Source: a virus
IMG/VR virus record: IMGVR_UViG_3300031730_000191
Coordinates: 1-45,849 of that record
Strand: one strand, 5' to 3'
Length of the DNA: 45,849 bases
Shown: positions 1 to 45,849 of the stretch, one piece after another
Position numbering within the stretch: position 1 is the first letter of the stretch
How the letters are laid out: each line of letters begins with the position of its first letter
The notes under the pieces: generated by a model
Told to the model about the DNA's origin: nothing
Database searches by the model: none
The model's input: the letters and a program-made list of their open reading frames with translations, nothing else
Position numbers and translations under genes: made by a program

Positions 1-996
1 TCATTTCGTAGCCTCAACTTCCCGTACGCCGGCGTCATAGACGCCGCGCGTCAGGTCGATCGACGAATGGCCGGAGATGGCAAACGCGTCCTGGAGGCTC
101 TTGGCGTCGCTCAGGGCCTTGCGCCGGATGTCGTGGAACGTGAAGCGTTCTCCGCCGGCGGCCACGTGCTGGCGCATGATTCGTTGCCAGATGGCTCGGA
201 ACCCGCCTCCCGTGTACGGCTGGCCGGCGCGATCCCCTTTCCCCTGGCGGACGACGTACACCCGCGGCAGGTCTGGCTTAAGGGCCTTAGCCTCGGCCAG
301 CGCGGATGCCAGGCGCTCGGAGATGCGGACCGCTAGCCGGGTGCCCGTCTTCGATTGCTCGACAAGCATGCGCAGCCCGTCGGCGTCCGACCATTTCCAG
401 CTGAGCACGTCCTTTTGTCGCTGGGCCGTCAGATAGCCCAACTCCATAGCGATCCGAACCCGGGGCGGCATCCTGGCGTAGACCAGTGCGTACTCTGCGT
501 CGGTCACATATCGCTTACCCTTCTTCGCCGACTTGTTCCGCTTCAGGCCAAGGCACGGGTTGTGCTCGCACCCTTCGACGAACCATACGCCGACGGCGTG
601 CGTGAACACCGTCGACAGGACCGCGACCTGGCGGTTGCGTAGGATCTTGGCCTGCCCTGCGTTAAGGAAGCGACCGACGTCCTTTAACTTGATATCGCCA
701 GGCGCTGCGGCTCCGAACACTGGCCGCAGCGCCTTAAGACACACCAGATAGAATTTCTGCGTGACGGGCTTGAGTGTCGGCAATACCTCGGCGCAATACT
801 TGTCAAAGACCTGATTCATGGTCGTGATTGGTCCGGCCGGCTCCGACAGCGCGGCCAGGAACGTATACAGCGTCGAGTCGTCACCTACTGCGCCGATGCG
901 CGTTGCCTTCTGACCTGGCGGACGGTACCAGTACGCGCCGTGAATGACGTTGACGTATCGCGGTAGGTGTTTATGGGTCGTTCGCTGACGGGCCAT
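1..996 (-). CDS. int: Tyrosine recombinase (phage integrase)
   Basis: 331-residue integrase that would insert and excise the phage chromosome at att sites. The C-terminal catalytic domain shows the family residues in order: an Arg in AQRQKD (about residue 192), H-x-x-R in HDIRR (about 288-291), the second His box in SGHSS (about 310) and the nucleophilic Tyr in GVYDAG (about 320). The N-terminal part is the usual arm/core-binding region. The ATG lies inside the end of the upstream 69-codon gene, and DUF4224 sits just before that, the usual partner order for this integrase type. The stop codon is the very first base triplet of the window. Confidence 0.95.
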   Translation of the reverse strand: MARQRTTHKHLPRYVNVIHGAYWYRPPGQKATRIGAVGDDSTLYTFLAALSEPAGPITTMNQVFDKYCAEVLPTLKPVTQKFYLVCLKALRPVFGAAAPGDIKLKDVGRFLNAGQAKILRNRQVAVLSTVFTHAVGVWFVEGCEHNPCLGLKRNKSAKKGKRYVTDAEYALVYARMPPRVRIAMELGYLTAQRQKDVLSWKWSDADGLRMLVEQSKTGTRLAVRISERLASALAEAKALKPDLPRVYVVRQGKGDRAGQPYTGGGFRAIWQRIMRQHVAAGGERFTFHDIRRKALSDAKSLQDAFAISGHSSIDLTRGVYDAGVREVEATK

Positions 997-1180
997 TGCT
1001 GTCGTCCATTTTGAAGATGAAACCGCGCGGAGGGCTGGCCATCGTGCGCCATATACCCGTAGTCCCTTCCTTGCCGATTAGCTGTAGGTTTGGTCCGCCT
1101 ACTAATCGGTACGGACCTTTTAGTCCGAGTCGTTCCCCTTCGCTACGCCAGTTATCAAAGTCTGTATATTCGTCAATCAT
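971..1180 (-). CDS. Hypothetical protein, 69 aa, upstream of integrase
   Basis: Small basic/acidic mixed protein with no domain I recognise. The start is supported by GAGGG directly ahead of it in GAGGGTTAGCAAATG, where a half-copy of the dispersed 16-bp palindrome overlaps the ATG. Its last 26 bases overlap the integrase start, so the two are probably translationally coupled. Its position suggests a role with excision or integration, but nothing in the sequence proves it. Confidence 0.7.
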   Translation of the reverse strand: MIDEYTDFDNWRSEGERLGLKGPYRLVGGPNLQLIGKEGTTGIWRTMASPPRGFIFKMDDSNGPSANDP

Positions 1181-1183
1181 TTG

Positions 1184-1390
1184 CTAACCCTCGACGCTAG
1201 AGAAATCGAGCTTTGGCTTTTTCCGCTTCGGCTCGGCTTCTGTGAATTGGTAAGTCTCGACTAGCGGGTATCCGTCCGCCGGCCGAAGTCGGAACTTTAC
1301 TCCCAATTCTGCTAACGCTGCTAACTGTTTTGTCCGTTGCACGAATCCGGTTAGCTCGCGTAGTTGCTGCGATGTTAGCCATAAGCCCAT
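1184..1390 (-). CDS. DUF4224 family protein
   Basis: 68 residues with the DUF4224 pattern: WLTSQQLRELTGF at the N terminus, then KQLAALAELGVKFRLR and a short basic tail. Members are small phage proteins found almost always just upstream of a tyrosine integrase, as here. The function is not established; an excisionase or DNA-binding role is often guessed. It lies four bases from the next gene and belongs to the leftward early operon. Confidence 0.8.
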   Translation of the reverse strand: MGLWLTSQQLRELTGFVQRTKQLAALAELGVKFRLRPADGYPLVETYQFTEAEPKRKKPKLDFSSVEG

Positions 1391-1393
1391 GAT

Positions 1394-1579
1394 TTACATA
1401 GACCGGGCGTGAAGCCAGCCTAGCACGCCGTATTTCCAGATTAGCGGAGACGTCCACAGAAGGAGTAGCGGGCCGAAGATTGCTAACAGCCCAATCTCTC
1501 CGCTATCGAGCATGCACATGAACGACACGACGGTAAAGATCACTAGAAACCACGCCACGGTGTTGTAAGTATCTCCCAT
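1394..1579 (-). CDS. Small membrane protein, 61 aa
   Basis: Two strongly hydrophobic stretches (about residues 8-25 and 28-48) separated by a short acidic turn predict an inner-membrane hairpin. No family is recognised. It is packed one base from the upstream zinc-finger gene and is one of many tiny membrane proteins in this operon. Confidence 0.65.
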   Translation of the reverse strand: MGDTYNTVAWFLVIFTVVSFMCMLDSGEIGLLAIFGPLLLLWTSPLIWKYGVLGWLHARSM

Positions 1580-1801
1580 TCAATCCCCCAATATCTGGCG
1601 TCTTCGCAAGCGTAGCGTCCGGTCCTTCTCGGCCTGCTCACGGCACGGGCCGCAAGCTCCCATGATTAGCCGTTCGAAGTCCTCGCCGCATAGGCGACAT
1701 TCGCCAGGCTCACCGATTGCTAATTCTTTGGACGCGGCTTTGATCCCGGCTTCGCGCTCGGCTTCCTCGAGGATTTGTGCGCGGTCTGCTTCGTCGGCCA
1801 T
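1580..1801 (-). CDS. DksA/TraR-type C4 zinc-finger protein
   Basis: 73 residues. An acidic N-terminal helix is followed by C-R-L-C-G-E-D-F, then G-A-C-G-P-C, the C4 zinc finger of the TraR/DksA family, and a basic tail. Phage TraR-like proteins bind the RNA polymerase secondary channel and retune host promoters without ppGpp; that role is inferred from the family. The ATG overlaps the TAA of the upstream secreted-protein gene, which fixes this start over longer upstream possibilities. Confidence 0.75.
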   Translation of the reverse strand: MADEADRAQILEEAEREAGIKAASKELAIGEPGECRLCGEDFERLIMGACGPCREQAEKDRTLRLRRRQILGD

Positions 1802-2121
1802 TACGTTCTCTTCGCGCCGGTCGGGTCGAGCCGATGCACGGGCAAGCACGCGCCGTTCATTGGGCCGGCAGCCGTGCCGCTCTTGATCGCGGCCAGCATG
1901 GCCTTGCGGATGAAGTCGAAGCAATCGGACTTCTCTTCGAACCTCGGCAGGCTGCCATCCTTAGCGCGGACCGGATCCGCGTTGACGAACGCGCCGTCGA
2001 CATAGTAGATCCCGACGGGCACAAAGAGGAATTCCGCGTGTCCATCTTCCTTCGGTTCGGTGGGGATTTGGGCCGACGCACTGGCGGCGAGTAGGACGGC
2101 GGATAGGGTTAGCAATTTCAC
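1801..2121 (-). CDS. Secreted protein, 106 aa, GTG start
   Basis: Begins with GTG eight bases after a good AAGGAG. The N terminus (KLLTLSAVLLAASASAQ) is a typical Sec signal peptide with an A-x-A cleavage site near residue 17, so the mature protein of about 89 residues should be periplasmic. Two cysteines could form a disulfide. No family is recognised. Overlaps the start of the zinc-finger gene and the stop of the upstream membrane-protein gene. Confidence 0.7.
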   Translation of the reverse strand: MKLLTLSAVLLAASASAQIPTEPKEDGHAEFLFVPVGIYYVDGAFVNADPVRAKDGSLPRFEEKSDCFDFIRKAMLAAIKSGTAAGPMNGACLPVHRLDPTGAKRT

Positions 2122-2351
2122 TTTGAAGTCTCCTTGTTACCGAATTTCAAACCGTTGAACCAGCGACGCAGCACGTAACTGCGCGCTAGCGAAATGGCCG
2201 TGTAGATCAACCCCATGAGGAAGTTATCCGCAAGTGAGATATGCATACCGAACAGCGGAAAAATGCACATGTTCGCGACGAAGTTGATAGAAAAGCCTAC
2301 CGCGATATTGGCGAACGCTTCGGCAATGGATCCGGCTTGCGTTTGGCTCAC
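2118..2351 (-). CDS. Phage membrane protein, DUF7220-like
   Basis: 77 residues with two membrane segments (about 13-35 and 42-62) and a basic C-terminal tail. The pattern GSIAEAFANIAVGF, ISLADNF and RSYVLRRWFN matches a widely spread family of phage and plasmid membrane proteins of unknown role (DUF7220-like). It overlaps the next gene upstream by four bases (ATGA), so it is translationally coupled to the DUF5664 gene. Confidence 0.75.
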   Translation of the reverse strand: MSQTQAGSIAEAFANIAVGFSINFVANMCIFPLFGMHISLADNFLMGLIYTAISLARSYVLRRWFNGLKFGNKETSK

Positions 2352-2980
2352 GGCTTATACCTATCGTCGATCGCCTTACCTTCGGCGATGTTCTGCAGAA
2401 CGAACGACACGCGGCATAGTGCGTGCTCTAGCGGATGGCAGCCGCTTTCCGCGTCGACGTCGTGACCCTCGAGGTATTCCTTTATATGGCGCAGTGCGCA
2501 GGACAGATTCCGGGTTACTTCCATCCCCTTGCGGTAGTTGTTGAAGTCTTTGTATTTCCCGTGTCCGTATGCCTGCACGCGGCTCATACCCTCAACCGCA
2601 GCCCACGGGAGGTTGGCCAGGGGTGCCTTGCCGTTGTCGTACGTGAGGGCTTTGCCTTCGCCGGGTTGGGTTTCGAGGGCGGATTGCTTGCACAAGTCGT
2701 CGAGTATTCCGTTGTCGATACCGTCGGCTATGCCCTTGGCGTGGTCGACGGCCATGCGCTCCAATACTTCCCTTGCGGTAGCCACGTTGTACGGTTCGTA
2801 GAAGTGATCGGCCGGAATCTCATCCTCTATCGTCTTCCGCGGCTTCGCATACTTGCGGCCTAGTATCTGATTCCCCTTGCACGTATGCGTGTCGTACGGG
2901 TCGTAAGTCTGGTCGCAGAAGTTGCATACGGGCATGTCGCCGGCGCCCGTGAATGCCTCCGGTTCGTTTTCGTGTTTCAC
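2348..2980 (-). CDS. DUF5664 / dATP-dGTP diphosphohydrolase-like protein
   Basis: 210 residues from a GTG whose TG overlaps the stop of the small upstream gene (GTGA), which decides the start. The N terminus carries C-N-F-C and H-T-C, a possible zinc site. The second half has the DUF5664 signature: LPWAAVEGMSRVQAYGHGKY, a central ALRHIKEYL helix, and HPLEHALCRVSFVLQ. The fold is annotated as dATP/dGTP diphosphohydrolase N-terminal domain and is related to MazG-type nucleotide hydrolases, so trimming of dNTP pools during replication is likely. The substrate cannot be read from the sequence. Confidence 0.75.
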   Translation of the reverse strand: MKHENEPEAFTGAGDMPVCNFCDQTYDPYDTHTCKGNQILGRKYAKPRKTIEDEIPADHFYEPYNVATAREVLERMAVDHAKGIADGIDNGILDDLCKQSALETQPGEGKALTYDNGKAPLANLPWAAVEGMSRVQAYGHGKYKDFNNYRKGMEVTRNLSCALRHIKEYLEGHDVDAESGCHPLEHALCRVSFVLQNIAEGKAIDDRYKP

Positions 2981-3114
2981 GCCGTCACCATATGCAGGAA
3001 CGGCTTGGCGACGTGCCACAGCCAGGGGAGTAGCCAGAAGCAAATTCCCATGATCGCAGCGCCAACGATGACAAAAAATATTGCCATCCCGTAAAATATA
3101 TTGTCGTTAAACAT
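2977..3114 (-). CDS. Small membrane protein, 45 aa
   Basis: Encodes MFNDNIFYGMAIFF followed by a continuous hydrophobic stretch to about residue 32: a single membrane segment. It is joined at both ends by stop/start overlaps, with the helicase gene upstream and with the GTG of the DUF5664 gene downstream. That tight coupling is the main evidence that it is translated. Confidence 0.6.
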   Translation of the reverse strand: MFNDNIFYGMAIFFVIVGAAIMGICFWLLPWLWHVAKPFLHMVTA

Positions 3115-4561
3115 TCTTCGTCCTCTTCATAGCTTCCTTAAGAATTTCCTGTATGTCTCGTTTGGTCCGCACGCGCGCCAGCACGTCTTCGTCTATCGTC
3201 CGGTCCGCAACGATGTAATGAATAAAGACGGCGCGTTCGTGGCCGCTTTGCAGCTGGCGGACCGGGCCGATGCGTTCGATAATCTGGTCGTGGACTTCTG
3301 AGTCCCACCACAGCCCGAAAAAGCAAATGATATTTGTGACGTCCTGAAACCCATCAATGCCGTGGCCGGCCGACTGCGGGTGTGCGAACAGAACCGGAAT
3401 CAGTCCGGCCTTGAAGTCGTCTTCATCCTTCTGTGTCTTCAGCGCCCGGCCTTTCGGGAAGCGCTTAAGTAATCGCGCCAGGTCGGGCTTGAAGTGATAC
3501 GCGACAAGTACAGGCATTCCTGCCGCTTCCTCGACCACAGACTCGAGCGCGTCAAGCTTGGCGTCGTGGAGCTCGACCCATTGGCGGGTCTTACTGGCAG
3601 CCTCGGCGTATGTGTCGGGGGGATCCACGAACATGGCGCCGTTGCAAATCTGTAGGCACTTGATGGTCTTTGCGGCTGCGTTGTTCGCTTCAATTTCGTG
3701 ACCCTCGAGGACGGTAAACAATTCCTTTTCCATCTCTTTGTAATGCTTGCGCGCCTTGGGCGGCAGGTCGACCTTGATTACGTTCACGATCGGGTCGCGG
3801 AGGTCGAACCAGTCCTTTGCATTGAGACTGAGCGTTACGTCGCGCAGCCGGTCTTGTATCTCGGCTTGTGCGTGTGCCAACGGCTCCGACCCATAGCCGG
3901 ACTTCTTCGGATGGAACCAGCGCTGTATGAAACTCTCATGAGTCCGACCGAGCCGCTGTCCCTGGTCGATAAACCACGCGCAACCCCAAAGATCCTCTAT
4001 TCCGTTCGGCGCTGGTGTCCCGGTTAGCTCTATGAACCGATGCGACTTGAACGCCACACGCGCCAGGGATCCGGCACGCTTGCCGCCGGCGACGCGGATA
4101 AATTCCTTACCAAGCGTGGACTTTTGGACTGACGGCCGAGCGTTCTTTAGGCGCGTAGATTCGTCCGCGACAATCGTTCCGAATGGCCATTCGTCGCCGC
4201 ACTGCTCGACTAACCATGGCACGTTGTCGTAATTCATGGATACGGCCGCCAGGTTTCCGCGTAGCACTTCGTCTAACACGTCGGCTCGCTCCGCCGGATC
4301 GCCGACCATTGCACGCAAGCGGAATCCCTCGAGGTGCGACCACTTAGCAACTTCGTTAGGCCATGTCGACCGCGCGACGCGCAGCGGGCCGAGCACCAGC
4401 GCCGGCTTAGTCTCAAGTCCGACGTACCGCAGCGCGTCCAACGCCGTGAGAACGATAACGCCCTTGCCAAAACCCATGGGTAACCAGAGATTGCAACGCG
4501 GCACGTCGATAACGAACGGCGTCGCAATCTGCTGATATGGGCGTGGCACATAGTCGCGCAT
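3107..4561 (-). CDS. SNF2-type DEAD/H-box helicase
   Basis: 484-residue superfamily 2 ATPase. Visible motifs in order: a variant Walker A (LPMGFGKGV, about residues 28-36), motif Ia (VLGPLRVARSTW), Walker B as ADEST followed by RLKN, motif III TGTPAPNG, and in the C-terminal lobe motif V (QSAGHGID) and motif VI (QIIERIGPVRQ, with Arg fingers). Phages with this gene next to VRR-NUC, DUF2815 and a polymerase use it in the replication/recombination module, probably as a translocase or branch-remodelling helicase. Its ATG sits inside a copy of the 16-bp near-palindrome. Confidence 0.9.
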   Translation of the reverse strand: MRDYVPRPYQQIATPFVIDVPRCNLWLPMGFGKGVIVLTALDALRYVGLETKPALVLGPLRVARSTWPNEVAKWSHLEGFRLRAMVGDPAERADVLDEVLRGNLAAVSMNYDNVPWLVEQCGDEWPFGTIVADESTRLKNARPSVQKSTLGKEFIRVAGGKRAGSLARVAFKSHRFIELTGTPAPNGIEDLWGCAWFIDQGQRLGRTHESFIQRWFHPKKSGYGSEPLAHAQAEIQDRLRDVTLSLNAKDWFDLRDPIVNVIKVDLPPKARKHYKEMEKELFTVLEGHEIEANNAAAKTIKCLQICNGAMFVDPPDTYAEAASKTRQWVELHDAKLDALESVVEEAAGMPVLVAYHFKPDLARLLKRFPKGRALKTQKDEDDFKAGLIPVLFAHPQSAGHGIDGFQDVTNIICFFGLWWDSEVHDQIIERIGPVRQLQSGHERAVFIHYIVADRTIDEDVLARVRTKRDIQEILKEAMKRTKNV

Positions 4562-4576
4562 TTAGCTTTTGCTAAT
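4561..4576 (-). promoter_or_regulatory. Dispersed 16-bp site at the VRR-NUC/helicase junction
   Basis: Minus strand ATTAGCAAAAGCTAAA, then TG, so the helicase ATG begins at its last base. Two bases off the consensus; AA centre on the coding strand. Confidence 0.65.
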
Positions 4577-4861
4577 CGCCGCCACAGCCGAGAACCGCTC
4601 AACGAAGCTATCGACCAGAGCTTTACTGTCGATAATCACGACGGGAAACCCCATTCGCCACAGCTTGGCATGCATACGGGCCTGGCCTTTCCTGGCCGCC
4701 TTGCCGGTTGCTTTCGTCTCCACATAGCAGAGACGCGCGCCAGGGAACATCACAATCCGGTCGGGAACGTTCTTCTGTCCCGGGCTCACCCATTTGAAGC
4801 AGACGCCGCCGGCGGCCTTGACCTGGCGGACCAGGTAACGCTCTATTTTGTTTTCGCGCAT
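4562..4861 (-). CDS. VRR-NUC domain nuclease
   Basis: 99 residues with the VRR-NUC core: PDRIVMFPGARLCYVETKAT, carrying the PD-(D/E)xK-type catalytic Asp, Glu and Lys, then the helix ARKGQARMHAKLW. Stand-alone VRR-NUC proteins are structure-specific endonucleases, often for Holliday or flap DNA. It lies directly between a 69-residue unknown and the SNF2 helicase, a standard phage gene order, and probably works with that helicase. Confidence 0.9.
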   Translation of the reverse strand: MRENKIERYLVRQVKAAGGVCFKWVSPGQKNVPDRIVMFPGARLCYVETKATGKAARKGQARMHAKLWRMGFPVVIIDSKALVDSFVERFSAVAAISKS

Positions 4862-5071
4862 TTACTTGCGGTTCCGCTTGGCCAATGACATTCCGTTGCG
4901 CTTGAGACGTTCGTCAATGCGCTGCAGGGTCGCCGTCTGCTTACGGGCTTCCCGGCGGATGTCGGCCAGGAAAAGCACCGCTATACCATCGCGCGAAAGA
5001 AACGTAGGCTGTCCATCTAAAGTCCACTCGCCAGCATCGTCGCGGGTCGAGAATTTTCTAACGTCCGCCAT
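4862..5071 (-). CDS. Hypothetical protein, 69 aa
   Basis: The start at MADVRKFST is chosen because AGAGGGT lies six bases upstream. The C-terminal half is strongly basic (KRNGMSLAKRNRK) and contains a likely helix REARKQTATLQRIDERL. No family is recognised; association with DNA or with the adjacent nuclease is possible. The stop abuts the ATG of the VRR-NUC gene. Confidence 0.65.
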   Translation of the reverse strand: MADVRKFSTRDDAGEWTLDGQPTFLSRDGIAVLFLADIRREARKQTATLQRIDERLKRNGMSLAKRNRK

Positions 5072-5075
5072 AAAT

Positions 5076-6965
5076 CTACCCTCTGTTAAAAAGTGTTCCC
5101 TGCGCCGCTGGCGTCGCGCCCACGTCCTGCAGGATTGATTCGGCTTCCTTGACGTACCAGTGGTAGTCAACGTCCGCCGGGAATGTGGCCGGAATGTCCA
5201 TCATGGGTTGCGCGCCGTCGGTCATGGCGACCTTGCGGCCGTTCACCTTGTACGTGATCGCACCCTTGGCCGTCGTCGAGTAGTACCAGCGGACGGCCTT
5301 ACCGAGATAGACGTCGTCCTTAACCGCTCCGCCAGCGACCTTCTTGACTGAAACGAACTTGCGGATATCGTCACAGCCCATGATCGTCTCGGCTAGCGCC
5401 GTTCCGTACTTGAGGAACTTGGCCGCGGCCTCGACGCATATCTCATTCGTCGGGTTCTTCTGCAGTCCGGCAATGGCGTACGCGCCCTTAAACTTGGCTA
5501 GTCCGTCGGTCTTAAATGCCATGTAGTTGTTGACGTCGCGGCTGTAAATGGCCGCGTATTCGGTGGCCTCCGTCGTGAAACCCGTCCGCTGCTCCCAGTC
5601 CGCAACGATCAGGTTCATGACAAATACGCTATCGGTAGGGCATTTGATTACAACGCCGTCCGTGTTCGCGCTAACGACGGGTATCCCGAACGCCTCGAGC
5701 GCTTCGATTAGCATTAGCAGCGCCAGTTGACCTGTGATCGTCGTCTGTATGAGCAGGTGTGGCGCGTACAGCTTCGACCATTTCGACCCAAGCTTACCGA
5801 ACGAACCGTTGACGCAAATCTTCAGCGCTTCGGCCGTGACCTTATCGCCGGCGCGTTTGGCCTCGAGGCGCCGTTCCACAATGGCGCGATACGACTTCGT
5901 GAACGCGGATCCCATGTGATCCGGCGCCCAGTTGTTGGCCAGGATAATCGCCGGGTAGTAACTGGCCACGTCCCGGTCGATCAGGATATGGTCTGCGTCG
6001 GCGACGTGGGCCGTGCTCTTCTCTTGGGAATGGATCCCGCCTATCCCCATCTTGTACGACGTCGAGCCTATGCGGATGTCTGCTTCGTCTAATTCCTTCG
6101 GCAGCCCGGCCGAGCCGTTGGCCGTCAGGGAAAATTCTAGACCGTCTATCAGGTTCGCCAGGTTCCACAGCACGTCGGAGGTGAAGCGGATGCACGCGGG
6201 CCGGATGTACTTGAACGTCGTCCCATACGCCACCTCCGGCCGGATCACGGGTGCACCCATGACCTTAGACACTTCGTCGACGATTACGGCCTCGGCTATC
6301 TGTGCGTCCGACTTGCTGCGCAGGTCCATGCCGTACTTGGCCGACATCTTCTCGCGGAGCTCAATCTGCGGTAGGAGGTGCTTGTACAGGCGTTCCGTGT
6401 TGCGTAGATCCTTGGCGCAGTAGTTGCGGACGACCGGGCGCCGTTCTGGCGTAATGCTCTCGCTCGGCTCAAACGGCAAGTCTTGCAGTTCTTCGCAATG
6501 CAGCCGAGCTCCGTAAATCTTGAGGCTGGCCTGGCCTGGCGCGACTTCGATCAAGTCGACGTGGTCCAGGTCCTGCAGTAGCTTGAAACGGAATTTCTTC
6601 TCTAAGTCCCATGGCTTGAGATTGTTCTGGATAATGGCGTCGCACGCGGCCTTGATCGTGGCGCAGTCGGCGCCCTTCAGCGCCAGGGAGAGCAGCGGAA
6701 TGTCGAAGTTATTACCGTTGAACGTGACTATCTGGTAGTCCTTCAGAATCTCCGCAATCACTTTGACGTGCAATTTCTGGCCGGCATGGCATTCGAAGCT
6801 CTGGACGTATTCAGAACGCACGTTACGAAACATGACCAGGAAGTAATCCTTATAGATTTCCGTGTCGATTACACAGACGGGCCTATTCACGTTTTTTTGC
6901 CAATTCGTAATCCAATCTAAAGCGAAGTTTGCAGGCGGCCATTGCGCACTGTTCCCTTTGCGCAT
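5076..6965 (-). CDS. Family B DNA polymerase with 3'-5' exonuclease
   Basis: 629 residues; the replicative polymerase. The N-terminal DEDDy proofreading domain shows Exo I (VIDTEIYKDY, about 32-41), Exo II (FNGNNFD, about 82-88) and Exo III (YCAKDLRNT). The polymerase domain shows motif A as DRDVASYYPAI, motif B as KICVNGSFG and motif C as ANTDGV. Motif C is unusual: the first Asp of the classical DTDS is Asn, but the second, catalytic Asp remains. The ATG start has AAAGGT upstream but overlaps the preceding gene by 83 bases. A GTG at 6890, with an 8-base overlap but no ribosome-binding site, is an alternative that keeps all motifs. Confidence 0.9.
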   Translation of the reverse strand: MRKGNSAQWPPANFALDWITNWQKNVNRPVCVIDTEIYKDYFLVMFRNVRSEYVQSFECHAGQKLHVKVIAEILKDYQIVTFNGNNFDIPLLSLALKGADCATIKAACDAIIQNNLKPWDLEKKFRFKLLQDLDHVDLIEVAPGQASLKIYGARLHCEELQDLPFEPSESITPERRPVVRNYCAKDLRNTERLYKHLLPQIELREKMSAKYGMDLRSKSDAQIAEAVIVDEVSKVMGAPVIRPEVAYGTTFKYIRPACIRFTSDVLWNLANLIDGLEFSLTANGSAGLPKELDEADIRIGSTSYKMGIGGIHSQEKSTAHVADADHILIDRDVASYYPAIILANNWAPDHMGSAFTKSYRAIVERRLEAKRAGDKVTAEALKICVNGSFGKLGSKWSKLYAPHLLIQTTITGQLALLMLIEALEAFGIPVVSANTDGVVIKCPTDSVFVMNLIVADWEQRTGFTTEATEYAAIYSRDVNNYMAFKTDGLAKFKGAYAIAGLQKNPTNEICVEAAAKFLKYGTALAETIMGCDDIRKFVSVKKVAGGAVKDDVYLGKAVRWYYSTTAKGAITYKVNGRKVAMTDGAQPMMDIPATFPADVDYHWYVKEAESILQDVGATPAAQGTLFNRG

Positions 6966-7128
6966 AAGTACCTTTATGCCAGAATCTTTTGCGTAGCGCG
7001 CGCAAACGTTCGCCGAGCGGCGAAGTGTCGGTAGTGGGGAGCACTTCTAGACCCTGTGACCAGGCGCGTAAGTCGTCAGCGTCGAAACCTCGAAGCGCGA
7101 GAGACGCGGCCCTTTGTATTTGATTCAT
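6883..7128 (-). CDS. Hypothetical protein, 81 aa
   Basis: Basic helical protein (RLRALRKRFW, KLRFRLDYELAKKRE). No family recognised. Its ATG overlaps the stop of the HNH gene (ATGA). Its 3' end overlaps the polymerase start region, so one of the two starts may be mis-set. It could be a small replication accessory factor, but this is inference from position only. Confidence 0.55.
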   Translation of the reverse strand: MNQIQRAASLALRGFDADDLRAWSQGLEVLPTTDTSPLGERLRALRKRFWHKGTYAQREQCAMAACKLRFRLDYELAKKRE

Positions 7129-7502
7129 ACTCGATCCCGCCTCAAGATGTTCTCTTCAGGCGTCACGGCCTCGAGGTGCGCCGGGTTGATGCACAGCGTA
7201 TTCCGACACCCGTGGTCGACTTCGTAACCTTCGGGAATCGGGCCGCGGAAGTGCTCGTACGAGACGCGATGCGCTCGGCGGCTGACGTGCTTGCCTGCGA
7301 TCCTTAAAGATATCCGACCGTCGACCCGGCCGCCGCGGCGCTTGGACGTCTTGCCTAGCCACAGCCAGCAATCGCAGAACGGATGCAACACGGAATTCGC
7401 GATCAGCCGCGCCTCGAGCGTCGGATACCGCTGGCCGTTACGGGAAAAAACCGCGGGCTCCGTAGCCCGCAAGTCCTGACCCTCTTTTGCTTTGCTCTTC
7501 AT
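7125..7502 (-). CDS. HNH endonuclease
   Basis: 125 residues with an HNH_3-type core: C-D-C-W-L-W near residue 43, RRAHRVSYEHFRGPIPEG, then VDHGCRNTLCINPAHLEAVTP, containing the HNH His, the paired cysteines and N-P-x-H. Such free-standing proteins are often homing endonucleases placed beside replication genes, here between the ssDNA-binding protein and the polymerase. ATG at MKSKAKEG is preferred; a TTG six bases upstream is possible. Neither has a clear ribosome-binding site. Confidence 0.85.
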   Translation of the reverse strand: MKSKAKEGQDLRATEPAVFSRNGQRYPTLEARLIANSVLHPFCDCWLWLGKTSKRRGGRVDGRISLRIAGKHVSRRAHRVSYEHFRGPIPEGYEVDHGCRNTLCINPAHLEAVTPEENILRRDRV

Positions 7503-7520
7503 GGGCAAATACTAATGTGA

Positions 7521-7536
7521 TTTAGCGATTGCTAAT
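7521..7536 (-). promoter_or_regulatory. Dispersed 16-bp site before the HNH gene
   Basis: Minus strand ATTAGCAATCGCTAAA in the 44-base gap between the DUF2815 stop and the HNH start. Arms almost intact. A second imperfect half (GCAAATACTAAT on the plus strand at 7505) lies beside it. Confidence 0.65.
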
Positions 7537-7546
7537 CGGACGTGCG

Positions 7547-8104
7547 TCACAGTTCAATGTCGTCCTCGACGATGCTCGAGAACGCGTCGGCCGTTACCGG
7601 AGCTCCGCCGGCGAACGCGTCGCCGTCTTTGCGGAAGCGCAGTCCCTTGAAGGATGAGGAAACGCCCTTTCCTCCGACCTTGTGGGCGTAGGCGTAGACT
7701 TCCACGATCGCGTCCGCATAGCAGCCGGAGTAAATCACCCCATCGTCTGCGGTCAGCGGAGTCCCGTCGCGGTTCAGAACCGTGGGGCGCTTCTCGTTGC
7801 TGGGATTGATGTAGAAATTGCCGGCGTACCCGTCATATTTCTTCGCGCTGCCGTCCTTCAGTACCCAATTCTTGCCGCCGTCCTTCGTCTTGGCTAGGGA
7901 TATGATCTTGGCAGCATCGGCGCCCCATTCTTCGTTCGCGACGGCCACGGCCGTGTCCTCGATCAACTTGTACGCGGGATGCGTAGGGGGAAACAGGCAC
8001 GTGACGGAATAAAGATCGCGTTCGCTCCCGTCCATCCGCTTAGTTTCGAACACCGCATCGGCAAACGCCAGGCGGATCATTGTCAATTCAATATGCTTAC
8101 CCAT
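7547..8104 (-). CDS. DUF2815 ssDNA-binding protein
   Basis: 185 residues matching DUF2815, a phage single-stranded-DNA-binding family with an OB-like fold. Visible signature: IRLAFADAVFETKRMDG, LFPPTHPAYKLIED, GYAGNFYINPSNEKRP, and KGVSSSFKGLRFRKDGDAFAGG, ending in an acidic tail (SSIVEDDIEL) of the type SSBs use to recruit partners. Start supported by AGGTGA seven bases upstream. It works with the polymerase, 5'-3' exonuclease, helicase and VRR-NUC encoded around it. Confidence 0.9.
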   Translation of the reverse strand: MGKHIELTMIRLAFADAVFETKRMDGSERDLYSVTCLFPPTHPAYKLIEDTAVAVANEEWGADAAKIISLAKTKDGGKNWVLKDGSAKKYDGYAGNFYINPSNEKRPTVLNRDGTPLTADDGVIYSGCYADAIVEVYAYAHKVGGKGVSSSFKGLRFRKDGDAFAGGAPVTADAFSSIVEDDIEL

Positions 8105-8118
8105 TAATCACCTATCCT

Positions 8119-8250
8119 TTACGATTTGAGAACCAACCAAGTGAAAAGCCATCCGCAGACGGCGCCCCATACCCACACGACGAAGACGCCGAGGATCAAG
8201 ATTCCGATTCCGGTGCTGCTCCCGTCTTCCTGTTCAACTTCTTCGTTCAT
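8119..8250 (-). CDS. Small membrane protein, 43 aa
   Basis: Acidic N terminus (MNEEVEQEDGSS) followed by one long hydrophobic segment to the C-terminal KS. The start overlaps the exonuclease stop as ATGA, so it is translationally coupled. No family is recognised. Confidence 0.6.
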   Translation of the reverse strand: MNEEVEQEDGSSTGIGILILGVFVVWVWGAVCGWLFTWLVLKS

Positions 8251-9155
8251 GCTACTTCCTCCGTAATCGGTGAAAACTCCAGCGGCTTGACGGGCGACGG
8301 GATATCCTCAAGTGAGATGTCCCACGGGCGGATGTCGGCCATTCTAGGATTCCATATCTGGCGAGGCTTGCGGCGGACGTGGAGCAACCTGGCGGCCTCG
8401 AGCGAGTATTTGATACCCTTCGGCCGGCCGAACTGTTGCACGTACATGCTGTAGCACGTGTCCCAACACTGCTTAGAGCTCACGCAGTTGGCCAACGCCT
8501 TGGCGGCCTTGACCTTCCCGATACCCTTCAACCCGGGCACGTTGTCGACGTCGTCGCCGGAGAGGACTTGCGCGAAGAAATTAAGATCCGCCTGGCGCGC
8601 ATCGATTAGGACCAGGTCGCCGGTCGTGAAGTTGTAATGCCAGCCAGGCAGTTGCATCAAATCCTTGTCGATTGAGCAGCACACGCTGTTAGGATCCTGC
8701 GTCATGAGGATGCCTAGCCGGTCGTCGGCTTCCTCTCCCTCGGTCACAATGGCTTTCCAGTGCTTGGTCAGATGCTCACGGATCGCATGGTAGTTCTTCG
8801 GACGTTCGCCGGAGCGGTTGCCCTTGTACTCGGCGCGCGTGGCGTACCGATGGCGGAAGTTGCCGACTCCGGAGAGGACTATGATCAAGTCTTTGGGTGA
8901 ACCGTCTAGACGGTTGCGGATGTCGAGCAGGATAGCGTCGGTTGCTTCGATCGCGTCGGCTTCGGGTTTGGCTTCTTTGCGGGACCAGATTTTGCCGAAA
9001 ACTGCCTTTTGTTCCTTGGCCGTCTTCGCGTCGCCAAACTCGCAGTAATCGTATGGTGTGCCGTTATTGCCGCCACATTCGGCCAGATAATGCGTTTGCT
9101 CCGTGGCATACCCCGCACGGTACGCCAGCACGTCGCCATCGATTAGCAACTTCAT
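8247..9155 (-). CDS. 5'-3' exonuclease / flap endonuclease (PIN-FEN family)
   Basis: 302 residues from MKLLIDGDVLAYRAG, the metal-binding Asp motif at the N terminus. Further family markers are RHRYATRAEYKGNR (arginine-rich clamp), EEADDRLG and CCSIDKDLMQ (acidic active-site residues), and the helix-hairpin-helix GDDVDNVPGLKGIGKVKAAK. It removes 5' flaps or RNA primers and may process recombination ends, like the T5/T7 phage enzymes. The in-frame extension upstream is rejected because this ATG overlaps the stop of a small membrane gene (ATGA). Confidence 0.9.
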   Translation of the reverse strand: MKLLIDGDVLAYRAGYATEQTHYLAECGGNNGTPYDYCEFGDAKTAKEQKAVFGKIWSRKEAKPEADAIEATDAILLDIRNRLDGSPKDLIIVLSGVGNFRHRYATRAEYKGNRSGERPKNYHAIREHLTKHWKAIVTEGEEADDRLGILMTQDPNSVCCSIDKDLMQLPGWHYNFTTGDLVLIDARQADLNFFAQVLSGDDVDNVPGLKGIGKVKAAKALANCVSSKQCWDTCYSMYVQQFGRPKGIKYSLEAARLLHVRRKPRQIWNPRMADIRPWDISLEDIPSPVKPLEFSPITEEVA

Positions 9156-9247
9156 TGCGCCGACCAGATGAGAATGACCAGCATTAGGACAGCGAGAACA
9201 CCGATCCACAGCATGGAATATACATCCTTGGCGTCTTGCTTGCTCAT
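9152..9247 (-). CDS. Tiny membrane protein, 31 aa
   Basis: MSKQDAKDVYSM followed by one hydrophobic helix ending in WSAQ. It overlaps the next gene in both directions by ATGA junctions, which is the evidence for translation. Function unknown; one of three consecutive small membrane proteins. Confidence 0.55.
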   Translation of the reverse strand: MSKQDAKDVYSMLWIGVLAVLMLVILIWSAQ

Positions 9248-9405
9248 GAGCGGAAGACCACGAAGAAGAATCGCCACAGCATCCCGACGGCGATAACCGA
9301 GGCCAGCACCCCGGCCCACAGAACACCGAAGAAAAACCAGGCGACGATTAGACCGACGCAGCCCACGTAGAACGTAGCAAGCGCAGCGGCTTTCAGGTCT
9401 TTCAT
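9244..9405 (-). CDS. Small membrane protein, 53 aa
   Basis: Two adjacent hydrophobic helices (about residues 8-28 and 31-51) rich in Phe, Trp and Val, consistent with an inner-membrane hairpin. Linked by ATGA overlaps to its neighbours on both sides. No family recognised. Confidence 0.55.
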   Translation of the reverse strand: MKDLKAAALATFYVGCVGLIVAWFFFGVLWAGVLASVIAVGMLWRFFFVVFRS

Positions 9406-9578
9406 GTGTCCATCACCCACAGAAACACGATGCGCCAGAAACAGACGCCGACGACCACGGCCGCGGTTACGGTATTGGCCAGCGCCAGGATCAGCCAGCA
9501 GATGAGAAGTAACGCGATCGTTAGGCACGTGGCAACCACAATGGCCTCTGTATACACACCCTTGAAAAAGGATTTCAT
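9402..9578 (-). CDS. Small membrane protein, 58 aa
   Basis: MKSFFKGVYTEA then two hydrophobic stretches (about 13-35 and 38-55). The start overlaps the stop of the upstream 106-residue gene. Together with the two following genes it forms a cluster of membrane hairpins of unknown purpose. Confidence 0.55.
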   Translation of the reverse strand: MKSFFKGVYTEAIVVATCLTIALLLICWLILALANTVTAAVVVGVCFWRIVFLWVMDT

Positions 9579-9895
9579 GCGTTCACCCTGTAGAGTTTGC
9601 GCGTCCGATCCGTCAGCGATTCCTCACAGATGCCTGCGAAGTCGCACACGGTCGCGCGCCATTTGTTGTGAATTCCTACCAGCCATCGGCGGGCCTCGGA
9701 TCGGGCTTTGACTGCGTTGCGCCAGTGCCTGACGTGCTCGACGTGGTCGGACCTGTTAGTGAAATCTGAGCGTTTGCGCAACGTCGGCAGCTTCGCTTGA
9801 GCGTCTGCTAATGCTTGAGACAAAACCGCGAACCACAGTTGCCGCTCCGGCGACCCTGTCCCTGTGTGCGCGTATCCTGTGTCGGTTGCGATCAC
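9575..9895 (-). CDS. Hypothetical protein, 106 aa
   Basis: Soluble, helical, Arg-rich. The part ARRWLVGIHNKWRATVCDF resembles a motif in small phage proteins of unknown role that share a W-F/V-C-x-x-A core. It lies directly after the alanine-rich gene with no gap. A weak match to the dispersed palindrome (TTGAGCGTCTGCTAAT at 9797) falls inside it. Confidence 0.6.
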   Translation of the reverse strand: MIATDTGYAHTGTGSPERQLWFAVLSQALADAQAKLPTLRKRSDFTNRSDHVEHVRHWRNAVKARSEARRWLVGIHNKWRATVCDFAGICEESLTDRTRKLYRVNA

Positions 9896-10306
9896 TTAGG
9901 CGGCCTTCATCGCAACTTGAATTGCGCCGAGCGCCTCGACTAGCTTCTCGGCCGGGATGGCCTGCAGAGACTTGACGTTCAAGTGCTTGAGCGCAGCGGA
10001 GAGCGCCGGCTTACCCTTGGCAGCAATCAGTTGGGAGGCGGCCGTAAGGACGTCCGTAACGGTTGCCGTGGCGATTGCGCCGGCTTCGGCGGCCAGCGGT
10101 GCGGCGGCCGTTGCGCTGACAGCGAGCTCGGCGGCGATACCCGCGGCTTTGCCGATGTCCTGCGCGACAGTGGCACTGGCTGGCGGACTGGCAATCGTCT
10201 GGAGGCTCGGCGTAACTCCGGCCAGCGCTTGCGCCATTCCTTTCCAGCACGCGATCAAGTCGCCAATGGCCGCGGTATTCGCGGCGATCGTTTCTTCTAA
10301 TGACAT
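9896..10306 (-). CDS. Alanine-rich phage protein, first gene of the left operon
   Basis: 136 residues. It starts MSLEETIAANTAAI, a pattern seen in small early phage proteins, has an Ala-rich middle, and ends in LPAEKLVEALGAIQVA-like helix sequence (IPAEKLVEALGAI). It is likely helical and oligomeric. A strong GAGGG precedes the ATG, so a longer in-frame upstream start is rejected. It is the first gene after the leftward terminator-like hairpin and a copy of the 16-bp site. Function not known. Confidence 0.65.
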   Translation of the reverse strand: MSLEETIAANTAAIGDLIACWKGMAQALAGVTPSLQTIASPPASATVAQDIGKAAGIAAELAVSATAAAPLAAEAGAIATATVTDVLTAASQLIAAKGKPALSAALKHLNVKSLQAIPAEKLVEALGAIQVAMKAA

Positions 10307-10320
10307 TTCGAACCCTCTAA

Positions 10321-10336
10321 ATAAGCGTTTGCTAAC
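10321..10336 (-). promoter_or_regulatory. Dispersed 16-bp near-palindrome (leader of left operon)
   Basis: On the minus strand GTTAGCAAACGCTTAT, one base off a full two-arm match, lying between the leftward hairpin and the ribosome-binding site of the first left-operon gene. AA centre on the transcribed-sense strand. Confidence 0.7.
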
Positions 10337-10349
10337 CTTGGAGACAAAA

Positions 10350-10383
10350 GAAAACCCGACCATTTCGGGCCGGGTTTCTCTTC
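10350..10383 (-). terminator. Terminator-like hairpin in the leftward leader
   Basis: On the minus strand AAACCCGGCC, loop CGAAAT, GGTCGGGTTT, then TTCTTTTG: a ten-base-pair stem with one G-T pair and a short T-rich tail. It lies downstream of the probable leftward promoter and ahead of the replication operon. Leftward transcripts would need read-through or antitermination to reach those genes. Confidence 0.65.
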
Positions 10384-10415
10384 ATCTGTAGGTGTGAGTC
10401 TCCACGGGTTGGGAC

Positions 10416-10443
10416 ATTAGCAAATGCTCACGGCCCTTGTCAA
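10416..10443 (-). promoter_or_regulatory. Probable leftward early promoter overlapped by an operator
   Basis: On the minus strand a perfect -35 TTGACA (10443-10438), a 16-base spacer, then GCTAAT as -10 (10421-10416; four of six consensus bases). The -10 is one arm of a copy of the dispersed palindrome (plus strand ATTAGCAAATGCTCAC, 10416-10431), so a protein bound there would block RNA polymerase. This is the clearest place where the site coincides with a promoter. Confidence 0.6.
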
Positions 10444-10643
10444 ATCTTTATTATGAAATGCGTGCCGGTCATGCTCAGACTGAGGTTTAGCCCTTCTTCG
10501 CCTATGTCCTCGAGTGGGACTTTTAGTACAGTCGCCGCGCGCTTTACTGGCGCCTCATGCTGCCCGCCCTTATGCATCTCTTCCGCAATCGCTCGGACCC
10601 TTGCCGATAGGAACGGGTCCACCTTCTTTACTGCCATGTGCAT
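10440..10643 (-). CDS. Small hypothetical protein after the repressor, 67 aa
   Basis: Begins MHMAVKKVD six bases after GGAG. A helical, basic N-terminal half (LSARVRAIAEEMHKGGQHEAPVKRAA) is followed by LKVPLEDIGEEGLNL and a short beta-like tail. No family recognised. It follows the repressor gene by 20 bases in the same direction and could be co-expressed in the lysogen. Its 3' end contains the -35 of the leftward promoter. Confidence 0.6.
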   Translation of the reverse strand: MHMAVKKVDPFLSARVRAIAEEMHKGGQHEAPVKRAATVLKVPLEDIGEEGLNLSLSMTGTHFIIKI

Positions 10644-10663
10644 TCATTGCTCCGGATATAGTG

Positions 10664-11098
10664 TCAGTCGATCAGATTTAGTATCTTCTCGGCGAGCTCG
10701 GCGTCTATCGTCCCGTGCTTGACCCCCTGTGAAAACACTATTTCGACCACGATCCCAAACTTAGTGTTAGTAAGAGTTTGCTTACGTGTCGATAGCAAAG
10801 AATTTACACAGGCCAGCGCTTCGCTAATGCCGGGCACATCACGGTTTACGGATCCCGGGACACGGTCTAGTCCGTCTAGTGAACCCGGGATGTCAAGCGA
10901 TCCGGATTTAAGCCCTAAACCCTTCTCAAACTTGCGCGCCGTCTTCTCAGTAAATGGCCGGATACCCTGTATCAACTGGCTTACCCAGCTAGATCCGGCC
11001 AGCTTCAACCGCTTGGCGACGGCCGCATGTCCGCCAAGCTCCTGTACAACCCTCTTCAAATTGGCCCGCCGAACGTCGTTCGGCATAATGGTACTCAT
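10664..11098 (-). CDS. Cro/C1-type HTH repressor (immunity repressor candidate)
   Basis: 144 residues. An Xre-like helix-turn-helix occupies the first half: NLKRVVQELGGHAAVAKRL, then SSWVSQLIQGIRPFTEKTARKFEKGLGL, where SSWVSQLIQG is the likely recognition helix. The C-terminal half has no LexA/C1 Ser-Lys peptidase signature, so SOS-triggered self-cleavage is not expected. A strong GAGGG precedes the ATG. It is transcribed leftward from a control region holding at least two copies of the 16-bp near-palindrome and faces the rightward genes divergently, the classic arrangement for a lysogeny repressor. That it binds the dispersed sites is inference. Confidence 0.8.
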   Translation of the reverse strand: MSTIMPNDVRRANLKRVVQELGGHAAVAKRLKLAGSSWVSQLIQGIRPFTEKTARKFEKGLGLKSGSLDIPGSLDGLDRVPGSVNRDVPGISEALACVNSLLSTRKQTLTNTKFGIVVEIVFSQGVKHGTIDAELAEKILNLID

Positions 11099-11193
11099 TC
11101 TTCCACCCTCTCAAATGTCAGTCTAAATACTTGTTTTCCGCTAGCACATACCCGCAATCGCGTATGCGTCACACTCTCAGGCTTGCCGTAACC

Positions 11194-11209
11194 ATTAGCG
11201 TTTGCTAAC
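11194..11209 (-). promoter_or_regulatory. Operator candidate, full 16-bp near-palindrome
   Basis: Minus strand GTTAGCAAACGCTAAT; both arms intact. Located 96 bases upstream of the repressor start in the divergent region, with the AA centre facing the repressor gene. Confidence 0.75.
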
Positions 11210-11235
11210 GTACATACCCGGTGATGAGCAGAGAC

Positions 11236-11251
11236 GTTAGCATTTGCCATA
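11236..11251 (+). promoter_or_regulatory. Operator candidate, one-arm site
   Basis: GTTAGCATTTGCCATA: the left arm is intact, the right arm degenerate. It overlaps the CATAAT that may serve as -10 of the rightward early promoter. Confidence 0.55.
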
Positions 11252-11275
11252 ATCGGAATACAAGAGGGTACGGAC

Positions 11276-11449
11276 ATGATTCTTGACTTTTTTTCAAATC
11301 TGCCCATACGCAAGCGTCCTGCAATCCGACCTACCGCGACACAGCATGCGTTGGAGCGACGCCAGGCAGAGAAGATTGCCGAGCTACGCGCCAACGGCTT
11401 CCATGCCCTGGCCCGATGGTTCTCCGAGAACCCCGAGCGCGTGGGCTAG
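11276..11449 (+). CDS. First rightward gene, small basic protein, 57 aa
   Basis: ATG preceded by AGAGGGT. Sequence MILDFFSNLPIRKRP then a long helix ALERRQAEKIAELRANGFHALARWF. It occupies the position of cro in lambdoid phages, but I see no clear helix-turn-helix, so I do not call it Cro. A small regulator is possible. Confidence 0.6.
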   Translation: MILDFFSNLPIRKRPAIRPTATQHALERRQAEKIAELRANGFHALARWFSENPERVG

Positions 11450-11475
11450 CTTACTAACTTTTGTGAGGGTTTCAA

Positions 11476-11508
11476 GTGAATAAATCCGAATTTGGCGTAG
11501 GACTGTGA
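11476..11508 (+). CDS. Possible 10-codon leader peptide
   Basis: GTG start after TGAGGGT with good spacing encodes MNKSEFGVGL and stops at a TGA that overlaps the GTG of the next gene. The next gene has no usable ribosome-binding site of its own. Translation of this mini-ORF may therefore deliver ribosomes to it. Confidence 0.4.
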   Translation: MNKSEFGVGL

Positions 11509-11636
11509 CGCGCGGCTTCTGGTGTTTCGTCGGCGGGATCGGGTTTGTAGCCTCGATTGCATTCGGCCAGTGGGCCGGAATCGTGGGGTGGATCCTGGTC
11601 GCCGGATTGGCGACGCAACTGCCGGCGGCGGAGTGA
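11505..11636 (+). CDS. Small membrane protein, 43 aa
   Basis: GTG start; Gly- and Trp-rich hydrophobic sequence from about residue 5 to 38 with one or two membrane segments. Coupled by GTGA junctions to the mini-ORF before it and to the gene after it. No family recognised. Confidence 0.55.
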   Translation: MTRGFWCFVGGIGFVASIAFGQWAGIVGWILVAGLATQLPAAE

Positions 11637-11812
11637 GCCTCTACACGGCCGCGGGTATCGGGATAGTCATTCTCATGGCCGCGGCGGCCTTCATTGGCGA
11701 ATGGTGCGGGATTCTCGCCTTTGCCATAGCCCTTCTAATGGTGTTTGAGCTCGACTTACATGCCGAGCCGGAAAGTGATGATAACGACGACCTAAAAGGA
11801 GATTCTCTATGA
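11633..11812 (+). CDS. Small membrane protein, 59 aa, acidic tail
   Basis: GTG start overlapping the previous stop. Two hydrophobic helices (about residues 5-20 and 24-41) are followed by a strongly acidic cytoplasmic-type tail (EPESDDNDD). AAAGGAGAT inside its 3' end is the ribosome-binding site of the next gene, to which it is coupled by ATGA. Confidence 0.55.
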   Translation: MSLYTAAGIGIVILMAAAAFIGEWCGILAFAIALLMVFELDLHAEPESDDNDDLKGDSL

Positions 11813-12327
11813 AAGGATTAATGCTCGGTCTTTTGTGCTTGATTGGCGCCACGGCATCGGCCGACACTCTTCTGCAGTTACCCGTACCGACCAACGCCAA
11901 GACCATTGCTGGCCCGGCATATGCCCATTGCGCAACTGCGGGATTCAACGCAGACGGCACCGTGCGCGGCAATTGCCAGGCTACTCACTCGGCGGCCTGC
12001 AGTGGTCGCGGATGCCAGCCCGTGCGAATGGTTTACAACTTTGTCGCCTCATGGGGATCCGACGGCTACTCGCTGACATCGATTCAATGCAGCGTGACCC
12101 GCCGGCATGTCCCGCAATTGCCTGTTACCACGTACACGCCTGGCTATGACGCGGCTACTTGCCCAGAGCCGAATTACAACCCGACAGGGACGGTAGTCGT
12201 TATCAACGGGGTGCCGTATTTCTATGTGAGTACGGATACCAACGGTAATGAGGTTGTCAACAGCAACTACGCGGGATTCCTGTTTATCGTCGGTGGGGCC
12301 GAGCCTGATTACGGCAAGTTCGAATAG
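11809..12327 (+). CDS. Secreted cysteine-containing protein, 172 aa
   Basis: Sec signal peptide MKGLMLGLLCLIGATASA with cleavage near residue 18. The mature part has several cysteines (GNCQATHSAACSGRGCQP, IQCS, ATCPEP) likely paired in the periplasm, and a beta-rich C-terminal half. No family recognised. Expressed in the first rightward operon, so it may be made early or in the lysogen; envelope modification or superinfection exclusion is a guess. Confidence 0.65.
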   Translation: MKGLMLGLLCLIGATASADTLLQLPVPTNAKTIAGPAYAHCATAGFNADGTVRGNCQATHSAACSGRGCQPVRMVYNFVASWGSDGYSLTSIQCSVTRRHVPQLPVTTYTPGYDAATCPEPNYNPTGTVVVINGVPYFYVSTDTNGNEVVNSNYAGFLFIVGGAEPDYGKFE

Positions 12328-12329
12328 TG

Positions 12330-12446
12330 ATGAGCAACAGAGCGGTCACGCTTATCGCGATCGGCTTAATTTATGGCGCTATATTCGGACCGCTTCTGTT
12401 CTTCACTCTGCGCGATACCTGCGTAGCCTTTTGGTCGAAAAGTTAG
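12330..12446 (+). CDS. Small membrane protein, 38 aa
   Basis: MSNRAVTLIAIGLIYGAIFG... forms a single membrane helix with a short cationic end. The ATG lies two bases after the previous stop. Its TAG stop lies within a one-arm copy of the dispersed site (GTTAGCATTTAC). Confidence 0.5.
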   Translation: MSNRAVTLIAIGLIYGAIFGPLLFFTLRDTCVAFWSKS

Positions 12447-12457
12447 CATTTACTCAA
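12442..12457 (+). promoter_or_regulatory. One-arm copy of the dispersed site
   Basis: GTTAGCATTTACTCAA: left arm intact, right arm lost. It overlaps a stop codon and lies 13 bases upstream of the secreted CBM-like gene. Confidence 0.45.
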
Positions 12458-12469
12458 GGATTCAGGACA

Positions 12470-13186
12470 ATGAAATATTTTTTGCTTATCGGCGCCCTGT
12501 TTGGGGCGGCCTGCGTCGCGCAGAGCGTGACAATACCCAGCCAGTCGACCACGGTTAGCGTACCGTCCGCCGCGGTTACCGTGACGATCCCCTCACAGAC
12601 GATTACGGTGATGATCCCGCCTCAGTCGATCGTTGTGACGTTGCCGGCGCAGACGGTTCCCGTGACGCCGGCACCCGTCATTGTAGTCACACCTCCCCCG
12701 GTCGTGACTCCGCCAGCCTCCGCCACGGCATGGGGCTATCACGCTGGTGTGTGGTCGTGGGCCACCGATTACTCGTTTGCCGTCAAGGTCAACTACGCAG
12801 ACACCGTCGGCAATGCGCCGGGTAAGGACATCGCGGTATCCCTGACCAACGCGTGGGGCGGATGGCTGCCCGTGATGGCGGCCAATTGGAAATACTCGAC
12901 TGCTGGATATACCAAACTCACGTTCTCTCTTAAGCCGACCGTGGCGAACCAGCAATGGGCTGTCTACTTCGTGGGCGCAGGTGATGTCGCGTTGCCCGCG
13001 GGTTGCGGCAAGGACGTCCTCAAGTACGGCCCGGCGCCCGTTGTCGGCCAGTGGGCAACCTATACGATCCCCCTGAGTGACTTGTGCGTGGGTGGCGGGA
13101 TCGACGTCTATAAATTCGGCATCCAAGACAAAACCGGGTTGAGCGTAAATACCTGGTACGTGAACGACGCAGGCTTTACGAACTAA
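12470..13186 (+). CDS. Secreted protein with Val/Thr/Pro repeats and CBM-like C-terminal domain
   Basis: 239 residues. Sec signal peptide MKYFLLIGALFGAACVAQS. Then about 65 residues of degenerate repeats of the type VTIPSQS/VPSAAV/VTLPAQT, a beta-type or extended stalk. The C-terminal domain of about 145 residues has aromatic-rich beta strands (WGYHAGVWSW, QWAVYFVG, NTWYVNDAGF) resembling carbohydrate-binding jelly-roll modules attached to glycoside hydrolases. No catalytic residues are evident. A phage-encoded secreted binding protein outside the structural operon could act in lysogenic conversion. The start is chosen at MKYF because of the signal peptide; the longer in-frame extension lacks one. 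Confidence 0.65.
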   Translation: MKYFLLIGALFGAACVAQSVTIPSQSTTVSVPSAAVTVTIPSQTITVMIPPQSIVVTLPAQTVPVTPAPVIVVTPPPVVTPPASATAWGYHAGVWSWATDYSFAVKVNYADTVGNAPGKDIAVSLTNAWGGWLPVMAANWKYSTAGYTKLTFSLKPTVANQQWAVYFVGAGDVALPAGCGKDVLKYGPAPVVGQWATYTIPLSDLCVGGGIDVYKFGIQDKTGLSVNTWYVNDAGFTN

Positions 13187-13202
13187 GAAACAGAAGTGCC
13201 CT

Positions 13203-13241
13203 GGTAGACGGCTGTACCGCGGAGCGGGCCAATAGTCTACC
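13203..13241 (+). other. Structured RNA hairpin between early genes
   Basis: GGTAGAC and GTCTACC form a seven-base-pair outer stem. Inside it GGC pairs with GCC and CCGC with GCGG around a GGA loop, giving a nested imperfect hairpin. No T tract follows, so a simple intrinsic terminator is unlikely. It lies in the 81-base gap before a gene with its own GAGGG; a processing site or small RNA element is possible. Confidence 0.45.
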
Positions 13242-13267
13242 GCCTTAATATTTGAGAGGGTTTCACA

Positions 13268-13450
13268 ATGATTTCAGTACCTCCGTTCCCCGAAGAGGCT
13301 GTATTGGCGGCCGAGCGTAAGGAACTGGCCAATCGCATATTGATTGCGCTAATGCCTAACACGCGCCTATCCCCGGTAGTCAATTGCGATCTAGTCGCGG
13401 CATATGTCGTCAGGCTGGCCGATGCGCTCCTAGCCGAGCTTGCCAAGTGA
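13268..13450 (+). CDS. Hypothetical protein, 60 aa
   Basis: GAGAGGGT precedes the ATG. The product (MISVPPFPEEAVLAAERKEL...) is mostly helical with an Ala/Leu-rich C terminus. No family recognised. Its stop overlaps the GTG of the next gene. Confidence 0.6.
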   Translation: MISVPPFPEEAVLAAERKELANRILIALMPNTRLSPVVNCDLVAAYVVRLADALLAELAK

Positions 13451-13749
13451 GTGAAGAGGAATGGATCACCTGCCGAACCTCCGATCTTAAACAGGTCATA
13501 GCAAACGCCATAGCGCCGCTGTTCACGGAAAACGAGACGGTCAAGACTATCTGCCAGCAAGCGCTCGACGTGGCCCGCGACCGTTCGAACGTGCTCGAGG
13601 TGGTGTGGGCGCAGAACTGGCTAGCCAGGGAAGCCCTTAAGCGATTGCTCGACGACAACGAACACGCGAAGCACAGCTGCGGGGATCCTATCGATGAATG
13701 CCCGGTAGCGTTTGCGCGCTACGTGTTGCGTGGGCCGGTGAAGCAGTGA
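13447..13749 (+). CDS. Hypothetical protein, 100 aa
   Basis: GTG start (MSEEEWITCRTSD) overlapping the previous stop. Helical and acidic, with cysteines at C-R-T and near the C terminus (HSCGDPIDECP). No family recognised. The stop overlaps the GTG of the broken methyltransferase, so it belongs to the same transcription unit. Confidence 0.6.
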   Translation: MSEEEWITCRTSDLKQVIANAIAPLFTENETVKTICQQALDVARDRSNVLEVVWAQNWLAREALKRLLDDNEHAKHSCGDPIDECPVAFARYVLRGPVKQ

Positions 13750-14434
13750 AGGTGCTCGACCTATTCTCGGGCATAGGAGGATTTTCCCTTGGACTTGAAC
13801 GCGCAGGAATGGAAACGACAGCGTTTGTGGAATCTGACAGCGTTTGTGGAATCTGACAGTAAGTGCCGTGCTGTGCTTGCTCGGCATTGGCCAAATGTGC
13901 CTTGCTTTCCGGATGTTAGGACACTAGATGTCACAGAAACAGTTGACGTTGTATGCGGCGGATTCCCTTGTCAGCCCTTCAGCACAGCCGCTCGAGGACG
14001 TAACAACGCCGTCGACCTGGTGGCCCGAGTTCCTCCGAATCATTGGCGACGTTCGCCCGCGTTGGGTTATCGCTGAGAACGTACCTGGTATCGGAGACGA
14101 CGGAGTTGACCGGGTGTCCCGCGATCTTGAACGCCAAGGCTTTGCCGTCTGGCCGGTTGAAATGGATACTTCACCGCCAGGGCGGAGCCGCGGCCGGCAG
14201 CGTATCTTCTGGCTGGCCTACTCCCACAGCAACGGCCAATCACGACGCGCCCAGCATGGCCAAATGGCCCGCATACGCCCTGTATCACCGTACCGCTGGT
14301 CGGACGACTCCGCGCCTGTGGGAATGGATGATGGGCTACCCGGACGGATGGACCGGCTAAAGCAATTGGGCAATGCGGTAACCCCTTACGCAACTGAAAT
14401 CATTGGACGAGCGATAATGCGGGCCGATCGATGA
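13746..14434 (+). pseudogene. Broken DNA (cytosine-5) methyltransferase
   Basis: The three reading frames together contain a full short C5-methyltransferase: motif I DLFSGIGGFSLGLERAG from the GTG at 13746, motif IV GGFPCQPFS (catalytic Cys), ENVPG (motif VI), GRQRIFWLAY (motif VIII) and QLGNAVTP (motif X). Two +1 lesions break it. A 19-bp tandem duplication (13817-13854) ends the first frame at once, and an extra G at about 14021-14025 (CTGGTGG where CTGTGG restores the frame to WPEFLRIIG) ends the second. Removing 20 bases would give about 222 residues, normal for the short phage type. As read, no active enzyme is made. Sequencing error cannot be excluded. Confidence 0.85.
13817..13854 (+). 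repeat. Perfect 19-bp tandem duplication
   Basis: GACAGCGTTTGTGGAATCT occurs twice in direct succession, followed by a further GACAG. Nineteen is not a multiple of three, so it shifts the methyltransferase frame. Loss of one copy would restore that part. Confidence 0.9.
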
Positions 14435-16524
14435 CGCCGGCCGACTACGAAGCCCTTGGCTGGGCGCTGGTGCCCATTCCCGCCGGCACTAAGGGGCCGA
14501 ACACGAAGGGCTGGAACCTCGCAGAGAACTGCCGCCTACCGCCAGGTTGGGCGGGGAACGTCGGCCTAGCGCACGCATACAGCGGCACGGCGGCGCTGGA
14601 CCTGGACCGGCTAGGCGATGCGGCCGTGTACCTTAAAACACACAATATTGACCTAGATTGTCTATTACAGGCTACAAACGCCGTGCGGATCGACTCCGGG
14701 CGGCCCGATCGCGCGAAGCTACTGTATAAATGTCCAGTAGTGTTGCGGTCCATGAAACTGGCTAAGGGGGCGCTTGAGCTCCGTTGCGCGACGGCCGACG
14801 GACTGACGGTGCAAGACGTCCTGCCTCCATCCATACACCCTGAGACGGGCAAGCCGTACGTTTGGATTGGGGATCCGGCGAAGCTACCTACCATACCTAC
14901 CGAACTTTTAGCGCTGTGGCAGCGATTAGCAAATGCTAATGTAAACCGAGAGTTGACGGAATCCGCAAATAGCGAACGGCCATCGATCGAGGAACTGCGC
15001 CGACTGCTGGCCAAGCACAGCCCTAACGCGCCATATGAGGCGGAGGAGGGGGACTGCTTCCTATTCACGGGCATGGCCGTCAGCGACGCCACGGGCAACA
15101 GTGCCGAGGGCTTCGCGCTGTGGGATGAGTTCTTATGGCCAGGCGTCAAGTACGCCGAAGGTAAGCCGCATCTGCGCGCCCATTGGCGTAGCTTCAAGGC
15201 CGGCGGCGGGATCACTTGGGCATGGCTGAAGAAGGGCGTACCCGTCGACGCGTCGGACTTCTCGCTGCTGGCCGAGGTGGATGATATTTCGCTAGACGAT
15301 GACGAAATTACCCAACAGCCTGCCGTTGCGTTGGGTAACGCGCTGGCGCGCGACGCCAACGACTGGCCAGTCCTGCGCCGGAAGAAGAACGGGCGCATAG
15401 AATCCAATTACCTGAACATCCATAGCGCCGTCGCCTGTTCCTCATTCTGTCAAATGCATATCGGCTATGACACGTTCCGCGCGGAGCTCATGCAAGCGCC
15501 GGCCGGCTCCGAGCGCGGCCAGTTGCGCCCGTTCGCAGACAATCACTACGGCCAGCTGCGCCGGGCGCTCGAGCAGCGCGGCTTCTACTCCACCAGCGTG
15601 GATAACGTCCGCCAGGCCGTGGCAGAGGTCGGAGCGGCTAATACCTTTGACTCGGCGCAGGATTGGCTCGAAAGCCTGTCCCACGACGGCAGGGAACGCT
15701 GTGTGACGTTCCTAACTACCTACTTCGGGGCGCCGGACACCGACTACACGCGCGCTGTATCGCTGTACCTGTGGACGGCGCTTGCCGCGCGGGTGATGTC
15801 GCCAGGGTGCCAGGCTGACATGGCCGTGATCATGGTAAGCAGCCAGGGTGAGCGGAAGTCCACGGGTATCTCGAGCCTGGTGCCGCGGCCGGAACAGTTC
15901 GTAGAGTTGAACTTGGACGAAAGCGACGACGATCTAGCCAGGAAGATGTCCGGTTGCCTGATTGGTGAACTGGCGGAGCTCCGCGGCCTGGCTACCCGGG
16001 ACTTGGAGTCGATTAAGTCCTTCATTACCCGCAAACACGAAAAATGGGTGCCTAAGTACAAGGAATTCGCCAACACATACCCGCGGCGATTGATTTTCAT
16101 CGGCACGACGAACAAGCGTGAGTTCCTGGCCGACGAAACGGGCGAACGTAGGTTCTTACCCGTGGATGTGGTCAAGGCTAACCCGGAGGCTATACGTCGG
16201 GATCTTGAGCAACTGTGGGCCGAGGCCAGAGAACTATACGACGTGATCGGGATAGCTTGGCAGAGAGCCGAGGCGCTGGGTCGGATAGCCGTTAAGGCGT
16301 ACAAGGTTTCGGACGCGTGGGACGATTCCATAGCTATGTGGTGCGACGCACATTTGGACTGCGGGTTCACTACTACGGACGTCGCGACGGGCGCTCTTGG
16401 GATCGATGTGAAGCACGTAAACCGTGCGACAGAGATGCGCATTGCACGCGTGTTGACGGGTATCGGATATACCAAAAAGGCGGTCAAGGAACACGGGGTT
16501 TTTCGTCGGCTATGGTCATTATGA
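14431..16524 (+). CDS. Primase-helicase (Prim-Pol plus VapE-type ATPase)
   Basis: 697 residues in one chain. The N-terminal bifunctional primase/polymerase domain shows ALVPIPAGTKGP, then ALDLDRL with the metal-binding D-x-D (about residues 56-58). The middle resembles a primase C-terminal domain (PriCT-2: EELRRLLAKHSP, GDCFLFTGMAVSDATG). The C-terminal virulence-associated-E ATPase has Walker A SSQGERKSTG, a LIGELAEL Walker B and sensor region TTNKREFLADETGERRFLPV. It would unwind and prime DNA at the adjacent origin just downstream. ATGA overlap with the methyltransferase remnant. A perfect copy of the 16-bp site lies inside the gene. Confidence 0.9.
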   Translation: MTPADYEALGWALVPIPAGTKGPNTKGWNLAENCRLPPGWAGNVGLAHAYSGTAALDLDRLGDAAVYLKTHNIDLDCLLQATNAVRIDSGRPDRAKLLYKCPVVLRSMKLAKGALELRCATADGLTVQDVLPPSIHPETGKPYVWIGDPAKLPTIPTELLALWQRLANANVNRELTESANSERPSIEELRRLLAKHSPNAPYEAEEGDCFLFTGMAVSDATGNSAEGFALWDEFLWPGVKYAEGKPHLRAHWRSFKAGGGITWAWLKKGVPVDASDFSLLAEVDDISLDDDEITQQPAVALGNALARDANDWPVLRRKKNGRIESNYLNIHSAVACSSFCQMHIGYDTFRAELMQAPAGSERGQLRPFADNHYGQLRRALEQRGFYSTSVDNVRQAVAEVGAANTFDSAQDWLESLSHDGRERCVTFLTTYFGAPDTDYTRAVSLYLWTALAARVMSPGCQADMAVIMVSSQGERKSTGISSLVPRPEQFVELNLDESDDDLARKMSGCLIGELAELRGLATRDLESIKSFITRKHEKWVPKYKEFANTYPRRLIFIGTTNKREFLADETGERRFLPVDVVKANPEAIRRDLEQLWAEARELYDVIGIAWQRAEALGRIAVKAYKVSDAWDDSIAMWCDAHLDCGFTTTDVATGALGIDVKHVNRATEMRIARVLTGIGYTKKAVKEHGVFRRLWSL
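14925..14940 (+). promoter_or_regulatory. Dispersed 16-bp palindrome, perfect copy inside the primase gene
   Basis: ATTAGCAAATGCTAAT: both seven-base arms perfect around AA. It lies in coding sequence for LANANV, far from any gene start, which argues against an ordinary promoter operator. Confidence 0.8.
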
Positions 16525-16532
16525 GGGGCGGC

Positions 16533-16746
16533 GGTTGCAACCTTTTTCTGAGGTTGCAACTAGGTTGCAACCGCGTTGATTTAAAACAGGAAATCGGTCA
16601 AAAGTTGCAACCTCCCAAGGTTTCTCCGAACCTTTACATGAAAAATATCTGTGGATAAGTCGAACCGAATCTGTGGATAAGTGGCACCCCCTGGCCGGTA
16701 TGGGAATTCGTGGGAGAGGTTGGGAAATGCATTCGAGGTTGCAACT
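16533..16746 (+). repeat. Five TTGCAA-centred iterons
   Basis: GGTTGCAACC (16533), AGGTTGCAACT (16551), GGTTGCAACC (16563), AGTTGCAACCT (16603) and AGGTTGCAACT (16736). Each is a palindrome centred on TTGCAA with flanking G/C variation. The first three are closely spaced at 18-19 and 11-12 bases; the last is separated from the others by the DnaA boxes. Confidence 0.85.
16650..16680 (+). other. Two perfect DnaA boxes
   Basis: TGTGGATAA at 16650-16658 and again at 16672-16680, both in the same orientation, are exact reverse complements of the TTATCCACA consensus. Centre spacing is 22 bases, about two helical turns, so two host DnaA molecules could bind the same face. Confidence 0.8.
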
Positions 16747-16783
16747 TTTTGGTCGGAATTTAACGTAATAGAGGAAGTGTTAA

Positions 16784-17185
16784 ATGGGTTTTCAGCGCAA
16801 AAAAGAGACTTCGAAAACGTACGAAACCGTCGACCGTTGGGCACGCTGGGCGCGTAACGGTTCGGGGGGTGTTCAGGGTTGGTCGACCAGTTCGGCAAGC
16901 CACCGATTGGCAGAGCAGCATCGGACTGGCGTTCGGTATGAGCCGGGTTTCATTTCTAACTACATGGATCCGGAGACGGCCGCGGTTGATCGGGTCGTCA
17001 CGGGATTACCCGAACCGCTTAAGGGCGTGCTAATGGCGGAGTTCTTCACGTATGGGGTTGTGGAGATTCGAGCCAAGAAGGTCGGCCTAGGAAAGCGGCG
17101 GTTCTTTGAACTGCTCGACTCGGCGTTGCTTGTCGTGGGTGCTAGATTAGCAAATGCTATTGACAGCGCACATGGAAGTCGCTAA
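16784..17185 (+). CDS. Antitermination protein Q-like
   Basis: 133 residues. The layout matches phage antitermination Q-type proteins: an early W-A-R-W-A-R helix (VDRWARWARNGSGG), a middle D-P-E-T-A-A-V-D-R-V-V segment, and a C-terminal helix-turn-helix-like part (KKVGLGKRRFFELLDSALLVVGARL). GAGGAAG precedes the ATG. It lies between the origin and the late genes, the expected place for a late-gene activator. A hairpin that could be its target terminator follows 82 bases downstream. A copy of the dispersed site overlaps its 3' end. Confidence 0.65.
   Translation: MGFQRKKETSKTYETVDRWARWARNGSGGVQGWSTSSASHRLAEQHRTGVRYEPGFISNYMDPETAAVDRVVTGLPEPLKGVLMAEFFTYGVVEIRAKKVGLGKRRFFELLDSALLVVGARLANAIDSAHGSR
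17146..17161 (+). promoter_or_regulatory. Dispersed 16-bp site, one mismatch
   Basis: ATTAGCAAATGCTATT, near the 3' end of the Q-like gene; one arm base altered. AA centre on the coding strand. Confidence 0.75.
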
Positions 17186-17266
17186 TGTCGCCACACTGCC
17201 GCGATTCACGTTCTAACCCTCGACGTCGGATCCCGTGCAGCTTAAACACGCGTTCCGCGTTGTTTT

Positions 17267-17292
17267 CCGCACCATCGGTGCGGCTTTATAAT
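17267..17292 (+). terminator. Hairpin after the Q-like gene, possible Q-regulated terminator
   Basis: CCGCACC, loop ATC, GGTGCGG, then CTTTATAAT: a perfect seven-base-pair stem with a weak T tract. TATAAT at 17287 matches a -10 box exactly, but no -35 is seen at the right distance. The element ends at the HNH start codon, so it may work as a terminator relieved by the Q-like protein or as a late promoter region. Confidence 0.5.
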
Positions 17293-17632
17293 GAACCACA
17301 TGCCAGCACGCATACCCACGCATAGGCCGTTAGGCGCTCGTACAGAGTTGGCGCGTCAGCGTGTGGTGAACAGCCGTCGTGCTGGCTCGAGCACTGCTCT
17401 AGGGTATGGCCGGCTATGGCAACGCATACGCGCTGCTGTGTTGGCCATGCATCCTATGTGTGTGCTGTGCTTGGCTATGGGTGTGCGCACTGTGGCTACT
17501 GAGGTAGACCACATAGATGGGTGCAGCACGAACAATGCTAACTCTAACCTACGCCCACTGTGCTGCCCGTGTCACTCGAGGCGCACTGCATCGGATCAAT
17601 CTTTCGGTAGACTTATCAATCGATCTAAATAA
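17291..17632 (+). CDS. HNH endonuclease beside the terminase
   Basis: 113 residues. Motifs: C-V-L-C near residue 57, EVDHIDG (HNH His pair), NLRPLCCPCHSRRT (Asn, His and second Cys pair). HNH proteins directly upstream of P27-type small terminases (as in HK97, gp74) assist terminase in cos cleavage and head morphogenesis, so a packaging role is more likely than homing. Codon use (many GGCTATGG/GTGCTGTG-type runs) differs from the neighbours. No ribosome-binding site is visible ahead of the ATG; MPAR nine bases on is an alternative start. Confidence 0.85.
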   Translation: MNHMPARIPTHRPLGARTELARQRVVNSRRAGSSTALGYGRLWQRIRAAVLAMHPMCVLCLAMGVRTVATEVDHIDGCSTNNANSNLRPLCCPCHSRRTASDQSFGRLINRSK

Positions 17633-17644
17633 ATGATAGGTTAC

Positions 17645-17681
17645 GTTGCTTTCATGCAACATGGTGTTGCGTCAAAGCAAC
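17645..17681. repeat. Long inverted repeat upstream of the small terminase, cos candidate
   Basis: GTTGCTTTCATGCAACA and TGTTGCGTCAAAGCAAC are 17-base arms with two mismatches around TGG. There is no T tract, so it is a poor terminator. The place (between HNH and small terminase genes, in a 182-base gap) is where cos or pac sites usually lie. The GCAAC/GTTGC elements recall the origin iterons. The rest of the gap to 17814 shows no gene and no clear promoter. Confidence 0.55.
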
Positions 17682-17814
17682 ACACACCCCCTATCCAGTG
17701 CTAAACTATGAGCCAAATTCACGTCGAACGCGCGTTTGTGGAATATTTTACACAGTCAAAAGTCAGTGTCTGGACATCCATACAGTAGTTTTTCGGGATC
17801 AATCAAGAATTTAG

Positions 17815-18255
17815 ATGCGTACAGGCAGGCCACCGAAGACCGCAAAGGCGCTAGATCTGGCCGGCGCGACCCGCGCAGACCGTCCGCGTAAAGAGCAGGC
17901 AAACTTCACGCCATTGCAGTACGTGCCCGACGTTCCGAAGTGGATCGAAGGCGACGAACTGGCCGCAGCCGAGTGGCGCAGGCTTGCTCCCCTGCTAGTC
18001 GCGGACAACGCGCTGGCCGAGAAGGACATTCAGACGCTGGCGCATCTGTGCGTCACGCAAAGCCGAATCATGCGGAACTTCCGCGGCGATACAGACATTG
18101 ACGGCGAGCCGATCAGCGCAGCCGGGTGCCACACGACGTACATTAAGTACGCATCTGCACTCGGCCTTGCCTCCGGCTGGCGTGCGAGGGTGCCAGTAAG
18201 TGAAAAGAGTAAGCCGGAAAACCCGTTCGAAGGGCTCAAGCAGTTCGCCAACTGA
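17815..18255 (+). CDS. terS: Terminase small subunit, P27 family
   Basis: 146 residues. Starts MRTGRPPKTAKALDLAG, the P27-type N terminus, and continues with VPKWIEGDELAAAEWRRLAPLL and ALAEKDIQTLAHLCVTQSR, the family's helical core. It binds the packaging-start DNA and loads the large subunit. Only a weak AAGA is seen upstream of the ATG. The 3' end overlaps the large-terminase frame by 56 bases. Confidence 0.9.
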   Translation: MRTGRPPKTAKALDLAGATRADRPRKEQANFTPLQYVPDVPKWIEGDELAAAEWRRLAPLLVADNALAEKDIQTLAHLCVTQSRIMRNFRGDTDIDGEPISAAGCHTTYIKYASALGLASGWRARVPVSEKSKPENPFEGLKQFAN

Positions 18256-19939
18256 TTTTGTTGCCGTAGCAAAGGCTTACGCCGCCGAGGCTGTGGCCGA
18301 CGTCAAAGGCGTACGGCATGGCAAGTTCTTCCGATTGGGCGCACAGCGTTTCCTTTCGGACTTGAAATTAGCAAATGCTAAAGGCGCGCCGTTCACGTTC
18401 TCGCCGGCATGGGCTAACCGGGCGTGCCGGTTCCTCGAGTGTCTGCCGCACGTCGAAGGTAAGTGGGATACGCCGACGATCGTTCTACACCCGGCGCACG
18501 TCTTCTTCGTTGTGAACTTGTTCGGATTCCGATCGCCGGATGGCGCGGTCCGTCGCTTCACTTCGGCGCTGCTGGCGACCGCGCGTAAGAACGCGAAGAG
18601 CACAATATCCGGGGGTATCGCGCTGGCGTGCTTGTGTCTCGAGGACGAACAAGGCGCGCAGGTTATCAGCGCAGCGACGACGGGTAGCCAGGCGCGGATC
18701 ATATTCAACGTTGCCAAGCGAATGGTTGAGAAGACCAGCGCACTGCGCGACACGTTCACGCTCGAGCCGCTGGCTAACGCAATTGTGCGGCACGAAATCG
18801 GCGGGGTGTGCAAGCCGATCAACGCCAAGGCGTCGACGCAGGACGGGCTTAACCCGTCGGTGTGTGCGTTGGATGAGATACACGCACACAAAGATCATGA
18901 CCTTTTAAACGTGCTCCGGTCAGCCGCAGGCGCTCGACGGGCACCCCTATTTCTGTACACGACAACCGAGGGTTACGAGAACCCGGGGCCGTGGGCTGAG
19001 CTCCGCTCCTACTCACAGCAATTGCTGCAGGGTCTAGTCGAGGGTCAGCACTTCCTGGCGTGCTTCTTCGCTGTCGACGACAAAGACGACGACTTCGACG
19101 AAGCCACGTGGATCAAGGCTAACCCCTTGATGAGTGTCAATCCGCATCTGGCCAGCGAGATACGCAAGGAAGCAGCCGAGGCGCGATCGATGCCCGGTCG
19201 CCTGGCCGAGTTTCGTATCAAGAGACTGAACCGACGCGCGGCCAGTGCTGAAGCGTGGGTGAACCTGACGAAGTGGAACAAAGGTAACAAGCCTGTCGAC
19301 CTGGACGCGCTACAGGGATTGCCGTGTTGGGGCGGCCTTGACCTGGCTAGCACGACGGACATGTGCGCATTCCGCCTCCTATGGCAGCGCGGAGATGAGT
19401 TTTACACGTGGGGCCGCTACTGGCTGCCGGAAGACGCTGTGAAACGGGCCAAGGCGAAGGGGAATCAGACCTATTCCAGCTGGAGCGAGTCCGGATTACT
19501 CACCTTGACGCAAGGCGAAGTGACCGACTACGACCAGATAGAACGAGAAATACTGGCCGATTATCAGCGCTTTTTGCCGTCAAAGATCGCGTTTGACCCG
19601 TGGAACGCGCAGCAAATGGCCAACAACTTGGTAGCAGCGGGTGTGCCGATGGAGCAATTCATACAAGGCACGCGCAGTTACCACCCTGCTATGCAGAATT
19701 TCGAAACAATTTACACGTCGGGAAAGTTAGCCCACGCGGGCAACCCGGTCCTTACGTGGAACATGGCGAACCTAGTGGCACGAAAAGACGTCAACGAGAA
19801 CTTGGCGCCGAGCCGCAAGGCCAGCGCGGGAAAGATCGATGGCGCCGTGGCGCTAATCATGGCGTGCGGGCTGCAGGAGCTCGGCGGCGACGGTCTCGGC
19901 GATGAAGCGGGCTTTTATAGCCAGCCGGCGGTCGGCTAA
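18200..19939 (+). CDS. terL: Terminase large subunit
   Basis: 579 residues if the GTG at 18200 is used; a start closer to the end of the small-subunit gene is possible because the first 20 residues look low-complexity. ATPase: Walker A ATARKNAKSTISGG, Walker B VCALDEIHA, coupling motif TTTEGY. Nuclease domain: GGLDLASTTDM, KIAFDPWN and KIDGAVALIMA carry the three acidic metal ligands. It translocates DNA into the prohead and cuts it. HK97-like family; partners are the small subunit, HNH protein and portal. A copy of the dispersed site lies at 18367. Confidence 0.95.
   Translation: MKRVSRKTRSKGSSSSPTDFVAVAKAYAAEAVADVKGVRHGKFFRLGAQRFLSDLKLANAKGAPFTFSPAWANRACRFLECLPHVEGKWDTPTIVLHPAHVFFVVNLFGFRSPDGAVRRFTSALLATARKNAKSTISGGIALACLCLEDEQGAQVISAATTGSQARIIFNVAKRMVEKTSALRDTFTLEPLANAIVRHEIGGVCKPINAKASTQDGLNPSVCALDEIHAHKDHDLLNVLRSAAGARRAPLFLYTTTEGYENPGPWAELRSYSQQLLQGLVEGQHFLACFFAVDDKDDDFDEATWIKANPLMSVNPHLASEIRKEAAEARSMPGRLAEFRIKRLNRRAASAEAWVNLTKWNKGNKPVDLDALQGLPCWGGLDLASTTDMCAFRLLWQRGDEFYTWGRYWLPEDAVKRAKAKGNQTYSSWSESGLLTLTQGEVTDYDQIEREILADYQRFLPSKIAFDPWNAQQMANNLVAAGVPMEQFIQGTRSYHPAMQNFETIYTSGKLAHAGNPVLTWNMANLVARKDVNENLAPSRKASAGKIDGAVALIMACGLQELGGDGLGDEAGFYSQPAVG
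18367..18382 (+). promoter_or_regulatory. Dispersed 16-bp site inside the large-terminase gene
   Basis: ATTAGCAAATGCTAAA: 15 of 16 consensus bases, in coding sequence (KLANAK). AA centre on the coding strand. Confidence 0.75.
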
Positions 19940-21267
19940 TGGCGGCCGGTCGCAAAATGATCACCCGGGCTATAAAGAGCTCGGTTGACACAGCTGTCAA
20001 CACGATTTTCACGTGGTTCGGCATTCCGCTCGACTCGGTAGCCGGCGGACAGGTCGCACAGCACTGGTCGGCGCAGAGTCGCACGACTGGCCAGGTGCTA
20101 ACGGTCCAGGAAAGCGAGAAATTGTCGGCCGTTTGGGCTTGCGTGCGCCTGATTTCGGGCACGATCGCCAGTCTGCCGCTGCGTGTGTACCAGATAAACC
20201 CGTCGGACGGGTCGCACATCGCGCTTCCGCAGCACCAGATACAGCCGATTATCGGACGAAATCCGAATCGGGACATGACGGCTAACCAGTTTTGGGAAGT
20301 CATGTTGCGGTCAATGCTGCTATGGGGCGACGGTTTTGCCGAGGTTCAGCGCATCGGATCGCGCGTAATCTCGCTCAAATACCTGCTTCCGCAGCGTTTG
20401 ACGCGAAATATGCTGTTTGATGGGTCGATTCAATACCTTTACACCGATTTCGACGCCAAACAGTACCAGATTGACGAAAAGAACCTACTTCGCATCCCTG
20501 GCATAACGGACGACGGGCGCAACGGCCTGTCAGTAATTGCGTACATGGCCGACGTGCTCGGCATGGCACGCGCCGGCGGGGAAGCGGCCGGCAAGCTGTT
20601 CGAAAACGGCATGAGGCCGTCCGGGACGCTGCAAGTCGACAAATTCCTGACCAAAGACCAGCGCGAAGACGTTAAGGCGAACATTCTGCCGAACTTCAGC
20701 GGTTCGGGTAACGCAGGCAAGACGCTGGTACTTGAGGGCGGCATGACGTGGCAGTCACTCGGCATTCCGCCGGGTGATATGGAGCTACTCGCTAGCCGCA
20801 AATTCAACGTCGAGGAAATTTGCCGCTGGTTTTCGGTGCCGCCGAACATGGTCGGCCTTGCGCAGACATCCAATTACGGAACCGGGATCGAGCAGCAAAC
20901 GCTTGGTTTCCTCATGTTCTGTCTGCAGCCGTGGCTTACGCGCGTAGAGCAGGCCGTGGCGCGGCGCCTGATTGGGCCGGCCGAGCAGGACGCGATCGGC
21001 GTGGAGTTCGACACGGACCGGCTCATGCGCGCGGATAGCGCCGGCCGCGGCGCGTACTACACGGCCATGGCGAACAACGGAATTTTTACCCGCAACGAGA
21101 TACGCCGCAAGGAACGCCTTGCCGACGTCGACGGGGGAGACGAACTGACAGTGCCCGCCATGCTGACGCTGTTGTCCAAGGTCGGCGAAGCGCCAGCGCC
21201 ACCGGGCGCTGGGTTGCCGTCACAGCCCGATGAGCCGGCCGCAGCGCCGGGAGAAACGCCTAAATGA
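19939..21267 (+). CDS. Portal protein, HK97 type
   Basis: 442 residues. Family pattern: SAVWACVRLISGTIASLPLRVYQ near residue 55, then MLLWGDGFAEVQR, and RKFNVEEICRWFSVPPNMVGL, followed by EQQTLGFLMFCLQPWLTRVEQA. Twelve copies form the DNA channel at one capsid vertex. The C terminus is Pro/Ala-rich. The start codon overlaps the terminase stop (TAATG) and the stop overlaps the protease start. Confidence 0.95.
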   Translation: MAAGRKMITRAIKSSVDTAVNTIFTWFGIPLDSVAGGQVAQHWSAQSRTTGQVLTVQESEKLSAVWACVRLISGTIASLPLRVYQINPSDGSHIALPQHQIQPIIGRNPNRDMTANQFWEVMLRSMLLWGDGFAEVQRIGSRVISLKYLLPQRLTRNMLFDGSIQYLYTDFDAKQYQIDEKNLLRIPGITDDGRNGLSVIAYMADVLGMARAGGEAAGKLFENGMRPSGTLQVDKFLTKDQREDVKANILPNFSGSGNAGKTLVLEGGMTWQSLGIPPGDMELLASRKFNVEEICRWFSVPPNMVGLAQTSNYGTGIEQQTLGFLMFCLQPWLTRVEQAVARRLIGPAEQDAIGVEFDTDRLMRADSAGRGAYYTAMANNGIFTRNEIRRKERLADVDGGDELTVPAMLTLLSKVGEAPAPPGAGLPSQPDEPAAAPGETPK

Positions 21268-21920
21268 AAATGAACCGGAAGTCCTTTGCGTTCGAAATGA
21301 AAGCCGCGGGCGACGAGTCCGGCACATTCGAGGGCTACGGAAACGTCTTCGGCGTGCTCGACAGCTACGACGAGATTGTGGCGCCGGGCGCGTTCACGCA
21401 GTCACTGGCTGCAACGGCCGCAGCGGGCCGCACGATCCCGGTGCTGTGGCAGCACAACATGTCCGCGCCCATCGGCGTGTATACGTCGGTGACTGAGGAC
21501 CACGTGGGCCTGAAGGTCGCCGGGCAACTGGCCGTTCCGCAGGTCCAGCAAGCCAACGAAGCGCTGGCATTGATGAAAATGCGGGCCATCACGGATATGT
21601 CGATCGGGTACTACGTCCGCGACTCATCCTACGATGAAACGACGGGGATACGCACCCTGAAGCAAGTAGATTTAGTCGAGGTCAGCCTGGTCACCTTGGG
21701 CGCATGCCCGACTGCTCAGATTAGCGCCGTCAAAGCGCGGATCGACGCCGGCGACTTCCTCACTTTACGGGAATTCGAAGAGTTACTGCGGGAGCAGGGC
21801 TATTCGAAGGCCGCAGCCGCGCGCATAGCCGAGCGCGGATACAAATCGTTTGCAGCTGAGGACAGCGCAGACAAGACGGCAGCGGAACTTCTCAAAACCA
21901 TCAATCAAATTTGGAGTTAA
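21264..21920 (+). CDS. Prohead (capsid maturation) protease, HK97 type
   Basis: 218 residues of the U35/S78-type protease family: FEGYGNVFGVLDSYDEIVAPGAF, then VLWQHNMSAPIG with the catalytic His, and the Ser-containing ITDMSIGYYV. It cuts the scaffold-like delta domain from the capsid protein during maturation. The C-terminal third is a basic/helical targeting region. Overlaps the portal stop by four bases. Confidence 0.95.
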   Translation: MKMNRKSFAFEMKAAGDESGTFEGYGNVFGVLDSYDEIVAPGAFTQSLAATAAAGRTIPVLWQHNMSAPIGVYTSVTEDHVGLKVAGQLAVPQVQQANEALALMKMRAITDMSIGYYVRDSSYDETTGIRTLKQVDLVEVSLVTLGACPTAQISAVKARIDAGDFLTLREFEELLREQGYSKAAAARIAERGYKSFAAEDSADKTAAELLKTINQIWS

Positions 21921-21924
21921 TTCA

Positions 21925-23088
21925 ATGAATGAAGCAGAAATGAAAGCCGTTAGCGACAAGCTGGCGGAGATTAAGAGCGACGTGCTCAAGGCCGCCGAAC
22001 AGGCCGCCAAGAATCACGGCGACCTGACCACGTCCACAAAGGCGGATATCGACCAGCTTCTGGCGACTCAGAACGAGCTCAAGGGCCGTCTTGCGGCAGC
22101 CGAGCAGGAAATCGTCGCGCGAACCGCGGCGGCCGGTGCACAGCCGGTTCGCGTCAAGTCGATCGGTGAGCAGTTCGTCGAGTCCGAGCAGGTCAAAGCC
22201 CTTGGCGGCAAGATCATGCGCGGTCAGAACGTGTTCGTGAACGTCAAGACGGCGAACGTGACCGGCGACCTGGCGTCGCGGATCATCCTTCCCGAGCGTC
22301 TCCCGAGCTTGCCGCGTTTGCGTCGGCGCTTGTTCCTGCGCGACATTATCGCGTCCGGTACGACTCAGTCGAACCTGCTCGAGTACGTGCGCGAGACGGG
22401 CTTCACCAATGCAGCCGATCCGGTAACGGAAGGCACACTGAAGCCGCGGTCGACTTTGACGTATGACCTGGTGAGCACTGGCGTGAAGACGCTGGCGCAC
22501 ATCTACAAGGCGTCCAAGCAGATCCTGGCGGACTTCGGCCAGCTGGCTTCCGACATCAACAATGAGATGACCTACGGCCTCAAGCTGGTGGAAGAGACTC
22601 AGATGTTGAGCGGCAGCGGCACGGGTGCCAACCTCTTGGGCATCATCCCGCAAGCGTCGGCCTACAGCGCTGCCTACACTCCGGCCAGCCCGCAGAACAT
22701 CGACACTCTGCGCCTTGCGATTCTGCAAGCCGAGTTGGCGCTGTTGCCGGCTGACGCGATTGTGCTGCATCCGACCGACTGGTCCAAGATCGAAACGACC
22801 AAGGACAGCCAGGGCCGTTACATCTTCGCCAACCCGGTCGGTGGTGTGGCGCCTCCGAGCCTGTGGGGCTTGGACGTGGTGCCGACTCAGGCGATGACTG
22901 CCGGTCAGTTCCTGACGGGCGGATTCGCGTCTGCCGCGACCGTTTATGACCGCGAGGACATGAACGTGCAGATTGCGACGCAGAACGAAGACGACTTCGT
23001 GAAGAACATGATCACCATCCGATGCGAAGAGCGTCTTGCGTTGGTCGTGAAGCGTCCGGAAGCGTTCATCTACGGCGCGTTCATCTAA
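21925..23088 (+). CDS. Major capsid protein, HK97 fold
   Basis: 387 residues. The first 70 or so are a charged coiled coil (MNEAEMKAVSDKLAEIKSD..., the delta/scaffold domain) followed by AAAGAQPVRVKSIGEQF, near which the maturation cut is expected. The rest has the HK97 pattern: LRDIIASGTTQSNLLEYV, AHIYKASKQIL, ALLPADAIVLHPTDW, and a C-terminal RCEERLALVVKRPEAFI. GGAG eight bases upstream fixes the start. A dispersed site and an intrinsic terminator follow it, separating capsid production from the downstream genes. Confidence 0.95.
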   Translation: MNEAEMKAVSDKLAEIKSDVLKAAEQAAKNHGDLTTSTKADIDQLLATQNELKGRLAAAEQEIVARTAAAGAQPVRVKSIGEQFVESEQVKALGGKIMRGQNVFVNVKTANVTGDLASRIILPERLPSLPRLRRRLFLRDIIASGTTQSNLLEYVRETGFTNAADPVTEGTLKPRSTLTYDLVSTGVKTLAHIYKASKQILADFGQLASDINNEMTYGLKLVEETQMLSGSGTGANLLGIIPQASAYSAAYTPASPQNIDTLRLAILQAELALLPADAIVLHPTDWSKIETTKDSQGRYIFANPVGGVAPPSLWGLDVVPTQAMTAGQFLTGGFASAATVYDREDMNVQIATQNEDDFVKNMITIRCEERLALVVKRPEAFIYGAFI

Positions 23089-23095
23089 GCCGAGG

Positions 23096-23111
23096 ATTAG
23101 CAAACGCTAAT
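23096..23111 (+). promoter_or_regulatory. Dispersed 16-bp palindrome after the capsid gene
   Basis: ATTAGCAAACGCTAAT within the 18-base palindrome GATTAGCAAACGCTAATC. Located between the capsid stop and the terminator, with no promoter-like -35 in front. This fits a transcription-blocking site rather than an operator of a promoter. Confidence 0.85.
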
Positions 23112-23118
23112 CAAATAT

Positions 23119-23149
23119 GGCGCCGGCTCGAAAGGGTCGGCGCCTTTTT
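23119..23149 (+). terminator. Intrinsic terminator after the capsid gene
   Basis: GGCGCCG and CGGCGCC form a seven-base-pair GC stem around GCTCGAAAGGGT, followed by TTTTT. Partial termination here would lower expression of the glycan and connector genes relative to capsid. Confidence 0.85.
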
Positions 23150-23160
23150 AGGGGGTTTTG

Positions 23161-23481
23161 ATGTTAGTACGGGCTATCAAGCCGTTCGATAAGAAGCATC
23201 CCGGCACAGTGTTTGACACTACGTCATTCCATGCCGCGGAACTGATACGTAACGGCATGGCCGTTGAACACAAGATGAGGACGCCGCCCGTCAATAAGAC
23301 GGCGGCGACTCCGCAGAACAAAGGCGCACCCGAAGCGGGAAAAGCGCCGGCCGATGGCGTGGAACTACCGTCGTCTGTCTCGCCAGCGGCCCTAGTCTCA
23401 CCCCTGCCGACGTCGAGCACGTCCGCCGCTGGCGCGCGACCGACGCTCCGTTTGCGCAAGCCTCGCGCAAAGCGATCGTAA
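23161..23481 (+). CDS. Small protein after capsid; zero-frame product of a frameshift pair
   Basis: 106 residues. The N-terminal half (MLVRAIKPFDKKHPGTVFDTT...ELIRNGMAVEH) resembles short phage proteins commonly found right after the capsid gene. The second half is a low-complexity Pro/Ser/Thr tail ending in basic LRLRKPRAKRS. It overlaps by about 180 bases the -1 frame that encodes an MptE-like domain, and carries a slippery heptamer in that overlap. Confidence 0.65.
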   Translation: MLVRAIKPFDKKHPGTVFDTTSFHAAELIRNGMAVEHKMRTPPVNKTAATPQNKGAPEAGKAPADGVELPSSVSPAALVSPLPTSSTSAAGARPTLRLRKPRAKRS

Positions 23482-23975
23482 TCAACACGACGTTTCGGGC
23501 CGCCCCATGGGCCGACGTCCTATATGCGTGTGATTACGCATGGTGGAAACAATATGCGCTCGAAATTGATAGGGCTTTTAGCGGCGAGCGGTGGTCTTGC
23601 TCGACTCGTGCGAAGACGGAATATCGCAGCAACTGGGTGCAAGGTGAACCCGGAAAAGGACTATCACACCGACCGGGTGTGGTGCACACCGGCCAAAACT
23701 CCGGATATCAAGCCCTTGGCCTCGCCTACATGTGGGGAGCTAAGCGCGTCTTACTGCTCGGCTATGACTTCATGTTCAGTGGCGGCAAGCGTCATTGGCA
23801 TGGGGATCACCCTAACAGCTTGGGAAATTGCGGCGGAAACCTGGCGACTTGGGTTCAAAGCATGGGGTTTCTCGCCGCAGATTTAGAAAAGGAAGGCGTC
23901 GAGGTCGTGAACTGCTCACGAACTACGGCACTCCGCTGCTTCCCGCGAAGCACGATCGACAAAGAACTTACTTGA
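23161..23975 (+). CDS. Predicted -1 frameshift product with MptE-like (DUF115) domain
   Basis: The -1 frame open from 23298 to 23975 encodes TTVVCLASGPSLTPADVEHV, then NTTFRAAPWADVLYACDYAWW, NSGYQALGLAYMWGAKRVLLLGYDF, RHWHGDHP and EGVEVVNCS. This is the full signature of MptE-like/DUF115 proteins, the domain also present in Maf-type flagellin glycosyltransferases. No ATG, GTG or TTG exists in this frame before the conserved start of the domain; the first candidate is a GTG near 23634, which would delete half of it. A -1 slip at G GGA AAA (23337-23343) would fuse residues 1-61 of the zero-frame protein to it, giving about 271 residues. Alternatives are an ancestral frameshift mutation or a sequencing error. 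Confidence 0.65.
23337..23343 (+). other. Slippery heptamer G GGA AAA
   Basis: GGGAAAA in exact X XXY YYZ register with the zero frame (codons GGA AAA). It lies inside the overlap of the two frames, and a -1 slip leads directly into the MptE-like frame. A small CGCC/GGCG hairpin follows almost at once; its spacing is shorter than usual. Confidence 0.65.
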
Positions 23976-23984
23976 GGGTACCAA

Positions 23985-24809
23985 GTGAAAATCACAGTTT
24001 ATGGATACGGCTACGTCGGCAAAGCGGTCGCGCGATTCCTCGAGGACCACTATGAACTGCAGTTAGTCGACCCGGCCGAGTTCTCCGGCGCGGACTTGCG
24101 TAGCGCTAACGACACGGGGTTTGTTCCGACGGACTACGCCGTGATATGCGTGCCAACGCCGATGGGCGCCGACGGGTCGTGTGATTACTCGCATGTCACG
24201 GCGATTCTGAAAGCCGCGCGCCATACCCACTACCTGGTCAAGTCTACGATTCCGCCGGGCACGACGGAGAAGCTGAACTTCAACGCATCCAAGGGCGTTA
24301 CGGTGTGCTTCAGTCCTGAGTATATCGGCGAAGGGAATTACGAAGTTCAATGGTGGAAGGACTTCGCGCACCCTACGGATATGAAGAAGCACAGCTTTCA
24401 TATCTTCGGCGGGGTGCCGTCGGCAACTACCAAATGGGTTGATATCTGGCAGAAGGTCGCCGGATGGGTGCCGATCTACGCGCAGACGAACAGCCGCACG
24501 GCCGAACTGGTCAAGTATGGCGAGAACATGTTTCTGGCCTCCAAGAAGGTCATTTTTACCGAGTTCTACAAGATCGCCGAGGCCATGGGCGTGGACTTCC
24601 ACACGTTCCGCCAGTTGTTGTTGCTCGACGCGCGCATGGGGCCGGCTATGACGCTGGTTTTCCCCGATAAGCTTGCATTTGGCGGGAAGTGCCTGCCGAA
24701 GGACACGCAAGCACTGGTTAACGCGTCGGTGAGTTACGGCCATTTCCCGAAATTGTTTCAGGACGTGATAGACCGGAATAAGGACTTTGCCGAGCTCGAC
24801 AAGTCGTGA
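23985..24809 (+). CDS. UDP-sugar dehydrogenase-like protein, short form
   Basis: 274 residues; GTG start after TTGAGGGT. Rossmann NAD motif YGYGYVGKAVA at residues 4-14, VICVPTPMG, KSTIPPGTTE and FSPEYIGEG follow the UDP-glucose/GDP-mannose dehydrogenase family. The catalytic cysteine loop is present as FGGKCLPKDT, with YGENMFLASKK before it. The C-terminal UDP-binding domain of full-length enzymes (about 390-430 residues) is missing, so substrate or activity may differ. First gene of a sugar cassette lying between the capsid and connector genes. Confidence 0.85.
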   Translation: MKITVYGYGYVGKAVARFLEDHYELQLVDPAEFSGADLRSANDTGFVPTDYAVICVPTPMGADGSCDYSHVTAILKAARHTHYLVKSTIPPGTTEKLNFNASKGVTVCFSPEYIGEGNYEVQWWKDFAHPTDMKKHSFHIFGGVPSATTKWVDIWQKVAGWVPIYAQTNSRTAELVKYGENMFLASKKVIFTEFYKIAEAMGVDFHTFRQLLLLDARMGPAMTLVFPDKLAFGGKCLPKDTQALVNASVSYGHFPKLFQDVIDRNKDFAELDKS

Positions 24810-24934
24810 TCGCCTGGCTGTTTTGGATGGCTATAGGGTTGCTCATGGTTTGGGTGGGAAGCCCAACGAAAAGCGGCACGGTCTATCTAAGCGTCCGCGA
24901 AATCATCATGGCCGACCGGAAGCGCAAGTCGTGA
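24806..24934 (+). CDS. Small membrane-anchored protein, 42 aa
   Basis: GTG start overlapping the previous stop (GTGA), and its own stop overlaps the next GTG. One hydrophobic segment (IAWLFWMAIGLLMVW) followed by a basic tail. It may tether cassette enzymes at the membrane, but this is a guess. Confidence 0.5.
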   Translation: MIAWLFWMAIGLLMVWVGSPTKSGTVYLSVREIIMADRKRKS

Positions 24935-25692
24935 AACTCGACGGCCTCACGCTAATCATTCCGTACTACCGGAATGTGGCAATGCTCAAGATGCAACTGG
25001 CCGCTGTAGCACGGTACGACCCGCGCATAAAGGTTGTCGTTGTAGACGACGGCAGTCCGGAACCGGCCGAGCAGGCCATACGATCGTCGGGCTATCTGTG
25101 GCAGACGTTCGGCGGCCGACTCGAGGTGTACCGGATCCTGGAAGACATTCCATGGAACCGCGGCGGGGCGCGCAACTTGGGCGCGACGGTGTGCACGACC
25201 GACTGGCTAATGCATATCGACATTGACCATTTGCTGCCGATCACATGCGCCGCGCGAATGCTCGAGGTTGACGGTCTGAAGCCTACATATTGGTATCGGT
25301 TCCCGCGCTACCGGGTAGGGATCGCGGACGAAACGCGCAATAAGGACGCAATCCCACGTGATGCGACCTTTGGCGCGATCAAGCCGCACATTGACAGCTA
25401 TCTGTGTACGAAGTCCGTGTACTGGCTGGCTGGCGGATATGATGAGGACTACAGCGGCTGCCTCGGAGGCGGATCGCCGTTCCTGCAGCAACTTGAGCGC
25501 ACGGCGCCCGTGAGCCTTATGCCTCCCGACGTGCATCTACACGTCTATACGCGCAGTGCATGCGCCGATGCGTCGGATTTCAGTTTGAGCCGGGATACCT
25601 CAGAGTACAGCCGGCGCCGGAAAGCGAAGGAAGCGACGGGCGCCACGCGCGCTAAGAACCCGCTGCGCTTCAAGTGGGAACGCGTCCTGTGA
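24931..25692 (+). CDS. Family 2 (GT-A) glycosyltransferase
   Basis: 253 residues. N-terminal nucleotide-binding strand LTLIIPYYRN, then VVVVDDGS, NRGGARNLGA and WLMHIDIDHL, with D-x-D as metal ligand (about residues 92-94). GGYDEDYSGCLGGGSPFLQQL is the acceptor-side motif common in GT2 enzymes. Likely cytoplasmic, transferring a sugar from a nucleotide donor. GTG start fixed by overlap with the preceding stop; a longer in-frame upstream start would run through another gene. Confidence 0.9.
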   Translation: MKLDGLTLIIPYYRNVAMLKMQLAAVARYDPRIKVVVVDDGSPEPAEQAIRSSGYLWQTFGGRLEVYRILEDIPWNRGGARNLGATVCTTDWLMHIDIDHLLPITCAARMLEVDGLKPTYWYRFPRYRVGIADETRNKDAIPRDATFGAIKPHIDSYLCTKSVYWLAGGYDEDYSGCLGGGSPFLQQLERTAPVSLMPPDVHLHVYTRSACADASDFSLSRDTSEYSRRRKAKEATGATRAKNPLRFKWERVL

Positions 25693-26339
25693 GTTACCCG
25701 ATAGTTGCGGATGAGTTCCACACAATGGGACTTGTTGCTAAAGGCTTCTCCCTGGCGCGGTTCGGCGACGGTGAGATGAAGATGGCCGAGGGTTTCGGCT
25801 ACGCGCGGGAACCCGGAGGCCCGAAGTTGGCCGCGGAACTATCGCGGACATTGCGTACGCCACACGTTCGCTGTCTGGTCGGTATACCGACGTACGACCC
25901 GCAAGGGCCGAAGTATAGGAACTGGCTACGGCATCAAGCGCGTTTCGAGGATTTGCTACAGCCGCGGCAACCTTACTTCTCGGCGTTCGTGAGCCGGCCG
26001 GACTCGGCGCCCTGGATCAACTGCCGCGAATACGCGGTATTGGTTGAAAGCGTATGGGCCGGTAAGAAGACGGTTGTAGTATGCGAGAAATCAGGTTCCA
26101 TGCTGCAGACAGTGAGCATGGCTTCCGCTTATGTTAAGCACATAGCCTGCCCACATCGCGAAGCTTACGGGCAGATAGACTTGATCGAAGACAAGGTACG
26201 CGCGGCGCGGCCGGACGTGGTCATTATGTCCGCCGGCCCAATGGCCACGTGCTTAGCAAACCGACTAGCCGCGGATCATATTCACGCGGTCGACCTTGGA
26301 TCCGCCGGCGGGTTCCTCGGCCGGCTGCTCCGGTCATGA
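25689..26339 (+). CDS. GT-D fold glycosyltransferase-like protein
   Basis: 216 residues with the GT-D (DUF1792-type) hallmark FSLARFGDGEMK near residue 20 and later VIMSAGPMATCLANRLA and AVDLGSAGGFLGRLLR, which match the family's C-terminal nucleotide-sugar site. GT-D enzymes extend O-linked glycans on serine-rich proteins in other bacteria. GTG start overlaps the GT2 stop. Placed in the capsid-connector cassette, so a virion protein is the likely acceptor. Confidence 0.8.
   Translation: MSYPIVADEFHTMGLVAKGFSLARFGDGEMKMAEGFGYAREPGGPKLAAELSRTLRTPHVRCLVGIPTYDPQGPKYRNWLRHQARFEDLLQPRQPYFSAFVSRPDSAPWINCREYAVLVESVWAGKKTVVVCEKSGSMLQTVSMASAYVKHIACPHREAYGQIDLIEDKVRAARPDVVIMSAGPMATCLANRLAADHIHAVDLGSAGGFLGRLLRS
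26252..26267 (+). promoter_or_regulatory. One-arm copy of the dispersed site in the GT-D gene
   Basis: CTTAGCAAACCGACTA: left arm TTAGCAAAC intact, right arm degenerate. May be chance, but the orientation agrees with the other late-region sites. Confidence 0.35.
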
Positions 26340-27037
26340 AGTCGATTGTATGTTGGATTTGGGGCGGCGGGACGCGTCAGTACACGCCGCAGCACGTCAA
26401 CGTACTGGCCAAGATGTTCAAGCGCCACCTGGCCGAGGAACACCGTTTCATCTGCGTAACGGATGGGACGGCAGGCTTTGACAAGGGCGTGGAAGTGTTC
26501 CCGACGCCTAAGCAGGCTGTACAGGTGGGGCGCTTCAAGAGTCCGGAGGGCGTTAGGTTCCCTTCCTGCTATCGCCGCCTGTGGATGTTCTCCGAAGACG
26601 CCAAGGTGCTCGGCGAACGGGTTCTGCTAATCGACGTCGACCTAGTGGTATTGAAGGACGTCACACCCATATTTAACTTAACGGCCGACTTCGTCGGCTG
26701 GCGGCCTTATCGCGATTGGGGCGCACAGATGCGCTATGGCGGCGGGATCTATTTGCTAACGCCAGGCACGCGCCGGCACGTTTGGGAGAAGTTCGACGGC
26801 CAGCCGGGGATCAACCGAGCTCGCGCCGCGGGCTTCCGCGGATCCGACCAGGCATGGCTTAGCTACATGCTCGGCCCGAAAGAGGTGCACTGGCCGAAGT
26901 CCTCCGGCATTTATTCAATACGCGACTTTCCGCAGACGCCGAACGCGCCTCCCGCTGACGCGCGGCTGGTGCAGTTCAACGGCCCGGTAAAGCCCTGGAA
27001 TAGCCCGCTAGTGTGGGCACGGCAACATTGGCGGTAA
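26336..27037 (+). CDS. GT8-like glycosyltransferase
   Basis: 233 residues from MKSIVCWIWGGG. Central ERVLLIDVDLVVLKDV contains the D-x-D metal motif of GT-A retaining transferases; YGGGIYLLTPG and RGSDQAWLSYML are the usual later motifs. Overlaps the previous gene by ATGA. Third glycosyltransferase in a row, so the cassette could build a short oligosaccharide. Confidence 0.8.
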   Translation: MKSIVCWIWGGGTRQYTPQHVNVLAKMFKRHLAEEHRFICVTDGTAGFDKGVEVFPTPKQAVQVGRFKSPEGVRFPSCYRRLWMFSEDAKVLGERVLLIDVDLVVLKDVTPIFNLTADFVGWRPYRDWGAQMRYGGGIYLLTPGTRRHVWEKFDGQPGINRARAAGFRGSDQAWLSYMLGPKEVHWPKSSGIYSIRDFPQTPNAPPADARLVQFNGPVKPWNSPLVWARQHWR

Positions 27038-27041
27038 CGAC

Positions 27042-27446
27042 ATGACGGATTTGACAGAAATCGAGCTTTTCGGGTTTCCGGAAGATGAGCCGAACAGCAA
27101 CGCGTTGCCGCCTCCGCGGCCGACTTACGAGAATAACGATTATCTGAGCCTCGGGGATATCAAAGACCATCTGTCTATCGAACTATCGAATACCGAGCAT
27201 GACAGCCGACTTACCCGATTAGCAAATAGTGCGTATGCTTGGGCCATATCGTTCCTAAACCGCCAATTGCACAGCATGGACGACAACAGCCCGCCGGCGT
27301 CGCCTCTGGTGCTGCCGGAAGACTTGAAAACGGCGCTGCTGTTGCATATCGAAGCGTACTTCGAACGCGATCCGCAGACGATGCCCATGCTACTAGAGGC
27401 GGCCGAGAACCTTGCGTATCCGTACCGTATCGCAATCGGTGTGTGA
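27042..27446 (+). CDS. Head-tail connector, gp6-like
   Basis: 134 residues. After a Pro-rich leader comes YLSLGDIKDHLSIE, SRLTRLANSAYAWAISFLNRQL and LLLHIEAYFERD, the helical pattern of HK97 gp6/Phage_connect_1 adaptors that form a ring below the portal. It resumes the structural gene order after the glycan cassette. A one-arm copy of the dispersed site (ATTAGCAAATAG) lies inside it. Confidence 0.85.
   Translation: MTDLTEIELFGFPEDEPNSNALPPPRPTYENNDYLSLGDIKDHLSIELSNTEHDSRLTRLANSAYAWAISFLNRQLHSMDDNSPPASPLVLPEDLKTALLLHIEAYFERDPQTMPMLLEAAENLAYPYRIAIGV
27218..27233 (+). promoter_or_regulatory. One-arm copy of the dispersed site
   Basis: ATTAGCAAATAGTGCG: the first nine bases are perfect, the right arm lost. 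In the connector coding sequence. Confidence 0.4.
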
Positions 27447-27616
27447 TGAAAGAACCGTGTAAGCCGTGCGGCAAGGTCCGCAGCTACCTCCCTGAGAGTA
27501 TCCGCAAGCGCCTCGAGGAAGTCGAGCGCCGGCAACTGGAAAAGGCGAATGCAACCCGGAAAACTCCGCAACAAGGTAACGCTGCAACTCCGAACGTTGA
27601 CGCCGAACGCCGTTAA
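27446..27616 (+). CDS. Small CxxC protein, 56 aa
   Basis: Starts MKEPCKPCGK with the ATG overlapping the connector stop. CxxC is followed by a charged helix ESIRKRLEEVERRQLEK and a polar tail. Its last 68 bases overlap the head-closure gene in another frame. Zinc binding or a structural accessory role is possible; no family recognised. Confidence 0.55.
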   Translation: MKEPCKPCGKVRSYLPESIRKRLEEVERRQLEKANATRKTPQQGNAATPNVDAERR

Positions 27617-27926
27617 CGAAGAGGTGATCGGGTACGTTGATTTCGTCGACGTGTGGGCGGCCATTGAACCTGTGGCGCCTAAGAAGTCCGGCGGCGAGAC
27701 GTACGCCGCGGCGCAGGTCCAGGCCACGGGCTATACGCAAATCCGGATCCGCTACCGGGCAGACGTCGACCCGACGATACGAATCAAGTTCATCGCGCGG
27801 CACGATTCGCCGCAGCTAGTGGATTATTACGACGTCGAGAACGTCACGCATACCAATGAACGGCGCCGCGAGACGGTGTTTCTGTGCCGCAAACGCTACG
27901 CCGACGGGTTCCGCAGTGGCGTCTGA
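27549..27926 (+). CDS. Head closure / head-tail adaptor (gp7/gp16-like)
   Basis: 125 residues with the Phage_H_T_join pattern: MQPGKLRNKVTLQ, DVWAAIEPV, RIRYRADVDPTIRIKF and YYDVENVTHTNERRRETVFLC. It forms the ring that closes the connector after packaging. It overlaps the small CxxC gene before it and the tail-completion gene after it. Confidence 0.9.
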   Translation: MQPGKLRNKVTLQLRTLTPNAVNEEVIGYVDFVDVWAAIEPVAPKKSGGETYAAAQVQATGYTQIRIRYRADVDPTIRIKFIARHDSPQLVDYYDVENVTHTNERRRETVFLCRKRYADGFRSGV

Positions 27927-28353
27927 TTTCACGTATAAGATTGAAGGGGCGGCGGAGCTAATAGCCAAGTTGTCCGCCCTTGGCCATCTCGAGGACGGCA
28001 AGGCACCGCGTAGCGCTGCACGCGCTGGCGTCAAACCCATTTTTACGCAGGCCAAGGCGAACATTCCGAAGAGTCCCGATGCCGTGAAGACGTACAAGGG
28101 TCGTCTGGTCGGACCCGGATTTGCGTCGCGGAATATTCGGACCATTACGCAATTGAAGAAGGCCGAGGGTATCGCGCGGGCCAGCGTGGGCGTACGCGCG
28201 GAAGCGTTCTACGCCGTGCGCTTCGTCGAGCGCGGCACGAAGAAACAGAAGGCGCAGCACTGGCTGACCGAAGCGTCGGAACAGACGATCGACAAGCAGT
28301 TAGAAGCCGTTTCGGCATCCCTTGAGAAGTCAATCGCGAAGTATTCGAAATGA
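27916..28353 (+). CDS. Tail completion protein, HK97 gp10-like
   Basis: 145 residues; GTG start giving MASDFTYKIEGAAELIAKL. The body PRSAARAGVKPIFTQAKANIPK and AFYAVRFVERGTKKQKAQHWL is the HK97 gp10 family signature. The longer in-frame start upstream would cover the head-closure gene and is rejected. It acts at the head-tail junction. Confidence 0.85.
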   Translation: MASDFTYKIEGAAELIAKLSALGHLEDGKAPRSAARAGVKPIFTQAKANIPKSPDAVKTYKGRLVGPGFASRNIRTITQLKKAEGIARASVGVRAEAFYAVRFVERGTKKQKAQHWLTEASEQTIDKQLEAVSASLEKSIAKYSK

Positions 28354-28751
28354 TCGAACAGGGCATATTCGAACGACTCCGGGACGACGGCCCTGTGGCG
28401 GTCCTGGTCGGCGGCCGGGTGTTCCCTGTGCAGATACCGGAATCCCGCAGCGACGGCCATTCCGCTACACCGTGCATCGTGTTCACGCTCAACAGTGAGG
28501 CGCGCAGCCTAACGACGTGCGACGCTGCGAGCTCGGTTGAAGGTACGTACCAGATTGACAGTGTTTCGAAGTCCTACTTCGAAGCCAAGGAAATGGCGAA
28601 CGCCGTTCGCCTTTGCCTCAATAGTTTTACCGGCCTAATGGGTGGGACGCCTGTAGACCGGGTATTGCTGGAGACCGCGCAAGATTTGATTGAAGCGGAA
28701 CCCGGGTTGTACAGAGTGTCCCAAACCTTTGTCTTTTACTATCAGGAGTGA
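28350..28751 (+). CDS. Tail terminator, DUF3168 family
   Basis: 133 residues: IFERLRDDGPVAVLVGGRVFPVQIP, ATPCIVFTLNS, YQIDSVSKSYFEAKEMANAVR and YRVSQTFVFYYQE are the DUF3168 pattern. Such proteins cap the end of the tail tube. ATGA overlap with the previous gene. Confidence 0.85.
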   Translation: MIEQGIFERLRDDGPVAVLVGGRVFPVQIPESRSDGHSATPCIVFTLNSEARSLTTCDAASSVEGTYQIDSVSKSYFEAKEMANAVRLCLNSFTGLMGGTPVDRVLLETAQDLIEAEPGLYRVSQTFVFYYQE

Positions 28752-28756
28752 TTCGA

Positions 28757-29179
28757 ATGACCAGTAAGGCGTTTGTCGGTAATGCGTTTTTGGCTGTCGG
28801 CAATGGCGCCAGCCCTGAGGTATTCACCCGGTATTGCGAAGTCGATTCAATCAGCGGGCTTGGCCAGGCCAACGCGCAGGTTGAGGTTACGACGTTCTGC
28901 AGCGGTGGCGTGAAGGAATACGTTCCCGGATTGGCGGACGGTAACACAGTGACGGTCACGGCCAACTATGACCCGGACAACACGGTACAGAACGCGTTGA
29001 TTGCGGATGTCAAAGCGAAGACCCGTCGCAATTTCCAATTGCAGGTCGCGGACGACAGCCCGCAGACGGTGTTTCACTTCGCCATGGCAATGTTGTCGTG
29101 GGACGTGGCGCCGAGCATCTCGGCTCAAAACAAAGTCACGTTTACGGGCAAGATCAGCGGCGATATCAGCGTGACTTAA
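28757..29179 (+). CDS. Major tail tube protein
   Basis: 140 residues. The ATG after AGGAG is chosen over an in-frame GTG nine bases earlier. Beta-rich sequence with FTRYCEVDSISGLG, ANAQVEVTTFCSGGVKEYVPG and FTGKISGDISVT, the pattern of lambda/HK97-like tube proteins. Position before the chaperone pair and tape measure supports this. A perfect 18-base palindrome follows its stop. Confidence 0.85.
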   Translation: MTSKAFVGNAFLAVGNGASPEVFTRYCEVDSISGLGQANAQVEVTTFCSGGVKEYVPGLADGNTVTVTANYDPDNTVQNALIADVKAKTRRNFQLQVADDSPQTVFHFAMAMLSWDVAPSISAQNKVTFTGKISGDISVT

Positions 29180-29181
29180 GG

Positions 29182-29197
29182 ATTAGCAAACGCTAAT
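29182..29197 (+). promoter_or_regulatory. Dispersed 16-bp palindrome after the tail tube gene
   Basis: ATTAGCAAACGCTAAT in GATTAGCAAACGCTAATC, identical over 18 bases to the copy after the capsid gene. It lies in the 52-base gap before the tail-chaperone gene. A weak CTATAAAG follows but no good -35. Confidence 0.85.
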
Positions 29198-29231
29198 CCG
29201 CGTGCTATAAAGGTGAAAAGAGGGTGTATTT

Positions 29232-29534
29232 ATGATTCAAGACCTAATCGCTAAAGCAGCGTTGCGCGTGTCTCTGGTGACAGTTGCCGGGGAGCCGGTT
29301 TATGTCAAAGAGCCGACATACGCCGAAATCAACATGTGGCGGGATTCGATCGCCGCCGGGCGCACAGAAGATGCCAACGCAAAGCTTTTCTCTCGCTGTG
29401 TGGTGGACGAGTTTGGCGTGGAAGTGCTCGACCACGACGGGGCCTACGCATTGGCCCGCGGATCGATGCGAGTTCTTAATCCGCTGCTTTCCGCAATCAC
29501 GGACGCGCTGAAGGACGAAGCAAAAAACGCCTAA
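29232..29534 (+). CDS. Tail assembly chaperone, G-like
   Basis: 100 residues; GAGGG precedes the ATG. Pattern: LRVSLVTVAGEPVYVKEPTYAEINMWRD then EVLDHDGAYALARGSMRVLNPLLSAITDAL. It coats the tape measure during tail assembly. It ends KDEAKNA with the slippery sequence just before the stop. Confidence 0.85.
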   Translation: MIQDLIAKAALRVSLVTVAGEPVYVKEPTYAEINMWRDSIAAGRTEDANAKLFSRCVVDEFGVEVLDHDGAYALARGSMRVLNPLLSAITDALKDEAKNA

Positions 29535-29854
29535 CGCCTGAGCGCCGGTTCCTGCATCGGCTGGCACTGGCGTTAGGGCGGACGGTGGAAGAGTTAGAGC
29601 GGACCACGTCGGCCCGCGAAATGCAAGATTGGTCTTACTTCTATGGCGTCGAGCCTTGGGGCGCCAGCCGCGACAACATGCACGCGGGCATTGTGGCCTC
29701 TACGGTGTTCAACATGAACAGGGCGGCCAGTGAGAAGGCCCGCAGCTTTACCGACTTCATGTTGAAAGAGCATGACCCGGAAGCGGAAGGCCGAGAGAAG
29801 ACGCAGAAATTTGTAGCGGCGCTTCGAGCGCTAGCTAAGCCGAAACGGAAGTAA
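29232..29854 (+). CDS. Tail assembly chaperone GT-like, -1 frameshift product
   Basis: A -1 slip on A AAA AAC leads into a frame encoding RLTPERRFLHRLALALGRTVEEL, REMQDWSYFYGVEPWG and a helical tail ending PKRK, giving about 207 residues. The downstream frame has only an internal GTG of its own, without a ribosome-binding site, and conserved sequence continues upstream of that GTG to the slip point. This is the standard G/GT arrangement of long-tailed phages. The minor GT form bridges tape measure and tube protein. Confidence 0.85.
29522..29528 (+). other. Slippery heptamer A AAA AAC
   Basis: AAAAAAC in X XXY YYZ register with the G-like frame (codons AAA AAC), two codons before its stop. 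The downstream frame is open exactly in -1. Confidence 0.85.
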
Positions 29855-30508
29855 ATGGACGCAGAAGCGACAAGGCTTTGCCCGAAATGCGAGGTTGAGA
29901 AATCAACCCTGGAATTCTATTTCTTTAAGTCTGGGCCTTCGACGTACTGTAAACCGTGCTGCCGTCGTAACGCTATAGACGCCAGGCTCCGAGCCAACGC
30001 GAAAATGTCCCCTGAACAAGCGGAGGCCAAGCGCGTCTATATGGCGGAATATTCCGCGAAATACCGAGCAGACCCAAAAAACGCAGATAAGTTGCAGGCA
30101 AAGTATTTGCGGCATAGGGGGCGTCATCCCGAGAAGAATAGGGCCAAACAAAGAGAACATCGTGCGCGCAATCGGGATTTAGCTCTGTTCAGGTCTGCGC
30201 AATCCCGAGCAAAAACGCGAGAATGGGATTTCACGATTACTCGCCAATGGCTTAGAGCGAAGCTAGAGGCTAACGTTTGTGAGGCCACGGGATTGGCGTT
30301 CGCTAACGGAGAATATGTCGGCGCGGGTCATGCCGATCCTTTCAGCGCATCGCTTGACCGGCGCGATTCAACAAAAGGCTACACGCCTGAGAATTGTAGA
30401 TTGATTCTTTGGGGTTTGAACATGGCGCTAAGTCAGTGGGGCGACCAAGTTTACGCAGAAATTGCCACGGCGTACCTTAGTAAAAAGGCTAGTAAAATCA
30501 ATGGCTAA
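29855..30508 (+). CDS. Zinc-finger HNH-type homing endonuclease, probable insertion
   Basis: 217 residues. N-terminal CPKCEVEK...YCKPC is a four-cysteine finger. A long charged helix-rich linker follows, then C-E-A-T-G-L and FSASLDRRDSTKGYTPENCRLI, the HNH-like core of a group of free-standing endonucleases. It begins immediately after the chaperone stop and overlaps the tape-measure start. It is visibly more AT-rich than its neighbours, so it looks like a mobile insertion in the tail module. Confidence 0.8.
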   Translation: MDAEATRLCPKCEVEKSTLEFYFFKSGPSTYCKPCCRRNAIDARLRANAKMSPEQAEAKRVYMAEYSAKYRADPKNADKLQAKYLRHRGRHPEKNRAKQREHRARNRDLALFRSAQSRAKTREWDFTITRQWLRAKLEANVCEATGLAFANGEYVGAGHADPFSASLDRRDSTKGYTPENCRLILWGLNMALSQWGDQVYAEIATAYLSKKASKING

Positions 30509-32756
30509 GGACCTCGCCGACCTTGTGGTGAGCCTGGAATTGCAAACCGGGCGATATCAAAAGGGCTTCGATGACGCTACCAAGCGCCTCGAGAAGTTCC
30601 ACCATGAAACGTCCGAGGGTTTGAAGGGGATCGCGGAACTGTTCGCCGGCTATCTGTCCGCCGAAGCTATCCTAGAGTTTGCGACCAAAACCCTTGAAGC
30701 CAGCGCCAGCCTGGCCGAGTTCTCCAAATCCGCCGGCGTGTCCGTCGAGAACCTGTCCGCCCTACAATTCGCCGCCAAGGTCGGCGGGGTCGGCGTCGAA
30801 GAACTTAATACTTCCCTCAAGAAGCTAAACGTCAGCATCTCCGACGCCGCCGGCAACGCCACGGGTAAGGCTGGCCTCGCGTTCCAACTGCTCGGCGTCA
30901 ATGTCAAGAATGCTAACGGTTCGTTGAAGGACGCCAACACCGTATTTAATGAGGTGGCTGACAAGTTCGCCAAGACGGAAGACGGCGCTAATAAGGTGGC
31001 GCTGGCGGTCGCGCTCTTCGGCAAAGCTGGCGAAGCGATGATCCCGACACTGGACAAGGGTTCCGCGGGATTGAAGGAACTGGCAGACCAGGCCGCCGCG
31101 GCCGGCGCGATCATAGACGGCCCGACTGCCGAAGCCGCGAAGGCGTTCACCGAAAAGCTAGAAATTCTTAAGGTTACGCTGGTCGACGGTATCGGGGCTC
31201 AAGTCGAGCGCAATCTACTGCCCGCGTTGAATAGCCTAACGGACGCGTTCCTCGACAATGCGAAAGGGGCCAAAAGCCTAAACGTCATATCGGAAGAAGT
31301 AACGACGGGCTTCCGATTGCTCGGAACCGCTGGGTTAGTTGTGGCCGAAGCTTTCCGAGAGGGGGGCGATGCGATTGCCGGCGCTGCTGCCGCGGCGAAC
31401 GCTGCTGCTCACGGGCATTTTAAAGAAGCGTTTGCGATCCTCAACGACCAGTCGGCGAACGCAAAAAAGAACTTTGCAGCATTCACGGCCAGCCTTGCTA
31501 CGCTTTGGGATGCTGACGGAAGCCATCTTCTAGACGAAATCGAGATTACGGCAAAGAAGATGAAGGCCGTACTTGGCAGCCTCGCCGGCGCCGAGCTCTT
31601 CGAATCATCCCGCAAGGAACTGCAAGCATTCGTCGACGGCCTACAGGGAGAAGTCGCCAAGCTAGATCAGGGTAAGGTCGCCGCGACTAACTACGCGCTG
31701 TCGCATGGCAAGCTGGCCGAGGCTATGAAGGCGACTGGCGCCGCGGGGAAAGCCCTGGCCGCGCAGGCCGTGGCCGCCGCGACCAAACTCGAGACGATCG
31801 AAGTAAACAAGCAGATTGAAGGGTTGCAAGCGCAACTTAAGGCGCTTAGCGGCGATACCGCCGGCGCTGCGCTCGACCAGTTCGCGAAATCCGTCGAGCA
31901 ACTGACCAAGAATCTGCACGACGTCGGCGGGGAAGTCGAGAAGAACGGGCTGGCCGTAATCGACAACCTTAAGCAAGCGACAGCCTATCAGCAAGCGTTC
32001 AACACGCTGCAGGTCAACGCCGCGCGCATCAATCAGGATGCCGCATTGGCCGAGCAGGCCGTTAATAACAAGCTTCTCAAAGGCCAGATAACCAGTCTCG
32101 AGGCGGAACGGGAACTACAGAAGATCCGCGAAGAGACGATAAGCCAGCTTCAGGGCATCAAGAACGGCGAAGACGCCGTGGCTGCTGCGGCGAATCAGCC
32201 GGCGCTTACGCAAGGTGCCAAGGCGTTTGGCGGCCAGATTGACGCGCTTAAGGCGAAGACGGATCAACTCACTACGGACGTTCGGAACGGCCTGGAATCG
32301 GCATTTGCTAATAACTTCAGCGACCTGATTACGGGCGCTAAATCCTTCGGAGATGCGATCACAGGGTTGCTGAAGGACGTCGAGAAACAGTTCGCCGATT
32401 TGGTCGCCAAGAACTTTGCACAGCAACTGTTCGCGGGAGCCTCGGGAGGCAGCGGAGGGGGTGAGCTCGGCGGCCTGGCGCCGTTCCTCTCAAGTCTATT
32501 CGGTGGCGCGCACGCGGACGGAGGTACGATCCCGGCCGGCAAGATTGGCTTAGTCGGAGAACGCGGACCCGAGCTCATCATGGGCGCCGCTGGCGGGACT
32601 GCTGTGACGCCGAACAATCAACTCGGCGGTAGCGTCAATGTGGTCAATCACTTCGTAATCCAGGCGCAGAACGGCCAGATTAGTCGACCCTCGCAGATGC
32701 AGACGGCTGCCGCTGTGTCGCGCAGTGTCCAGCAAGCAAACCGGCGCAATAACTAA
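30501..32756 (+). CDS. Tape measure protein
   Basis: 751 residues from MAKDLADLVVSLELQTGRY. Long Ala/Leu/Lys helical regions, an N-terminal DDATKRLEKF...ASASLAEFSKSAGVSVENL pattern typical of tape measures, and a C-terminal ADGGTIPAGKIGLVGERGPEL motif found at the end of many phage tape measures. It sets tail length; about 750 residues suggests a tail a little over 100 nm by the usual rule. The longer in-frame start lies in the endonuclease gene and is rejected. A two-mismatch copy of the dispersed site is at 32297. Confidence 0.95.
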   Translation: MAKDLADLVVSLELQTGRYQKGFDDATKRLEKFHHETSEGLKGIAELFAGYLSAEAILEFATKTLEASASLAEFSKSAGVSVENLSALQFAAKVGGVGVEELNTSLKKLNVSISDAAGNATGKAGLAFQLLGVNVKNANGSLKDANTVFNEVADKFAKTEDGANKVALAVALFGKAGEAMIPTLDKGSAGLKELADQAAAAGAIIDGPTAEAAKAFTEKLEILKVTLVDGIGAQVERNLLPALNSLTDAFLDNAKGAKSLNVISEEVTTGFRLLGTAGLVVAEAFREGGDAIAGAAAAANAAAHGHFKEAFAILNDQSANAKKNFAAFTASLATLWDADGSHLLDEIEITAKKMKAVLGSLAGAELFESSRKELQAFVDGLQGEVAKLDQGKVAATNYALSHGKLAEAMKATGAAGKALAAQAVAAATKLETIEVNKQIEGLQAQLKALSGDTAGAALDQFAKSVEQLTKNLHDVGGEVEKNGLAVIDNLKQATAYQQAFNTLQVNAARINQDAALAEQAVNNKLLKGQITSLEAERELQKIREETISQLQGIKNGEDAVAAAANQPALTQGAKAFGGQIDALKAKTDQLTTDVRNGLESAFANNFSDLITGAKSFGDAITGLLKDVEKQFADLVAKNFAQQLFAGASGGSGGGELGGLAPFLSSLFGGAHADGGTIPAGKIGLVGERGPELIMGAAGGTAVTPNNQLGGSVNVVNHFVIQAQNGQISRPSQMQTAAAVSRSVQQANRRNN
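32297..32312 (-). promoter_or_regulatory. Degenerate copy of the dispersed site in the tape measure gene
   Basis: Plus strand ATCGGCATTTGCTAAT: right arm perfect, left arm with two changes. The AA centre is on the minus strand, against local transcription, unlike most copies. Confidence 0.4.
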
Positions 32757-33400
32757 TGCCCACTATAGCGGCCGACCCTTCCGAAATCTTCCCTGGATGC
32801 CCGACGTTCGGCTTCAATCCGGAGCCTAACTACCTGGTGAAAATCACCAGCAAAGAGGGCGGCTTCGAACGGCGTGACCGCAAGTGGTCGCGGCCGCTGC
32901 TCAAGTTCACGGGCGTTCCGCTCGGTGATCGCCCGCAGTCCGATATTGAGGACGTGCTGTACTTCTGGCACGCCGTCGGCGGTATGTCGGACGGCTTCCG
33001 CTTCAAAGACTGGTCAGACTATAAATCCTGCCGCATCGGTCATACCCCGTCCCCGATAGACCAGCCGCTTATCGCATCTGGCGATAGCCCGACGGGAAGC
33101 TTCCGCCTGGTCAAGCAATACGTGTGGGGCGCGAAGATCCAAGAGCGCGAGATTCTACGCCCGCTCGGATCCAGTATCCGCGTGGCCAATGAAACGGCCG
33201 TCGAGCAAACCGATTTCCACCTTGATGAAGCCACAGGCCTACTCACGCCCGGCGGAACGTTCGCGGGTACTCCGACCAGTTGGGGCGGAGAGTTCTTCGT
33301 ATGGTGTCGCTTTGACGGCCAGTTCTCGCCGCAAATCAGTAACCACGAAGTGCAGAACGCCACGGTTCAACTGGCAGAAATCCGGGTGCCGCTGCCTTGA
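32756..33400 (+). CDS. Distal tail protein, DUF2460
   Basis: 214 residues. CPTFGFNPEPNYLVKITSKEGG and FWHAVGGMSDGFRFKDWSDYKSC are the DUF2460/TIGR02217 signature, shared with gene-transfer-agent gp12. It sits at the start of the tail-tip module and probably forms the distal tail ring. The ATG overlaps the tape-measure stop. Confidence 0.9.
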   Translation: MPTIAADPSEIFPGCPTFGFNPEPNYLVKITSKEGGFERRDRKWSRPLLKFTGVPLGDRPQSDIEDVLYFWHAVGGMSDGFRFKDWSDYKSCRIGHTPSPIDQPLIASGDSPTGSFRLVKQYVWGAKIQEREILRPLGSSIRVANETAVEQTDFHLDEATGLLTPGGTFAGTPTSWGGEFFVWCRFDGQFSPQISNHEVQNATVQLAEIRVPLP

Positions 33401-34305
33401 AGTCCATTCCCGTCCAACTGCTGGCTGACCTTCGTAAGGACACGACCGCGATAGCGTTCCTGTGGGCAATCGAATTGAAAGACGGCCGCATGATCCGCGG
33501 CACGGATCACGACCTGGACATTACAATCCCGTCGACTGGCGGCAGTCCCGCGGATCCGTTTGAGGGCGTGTACTTCGCTGGCTCTAACATCACGCCTGGC
33601 GACATCACGGCAGGCGCCGATATGTCGGTGGACAACCTCGAGGTTGCTGGCGCAATCGCGGAGGCCGGGGCCACGGTACTCGACGTGAGTGTAGAGGACA
33701 TTGAAGGCGGATTCCTAGATAACGCCCCTGTGTCGGTCCTGGTCTGTGACTGGCGCAACCCCTCGCACGGCTACTTCGTTGTCAAGCGTGGCTTCCTCGG
33801 CGCGATCAGCCTCGACTCAGACCGCAAGTACACGACCGAAGTTCGCGGCATGACGCAGCTTTTGAGTCAAATCATTGTCCAAACGTTTAGCGATAAGTGC
33901 AACGTCGTGCGACTCGGCGACGCTAAGTGCAAGCTGAATACCGCACCCTTCACGTTCACGGGCACGGTAACGGCCGTGACCAGCCGCAAATCCTTTACCG
34001 TCAGCCTGGCGGGTAGTCCCGCGGTACCTTTCGGGAGCGGGGTTATCACGTTCACGGACGGCCTTAACGGGGGATTCTTCCGCGAAGTTAAGGGCGACCC
34101 GCTGCTCAATTCCGGCGTGCTCACGTTGTGGGAAGACATGCCCGCCAACGTGCAGATTGGCGACGCGTTCAGCCTTGAGGCCGGTTGCGACCGCACGCTT
34201 GCGACATGCCGCGACACGTTCGCTAACGTGCTCAACTTCCGCGGTTATGGGGTCTTCATTCCCGGCATTCTGGCTATCACGGCCGGCCCGGTGATACACC
34301 AGTGA
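33397..34305 (+). CDS. Tail tip protein, DUF2163 / BR0599 family
   Basis: 302 residues; TTG start whose TGA-overlap with the previous stop defines it. FLWAIELKDGRMIRGTDHDLDI, VEDIEGGFLDNAPV and CNVVRLGDAKCKLNTAPFTFTG match DUF2163 plus the C-terminal BR0599 domain (ATCRDTFANVLNFRGYG, conserved Cys). Partner of DUF2460 and the NlpC/P60 protein in gene-transfer-agent-like tail tips. Confidence 0.9.
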   Translation: MKSIPVQLLADLRKDTTAIAFLWAIELKDGRMIRGTDHDLDITIPSTGGSPADPFEGVYFAGSNITPGDITAGADMSVDNLEVAGAIAEAGATVLDVSVEDIEGGFLDNAPVSVLVCDWRNPSHGYFVVKRGFLGAISLDSDRKYTTEVRGMTQLLSQIIVQTFSDKCNVVRLGDAKCKLNTAPFTFTGTVTAVTSRKSFTVSLAGSPAVPFGSGVITFTDGLNGGFFREVKGDPLLNSGVLTLWEDMPANVQIGDAFSLEAGCDRTLATCRDTFANVLNFRGYGVFIPGILAITAGPVIHQ

Positions 34306-34718
34306 AGACCGCGCACGACGTTGTTACCGCGGCGCGCGAATGGCTCGGCGTGCGGTTCCTGCACCAAGGCCGTACCCGCAATGGCGTCGACTGCATCGGC
34401 TTCGTGGCCGCACTGGCCGCCGAGCTCGCGGCGCCCCTATTCCTTAAAAACCTTCCGCACAACTACGCCAGGAACCCGCAGGCGTTGCTCGAGGACGGTT
34501 TGCGCATGCTTGCGCGGCCTGCGTCGCTCGAGGCCGGCGCGTTGGTACTCATCAAATGGCCGCTGTCGCCGCACGCCTCGCACGTCGGAATCTACACGGG
34601 CACGTCTTTGATTCATTGCTATGAAGCCGTCGGCCGCGTCGTTGAGCACGGCTATACGACTCCCTGGCCGGAACGTACGGTCAGTCTGTGGCGCATCCCT
34701 GGCGTGAAATATGAGTAA
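34302..34718 (+). CDS. NlpC/P60 cell-wall peptidase of the tail tip
   Basis: 138 residues; GTG start overlapping the previous stop. Catalytic Cys in RNGVDCIGFVAAL (about residue 30) and His in HASHVGIYTG, with LIHCYEAVGRVVEHGY following. As in gene-transfer-agent gp14, it should open the peptidoglycan locally during DNA injection. Confidence 0.9.
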   Translation: MKTAHDVVTAAREWLGVRFLHQGRTRNGVDCIGFVAALAAELAAPLFLKNLPHNYARNPQALLEDGLRMLARPASLEAGALVLIKWPLSPHASHVGIYTGTSLIHCYEAVGRVVEHGYTTPWPERTVSLWRIPGVKYE

Positions 34719-37700
34719 CGTAGGCCAGGGCGTACTGATTGTCGCCGGCACGATTATCGGCGCGTATTTCGGCTCCCCGCAGTTGGGCTTCGTGCTCGGC
34801 AGCCTGGCCGGCAATGCACTATTCCCTACACAACTACCCGGCCAGTCCGGCCCGCGACTCACGGATAACCAGACGACCAGTAGCGTCGTAGGTTCCCCTG
34901 TATCGATCCTCTTCGGTACGGCGTCTCTGTCCGGGACGTTCATGTGGCTTGCGCCTATCGTCGAGACGACGAACACGCAACACGTCGGCGGCAAGGGCGG
35001 CCCGACGCAAACCAACACGACATACACTTACACGCAATCGGTGGCCGTCGGCCTGTGTGAGGGGCCGATAGGCGGCCTCCTGCGCGTGTGGGAAAACGGC
35101 ATGTTGGTTTACGACATCCGCGTGCAGCAAGCCGGCGAGAGCGACACGGACTACGCAAACCGGCTGACCGTGGCGGCCGTCTACGCCGAAACATTCACGC
35201 TGCACTTAGGTGACGATACCCAAGTCGCGGACGCCACTATCGAATCGATTGAGGGTATGGGGAACGTCCCCGGATTCCGTGGGCTGGCGTATATCGTCTA
35301 TCCCGACCGCAAGCTGCAGGAGACGCAGGCGCTACGGCATCCCTCATTCAAATTCGAAGTATTCAACGGTGGCGTTGGCGCGTGCGTCGACTCTAGCGAG
35401 TATTCGAACGAAGTTCTTTTCAAGTGGGAGGCTCCGGGATCCCTTGATCCGCGCCACCCGCGCGGCACATTCACCTACCAATTCTCCCCTAGCATGGGCG
35501 GTAGTCCCGGCCCGGTACGCAGCACCCTCGAGGCGGCCATAGCAGACGGATCATTACGAAGTGACCTGTACGGATGGAGTCCGAGCGGTGGCGCGGGCGG
35601 CCCGTATTCGCCATGGTTGGCCATTCCTTCTTTCGTGGGCAATGAATTGCAAGTGTCCATGTTCTTCAATACCCTTGCTCCGGGATCGATGACCACGGCG
35701 CCTTTAGCATTTCCCGCCAATGCGTGCGACCTGACTCACGCAAACCCGAATGTATATTGGACAGGCGCCTATTATTCCAGCCCGACAACGCTGGCTTTTA
35801 GTAATCACGGCGTCTTTTCTTTAGTGGGGCCAGGGCTAGGAAATATCGGGTCCTGCCCTGGCTATGGAATGGATCTCGAATGTAAACTTGACGACCAGAT
35901 CAATGTTATCCGTGCGGCGGGCGCTCCTTCTGACCCGTGCTTCGGATTGCCCGCGGCGCCGATTATTGGTTACTGCATTCGGGGTGACGGCAAATACGTC
36001 CGAGGGGGAGACTGGACGTTAGATAATTCGCGTAGCTATAAAGTGCTAGCGGCTACGCTACTAAATACAGGCGTTGGCATAGACGTTGTCACGCAATACC
36101 CGGCTAACCCCTGTCTGCCGCCGGGATCTCCAGACGACAACCCGACATTCTGGACCGCGGCATATAACGCCGCTGTTACCGCGGGCGATGTACCGTCCGG
36201 CTGGACATATGGGGTTGATTACCCCTTTACTCAGGGATTTGCATGGACTGTCGACATGCGAGTCTGCGAAGCGGCGGGCGGCGGCGTTAGCCTCGGTACT
36301 ATCATTCGCGCAATCTGTTTGCGCTGTGGCCTAACGGACGTCGACGCGACCGACATGGATACGGTGTTCGTTGACGGCTACGCGGTGTCCAGCGTCTCCG
36401 CCGGCCGCGACATCCTGACGCCGCTGCGCTCGGTAGGCTTCTTCGACTGCGTCGAGTCTGGTGGTACGCTCAAGTTCGTGGCGCGCGGCAAGGCGATTGT
36501 GGCCAGCCTCGAGCAGGACGATTTCGGTGCGTATGATGGTAGCGCAACGGGCGGCACTCCCGGCCCGTCGATAACGACCGTTAAGGCGCAGGATCCGGAC
36601 CTGCCGCTACAGACCCGCGTTCACTACTTCGCCACCTCGCGCGACTATGAGGCCGGAGAGCAACTAAGCCCGACGCGGCTAACCACGACGGCCGTTAACG
36701 TGGTGGATGTCGAACTGGCCGTGTGCATGAACGACACTCAGGCCGCCAAGATCGCGGATGTCATATGGTCGGACGCATGGGCGGAGCGGTGGAGCGGCAC
36801 GCTAGCTGTCGATCAGGCGCAATCACAACTTGAACCTGGAGACTGTATCGAGGTTCCTGTGGACGGTGTGACGCGCCGCATACGCATCGTCAACGAGACG
36901 ATAGCCTCCGGCGTGCTGCGGACCCTGAACTACGTCCGCGACGACGACGGCGCCTACGTGTCGCACGCCGTGGCCGCCGTGCCTAACCGGGTTCCGCAGA
37001 AGCTTAAACTTCTAAGCGCGACCGACTTGGAACTGCTCGACTTGCCCGCGCTGCTCGACAGCGATAACGATGCGGGTATCTACGCGGCTGCGCGCGGGTC
37101 GGCCCTGGCCGGTAACGCCTGGACCGGCTGCGTCATCTTCCGCAGTGCCGACGGTGGCGCCACGTTCGCACAACTGGCCAGCATCACGACACCCTCCACC
37201 ATTGGCGCCCTGACGACGGGCGTCACGCCGTCGGACTGGCACACATGGGACGACATCACGACTATTACAGTCGACGTGCCCGCGGGCGTTACATTCGAAA
37301 GTCGCACAGACGCCGCAGTGCTGACCGGCGCCAACTCGGCAGCCATGGGAGCTAATGGTCGGTGGGAAATCGTCCAGTTCGCCAACGCAACGCAATTGAC
37401 TTCTACGCAATGGCGATTAAGTCGGCTGCTTCGTGGCCGGCGCGGAACTGAACACAACATAAGTTCAAGCGCCGCGGGTGACAAGTTCGTAATGGTGTCG
37501 ACGGGTGGCCTTGCGCGGTTGCCGTTGCAGACATCCGAGATAGGTGCTAGCCGGATATACAAGGCCGTGACTATCGGCGCGTCATATGCGTCCGGCATAG
37601 ACCAGCCCTTCGCCGGCCAGGGCGTGGCGCTGCGGCCGTTCTCGCCAGTTCTCCTGACGGCAGAGCGCGACACGGCAGGCGATATAACGTTCCACTGGAC

Positions 37701-37977
37701 GCGTCGTAGCCGGTTGGGCCGTACGCTAATGTCTGGTGTAGATATCCCGCTAGGTGAGGCGTCAGAGGCTTTCCAGGTGGACATATACGCGCAGGATAGC
37801 CCGCACACAGTCGTGCGCACACTAGCGGTTACGACCACGACGGCCGTTTACACAGCGGCTCAACAATCGACCGACTTCGGTTCGCATGCGGAAGGTCATG
37901 TAATGGTGGCCGTGTACCAAATGTCGGCGCTGGTAGGCCGAGGCACTCCCGACTTTCAACTTCTGACGATCAGCTAG
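34711..37977 (+). CDS. Central tail tip / receptor-binding-associated protein (J-like)
   Basis: 1088 residues. The N terminus (GVLIVAGTIIGAYFGSPQLGFVLGS) and SSVVGSPVSILFGTASLSG start the phage tip-protein family related to gene-transfer-agent gp15 and lambda J. The conserved core continues through LGTIIRAICLRCGLTDVD and the fibronectin-like C-terminal region with RRLLRGRRGTEHN-type sequence (SRLLRGRRGTEHN). Residues about 225-520 are an extra, cysteine-containing domain of lower GC not expected between the PSFKFEVFNGG strand and the LGTIIRAI helix. That part probably varies with receptor. Confidence 0.85.
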   Translation: MSNVGQGVLIVAGTIIGAYFGSPQLGFVLGSLAGNALFPTQLPGQSGPRLTDNQTTSSVVGSPVSILFGTASLSGTFMWLAPIVETTNTQHVGGKGGPTQTNTTYTYTQSVAVGLCEGPIGGLLRVWENGMLVYDIRVQQAGESDTDYANRLTVAAVYAETFTLHLGDDTQVADATIESIEGMGNVPGFRGLAYIVYPDRKLQETQALRHPSFKFEVFNGGVGACVDSSEYSNEVLFKWEAPGSLDPRHPRGTFTYQFSPSMGGSPGPVRSTLEAAIADGSLRSDLYGWSPSGGAGGPYSPWLAIPSFVGNELQVSMFFNTLAPGSMTTAPLAFPANACDLTHANPNVYWTGAYYSSPTTLAFSNHGVFSLVGPGLGNIGSCPGYGMDLECKLDDQINVIRAAGAPSDPCFGLPAAPIIGYCIRGDGKYVRGGDWTLDNSRSYKVLAATLLNTGVGIDVVTQYPANPCLPPGSPDDNPTFWTAAYNAAVTAGDVPSGWTYGVDYPFTQGFAWTVDMRVCEAAGGGVSLGTIIRAICLRCGLTDVDATDMDTVFVDGYAVSSVSAGRDILTPLRSVGFFDCVESGGTLKFVARGKAIVASLEQDDFGAYDGSATGGTPGPSITTVKAQDPDLPLQTRVHYFATSRDYEAGEQLSPTRLTTTAVNVVDVELAVCMNDTQAAKIADVIWSDAWAERWSGTLAVDQAQSQLEPGDCIEVPVDGVTRRIRIVNETIASGVLRTLNYVRDDDGAYVSHAVAAVPNRVPQKLKLLSATDLELLDLPALLDSDNDAGIYAAARGSALAGNAWTGCVIFRSADGGATFAQLASITTPSTIGALTTGVTPSDWHTWDDITTITVDVPAGVTFESRTDAAVLTGANSAAMGANGRWEIVQFANATQLTSTQWRLSRLLRGRRGTEHNISSSAAGDKFVMVSTGGLARLPLQTSEIGASRIYKAVTIGASYASGIDQPFAGQGVALRPFSPVLLTAERDTAGDITFHWTRRSRLGRTLMSGVDIPLGEASEAFQVDIYAQDSPHTVVRTLAVTTTTAVYTAAQQSTDFGSHAEGHVMVAVYQMSALVGRGTPDFQLLTIS

Positions 37978-37986
37978 GACCACATA

Positions 37987-39030
37987 ATGAGTGTTACACC
38001 CAATCGCGGCTTACCCCTCATGGAGTCAAGCCAGGCACAACCCGAGGTCGTATACAACGCGGCCATGGAGATTCTGGACACGGGGGGTAGCGGCACGTCG
38101 CTCGAGGTGGAAACCTCCGGCGCCAGTCCAGGCGTGCTCGACGTGGGCAAGATAAAGTTCGTCGGCGCGACCGTGACCGAAGAGTCCGGCGGGGTGGCCG
38201 TTGTGACCATAGACGCCACGACGGGTGGAGGTGGCGGCGGATCGCTCGAGCTCACAGACGGCACGCACGACCTAACGGGCGTGACTAAAATCACGGTCAG
38301 CGGTATGACGGTTGGCGGCACGGCAGGGGCGGCCACACTGACGGCTACGGGCGGGGGAGGCGGCGGAAATCCCTACAATGTCACGCCTTTGACCCATGAT
38401 GCAGGGGTTGCGCCATTCGCAGCCAATGACGATTTTGAGCAAGCGAACGGAACGGCTATCGATACGGCAGGCACGCGCTTTTCGGGTGCGGCGGCCTGGT
38501 CATGGCTCAATCAGGGCGCGTCGACAGCAATCCAGCAAAGAGGATCATTGGTCCTCACTCCCGACAACGCCACCCCGCGAGGCTGTTTTTTGCTGCAGCC
38601 GAAGAGCGGGAGCACCTGGTCGATACAATGCCGCATGTCCATGTTCAATGGAGGGTCTAGCCATTATGGAGGTCTTGCGCTGCGCGAAAGCGTTAGCGGG
38701 AAATTGATCGTTTTTACTGTCTACAGTCTCACGCAATTTCTGGTGCAAGCGCTCACGAACCCGACGACTTTCAATTCAAATGTCTTTCTTGGTGGAACTT
38801 GGCAAGCTGCGGGAACGAGCGACTCCGTCCCGGTTTATCTGCAGATCACCTTCGACGGCACGACCTTGAGTTTTAATCAGAGCCTTACGGGCATTCCCGG
38901 GACCTTCAATGTGTTGGTGACTCAGGCCACTGCGACCTTCTTTGGAGCAGCGCCGACCGATTGGGGGCTGTACTTGGACAATTCCAGCACTGCCCGGGCG
39001 ATCTTTGACAAGTTTGAGCAGACAGCCTAA
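37987..39030 (+). CDS. Tail fibre with lectin-like C-terminal domain
   Basis: 347 residues. MSVTPNRGLPLMESSQAQPEVVYN resembles the N-terminal attachment region of DUF2793-type tail proteins. A Gly/Thr/Val-rich middle (TGGGGGG, TATGGGGGG hinges) leads to a C-terminal domain from about residue 145 (FAANDDFEQANGTAIDT ... TARAIFDKFEQTA) with the layout of concanavalin/LamG-like lectins. The base composition changes to lower GC at that boundary, as in exchangeable receptor-binding tips. AGGA precedes the ATG. Confidence 0.75.
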   Translation: MSVTPNRGLPLMESSQAQPEVVYNAAMEILDTGGSGTSLEVETSGASPGVLDVGKIKFVGATVTEESGGVAVVTIDATTGGGGGGSLELTDGTHDLTGVTKITVSGMTVGGTAGAATLTATGGGGGGNPYNVTPLTHDAGVAPFAANDDFEQANGTAIDTAGTRFSGAAAWSWLNQGASTAIQQRGSLVLTPDNATPRGCFLLQPKSGSTWSIQCRMSMFNGGSSHYGGLALRESVSGKLIVFTVYSLTQFLVQALTNPTTFNSNVFLGGTWQAAGTSDSVPVYLQITFDGTTLSFNQSLTGIPGTFNVLVTQATATFFGAAPTDWGLYLDNSSTARAIFDKFEQTA

Positions 39031-39057
39031 CCCCTGTAGGACACGCTTACCCCATAG

Positions 39058-39073
39058 ATTAGCAAATGCTAAA
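39058..39073 (+). promoter_or_regulatory. Dispersed 16-bp site before the lysis genes
   Basis: ATTAGCAAATGCTAAA, 15 of 16 bases, in the 71-base gap between the fibre and holin-like genes. An ATG inside it is in frame with the holin-like gene but has no ribosome-binding site. Confidence 0.8.
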
Positions 39074-39101
39074 CTTACCCCCTCATAACTACGGACCCGA
39101 A

Positions 39102-39272
39102 ATGACCGACGAACAGCGCCGATCCGAAGGTAAAGAAGTCGTCAAGGAAGCGCTCAAAGAGTGGCTTGACGACAAATTCCTATCGTTCGGTAAATGGTCA
39201 GCCGCGGCCGTGGCGGCCTCGTTCCTGGCGGCCGTCGTGTACTTCATATTTTGGGTGGAGTTCAAGAAATGA
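39102..39272 (+). CDS. Holin-like single-pass membrane protein, 56 aa
   Basis: MTDEQRRSEGKEVVKEALKEWLDDKF is a charged helix, followed by one membrane segment (AAAVAASFLAAVVYFIFWV) and a lysine end. Length, topology and place directly before the endolysin suggest a holin or pinholin, but a membrane-recruitment role is equally compatible. The start at MTDEQ is preferred over the in-frame ATG at 39069, which lies in the regulatory site. Confidence 0.6.
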   Translation: MTDEQRRSEGKEVVKEALKEWLDDKFLSFGKWSAAAVAASFLAAVVYFIFWVEFKK

Positions 39273-39622
39273 GTATCTCACTCGGCGAAGCCCAACGGTT
39301 GCATGTGAGGTGCTTTTCCAAACTGTTAAATTGGGGTTTCGCGCAAGGGTATGAATTCACGTGGGGCCAGGCGCTGCGCACGCAAGCCGAGGCATTGGCG
39401 AACGCCAAGAGCGGCGCCGGAATAGCGCACAGCCTGCATTTGCTGAAGCTGGCCGTCGATATCAACCTGTTTAAAGACGGGCTGTATCAGCCGACTACCG
39501 AAGCGCATCGGCCGCTAGGCACGTACTGGAAGACGCTACACCCTCTTTGTTGTTGGGGTGGCGACTTCACAACCCGGCCCGATGGCAATCATTATTCCAT
39601 CACGTTCAACGGAATCAAGTAA
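39269..39622 (+). CDS. Endolysin, M15-type D-Ala-D-Ala peptidase
   Basis: 117 residues from MSISLGEAQRLH after GGAG. Metal site: SLHLLKLAVDINLF (S-x-H-x-x-x-x-A-x-D, with Leu replacing the usual Gly) and WGGDFTTRPDGNHYSI (D and H) match VanY/M15 carboxypeptidases used as endolysins by many phages. No signal sequence, so release needs a holin. Overlaps the holin-like gene by four bases. Confidence 0.85.
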   Translation: MSISLGEAQRLHVRCFSKLLNWGFAQGYEFTWGQALRTQAEALANAKSGAGIAHSLHLLKLAVDINLFKDGLYQPTTEAHRPLGTYWKTLHPLCCWGGDFTTRPDGNHYSITFNGIK

Positions 39623-39642
39623 CGTCAACCGGGGGTTTACCT

Positions 39643-40083
39643 TTGACAACGATCGCGTACAAAGACGGTGTTATTGCTGCCGACTCATGCGCGACCGATG
39701 AAGGAAGCGAAACCGCTGGCGCCGTGAAGACTCAGTGCGAGAAACTTTTCCGCAAGATCGTCGACGGACGCAATGTGATTATTGCCACGGCCGGAGAGAC
39801 GGCGCCCGGCTTGACGTTCGTGCAATGGTACGGTAGCGGCAAGAAACGCCCATCGCGCCTAGCAGACGCCGACTTCACAGTGCTAGTGCTTGACGATGGC
39901 GTGCTGTACGAGTCCGGCCCGTGGTGCGTTCTCGAGAAGGTAATGGCGCCGTTCTACGCGATCGGGAGCGGCCGCAAGTGCGCGCTGGCGGCCATGGCGT
40001 GCGGTAAGACAGCGCTAGAGGCTGTGGAAGTCGCATCCCTCTTCGACCCGTATACCGCCGGCCCGTTCGTCTGGATGACATAA
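39643..40083 (+). CDS. Ntn hydrolase (HslV/proteasome-beta-like) protein
   Basis: 146 residues. A TTG start after GGGGG gives M-TTIAYKDGVIAADSCAT, the pattern of HslV and proteasome beta subunits, where Thr2 becomes the N-terminal nucleophile after Met removal. G-AVKTQCEKLFRK supplies the conserved Lys region, and IGSGRKCALAAMACGKTALEAVEVAS matches the C-terminal helix (G-S-G...A...A). No HslU-like ATPase is encoded nearby, so it may act alone or use host HslU. The upstream in-frame ATG would include a long non-homologous extension and destroy the Thr nucleophile, so the TTG is preferred. Confidence 0.75.
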   Translation: MTTIAYKDGVIAADSCATDEGSETAGAVKTQCEKLFRKIVDGRNVIIATAGETAPGLTFVQWYGSGKKRPSRLADADFTVLVLDDGVLYESGPWCVLEKVMAPFYAIGSGRKCALAAMACGKTALEAVEVASLFDPYTAGPFVWMT

Positions 40084-40090
40084 GGACCAT

Positions 40091-40894
40091 ATGACTAAGC
40101 CTAAAGCTAGTCCGCGAATCCTCTGTTTAGATATCGAAACAAGTCCTATAGAGGCTTACACATGGGGCATATGGGACGTCAACGTAAGCCTGGATCAAAT
40201 CAAAACCGAATGGACGATCCTTAGTTACGCGGCCAAATGGGTGGGCGAACGGGGAATGATTTACGAGGACACCTCCGGCCGCGGCGCTGGCAAGGTGCGC
40301 GACGACAAGAATCTCATGCAAGGGCTGTGGGATCTTCTGAACCTAGCGGACATTGTCGTGGCGCAGAACGGCCAACGCTTCGACGTCAAGAAGATCAACG
40401 CCAGGCTCATCATGCACGGCTTCGGGCCGTATTCGCCTATCCGGATCGTCGATACGATGCTGGTAGCGAAGAAGCACTTCGGCTTCACGTCAAACAAACT
40501 CGAGTGGATGTCCAAGTACCTGACGGACACGCCGAAGTCCAAGCACAAGAAGTTCCCCGGCTTTGAACTGTGGCTAGAGTGTCTCAAGGACAACCCGGCC
40601 GCGTGGGCCGAAATGAAGAAATACAATTGCCAGGACGTGCGCGCCACGGAAAAGCTATACATCAAACAGCGACCGTGGATCGCCGGCCATCCGAATATGG
40701 GCGCCTACAATCCGTCGCACGAAGAGAAGTGCACGAACTGCGGTAGCACGAATGTGACTAAGTACGGGTACAGCCTGCTCCAGCAAGGCAAGTACCAGCG
40801 TTACACGTGCGGGGACTGTGGCGCATGGTCACGTGGCAAGATCAACTTGATATCACTCACGAATCGAAAGGCGCTTTTGGCGCCGAAGGTTTAG
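40091..40894 (+). CDS. DEDD-type 3'-5' exonuclease with C-terminal zinc ribbon
   Basis: 267 residues; AAGGA before the ATG. Exo I CLDIETSP (about residues 12-19), Exo II AQNGQRFDVKKIN and Exo III YNCQDVRATEKL place it in the RNase H-like DnaQ/YprB group. The C terminus has C-T-N-C-G...C-G-D-C-G, a four-cysteine zinc ribbon of the type in transposases and transcription factors. It is separate from the polymerase, which has its own proofreading domain, and lies in the late lysis region. A role in degrading host or competing DNA or RNA is possible but unproven. Confidence 0.8.
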   Translation: MTKPKASPRILCLDIETSPIEAYTWGIWDVNVSLDQIKTEWTILSYAAKWVGERGMIYEDTSGRGAGKVRDDKNLMQGLWDLLNLADIVVAQNGQRFDVKKINARLIMHGFGPYSPIRIVDTMLVAKKHFGFTSNKLEWMSKYLTDTPKSKHKKFPGFELWLECLKDNPAAWAEMKKYNCQDVRATEKLYIKQRPWIAGHPNMGAYNPSHEEKCTNCGSTNVTKYGYSLLQQGKYQRYTCGDCGAWSRGKINLISLTNRKALLAPKV

Positions 40895-40905
40895 CAAATG
40901 CTAAT
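40890..40905 (+). promoter_or_regulatory. Dispersed 16-bp site, possible promoter overlap
   Basis: TTTAGCAAATGCTAAT, 15 of 16 bases, spanning the exonuclease stop. TTGGCG (40877-40882) lies 17 bases before GCTAAT, so a weak promoter coinciding with the site is possible. Confidence 0.7.
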
Positions 40906-40917
40906 GGAGTTCGAAAT

Positions 40918-41229
40918 ATGAACGGAATGAAAACAATTCTAACGATGCTCGTGGCCGCCTATGCGGTTCCGTGGGCTACCAAGCACGGCCTGGCGTTCGA
41001 CGCTGTCGACCAGGCGCAGGTTGTCGGGATGGCGCTTGCGGGCGTGGCGATCGTCATGCGGTTCGTGTCTACCGGACCGGCGCTCGGAGATATCCGCGCA
41101 TGGCTCACCAGGGGATCACACCCGGACATTCCGACGATAACTGACGCAGTTATCGCGGAACTACTGCGGCGCAAAGCCGCGAAAGCAACAGCGGCACCCG
41201 CGCCGCAAACTCAGGAGACGAAGACGTGA
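40918..41229 (+). CDS. Small membrane protein, possible second holin
   Basis: 103 residues after GGAG. Two hydrophobic stretches (about residues 5-20 and 35-52) are followed by a polar Ala/Pro/Thr-rich cytoplasmic-type tail. The topology matches two-pass phage holins, but no family is certain. The stop overlaps the GTG of the lipoprotein gene. Confidence 0.55.
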   Translation: MNGMKTILTMLVAAYAVPWATKHGLAFDAVDQAQVVGMALAGVAIVMRFVSTGPALGDIRAWLTRGSHPDIPTITDAVIAELLRRKAAKATAAPAPQTQETKT

Positions 41230-41663
41230 AAAAGACTCTACTACTGGCCGCAGTTATGGCGGTTTCCTCACTGGCCGGCTGTGCCAGCCTAGGCTCGAGC
41301 GCTAATCAGGCTTACGAGAAGCTGGCCGTCGAGTACGCAACGATCAAGGTTGTGAAGACGGGTAAGACTCCCGCTGAGCGCCAGGCCATGCAGGCCAAGA
41401 TCATTGCCATTGCAACGCAGGCGCAGACTGTGCTGACGTCTCCGAACACGACGTTGGCGCTGGTGCGCACGGCCGTCAACCTGCAGATTGCCAAGCAGCA
41501 CCTGGCCGCCGAAGACCAGATGGTTGCCGACACGCTGGTGCAAGTCGTATCCGATGAACTGGCCGCCAAGGTGGGCGCCGGCGTCCTCAAGCCCTCCGAC
41601 GTGGTATCCGTGAATACGGTCCTGTCGTGGGTCGTTGCGGGCGCTAGCTTCCCTGTCAGCTAG
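41226..41663 (+). CDS. Outer-membrane-type lipoprotein
   Basis: 145 residues; GTG start. MKKTLLLAAVMAVSSLAGCASLG contains a signal peptide with lipobox LAGC; Cys19 would be acylated. The mature part is helical (LAVEYATIKVVKTGKTPAERQ...). Lipoproteins in lysis regions can be outer-membrane spanins, but the size and helical content are not typical and no inner-membrane spanin partner is recognised. Confidence 0.75.
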   Translation: MKKTLLLAAVMAVSSLAGCASLGSSANQAYEKLAVEYATIKVVKTGKTPAERQAMQAKIIAIATQAQTVLTSPNTTLALVRTAVNLQIAKQHLAAEDQMVADTLVQVVSDELAAKVGAGVLKPSDVVSVNTVLSWVVAGASFPVS

Positions 41664-42106
41664 TGTTCACTACGGACTTAGTGTTGCGTGAGGTGGCGTC
41701 ACGGCCTGACTTTTGGGCTGTGGCGTCGCCGCTTATCTGGTCGGGTACCGGGCTTACGGTCGTGGTTCCTACCGGAGCTCTGACGGACCTGGCCAGCATA
41801 CCGCGGGCACTGCGCAACATCCCGAACCTGGATCCCGACGGCTACAGCCGGTCGGCCGCGGTATGCCACGATTGGCTGTACCGGACGCACCAGTTGAGCA
41901 AGGCCGACGCGGACAGCTTCCTCCGGTACGCGATTATCAGCCGCGGCGGTAGCGCGTGGTCCGCGTATCTATTTTATCTTGGCGTGACGGTCGGAGGCTC
42001 GAGCTCGTATACGTGCCATCCGGACGGCGTGGTCGCCGCGGACTTCGACACTCAGGCGAACTATGACGCCTGGCGGGCTACCGATGCGGGGCTGCAGGGG
42101 TACTAA
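41663..42106 (+). CDS. DUF1353 family phage protein
   Basis: 147 residues; GTG start sharing a base with the previous stop. GALTDLASIPRALRNI and SAAVCHDWLYRTHQLSKADAD are the DUF1353 signature found in many phages near tail or lysis genes. Function unknown. Last rightward gene; its stop directly abuts the stop of a leftward gene with no space for a terminator. Confidence 0.85.
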   Translation: MFTTDLVLREVASRPDFWAVASPLIWSGTGLTVVVPTGALTDLASIPRALRNIPNLDPDGYSRSAAVCHDWLYRTHQLSKADADSFLRYAIISRGGSAWSAYLFYLGVTVGGSSSYTCHPDGVVAADFDTQANYDAWRATDAGLQGY

Positions 42107-42208
42107 TCATGATAATGCGTAGTAGGCTGCGAGGAAGTACACGGGGAATAGTACGAGTGCCCAAAAACAGAAGCAGTCTCCTGCACGGCGAAAATAAAAA
42201 CGCTTCAT
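42107..42208 (-). CDS. Tiny membrane protein, 33 aa
   Basis: MKRFYFRRAGDCFCF followed by one hydrophobic helix. It begins two bases after the upstream leftward stop and ends exactly where the rightward operon ends. Weak ribosome-binding site, so expression is uncertain. Confidence 0.45.
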   Translation of the reverse strand: MKRFYFRRAGDCFCFWALVLFPVYFLAAYYALS

Positions 42209-42210
42209 AA

Positions 42211-42663
42211 TTAAATCCCTGCGTTAAGCGTGGCCGGCTGGACACGCCGAAGGATCAGCGACATCGTCTCGAGGTCCGTGTATTCGTCCAGGATCATTTC
42301 CCCATCCGCCGAGGTCCACGTATCCACGTGGCTATCGATCCGGGCGCCTAGCGCGTTCTGCTTGGCCAGGACTACCGAACTAGACGGCTTCCCGTACTTG
42401 GCGACCAGTGCCGCGCGGAGTTCCGCGTACCGATGCGGCAAGGCTGTAAACGTGAGGTCCGTCACAGTTCCGGAATCTGTGTAGTGGGCCTTGACTATAC
42501 CGCCGAAGGTTAGCAAGTGTAGGCCACCCTCGCATTTCGAGTACATACACTCCAGGCCGGCCGATCGGGCCGCCTCGACGTCGACGCCAGGGCCTAAGCC
42601 CTTGAGGTCGTAGGCGCCGGCTGGCGCGGCCAGGATGCACAGTAAAGCGAGTGTTTTGCCCAT
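42211..42663 (-). CDS. Periplasmic protein, 150 aa
   Basis: Signal peptide MGKTLALLCILAAPAGA, cleaved near residue 17. The mature part is a compact alpha/beta domain with two cysteines (CMYSKC) and motifs YDLKGLGPGVDVEAARSAG and KYGKPSSS, resembling small periplasmic proteins of phages and plasmids, function unknown. The start region reads GAGGGTTAGCAAATG, a half-copy of the dispersed site overlapping the ATG, exactly as at 1180. Confidence 0.7.
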   Translation of the reverse strand: MGKTLALLCILAAPAGAYDLKGLGPGVDVEAARSAGLECMYSKCEGGLHLLTFGGIVKAHYTDSGTVTDLTFTALPHRYAELRAALVAKYGKPSSSVVLAKQNALGARIDSHVDTWTSADGEMILDEYTDLETMSLILRRVQPATLNAGI

Positions 42664-42671
42664 TTGCTAAC
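42661..42671 (-). promoter_or_regulatory. Half-site overlapping ribosome-binding site and start codon
   Basis: Minus strand GTTAGCAAATG within GAGGGTTAGCAAATG. The same 15 bases occur ahead of the gene starting at 1180, so the half-site and the start codon are combined twice. Confidence 0.5.
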
Positions 42672-42692
42672 CCTCTGGTGAGTGGGTCGGGA

Positions 42693-42878
42693 TCATACGC
42701 TAACCGGCTGCTTTACGCCACGGTAATCCGTCACAGCTTCCCAATCTCCACACCAGAATTTCTCATAGACCCACGGCCAGTGGGCCGACCTGTCATCGGG
42801 CTTCGCAATCGGGGCATGCCGCCGGCAACGGTAGTAATCGAAGAACCTGCAGTTCTCACAGAATTGATTGTTGTTCAT
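42693..42878 (-). CDS. Cysteine-rich small protein, 61 aa
   Basis: CENCRFFDYYRCRRH, with later FWCGDW: four cysteines and a histidine fit a zinc-binding or iron-sulfur-like small fold. ATGA overlap with the 54-residue gene upstream. No family recognised. Confidence 0.6.
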   Translation of the reverse strand: MNNNQFCENCRFFDYYRCRRHAPIAKPDDRSAHWPWVYEKFWCGDWEAVTDYRGVKQPVSV

Positions 42879-43039
42879 ACCTCAATATCTCCTATCGGGT
42901 GCGCGGCCCGGTGCTCCTGCATCCACCTGACGTGTATCTCCCTGAATTCGTTCTCATGCGCCGGGCACATTTCTAGCGTGGCTTCCCGGCCGACGAAGTT
43001 GATGCAGCCGCAAGGCAGGCTAAACGTGGCCGGCTTCAT
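42875..43039 (-). CDS. Small zinc-binding-type protein, 54 aa
   Basis: MKPATFSLPCGCINFVG then CPAHENEFREIHVRWMQEHRAAHP: a C-x-C and C-x-x-H arrangement suggests a metal site. ATGA overlaps on both sides tie it to the beta-helix gene upstream and the Cys-rich gene downstream. Confidence 0.55.
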   Translation of the reverse strand: MKPATFSLPCGCINFVGREATLEMCPAHENEFREIHVRWMQEHRAAHPIGDIEV

Positions 43040-44202
43040 CCCGTGTAGCCTTGCAGAAGGTCCAAGGCGAGAATGCTATTCGGCATGCCTCCACGCGGAA
43101 GCAACACTGGCGGGATTGTGCCCGCGCGGTTCGCGATCTTCGCTTGGATGGCCATTGTTCGATAGGCCGCCGGGTCGCTTGGCGTTCGCAATCCCCATGC
43201 CGCGGGCTTCCCGTCCGTCGTCATGATCGATGTGTCTATCAGGAAAAACGCGTTCTTAATCACTCCGCCGAGGTCGGATACGCCGTCCGCTAGAATATCC
43301 ATTCCGCCATGCAGGCGCCTCGAGTAGTACCCGTCGACAAGTGACCCGTAGCCGAGCTCAACCTTAAGGCTCAAGCAACTGCCGCTGGTCGACAGCCTGG
43401 CCAGCGGATCGCCGACGTACTGGCCGAGGTCGACAACGTCCCGTATGGTGGACTTGCCGTGTACATAGAAGAGGTGGGGCGGTGCGAACCAGGAGGCCGC
43501 TGCGTCAGGCAAGTCTCCGTAGCGCCGACTCACAACCCGCGTGTATGACGCCTCCGCGGACCGGCCGACAAACCCCATCATAACGCCGTCGAAATCTACG
43601 TCGGACACCTCGAGCGAAGGGAAGGTATAGGGTGCGTGCGCGCCGGCGTTCAATCCCATTGCCTCACCTAGAGCGTACGCAGGATCAAGAGCCACGGCAG
43701 TTATAACCAGCCCTGTGGCGGGTACTCCGGGATCCGCGTATACCTTGAGTCCCGGTAGAGAGACGACCGAGTTACCCCGAATCGAAATCAGGGCGCTAGT
43801 GTTGGTCGGCCCGCACCAGACGGTCCCGCCTCCGCGGCCTGTGTATGGGTTCATGCCTGTTTTAACCAGGTAGTCCCTTGCACAAACATCTGTCCAGCGG
43901 CCAGCGGCCGACGGCGTAACCAGAGGGGTTATGCCCGTATAGTGGATCTTCGCGCCGCGGATCGTTCCGCTGGCGTTCATGGCGCACATAGCCGGAAACC
44001 CTACGCTGTCCACGTTCAAAAGACCTTGTGGGGTAAACGTGATATCGAAGCCGGGCGGGAGGAACAACCCCTTGGTCGGATCGGATCCCATGACAGATGT
44101 GACGGGCAAGTCCCACGCGATTGGCTGCTTGAGGTCTAGCGCGGCTTGAAGGGCCGACGGGTCGGTGCCGGTCATGCCGGGGCACTGGCTAAGTGTGATC
44201 AT
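43036..44202 (-). CDS. Probable beta-helix (pectate-lyase-like) protein
   Basis: 388 residues. It opens like tailspike/pectate-lyase-like domains: CPGMTGTDPSALQAALDL, VTSVMGSDPTKGLFLPPG, then repeated short beta segments (FPAMCAMNASGTIRGAKIHYTG, LISIRGNSVVSLPGL, FPSLEVSDVDFDGVMMGF). This suggests a right-handed parallel beta-helix able to bind or cut polysaccharide. It is unusual for such a protein to lie on the leftward strand among tiny coupled genes rather than with the tail genes. No signal peptide is visible. Confidence 0.6.
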   Translation of the reverse strand: MITLSQCPGMTGTDPSALQAALDLKQPIAWDLPVTSVMGSDPTKGLFLPPGFDITFTPQGLLNVDSVGFPAMCAMNASGTIRGAKIHYTGITPLVTPSAAGRWTDVCARDYLVKTGMNPYTGRGGGTVWCGPTNTSALISIRGNSVVSLPGLKVYADPGVPATGLVITAVALDPAYALGEAMGLNAGAHAPYTFPSLEVSDVDFDGVMMGFVGRSAEASYTRVVSRRYGDLPDAAASWFAPPHLFYVHGKSTIRDVVDLGQYVGDPLARLSTSGSCLSLKVELGYGSLVDGYYSRRLHGGMDILADGVSDLGGVIKNAFFLIDTSIMTTDGKPAAWGLRTPSDPAAYRTMAIQAKIANRAGTIPPVLLPRGGMPNSILALDLLQGYTG

Positions 44203-44372
44203 GGAATACCTCCAGAGTAAGGAAAGCCGAGCGACAACCCGGGCGCCATAGCCTCAAGTTCCGCTTGGCTTACTCCGCAATGCACGCACAGGGTTTGCCC
44301 GTATGACTTGATCAGCACGTGCTTGCAGTACGTTTGCCGCATGACAACCGCCGGGTCTTTTTCTTCGGTCAT
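44199..44372 (-). CDS. Small zinc-binding-type protein, 57 aa
   Basis: MTEEKDPAVVMRQTYCKHVLIKSYGQTLCVHCGVSQ: C-x-H and C-x-x-C form a likely zinc site; a Gly/Pro-rich tail follows. The start is chosen because it overlaps the previous stop (ATGA); longer in-frame starts would run over that gene. Confidence 0.55.
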   Translation of the reverse strand: MTEEKDPAVVMRQTYCKHVLIKSYGQTLCVHCGVSQAELEAMAPGLSLGFPYSGGIP

Positions 44373-44533
44373 GACTTCGCGGCTCTTTGCATTTGTGAGC
44401 GTCGCGCGACCTGCCATGCTTTCCATGCGACGCATCTAGCGCACCGCTTACTCCCGACTTCGGCGTGCTGAATGTCCCTTCGGTCTGCCCACGCACCGAA
44501 GCGCTCAATCTCTGATTTGAGCTTGGATTTCAT
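44369..44533 (-). CDS. Basic small protein with CxxC, 54 aa
   Basis: MKSKLKSEIERFGAWADRRD, then KRCARCVAWKAWQVARR: a helical, strongly basic protein with a C-x-x-C pair, possibly nucleic-acid binding. ATGA overlaps on both sides. Confidence 0.5.
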   Translation of the reverse strand: MKSKLKSEIERFGAWADRRDIQHAEVGSKRCARCVAWKAWQVARRSQMQRAAKS

Positions 44534-44622
44534 GTCTTTGCACGTGTGAAGCATATCCAGTGACAGAACGCGCGACAGACGCATTTCCAGATATCCCTGC
44601 CACAATCGTTACATGTCATCAT
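44530..44622 (-). CDS. Mini-protein, 30 aa, five cysteines
   Basis: [20 protein letters not shown] and then HWICFTRAKT: six cysteines in 30 residues, with C-x-x-C and C-x-C spacing that could fold around zinc. Its start and stop both overlap neighbouring genes as ATGA, which is the evidence that it is translated. Confidence 0.5.
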   Translation of the reverse strand: MMTCNDCGRDIWKCVCRAFCHWICFTRAKT

Positions 44623-44852
44623 TCGAAACTTTTCCCGGGGATGTCGAGTTCGCTGGGCATCGCGTCAAAACCTGCCAGGACTTCCCGAGCTCGCAGCGTT
44701 GCCGCGCGCCGCTCGAGGAAGGTCTGCCCGCCAGGCGCCGGAGTAACCAGCACCCGCAGCGCCTCGGCTACGGCTTGCGAATGGATCTTGATTAGCGCAA
44801 GGTCGCGGAGCCGGATTGCTGTGTAGGAGTCAAGAAGGTCTTCGGCGGTCAT
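44619..44852 (-). CDS. Hypothetical protein, 77 aa
   Basis: [22 protein letters not shown] continues as a mainly helical, Arg/Ala-rich protein ending DIPGKSFE. No family recognised. Coupled by ATGA to the pentapeptide-repeat gene upstream and to the mini-protein downstream. Confidence 0.6.
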
Positions 44853-45502
44853 GATTTTTTCTCCTTCTTCGGCGTCCAGTGCTTGGCGTGGATCTTTATC
44901 AGCGCGATTGCTGCGGTGTATTCCTTGGCGTGAACGGTCGTACCGTGAGTCTCTTTGACGGCGGCCGTGAACTTGGCCAGCGTGTTCCAGAAACATCCGG
45001 CCTTGACGTACACGCCCGCATCGGTTAGCCACACTTGCAGATTGTCGTTGCGCGACCCGAACGGGCCGAGTTCCAAGTAAGGGCGTTCACCGACCGTCGT
45101 TAGCTTTTCACCATCCGCGCCACGGAGGTACGCGCCACGGAGGTCCGCGCCACCGAGGTCCGCGCCACCGAGGTCCGCGCCACCGAGGTCCGCGCCACCG
45201 AGGTCCGCGCCACGGAGGTACGCGCCACGGAGGTACGCGCCACGGAGGTCCGCGCCACGGAGGTCCGCACCACGGAGGTACGCGCCACCGAGGTCCGCGC
45301 CACGGAGGTACGCGCCACGGAGGTCCGCGCCACCGAGGTACGCGCCACGGAGGTACGCGCCACGGAGGTCCGCGCCACCGAGGTACGCGCCACCGAGGTA
45401 CGCGCCACCCTTAACGGCGGCCTGTACGCAGAGTTTCAGGGATTCGGTTTCGAGTGAGAACAGAATGCTGGCGGACCAGCGCGATTTGATTTCGAATTTC
45501 AT
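44849..45502 (-). CDS. Pentapeptide-repeat protein
   Basis: 217 residues. Residues about 32-131 are some 20 consecutive pentapeptides of the form (R/G)GA(D/Y)L, enough for about five coils of the right-handed quadrilateral beta-helix. The centre position alternates between Asp and Tyr. Pentapeptide-repeat proteins such as MfpA and Qnr mimic DNA and bind gyrase, so topoisomerase modulation or other DNA mimicry is a reasonable hypothesis, not shown here. A separate C-terminal domain ([22 protein letters not shown] tail) follows. ATGA overlaps with both neighbours. Confidence 0.85.
45114..45412 (-). repeat. 15-bp tandem coding repeats
   Basis: About 20 copies of a 15-base unit (plus strand GCGCCACGGAGGTAC and one- to three-base variants: CGG/CCG and TAC/TCC alternate). 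It encodes the pentapeptides. Near-identity between units implies recent expansion by slippage or recombination, so copy number may vary between isolates. Confidence 0.9.
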
Positions 45503-45669
45503 GACCGCTCAACCCTGACCAGTCCGTAGCCGAGTTCCTTTCCTTCTGCCTGCAACTGCCAACTGTGTTTCTTGGCTTTGTTGACGGTCTTGCAATCGGC
45601 GACGATCTCGCGGCTTTCGGCCTCTAGGATCATGTGGCCTTTCCGGATGTATCTGCATTCTCGTTTCAT
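45499..45669 (-). CDS. Hypothetical protein, 56 aa
   Basis: GAGGG precedes the [25 protein letters not shown] continues with [23 protein letters not shown]; basic, probably alpha/beta. No family recognised. The stop overlaps the pentapeptide-repeat start (ATGA), making this the first gene of the coupled chain. Confidence 0.6.
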
Positions 45670-45681
45670 ATACCCTCTTCA

Positions 45682-45697
45682 GTTAGCGTTTGCTTAT
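45682..45697 (-). promoter_or_regulatory. Dispersed 16-bp site at the head of the coupled chain
   Basis: Minus strand ATAAGCAAACGCTAAC, one base off in one arm, directly before GAGGG of the 56-residue gene and overlapping the stop of the gene before it. AA centre on the coding strand. Confidence 0.75.
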
Positions 45698-45849
45698 CGC
45701 GCGGCCGTGGCTAAACGGCGCGTACCCTGTTCCCGTGTCCGGCAGTCGGCCCGGTCTTTGATCGTCTCCAGAATCGCGGCGCCGACCATGAAAAGCGCGG
45801 TTGCGGCGAAGGTGGCGTCGAGGATCATCAAAAGTGTTTCGGTGTTCAT
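45694..45849 (-). CDS. Small membrane protein, 51 aa, at the window end
   Basis: The ATG is the last three bases of the window, so the upstream signals are outside it. One hydrophobic segment (LLMILDATFAATALFMVGAAIL) is followed by a basic tail. If the molecule is circular, its start follows the integrase stop immediately, consistent with one operon. Confidence 0.55.
   Translation of the reverse strand: MNTETLLMILDATFAATALFMVGAAILETIKDRADCRTREQGTRRLATAAR

Follow-up and report, generated by a model that had tools for sequence, protein, structure and literature searches.

What does a phage gain from carrying the same 16-bp near-palindrome in nearly every part of its genome, and which protein would read it? 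We addressed this question in the 45,849-nt stretch that constitutes virus record IMGVR_UViG_3300031730_000191 of IMG/VR (positions 1 to 45,849; hereafter the window). The relatives of this phage are proteobacterial, and an integrase gene at positions 1..996 on the minus strand (phrog_1) suggests a temperate lifestyle.

Enrichment and shape of the 16-bp motif

Searching the window for ATTAGCAAAYGCTAAT with up to three mismatches gives 25 matches, compared with a mean of 0.17 and a largest value of 2 in 100 dinucleotide shuffles; this count covers both strands, and palindromic copies may score twice. At up to two mismatches the motif occupies 14 distinct positions, while 990 control dyads, made by permuting the arm and the centre, average 0.015 matches with a maximum of 1. 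The 13 full copies listed by the sequence-only reading of this DNA are all present, and each has a matrix score reached at most 0.01 times in shuffled sequence, the matrix being trained on these same 13 copies. The matrix scan proposed in that reading therefore returns a strong excess, in line with its expectation that the motif should be far rarer by chance. Shuffles, matrix scores and permuted dyads together rule out chance or composition as the source of the array.

The array consensus is a 16-bp dyad, G-ATTAGC-AAAY-GCTAAT, in which 9 of 16 columns are invariant, three further columns are conserved at 90% or more and the inner three arm pairs never vary. Eight copies with perfect arms are found in the window, against at most two in each of the 24 other records. 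When up to two mismatches to this degenerate family dyad are allowed, even the window shows no enrichment (25 matches, 20 expected).

Eight weaker or one-arm copies had also been proposed, and two of them exceed chance by matrix score: 9797..9812 (minus strand, 0.02 expected), lying within the leftward ORF 9575-9895 and syn to it, and 32297..32312 (minus strand, 0.03 expected), lying within the late ORF 30462-32756 and antisense to the gene. The other six do not stand out by score. Those at 11236 (0.52 expected), 12442 (0.37), 1181 (located as 1173; 0.77) and 42661 (located as 42656; 0.94) are at chance level, 27218 is noise (about 21 expected) and 26252 is missing from the matrix rows scoring at least 6.0.

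The candidate repressor and its homologues

The candidate immunity repressor is a 144-aa protein encoded at 10664..11098 on the minus strand and assigned to phrog_12107/5736 (transcriptional repressor/regulator). It has an N-terminal helix-turn-helix (HTH) of the lambda-CI-type superfamily with the recognition region SSWVSQLIQGIRP, followed by a helical C-terminal domain, and has no Pfam match. The AlphaFold model (mean pLDDT 85, pTM 0.51) contains four N-terminal and three C-terminal helices. A self-cleavage domain of the S24 (LexA-like) type was not seen at the C-terminus, either as a Pfam match or in the all-helical model. Profile matches in the PDB are the HTH domains of PaaR2 and of a Salmonella-phage Rep, and the fold search of the PDB found related HTH proteins, none at E ≤0.001. 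Across the PHROG, PDB sequence and fold searches the matches include CI-, Cro-, Stl- and Salmonella-phage-type repressors, with no Cluster A repressor among the matches listed (PHROG, PDB and the best 50 of 280 fold matches).

Several copies lie at promoter-like sequences beside this gene. The divergent region between the repressor and the rightward operon holds a full copy at 11194..11209 (minus strand) and, 42 bp from it, the weaker copy at 11236..11251 (minus strand), which covers the extended -10 of a PR-like promoter (TGAGCA 11225-11230, N17, TGC-CATAAT 11248-11253; top 0.8% of random positions). This position makes 11236 a plausible operator despite its chance-level score. The copy at 10416..10431 (plus strand) sits at a PL-like leftward promoter on the minus strand (TTGACA 10443-10438, N16, GCTAAT 10421-10416; top 0.2% of random positions). 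At a distance of 95 bp, the copy at 10321..10336 (minus strand) lies just 5' of the first leftward gene (start around 10306), beyond a terminator at 10378-10351.

A dyad of the TTAGC or TTCGC type, with at most two arm mismatches and within 330 bp upstream, accompanies 19 of 28 repressor homologues (15/24 and 4/4 in two sets); the homologue of Pseudomonas phage Atpa001 stands outside this count. Leaving aside L057 and L379, which had been fetched by motif, the dyad accompanies 17 of 26. Two near-identical loci fetched by protein, L256 and L257, carry the exact 16-mer ATTAGCAAACGCTAAT alongside an SYLSQ helix, and SF(L/I)SQ helices accompany TTCGC in G003, G004 and L251 and partly in ACF1. In six of the nine homologues without a dyad the recognition helix clearly differs (G007, L016, L017, CF63a, IFTN9 and L252). 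Two motif-only scans yielded 144 loci, three of which encode a homologue (L057, L060 and L379), against none among the 160 that terminase or capsid had brought in, a small difference. The dyad upstream of 19 of 28 homologues, together with the copies lying over promoter-like sequence next to the repressor gene, makes it very probable that the phage's own HTH repressor uses the motif as its operator. Literature searches on Acidovorax phage repressors and operators, and on 7NKV, found nothing.

Relatives carry few sites, and orientation is not evident there. They were scanned with family-seeded matrices against dinucleotide shuffles and with a fixed family dyad; because the seeded matrix is refined on the very matches it finds, its expectations favour the relatives, and the fixed dyad is the stricter count. 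De novo searches for gapped words and palindromes in relatives, run against a simple background, were dropped because tandem repeats and GC-rich words driven by codon usage dominated their output. Searches with the DNA polymerase, tail protein, terminase and major capsid found no close relative: the polymerase search gave one relative (G010), which lacks the array, the tail protein (34711-37977) gave none, and none of the best 80 of 560 major capsid loci has two matches at up to two mismatches. Viral contigs scanned for GATTAGCAAAYGCTAAT yielded 35 different contigs, each with a single match in its stretch, and a scan of genome contigs gave two MAG loci.

Placement, orientation and competing explanations

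Ten of the 13 strong copies are dispersed, and every transcription unit holds at least one. On the minus strand, the copy at 7521..7536 occupies the gap between the SSB and HNH genes, the copy at 4561..4576 lies at the VRR-NUC/helicase junction, where its GCTAAATG includes one gene's stop codon and runs into the ATG of the gene that follows, and the copy at 45682..45697 lies 5' of the leftward genes clustered at the right end. The others are on the plus strand. The copy at 14925..14940 is inside the primase gene, between the Prim-Pol and PriCT_2 domains, where its codons encode RLANANV; 17146..17161 is close to the end of ORF 16784-17185; and 18367..18382 is inside the large terminase gene (terL). 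Further along, 23096..23111 lies between the stop of the major capsid gene and an intrinsic terminator stem-loop immediately 3' of it (23119..23144, plus strand), 29182..29197 lies in a late-operon gap and 39058..39073 in a late-region gap, a mechanical ORF that starts within this last site (39066-39272) being treated as spurious. At 40890..40905, the TAG of the site is the stop codon of an exonuclease-like gene (40091-40894).

Seven of the ten dispersed copies touch gaps or gene ends and three are inside genes. The gene map was curated in part manually: five ORFs of the mechanical list were removed or trimmed, a small ORF was added and one start was shifted. On this map, 8 of the 13 full copies are fully intergenic compared with 9.8% of the genome (P 7e-6), and 10 of 13 are intergenic or at most 10 bp from a gene end compared with 14.2% (P 6.5e-7). 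With the ORF list left unedited, 5 of 13 copies are intergenic, compared with 7.3% of the genome (P 0.0016). A local direction of transcription can be assigned to 12 full copies, 11194 being flanked by divergent units; in 11 of these 12 the AA centre is on the sense strand, 10416 being the lone exception. All ten copies outside the immunity region are oriented with transcription (two-sided P 0.002), the orientation of 7521 being the least certain (centre AATC; 2 versus 3 mismatches). The sequence-only reading had described copies in gaps, across stop/start junctions and inside primase and terminase genes, mostly oriented with local transcription, and had proposed a test of that bias; the map and the counts agree with it on each point.

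The copy inside terL encodes Leu57, where 76 of 80 homologues have Arg. This leucine arises from the TTA codon of the site, and TTA makes up 5.6% of Leu codons. At the corresponding place, none of the best 80 of 147 terL relatives has fewer than five mismatches to the site. The terminase case suggests selection for the site strong enough to outweigh a conserved residue.

We favour, with moderate confidence in the reading as a whole, a stoperator-like silencing of the prophage by the array and the phage's own repressor. The repressor would bind the copies near its own gene and block initiation at the PL-like (10416, 10321) and PR-like (11236, 11194) promoters. The same repressor would bind the ten other strong copies within transcribed DNA, where it would stop polymerase elongating leaky transcripts, leaving the entire prophage silent and superinfecting copies shut off. 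Binding at the dispersed copies is highly likely; an elongation block, given such binding, is on our analysis a probable step.

The alternative that survives best, although we consider it unlikely, is that the copies are ordinary operators at many local, non-consensus promoters and involve no elongation block, for which P1 C1 (PMC8546580) and SPbeta MrpR (PMC10516654) are described precedents. Two of the ten dispersed copies do overlap good promoter-like sequence by the E. coli consensus: 17146 overlaps a TTGACA and so may be promoter-associated, and 29182 may overlap a -35 (TTAGCA N17 TATAAA, with TG). Several copies in relatives lie in the -35/-10 spacer or over a promoter (for example ACF1 55607, 7704 and 266; G003 44935; PCA1 52010/52039), and 9 of 23 tested sites pass a 1% promoter cut with the E. 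coli consensus, a proportion not significantly different from the 2 of 10 in the window (Fisher P 0.43). Sites outside this test were G003 44234, 2969, 9160 and 135, G004 32942, 42601 and 4988, G001 37063 and 30384, PCA1 52004 and further low-ranked sites. Against local promoters, the remaining eight dispersed copies do not reach the top 8% of random positions when scored as sigma70-like promoters by the E. coli consensus, which may not be that of the host, and among the flanking columns one G alone, upstream of the dispersed sites, exceeds the 95% null. At 4561 the ATG comes too soon after the site for a promoter to fit, a terminator immediately follows 23096, and 14925 and 18367 lie far inside coding sequence.

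It is improbable that the array acts as a repressor sink or dose counter, with lysogeny set by phage copy number and the position of the sites of little matter. Many dispersed copies are indeed nearer the consensus than those at PL and PR, and extra C1 operators in P1 reduced lysogeny at low multiplicity of infection (PMC8546580), but a pure sink would work without uniform orientation, without placement in gaps and junctions and without occupying the position of a conserved terminase residue. We give still less weight to the idea that the sites serve a different DNA-binding protein, of phage or host origin (a late activator, or a partition or packaging factor), and resemble the operator by coincidence. 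The extra upstream G at the dispersed sites would fit such a protein; their 16-bp sequence, however, is the same as that of the immunity-region operators, the motif accompanies the repressor family across contigs, and no Par-like match was found among the gene products scanned, which cover part of the ORFs. Least probable of all is an RNA element with a 6-bp stem and AAAY loop, akin to a boxB-like antitermination hairpin: it too would require orientation with transcription, two perfect copies fold at -4.2 kcal/mol, six of six folded copies beat most shuffles and 23096 is directly 5' of a terminator, but the 11 distinct copies show no compensatory arm changes and hence no support for a hairpin (the outer three pairs are broken in 6, 1 and 3 of 11), no further conserved flanking box was found at the sites, and the same DNA dyad occurs both at promoter-like positions in the window and ahead of the genes for homologous repressors.

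Comparison with known systems

The sequence-only reading knew of no well-described equivalent in a proteobacterial phage, a view countered by published work: dispersed operators are already known in the proteobacterial phage P1 (PMC8546580), and stoperator-like repeats in T1-type phages (PMC4319613, PMC11447400). In P1, one repressor, C1, has 22 widely dispersed operators with an asymmetric 17-bp site tied to the repression of particular lytic genes (PMC8546580). The window carries an integrase and an array that, judging by operator association, would serve one putative repressor; it is set apart from the published P1 consensus by its dyad-symmetric 16-mer.

T1, TLS and Stevie carry 16-21 oriented repeats of 21-22 bp, mostly intergenic and already likened to stoperators (PMC4319613, PMC11447400). 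The half-site TAGCA and orientation with transcription are common to these repeats and the window motif. T1-type phages are virulent, however, the spacing of the T1 dyad is 3 bp longer and the available text names no binding protein. The T1-type repeat ATAGCACnnnTTGnTAAAA was rejected as the window motif, with one match at up to three mismatches where 0.39 are expected (T1 itself has 24 versus 2.0); nor is the window motif enriched in T1 (one match versus 1.14 expected). The T1 regulator ST23 aligns with the repressor family at an hhalign probability of 27% over 26 columns, which we take as a lead only. The same HTH/TAGCA logic may lie behind these unexplained oriented repeats.

SPbeta likewise has a master repressor, MrpR, acting on repeated SPBRE elements through the prophage, but the fold of MrpR is that of a tyrosine recombinase, and the ten peaks detected for it by ChAP-seq fall in promoter regions (PMC10516654). 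The cyanophages N-1 and A-1 have 21 and 43 motifs, mostly between ORFs, for which stoperators are one proposed option (PMC4916379); these are not consistently oriented along the flanking genes, belong to another host group and have no repressor named in the available text. Together with the Salmonella-phage Rep, PaaR2 of CP-933P, likewise a repressor of the lambda-CI type, has the solved HTH domain closest by profile to the candidate repressor. The region protected by PaaR2 contains 18-bp palindromes (consensus GTTTAGTAA), the precise binding sequence being given as not determined, and its operators cluster around PRM/PR and PL (PMC8630535); unlike in the window, no dispersed array is described in the available text.

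In the Cluster A stoperator systems, one repressor has many genome-wide sites in promoters and short intergenic spaces, mainly oriented with transcription and mostly away from promoters; silencing of the whole prophage at transcribed sites has been established there by experiment, with similar systems noted in other actinobacteriophages (PMC6550527, PMC9283540). The likeness to Cluster A (L5, Bxb1, TipsytheTRex) drawn by the sequence-only reading holds for the genome-wide oriented array, for its positions in gaps, gene ends and junctions and in primase and terminase genes, and for dispersed sites that are mostly off promoters (8 of 10, by the E. coli consensus). It does not extend to the site, and appears not to extend to the protein: L5 has 20-30 sites of 13-14 bp without dyad symmetry, recognised by a monomeric repressor that carries a Stoperator domain (PMC6550527, PMC9283540), whereas the window has 13 dyad-symmetric 16-bp sites and its predicted repressor looks like an ordinary HTH protein. 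We propose, tentatively and as somewhat less than an even prospect, that a stoperator system has evolved convergently in a proteobacterial phage, in which a dyad-binding HTH repressor would act as an oriented elongation block at 10 or more sites, including primase and terminase codons, with a conserved terminase residue given up for one of them. This raises the question of whether an ordinary HTH repressor could block elongating polymerase in one orientation only, and whether the asymmetry needed would come from the AAAY centre or from the upstream G. If true, such a dyad-symmetric version in a phage with proteobacterial relatives would point to more than one origin of the strategy, and to its independence from the monomeric architecture of Cluster A.

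Orientation and placement of the dyad copies

All 13 full copies of the 16-bp dyad listed in the sequence-only reading are real. The motif gives 25 matches in the window versus 0.17 in shuffles and is found at 14 positions, compared with at most one for each of 990 permuted dyads. Among the eight weaker copies proposed, 9797 and 32297 exceed chance but the other six do not by score. Further weak matches at 30292 (0.17 expected) and 7501 (0.39 expected) were left out of the counts.

The window, a virus record 45,849 bases long, encodes an integrase. Its leftward replication genes comprise a helicase, a nuclease that we presume to be of VRR-NUC type (PHROG label, endonuclease), a DNA polymerase, HNH, SSB and an exonuclease. 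The candidate repressor gene (10664-11098, minus strand) separates these from the rightward genes for primase, terminase, portal and further late functions. A 168-aa ORF directly ahead of the primase (13928-14434) has a cytosine-5 DNA methylase-like match. The late region also contains an HslV-peptidase-like product (39547-40083), and the right-end cluster a pectate-lyase-like product (43036-44202). Beyond the late genes, a leftward cluster encodes a pentapeptide-repeat protein (44849-45502) whose DNA has a 15-base period, with 18 GAGGT pairs spaced 15 bases apart between 45125 and 45380.

Ten strong copies lie outside the immunity region (4561, 7521, 14925, 17146, 18367, 23096, 29182, 39058, 40890 and 45682). 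The A-rich centre is on the sense strand in all ten (two-sided P 0.002), bearing out the earlier claim that in most full copies it follows local transcription; the orientation of 7521 (centre AATC) rests on two versus three mismatches. Including the significant weak copies 9797 and 32297 makes this 11 of 12, 32297 being antisense. On a hand-edited gene map, five of the ten dispersed copies fall between genes (P 0.0015), and the count rises to seven when copies within 10 bp of a gene end are included (P 1e-4); with the unedited ORF list, 5 of the 13 full copies are intergenic (7521, 10416, 23096, 29182 and 45682; P 0.0016). As the same reading had proposed, a copy spans a stop/start junction: 4561 holds the stop of one gene and overlaps the next ATG. 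The TAG within 40890 is a gene's stop codon, and 23096 follows the capsid stop and is itself followed by a strong intrinsic terminator. An extra G precedes the motif in 9/10 dispersed copies (1.03 vs 0.97 bits, barely over the 95% null for flank columns).

Copies also lie, as noted earlier, inside the primase (14925) and terL (18367) genes. Together with 17146, they are translated in the motif's sole stop-free frame, as (R/K)LANA. The usual peptide at this place in terL relatives is DLKRAK. Residue 57 is Leu in the window, encoded by TTA within the site; TTA accounts for 5.6% of Leu codons across the ORF list used. Among the best 80 of 147 terL homologues found (55-62% identity), it is Arg in 76 and Leu in none, and none is closer than five mismatches to the site. 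On these counts, the terL site was probably gained in this phage's lineage at a conserved residue, in a single gene where drift is also possible. None of the primase homologues found aligned across the 14925 site.

The candidate repressor and its operator

Sequence comparison points to the phage's own repressor as the putative binder of the motif. Its gene is flanked by a PL-like sequence (TTGACA-N16-GCTAAT; top 0.2% of random positions) and a PR-like sequence (TGAGCA-N17-TGC-CATAAT; top 0.8%), each with a copy; the weak copy 11236, of chance-level score, overlies the PR-like -10. Between the two operators on the PL side is an intrinsic terminator (10351-10378) that transcripts from PL would need to read through; either antitermination or a second start is possible.

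A dyad with at most two arm mismatches occurs within 330 bp upstream of 19 of the 28 repressor homologues tested (15/24 plus 4/4), near-duplicates (L138/L139, G005/L014, L256/L257 and L016/L017) being counted separately, and of 17 of 26 once the motif-fetched L057 and L379 are dropped. Null fractions range from 0.007 to 0.167 across the 15 positives of the 24-member set, in part an effect of short records, in which resampling hits the same operators again; the 4/4 set has no null. The nine homologues without the dyad are G002, G007, IFTN9, CF63a, L016, L017, L060, L250 and L252, and the recognition helix is clearly different in six of them (G007, L016, L017, IFTN9, CF63a and L252). In the protein-fetched loci L256 and L257 an SYLSQ helix is accompanied by the exact 16-mer, and in G003, G004 and L251 the half-site TTAGC becomes TTCGC together with an SF(L/I)SQ helix. 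Arms are mixed in ACF1 and TTTAGC/TTTTGC in PCA1. By profile, the closest solved HTH is PaaR2, whose protected region holds palindromes of consensus GTTTAGTAA; that paper leaves the precise site undefined (PMC8630535).

Two DNA-only motif scans retrieved 144 loci, three of which encode a homologue (L057, L060 and L379), versus 0/160 loci fetched by terminase or capsid. This is a small difference; the majority of the 144 loci, many of them in AT-rich contigs, probably match by chance. At L103, a locus with the exact motif, one encoded protein carries an SYLSQILNGHR helix and is taken to resemble an S24-type repressor. In L103, L358, L359, L360, L363, L370 and L378, some 840-865 bp separate the exact motif from a second copy, an arrangement that may be like OL/OR around a repressor gene. 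L060 encodes two divergent HTH repressor homologues (~499-1289), with the contig's exact 16-mer about 6 kb off. In the MAG contigs L138 and L139 (Gammaproteobacteria/Proteobacteria), the repressor HTH is apparently fused in frame to a partner presumably related to formyltetrahydrofolate deformylase, with TTAGCAACTGCTAA upstream; a domesticated phage repressor is possible.

Distribution in relatives and readings of the dispersed copies

Five relatives that share replication genes and encode a repressor homologue (ACF1, PCA1, G001, G003 and G004) have a few scattered sites, many in gaps. The fixed dyad occurs without mismatch eight times in the window (0.03 expected) and at most twice in each of 24 other records, which include fragments and near-duplicates. 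When up to one mismatch is allowed, the counts are 12 for the window (1.5 expected) and 8 for ACF1 (1.07 expected); with up to two, the window shows no enrichment (25 vs 20 expected). Orientation with transcription is not evident in the relatives' sites, and among the contigs listed by a viral contig scan, no other has two exact copies of the 17-mer. From this distribution, the dense, oriented array appears so far to be particular to this phage. In four relatives an operator lies directly downstream of the helicase gene (PCA1 26082, ACF1 21493, G003 30395 and G004 20946); in the window none is reported there, and one is at the helicase start (4561).

Most likely, the repressor would hold PL and PR and would also block elongation at the dispersed sites. 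The main rival is that the dispersed copies are promoter operators. Scored against the E. coli consensus, which may not be the host's, 17146 (0.8%) and 29182 (<0.1%) are promoter-like, while the other eight do not reach the top 8% of random positions; no conserved -10/-35 column appears in the flanks of the dispersed copies. Among 23 sites selected from those of the five relatives, nine (9/34 site-strand tests) pass a 1% promoter cut; one promoter is common to PCA1 52010 and 52039, and at several sites the operator is within the -35/-10 spacer. The proportions, 2/10 and 9/23, do not differ significantly (P 0.43). The case against promoters is mainly positional: copies lie at junctions, inside genes and ahead of a terminator. 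It is less likely that the dispersed copies act as a sink for repressor or are bound by another protein. An RNA hairpin, into which perfect copies are predicted to fold at -4.2 kcal/mol, is also less likely, as compensatory changes are absent from the 11 distinct copies, in which outer pairs are broken.

Comparison with known systems

Repression at PL and PR with an elongation block at dispersed sites would work like the stoperator system of mycobacteriophage L5, of which this array is a candidate member only. Placement and orientation are shared with L5 stoperators, whereas the sites are fewer here, their symmetry differs and the repressor type is seemingly different.

The earlier statement that proteobacterial phages offer no well-described equivalent does not hold, since P1 C1 (22 sites) and the T1-type repeats precede this array; dispersed or oriented repressor-like sites in such phages are thus not new. 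In T1 (L354), one oriented repeat (36444-36462) lies between the regulator gene ST23 (35979-36431) and ST22. The product of ST23 contains a Cro/YdaS-like HTH that scores weakly, under the Pfam cut-off, and shows a short, weak similarity to the window's repressor family; it may be the binder of the T1 repeats, which have the half-site TAGCA in common with our motif. Within the literature searched, the new element lies in combining a dyad-symmetric HTH operator with consistent orientation, sites mostly without an evident promoter and a site at a conserved terminase codon.

Follow-up and report, generated by a model that had tools for sequence, protein, structure and literature searches.

A programmed -1 ribosomal frameshift very probably joins a small domain encoded directly after the capsid gene (ORF A) to an MptE-like/GT42-like domain (B) in the viral DNA analysed here (the window: 45,849 nucleotides, positions 1 to 45,849 of IMG/VR record IMGVR_UViG_3300031730_000191), judging from the window and its relatives. 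Ribosomes translating ORF A would pause at an RNA stem or pseudoknot located 5 nt past a slippery site, which is G_GGA_AAA in the window and C_CCA_AAG, C_CCT_TTR or a C_CCY tetramer in relatives, and a fraction of them would step back one base and continue reading in frame B. The resulting protein would comprise the folded N-terminal domain of A (about 40 aa plus linker, 61 aa in the window, a post-capsid domain of ~50-60 aa) followed by the entire B domain, with non-slipping ribosomes completing A with its 0-frame tail. A first-pass annotation had proposed programmed -1 frameshifting here, and the proposal gained support from a conserved overlap, missing start codons, localised slip motifs, a 5-nt spacer and a covarying pseudoknot, from which we infer that slippage occurs in vivo.

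ORF A (23161..23481, + strand; ATG at 23161, 106 aa) encoded a small post-capsid protein matching phrog_2616 (E 3e-7) and was situated immediately downstream of an HK97-type major capsid protein gene (21925..23088, +; PHROG 10 major head protein, E 1.9e-76). The gap between them held an intrinsic-terminator-like hairpin (23119..23144, +), of a kind no more numerous in the sequence than in shuffles, at the place where phage PMG1 has an annotated terminator. Sequence and ORF lists placed frame B, open for 225 codons at 23298-23975 (+), in the -1 register of ORF A (ORF A in frame 1 and B in frame 0 of the window), as the first-pass annotation had described. Its further claim that B has no usable start before the signature also held in the window sequence: upstream of TTVVCLASGPSL, the ASGPSL signature, not only ATG, GTG and TTG but also CTG, ATT, ATC and ATA were absent, and the earliest GTG of B lay deep within the domain, at 23637. 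Likewise, the heptamer G_GGA_AAA (23337..23343, +) indeed occupied the X_XXY_YYZ register of frame A and was positioned with respect to the stem as C_CCAAAG, C_CCTTTR and C_CCY are in relatives. When codons of ORF A were shuffled, the chance of any in-register XXXYYYZ in the start-less stretch was 18% (P ~0.18), so the heptamer is unremarkable in a single sequence and the case needed relatives. A 5-nt spacer (23344..23348, +) separated the slip site from stem 1, whose 5' arm GGCCGATGGCG (23349..23359, +) had one A.G mismatch in the window and whose 3' arm CGCCAGCGGCC (23381..23391, +) consisted of the codons for A-S-G-P in B. The loop strand of stem 2, the pseudoknot helix (23370..23378, +), formed a weak pairing of ~5 bp in the window with CGACG near 23408, and one of 9-11 bp in many relatives. 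Following the -1 shift, the B domain (23343..23975, +; phrog_4603, E 7.8e-49) would contribute 210 aa to a predicted fusion of 271 aa, 61 of them from A, with a predicted junction of AGK-SAGRWRGTTVVCLASGPSLTPADVE in the window and IPK-ACGWRVAVCLASGPSLTAE in phage D3.

The structural model of A showed a confident beta-beta-alpha-beta domain (residues 1-37) followed by an unstructured tail, which in the 0 frame was A/S/P-rich and then K/R-rich, and the shift point fell in the linker after the folded domain. A match to the N-terminal domain fold of ribosomal protein L9 (E 0.2) was too weak for use and was rejected. B was modelled confidently (pLDDT 93.6), and its nearest solved structure was the MptE-type HPPK of the archaeon M. 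jannaschii (8sd5; E 3.7e-3, prob 0.99, TM ~0.43). The first-pass designation of B as MptE-like gained support: PF01973 (MptE-like) matched weakly at E<0.01 in 42 of 61 B homologues (best 1e-7) and the nearest fold agreed, but the window protein itself scored 22.1 bits, under the Pfam gathering cut-off of 34.6. The name alpha-2,3-sialyltransferase came solely from the label of PHROG 4603, and the search against solved GT42 enzymes gave no significant sequence match (best E 0.54). B has a GPSL-type signature like that of PF01973 MptE-like proteins and GT42 sialyltransferases such as CstII and may share their fold; its sequence similarity to them is sub-threshold, and unlike them it lacks a stand-alone start and would be fused to A. 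In six loci (L044, L058, L068, L030, L048 and L053), the B frame extended over ~500 codons and took in a second domain resembling GT9/heptosyltransferase on visual inspection, and in one D3-type record (L274) a gene annotated as GT9 followed a few genes further downstream.

A sugar cassette (23985..27037, +) was inserted in the head operon of the window, separating B from the connector genes, and had Pfam matches to UDP-Glc/GDP-Man dehydrogenase, GT2, GT-D fold and GT8-like families, the last below its Pfam cut-off. Homologues of these other sugar genes adjoined B in only some relatives. Given glycosyltransferase-type neighbours in the window and some relatives, together with the GT9-like extensions, it is plausible that B takes part in glycan or nucleotide-sugar chemistry close to the capsid, and B may transfer a sugar or a comparable group to some part of the virion or the host. 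Alternatively, B might be made by frameshifting and act on a non-sugar substrate, for example as an MptE-type diphosphokinase on a small molecule, with A merely a translation leader. This would agree with the closest solved fold being MptE/HPPK, with the weakness of the GT42 match and with the patchy association of the sugar genes with B, but the glycosyltransferase genes of the window cassette, the extension of homologues into the GT9-like region and the GT9-annotated gene near B in a D3-type record all weigh against it, and we consider it unlikely, if well short of negligible.

We collected B homologues in IMG/VR, in GTDB genomes and among annotated phages and collapsed them to 96 representatives with <80% identity. 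In 72 of these 96, a small upstream ORF was overlapped in the -1 frame by B; ORF A usually stopped 55-121 nt past the GPS signature. The layout recurred in dozens of distantly related phages, both metagenomic ones and reference phages of Pseudomonas, and in prophages from a range of proteobacteria. Of the 65 frameshift loci with enough sequence to test, 64 had a capsid homologue upstream of B. Searching the phage collection at the protein level with an A sequence returned no match. In the 69 start-less loci (reference plus held-out sets), the upstream ORF crossed in the -1 frame in 62, of which 26 were also crossed in +1, and in +1 alone in just one. Homologues read from an in-frame ATG (phage PAJU2 ORF010, P7 HdmB and others) were not single-base variants of this arrangement, the outcome that the first-pass annotation had named as telling against a frameshift; they formed a separate class of stand-alone genes with neither the -1 overlap nor excess RNA pairing.

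In Pseudomonas aeruginosa phage D3, orf6.5/orf7 is directly homologous to A/B, carries CCCAAAG and likewise overlaps in the -1 frame: the B-homologous region began ahead of the annotated orf7 start, in the -1 register of orf6.5. D3 differs in annotation, with two genes and a truncated orf7, and a frameshift there is unreported in the searchable literature. Across six D3-type records inspected, the start was placed inside the domain in four (D3 included), no B gene was annotated in one, PMG1 had an upstream start of GTG/TTG type, and an A-B fusion was annotated in none.

The PMG1 annotation illustrates a different explanation, internal initiation, by which B would begin at a GTG/TTG or non-standard start codon within A. 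In its favour, an in-frame GTG/TTG occurred at position -66 of frame B in many D3-type members, including most of the phages, and GTG/TTG was available in 12 of the 72 overlap loci. Against it, the -66 codon was absent from diverged members, 57 of the 72 loci had no ATG, GTG or TTG (ATG was present in three), and near-cognate starts were missing as well from 30 of the 69 start-less loci. Even near-cognate codons were lacking in 8 of the 11 loci in which a B-frame stop lies <=51 nt from the signature. As the start position was not conserved whereas the slip site and pseudoknot were, we regard internal initiation as very improbable.

Slip sites were counted as identical-base triplets in the A-frame register, anchored on a conserved tryptophan codon of B. 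Such triplets occurred at position -15 in 48 of 65 loci (CCC in 40), and heptamers gathered there too. The remaining in-register positions had them in 1-15 of 65 loci, mostly 1-10, with the two highest counts (13 and 15) flanking the slip site, and the off-register maximum was 18 of 65, at neighbouring -14. Held-out loci reproduced the position. The commonest classes were C_CCT (14) and C_CCC (12), alongside the heptamers CCCTTTG/A/T, CCCAAAG, GGGAAAA/C and AAACCCT/C and single others, while 11 of 69 loci had no identical-triplet site at the expected place. CCCAAAG was unchanged in all 43 contexts of the D3 group, in which both flanks varied. In several loci a B-frame stop 42-51 nt ahead of GPS means that the shift must fall at or after the conserved slip site, and the site found there was usually a C_CCN codon. 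These motifs match ones measured in E. coli, where C_CC.A_AA.G gave up to 54% frameshifting with the IS3 pseudoknot and C_CC.Y tetramers exceeded background, with mixed statements on G_GG.A_AA.A within the same paper (PMC4066793). Shine-Dalgarno-like stimulators upstream of the slip site were found in only 20 of 55 loci and are not general. Near the slip position, three frameshift-type loci (L019, L022 and L029) carried the tetramer C_CCG, which is weak in E. coli.

Stem 1 of the family, GGCCGCUGGCG/CGCCAGCGGCC, comprised 10-11 bp beginning 5 nt past the slip site. Its pair 2-9 was seen as G-C, C-G, A-U, U-A and G-U, five standard pair types, and its pair 6-5 as C-G, G-C and U-G, with paired loci outnumbering shuffles at both. 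Overall, 85.7% of cells in the stem 1 alignment paired, the covariation score was reached by 0 of 500 shuffles and slid registers scored far lower; in held-out loci, pair 2-9 again occurred as C-G and as A-U. The loop GUCGUCUGC paired with GCAGACGAC, 15-23 nt past the start of GPS, forming the pseudoknot helix. In ~20 loci this stem 2 had 9-11 bp at one position, with an A-U/C-G exchange in an extra pair, and some loci retained the pairing with one-codon register shifts. Under a synonymous-codon null, z was 1.94 (stem 1) and 1.28 (stem 2) in frameshift loci and 2.03 and 1.34 in held-out loci, compared to 0.46 and 0.06 in stand-alone homologues and -0.07 to 0.34 at control offsets. This null resamples B codons and ignores frame A, and the need to encode A as well could account for some of the conservation at synonymous sites. 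These position-specific tests replaced whole-region folding, whose energies relative to codon shuffles failed to distinguish frameshift loci from stand-alone ones, and RNAalifold, which predicted from the alignment not stem 1 but a short hairpin inside the GPSL codons. Rfam had no family matching the structure. The window's own fold energy was ordinary (z -0.58). The family displayed the recognised marks of a frameshift site, a start-less -1 overlapping ORF, an in-register X_XXY_YYZ or Z_ZZN motif at a conserved position and a stimulatory structure 5-8 nt downstream, the last at family level, with an imperfect stem 1 and a weak stem 2 in the window.

Transcriptional slippage, in which stuttering of RNA polymerase switches the frame, would result in the same fusion, but the sites were mostly CCC-type triplets without long A/T runs, and a conserved RNA pseudoknot with a 5-nt spacer is a ribosomal stimulator, making this explanation highly improbable. 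The window by itself is a single view, yet an assembly or sequencing indel or a decaying pseudogene is refuted by the relatives and can be practically discounted, since the same layout with intact B domains occurred in 72 non-redundant loci, among them isolate prophage assemblies, dozens of independent phages and the reference phages D3 and Psp6.

Programmed -1 frameshifting of this form has several partial precedents. The tail-chaperone G-GT of lambda and its relatives likewise relies on a -1 shift close to where a small phage ORF ends, through which a minor product acquires a second domain (PMC5009743). Unlike it, A/B follows the capsid gene, gains an MptE/GT42-like enzyme domain and has a conserved pseudoknot within the enzyme's signature codons. 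Phages T3, A2, A118 and PSA produce frameshifted capsid proteins with C-terminal extensions as a minor form, a resemblance to A/B that includes the head gene region (PMC5009743). In those phages, the capsid gene itself is extended (by an Ig-like domain in T3 and A2), whereas in A/B the enzyme-like domain is added to a different gene, one that follows the capsid gene. Signals of IS3/IS911 transposases are similar in their Z_ZZN or X_XXZ_ZZN motif, 5-nt spacer and pseudoknot, and IS3 test constructs had 5 nt from ZZZN to the pseudoknot (PMC4066793), but their gene content is unrelated and C_CCY tetramers dominate in the A/B family.

The first-pass view that this context is unlike known phage frameshifts agreed with the literature: searches of open-access main text found no phage in which a frameshift involves a glycosyl- or sialyltransferase, and no such case appeared among the passages of PRFect, the 2013 GeneTack survey, the 2014 heptamer survey and the 2016 recoding review reached by a targeted term search. 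A/B is recoding of a known type in a genetic setting for which the open literature searched gave no earlier report; the phage programmed frameshifts described there serve tail chaperones and structural extensions of capsid and tail rather than adding an enzyme-like domain. A may direct the enzyme domain to the capsid or to assembly sites. More tentatively, and on balance doubtfully, the family might constitute a widespread new recoding class in which the shift puts a catalytic glycan- or nucleotide-modifying domain on a protein associated with the capsid, a fixed minor share of which would bring the enzyme to the virion shell. The records inspected omit B, truncate it past the signature or, in PMG1, assign it a GTG/TTG start, and the role of orf6.5/orf7 in phage D3 becomes directly testable. 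With C_CCY tetramers alongside strong heptamers, and loci with and without full pseudoknots, the family also offers a natural variant set for the determinants of bacterial frameshift efficiency.

Unlike tail chaperones, which lie between the tail tube and tape measure genes, B directly followed the capsid gene region. The window also carried, a short way upstream of its putative tape measure gene, an ORF (29855-30508) with CxxC and HNH-like features, by eye possibly a homing endonuclease.
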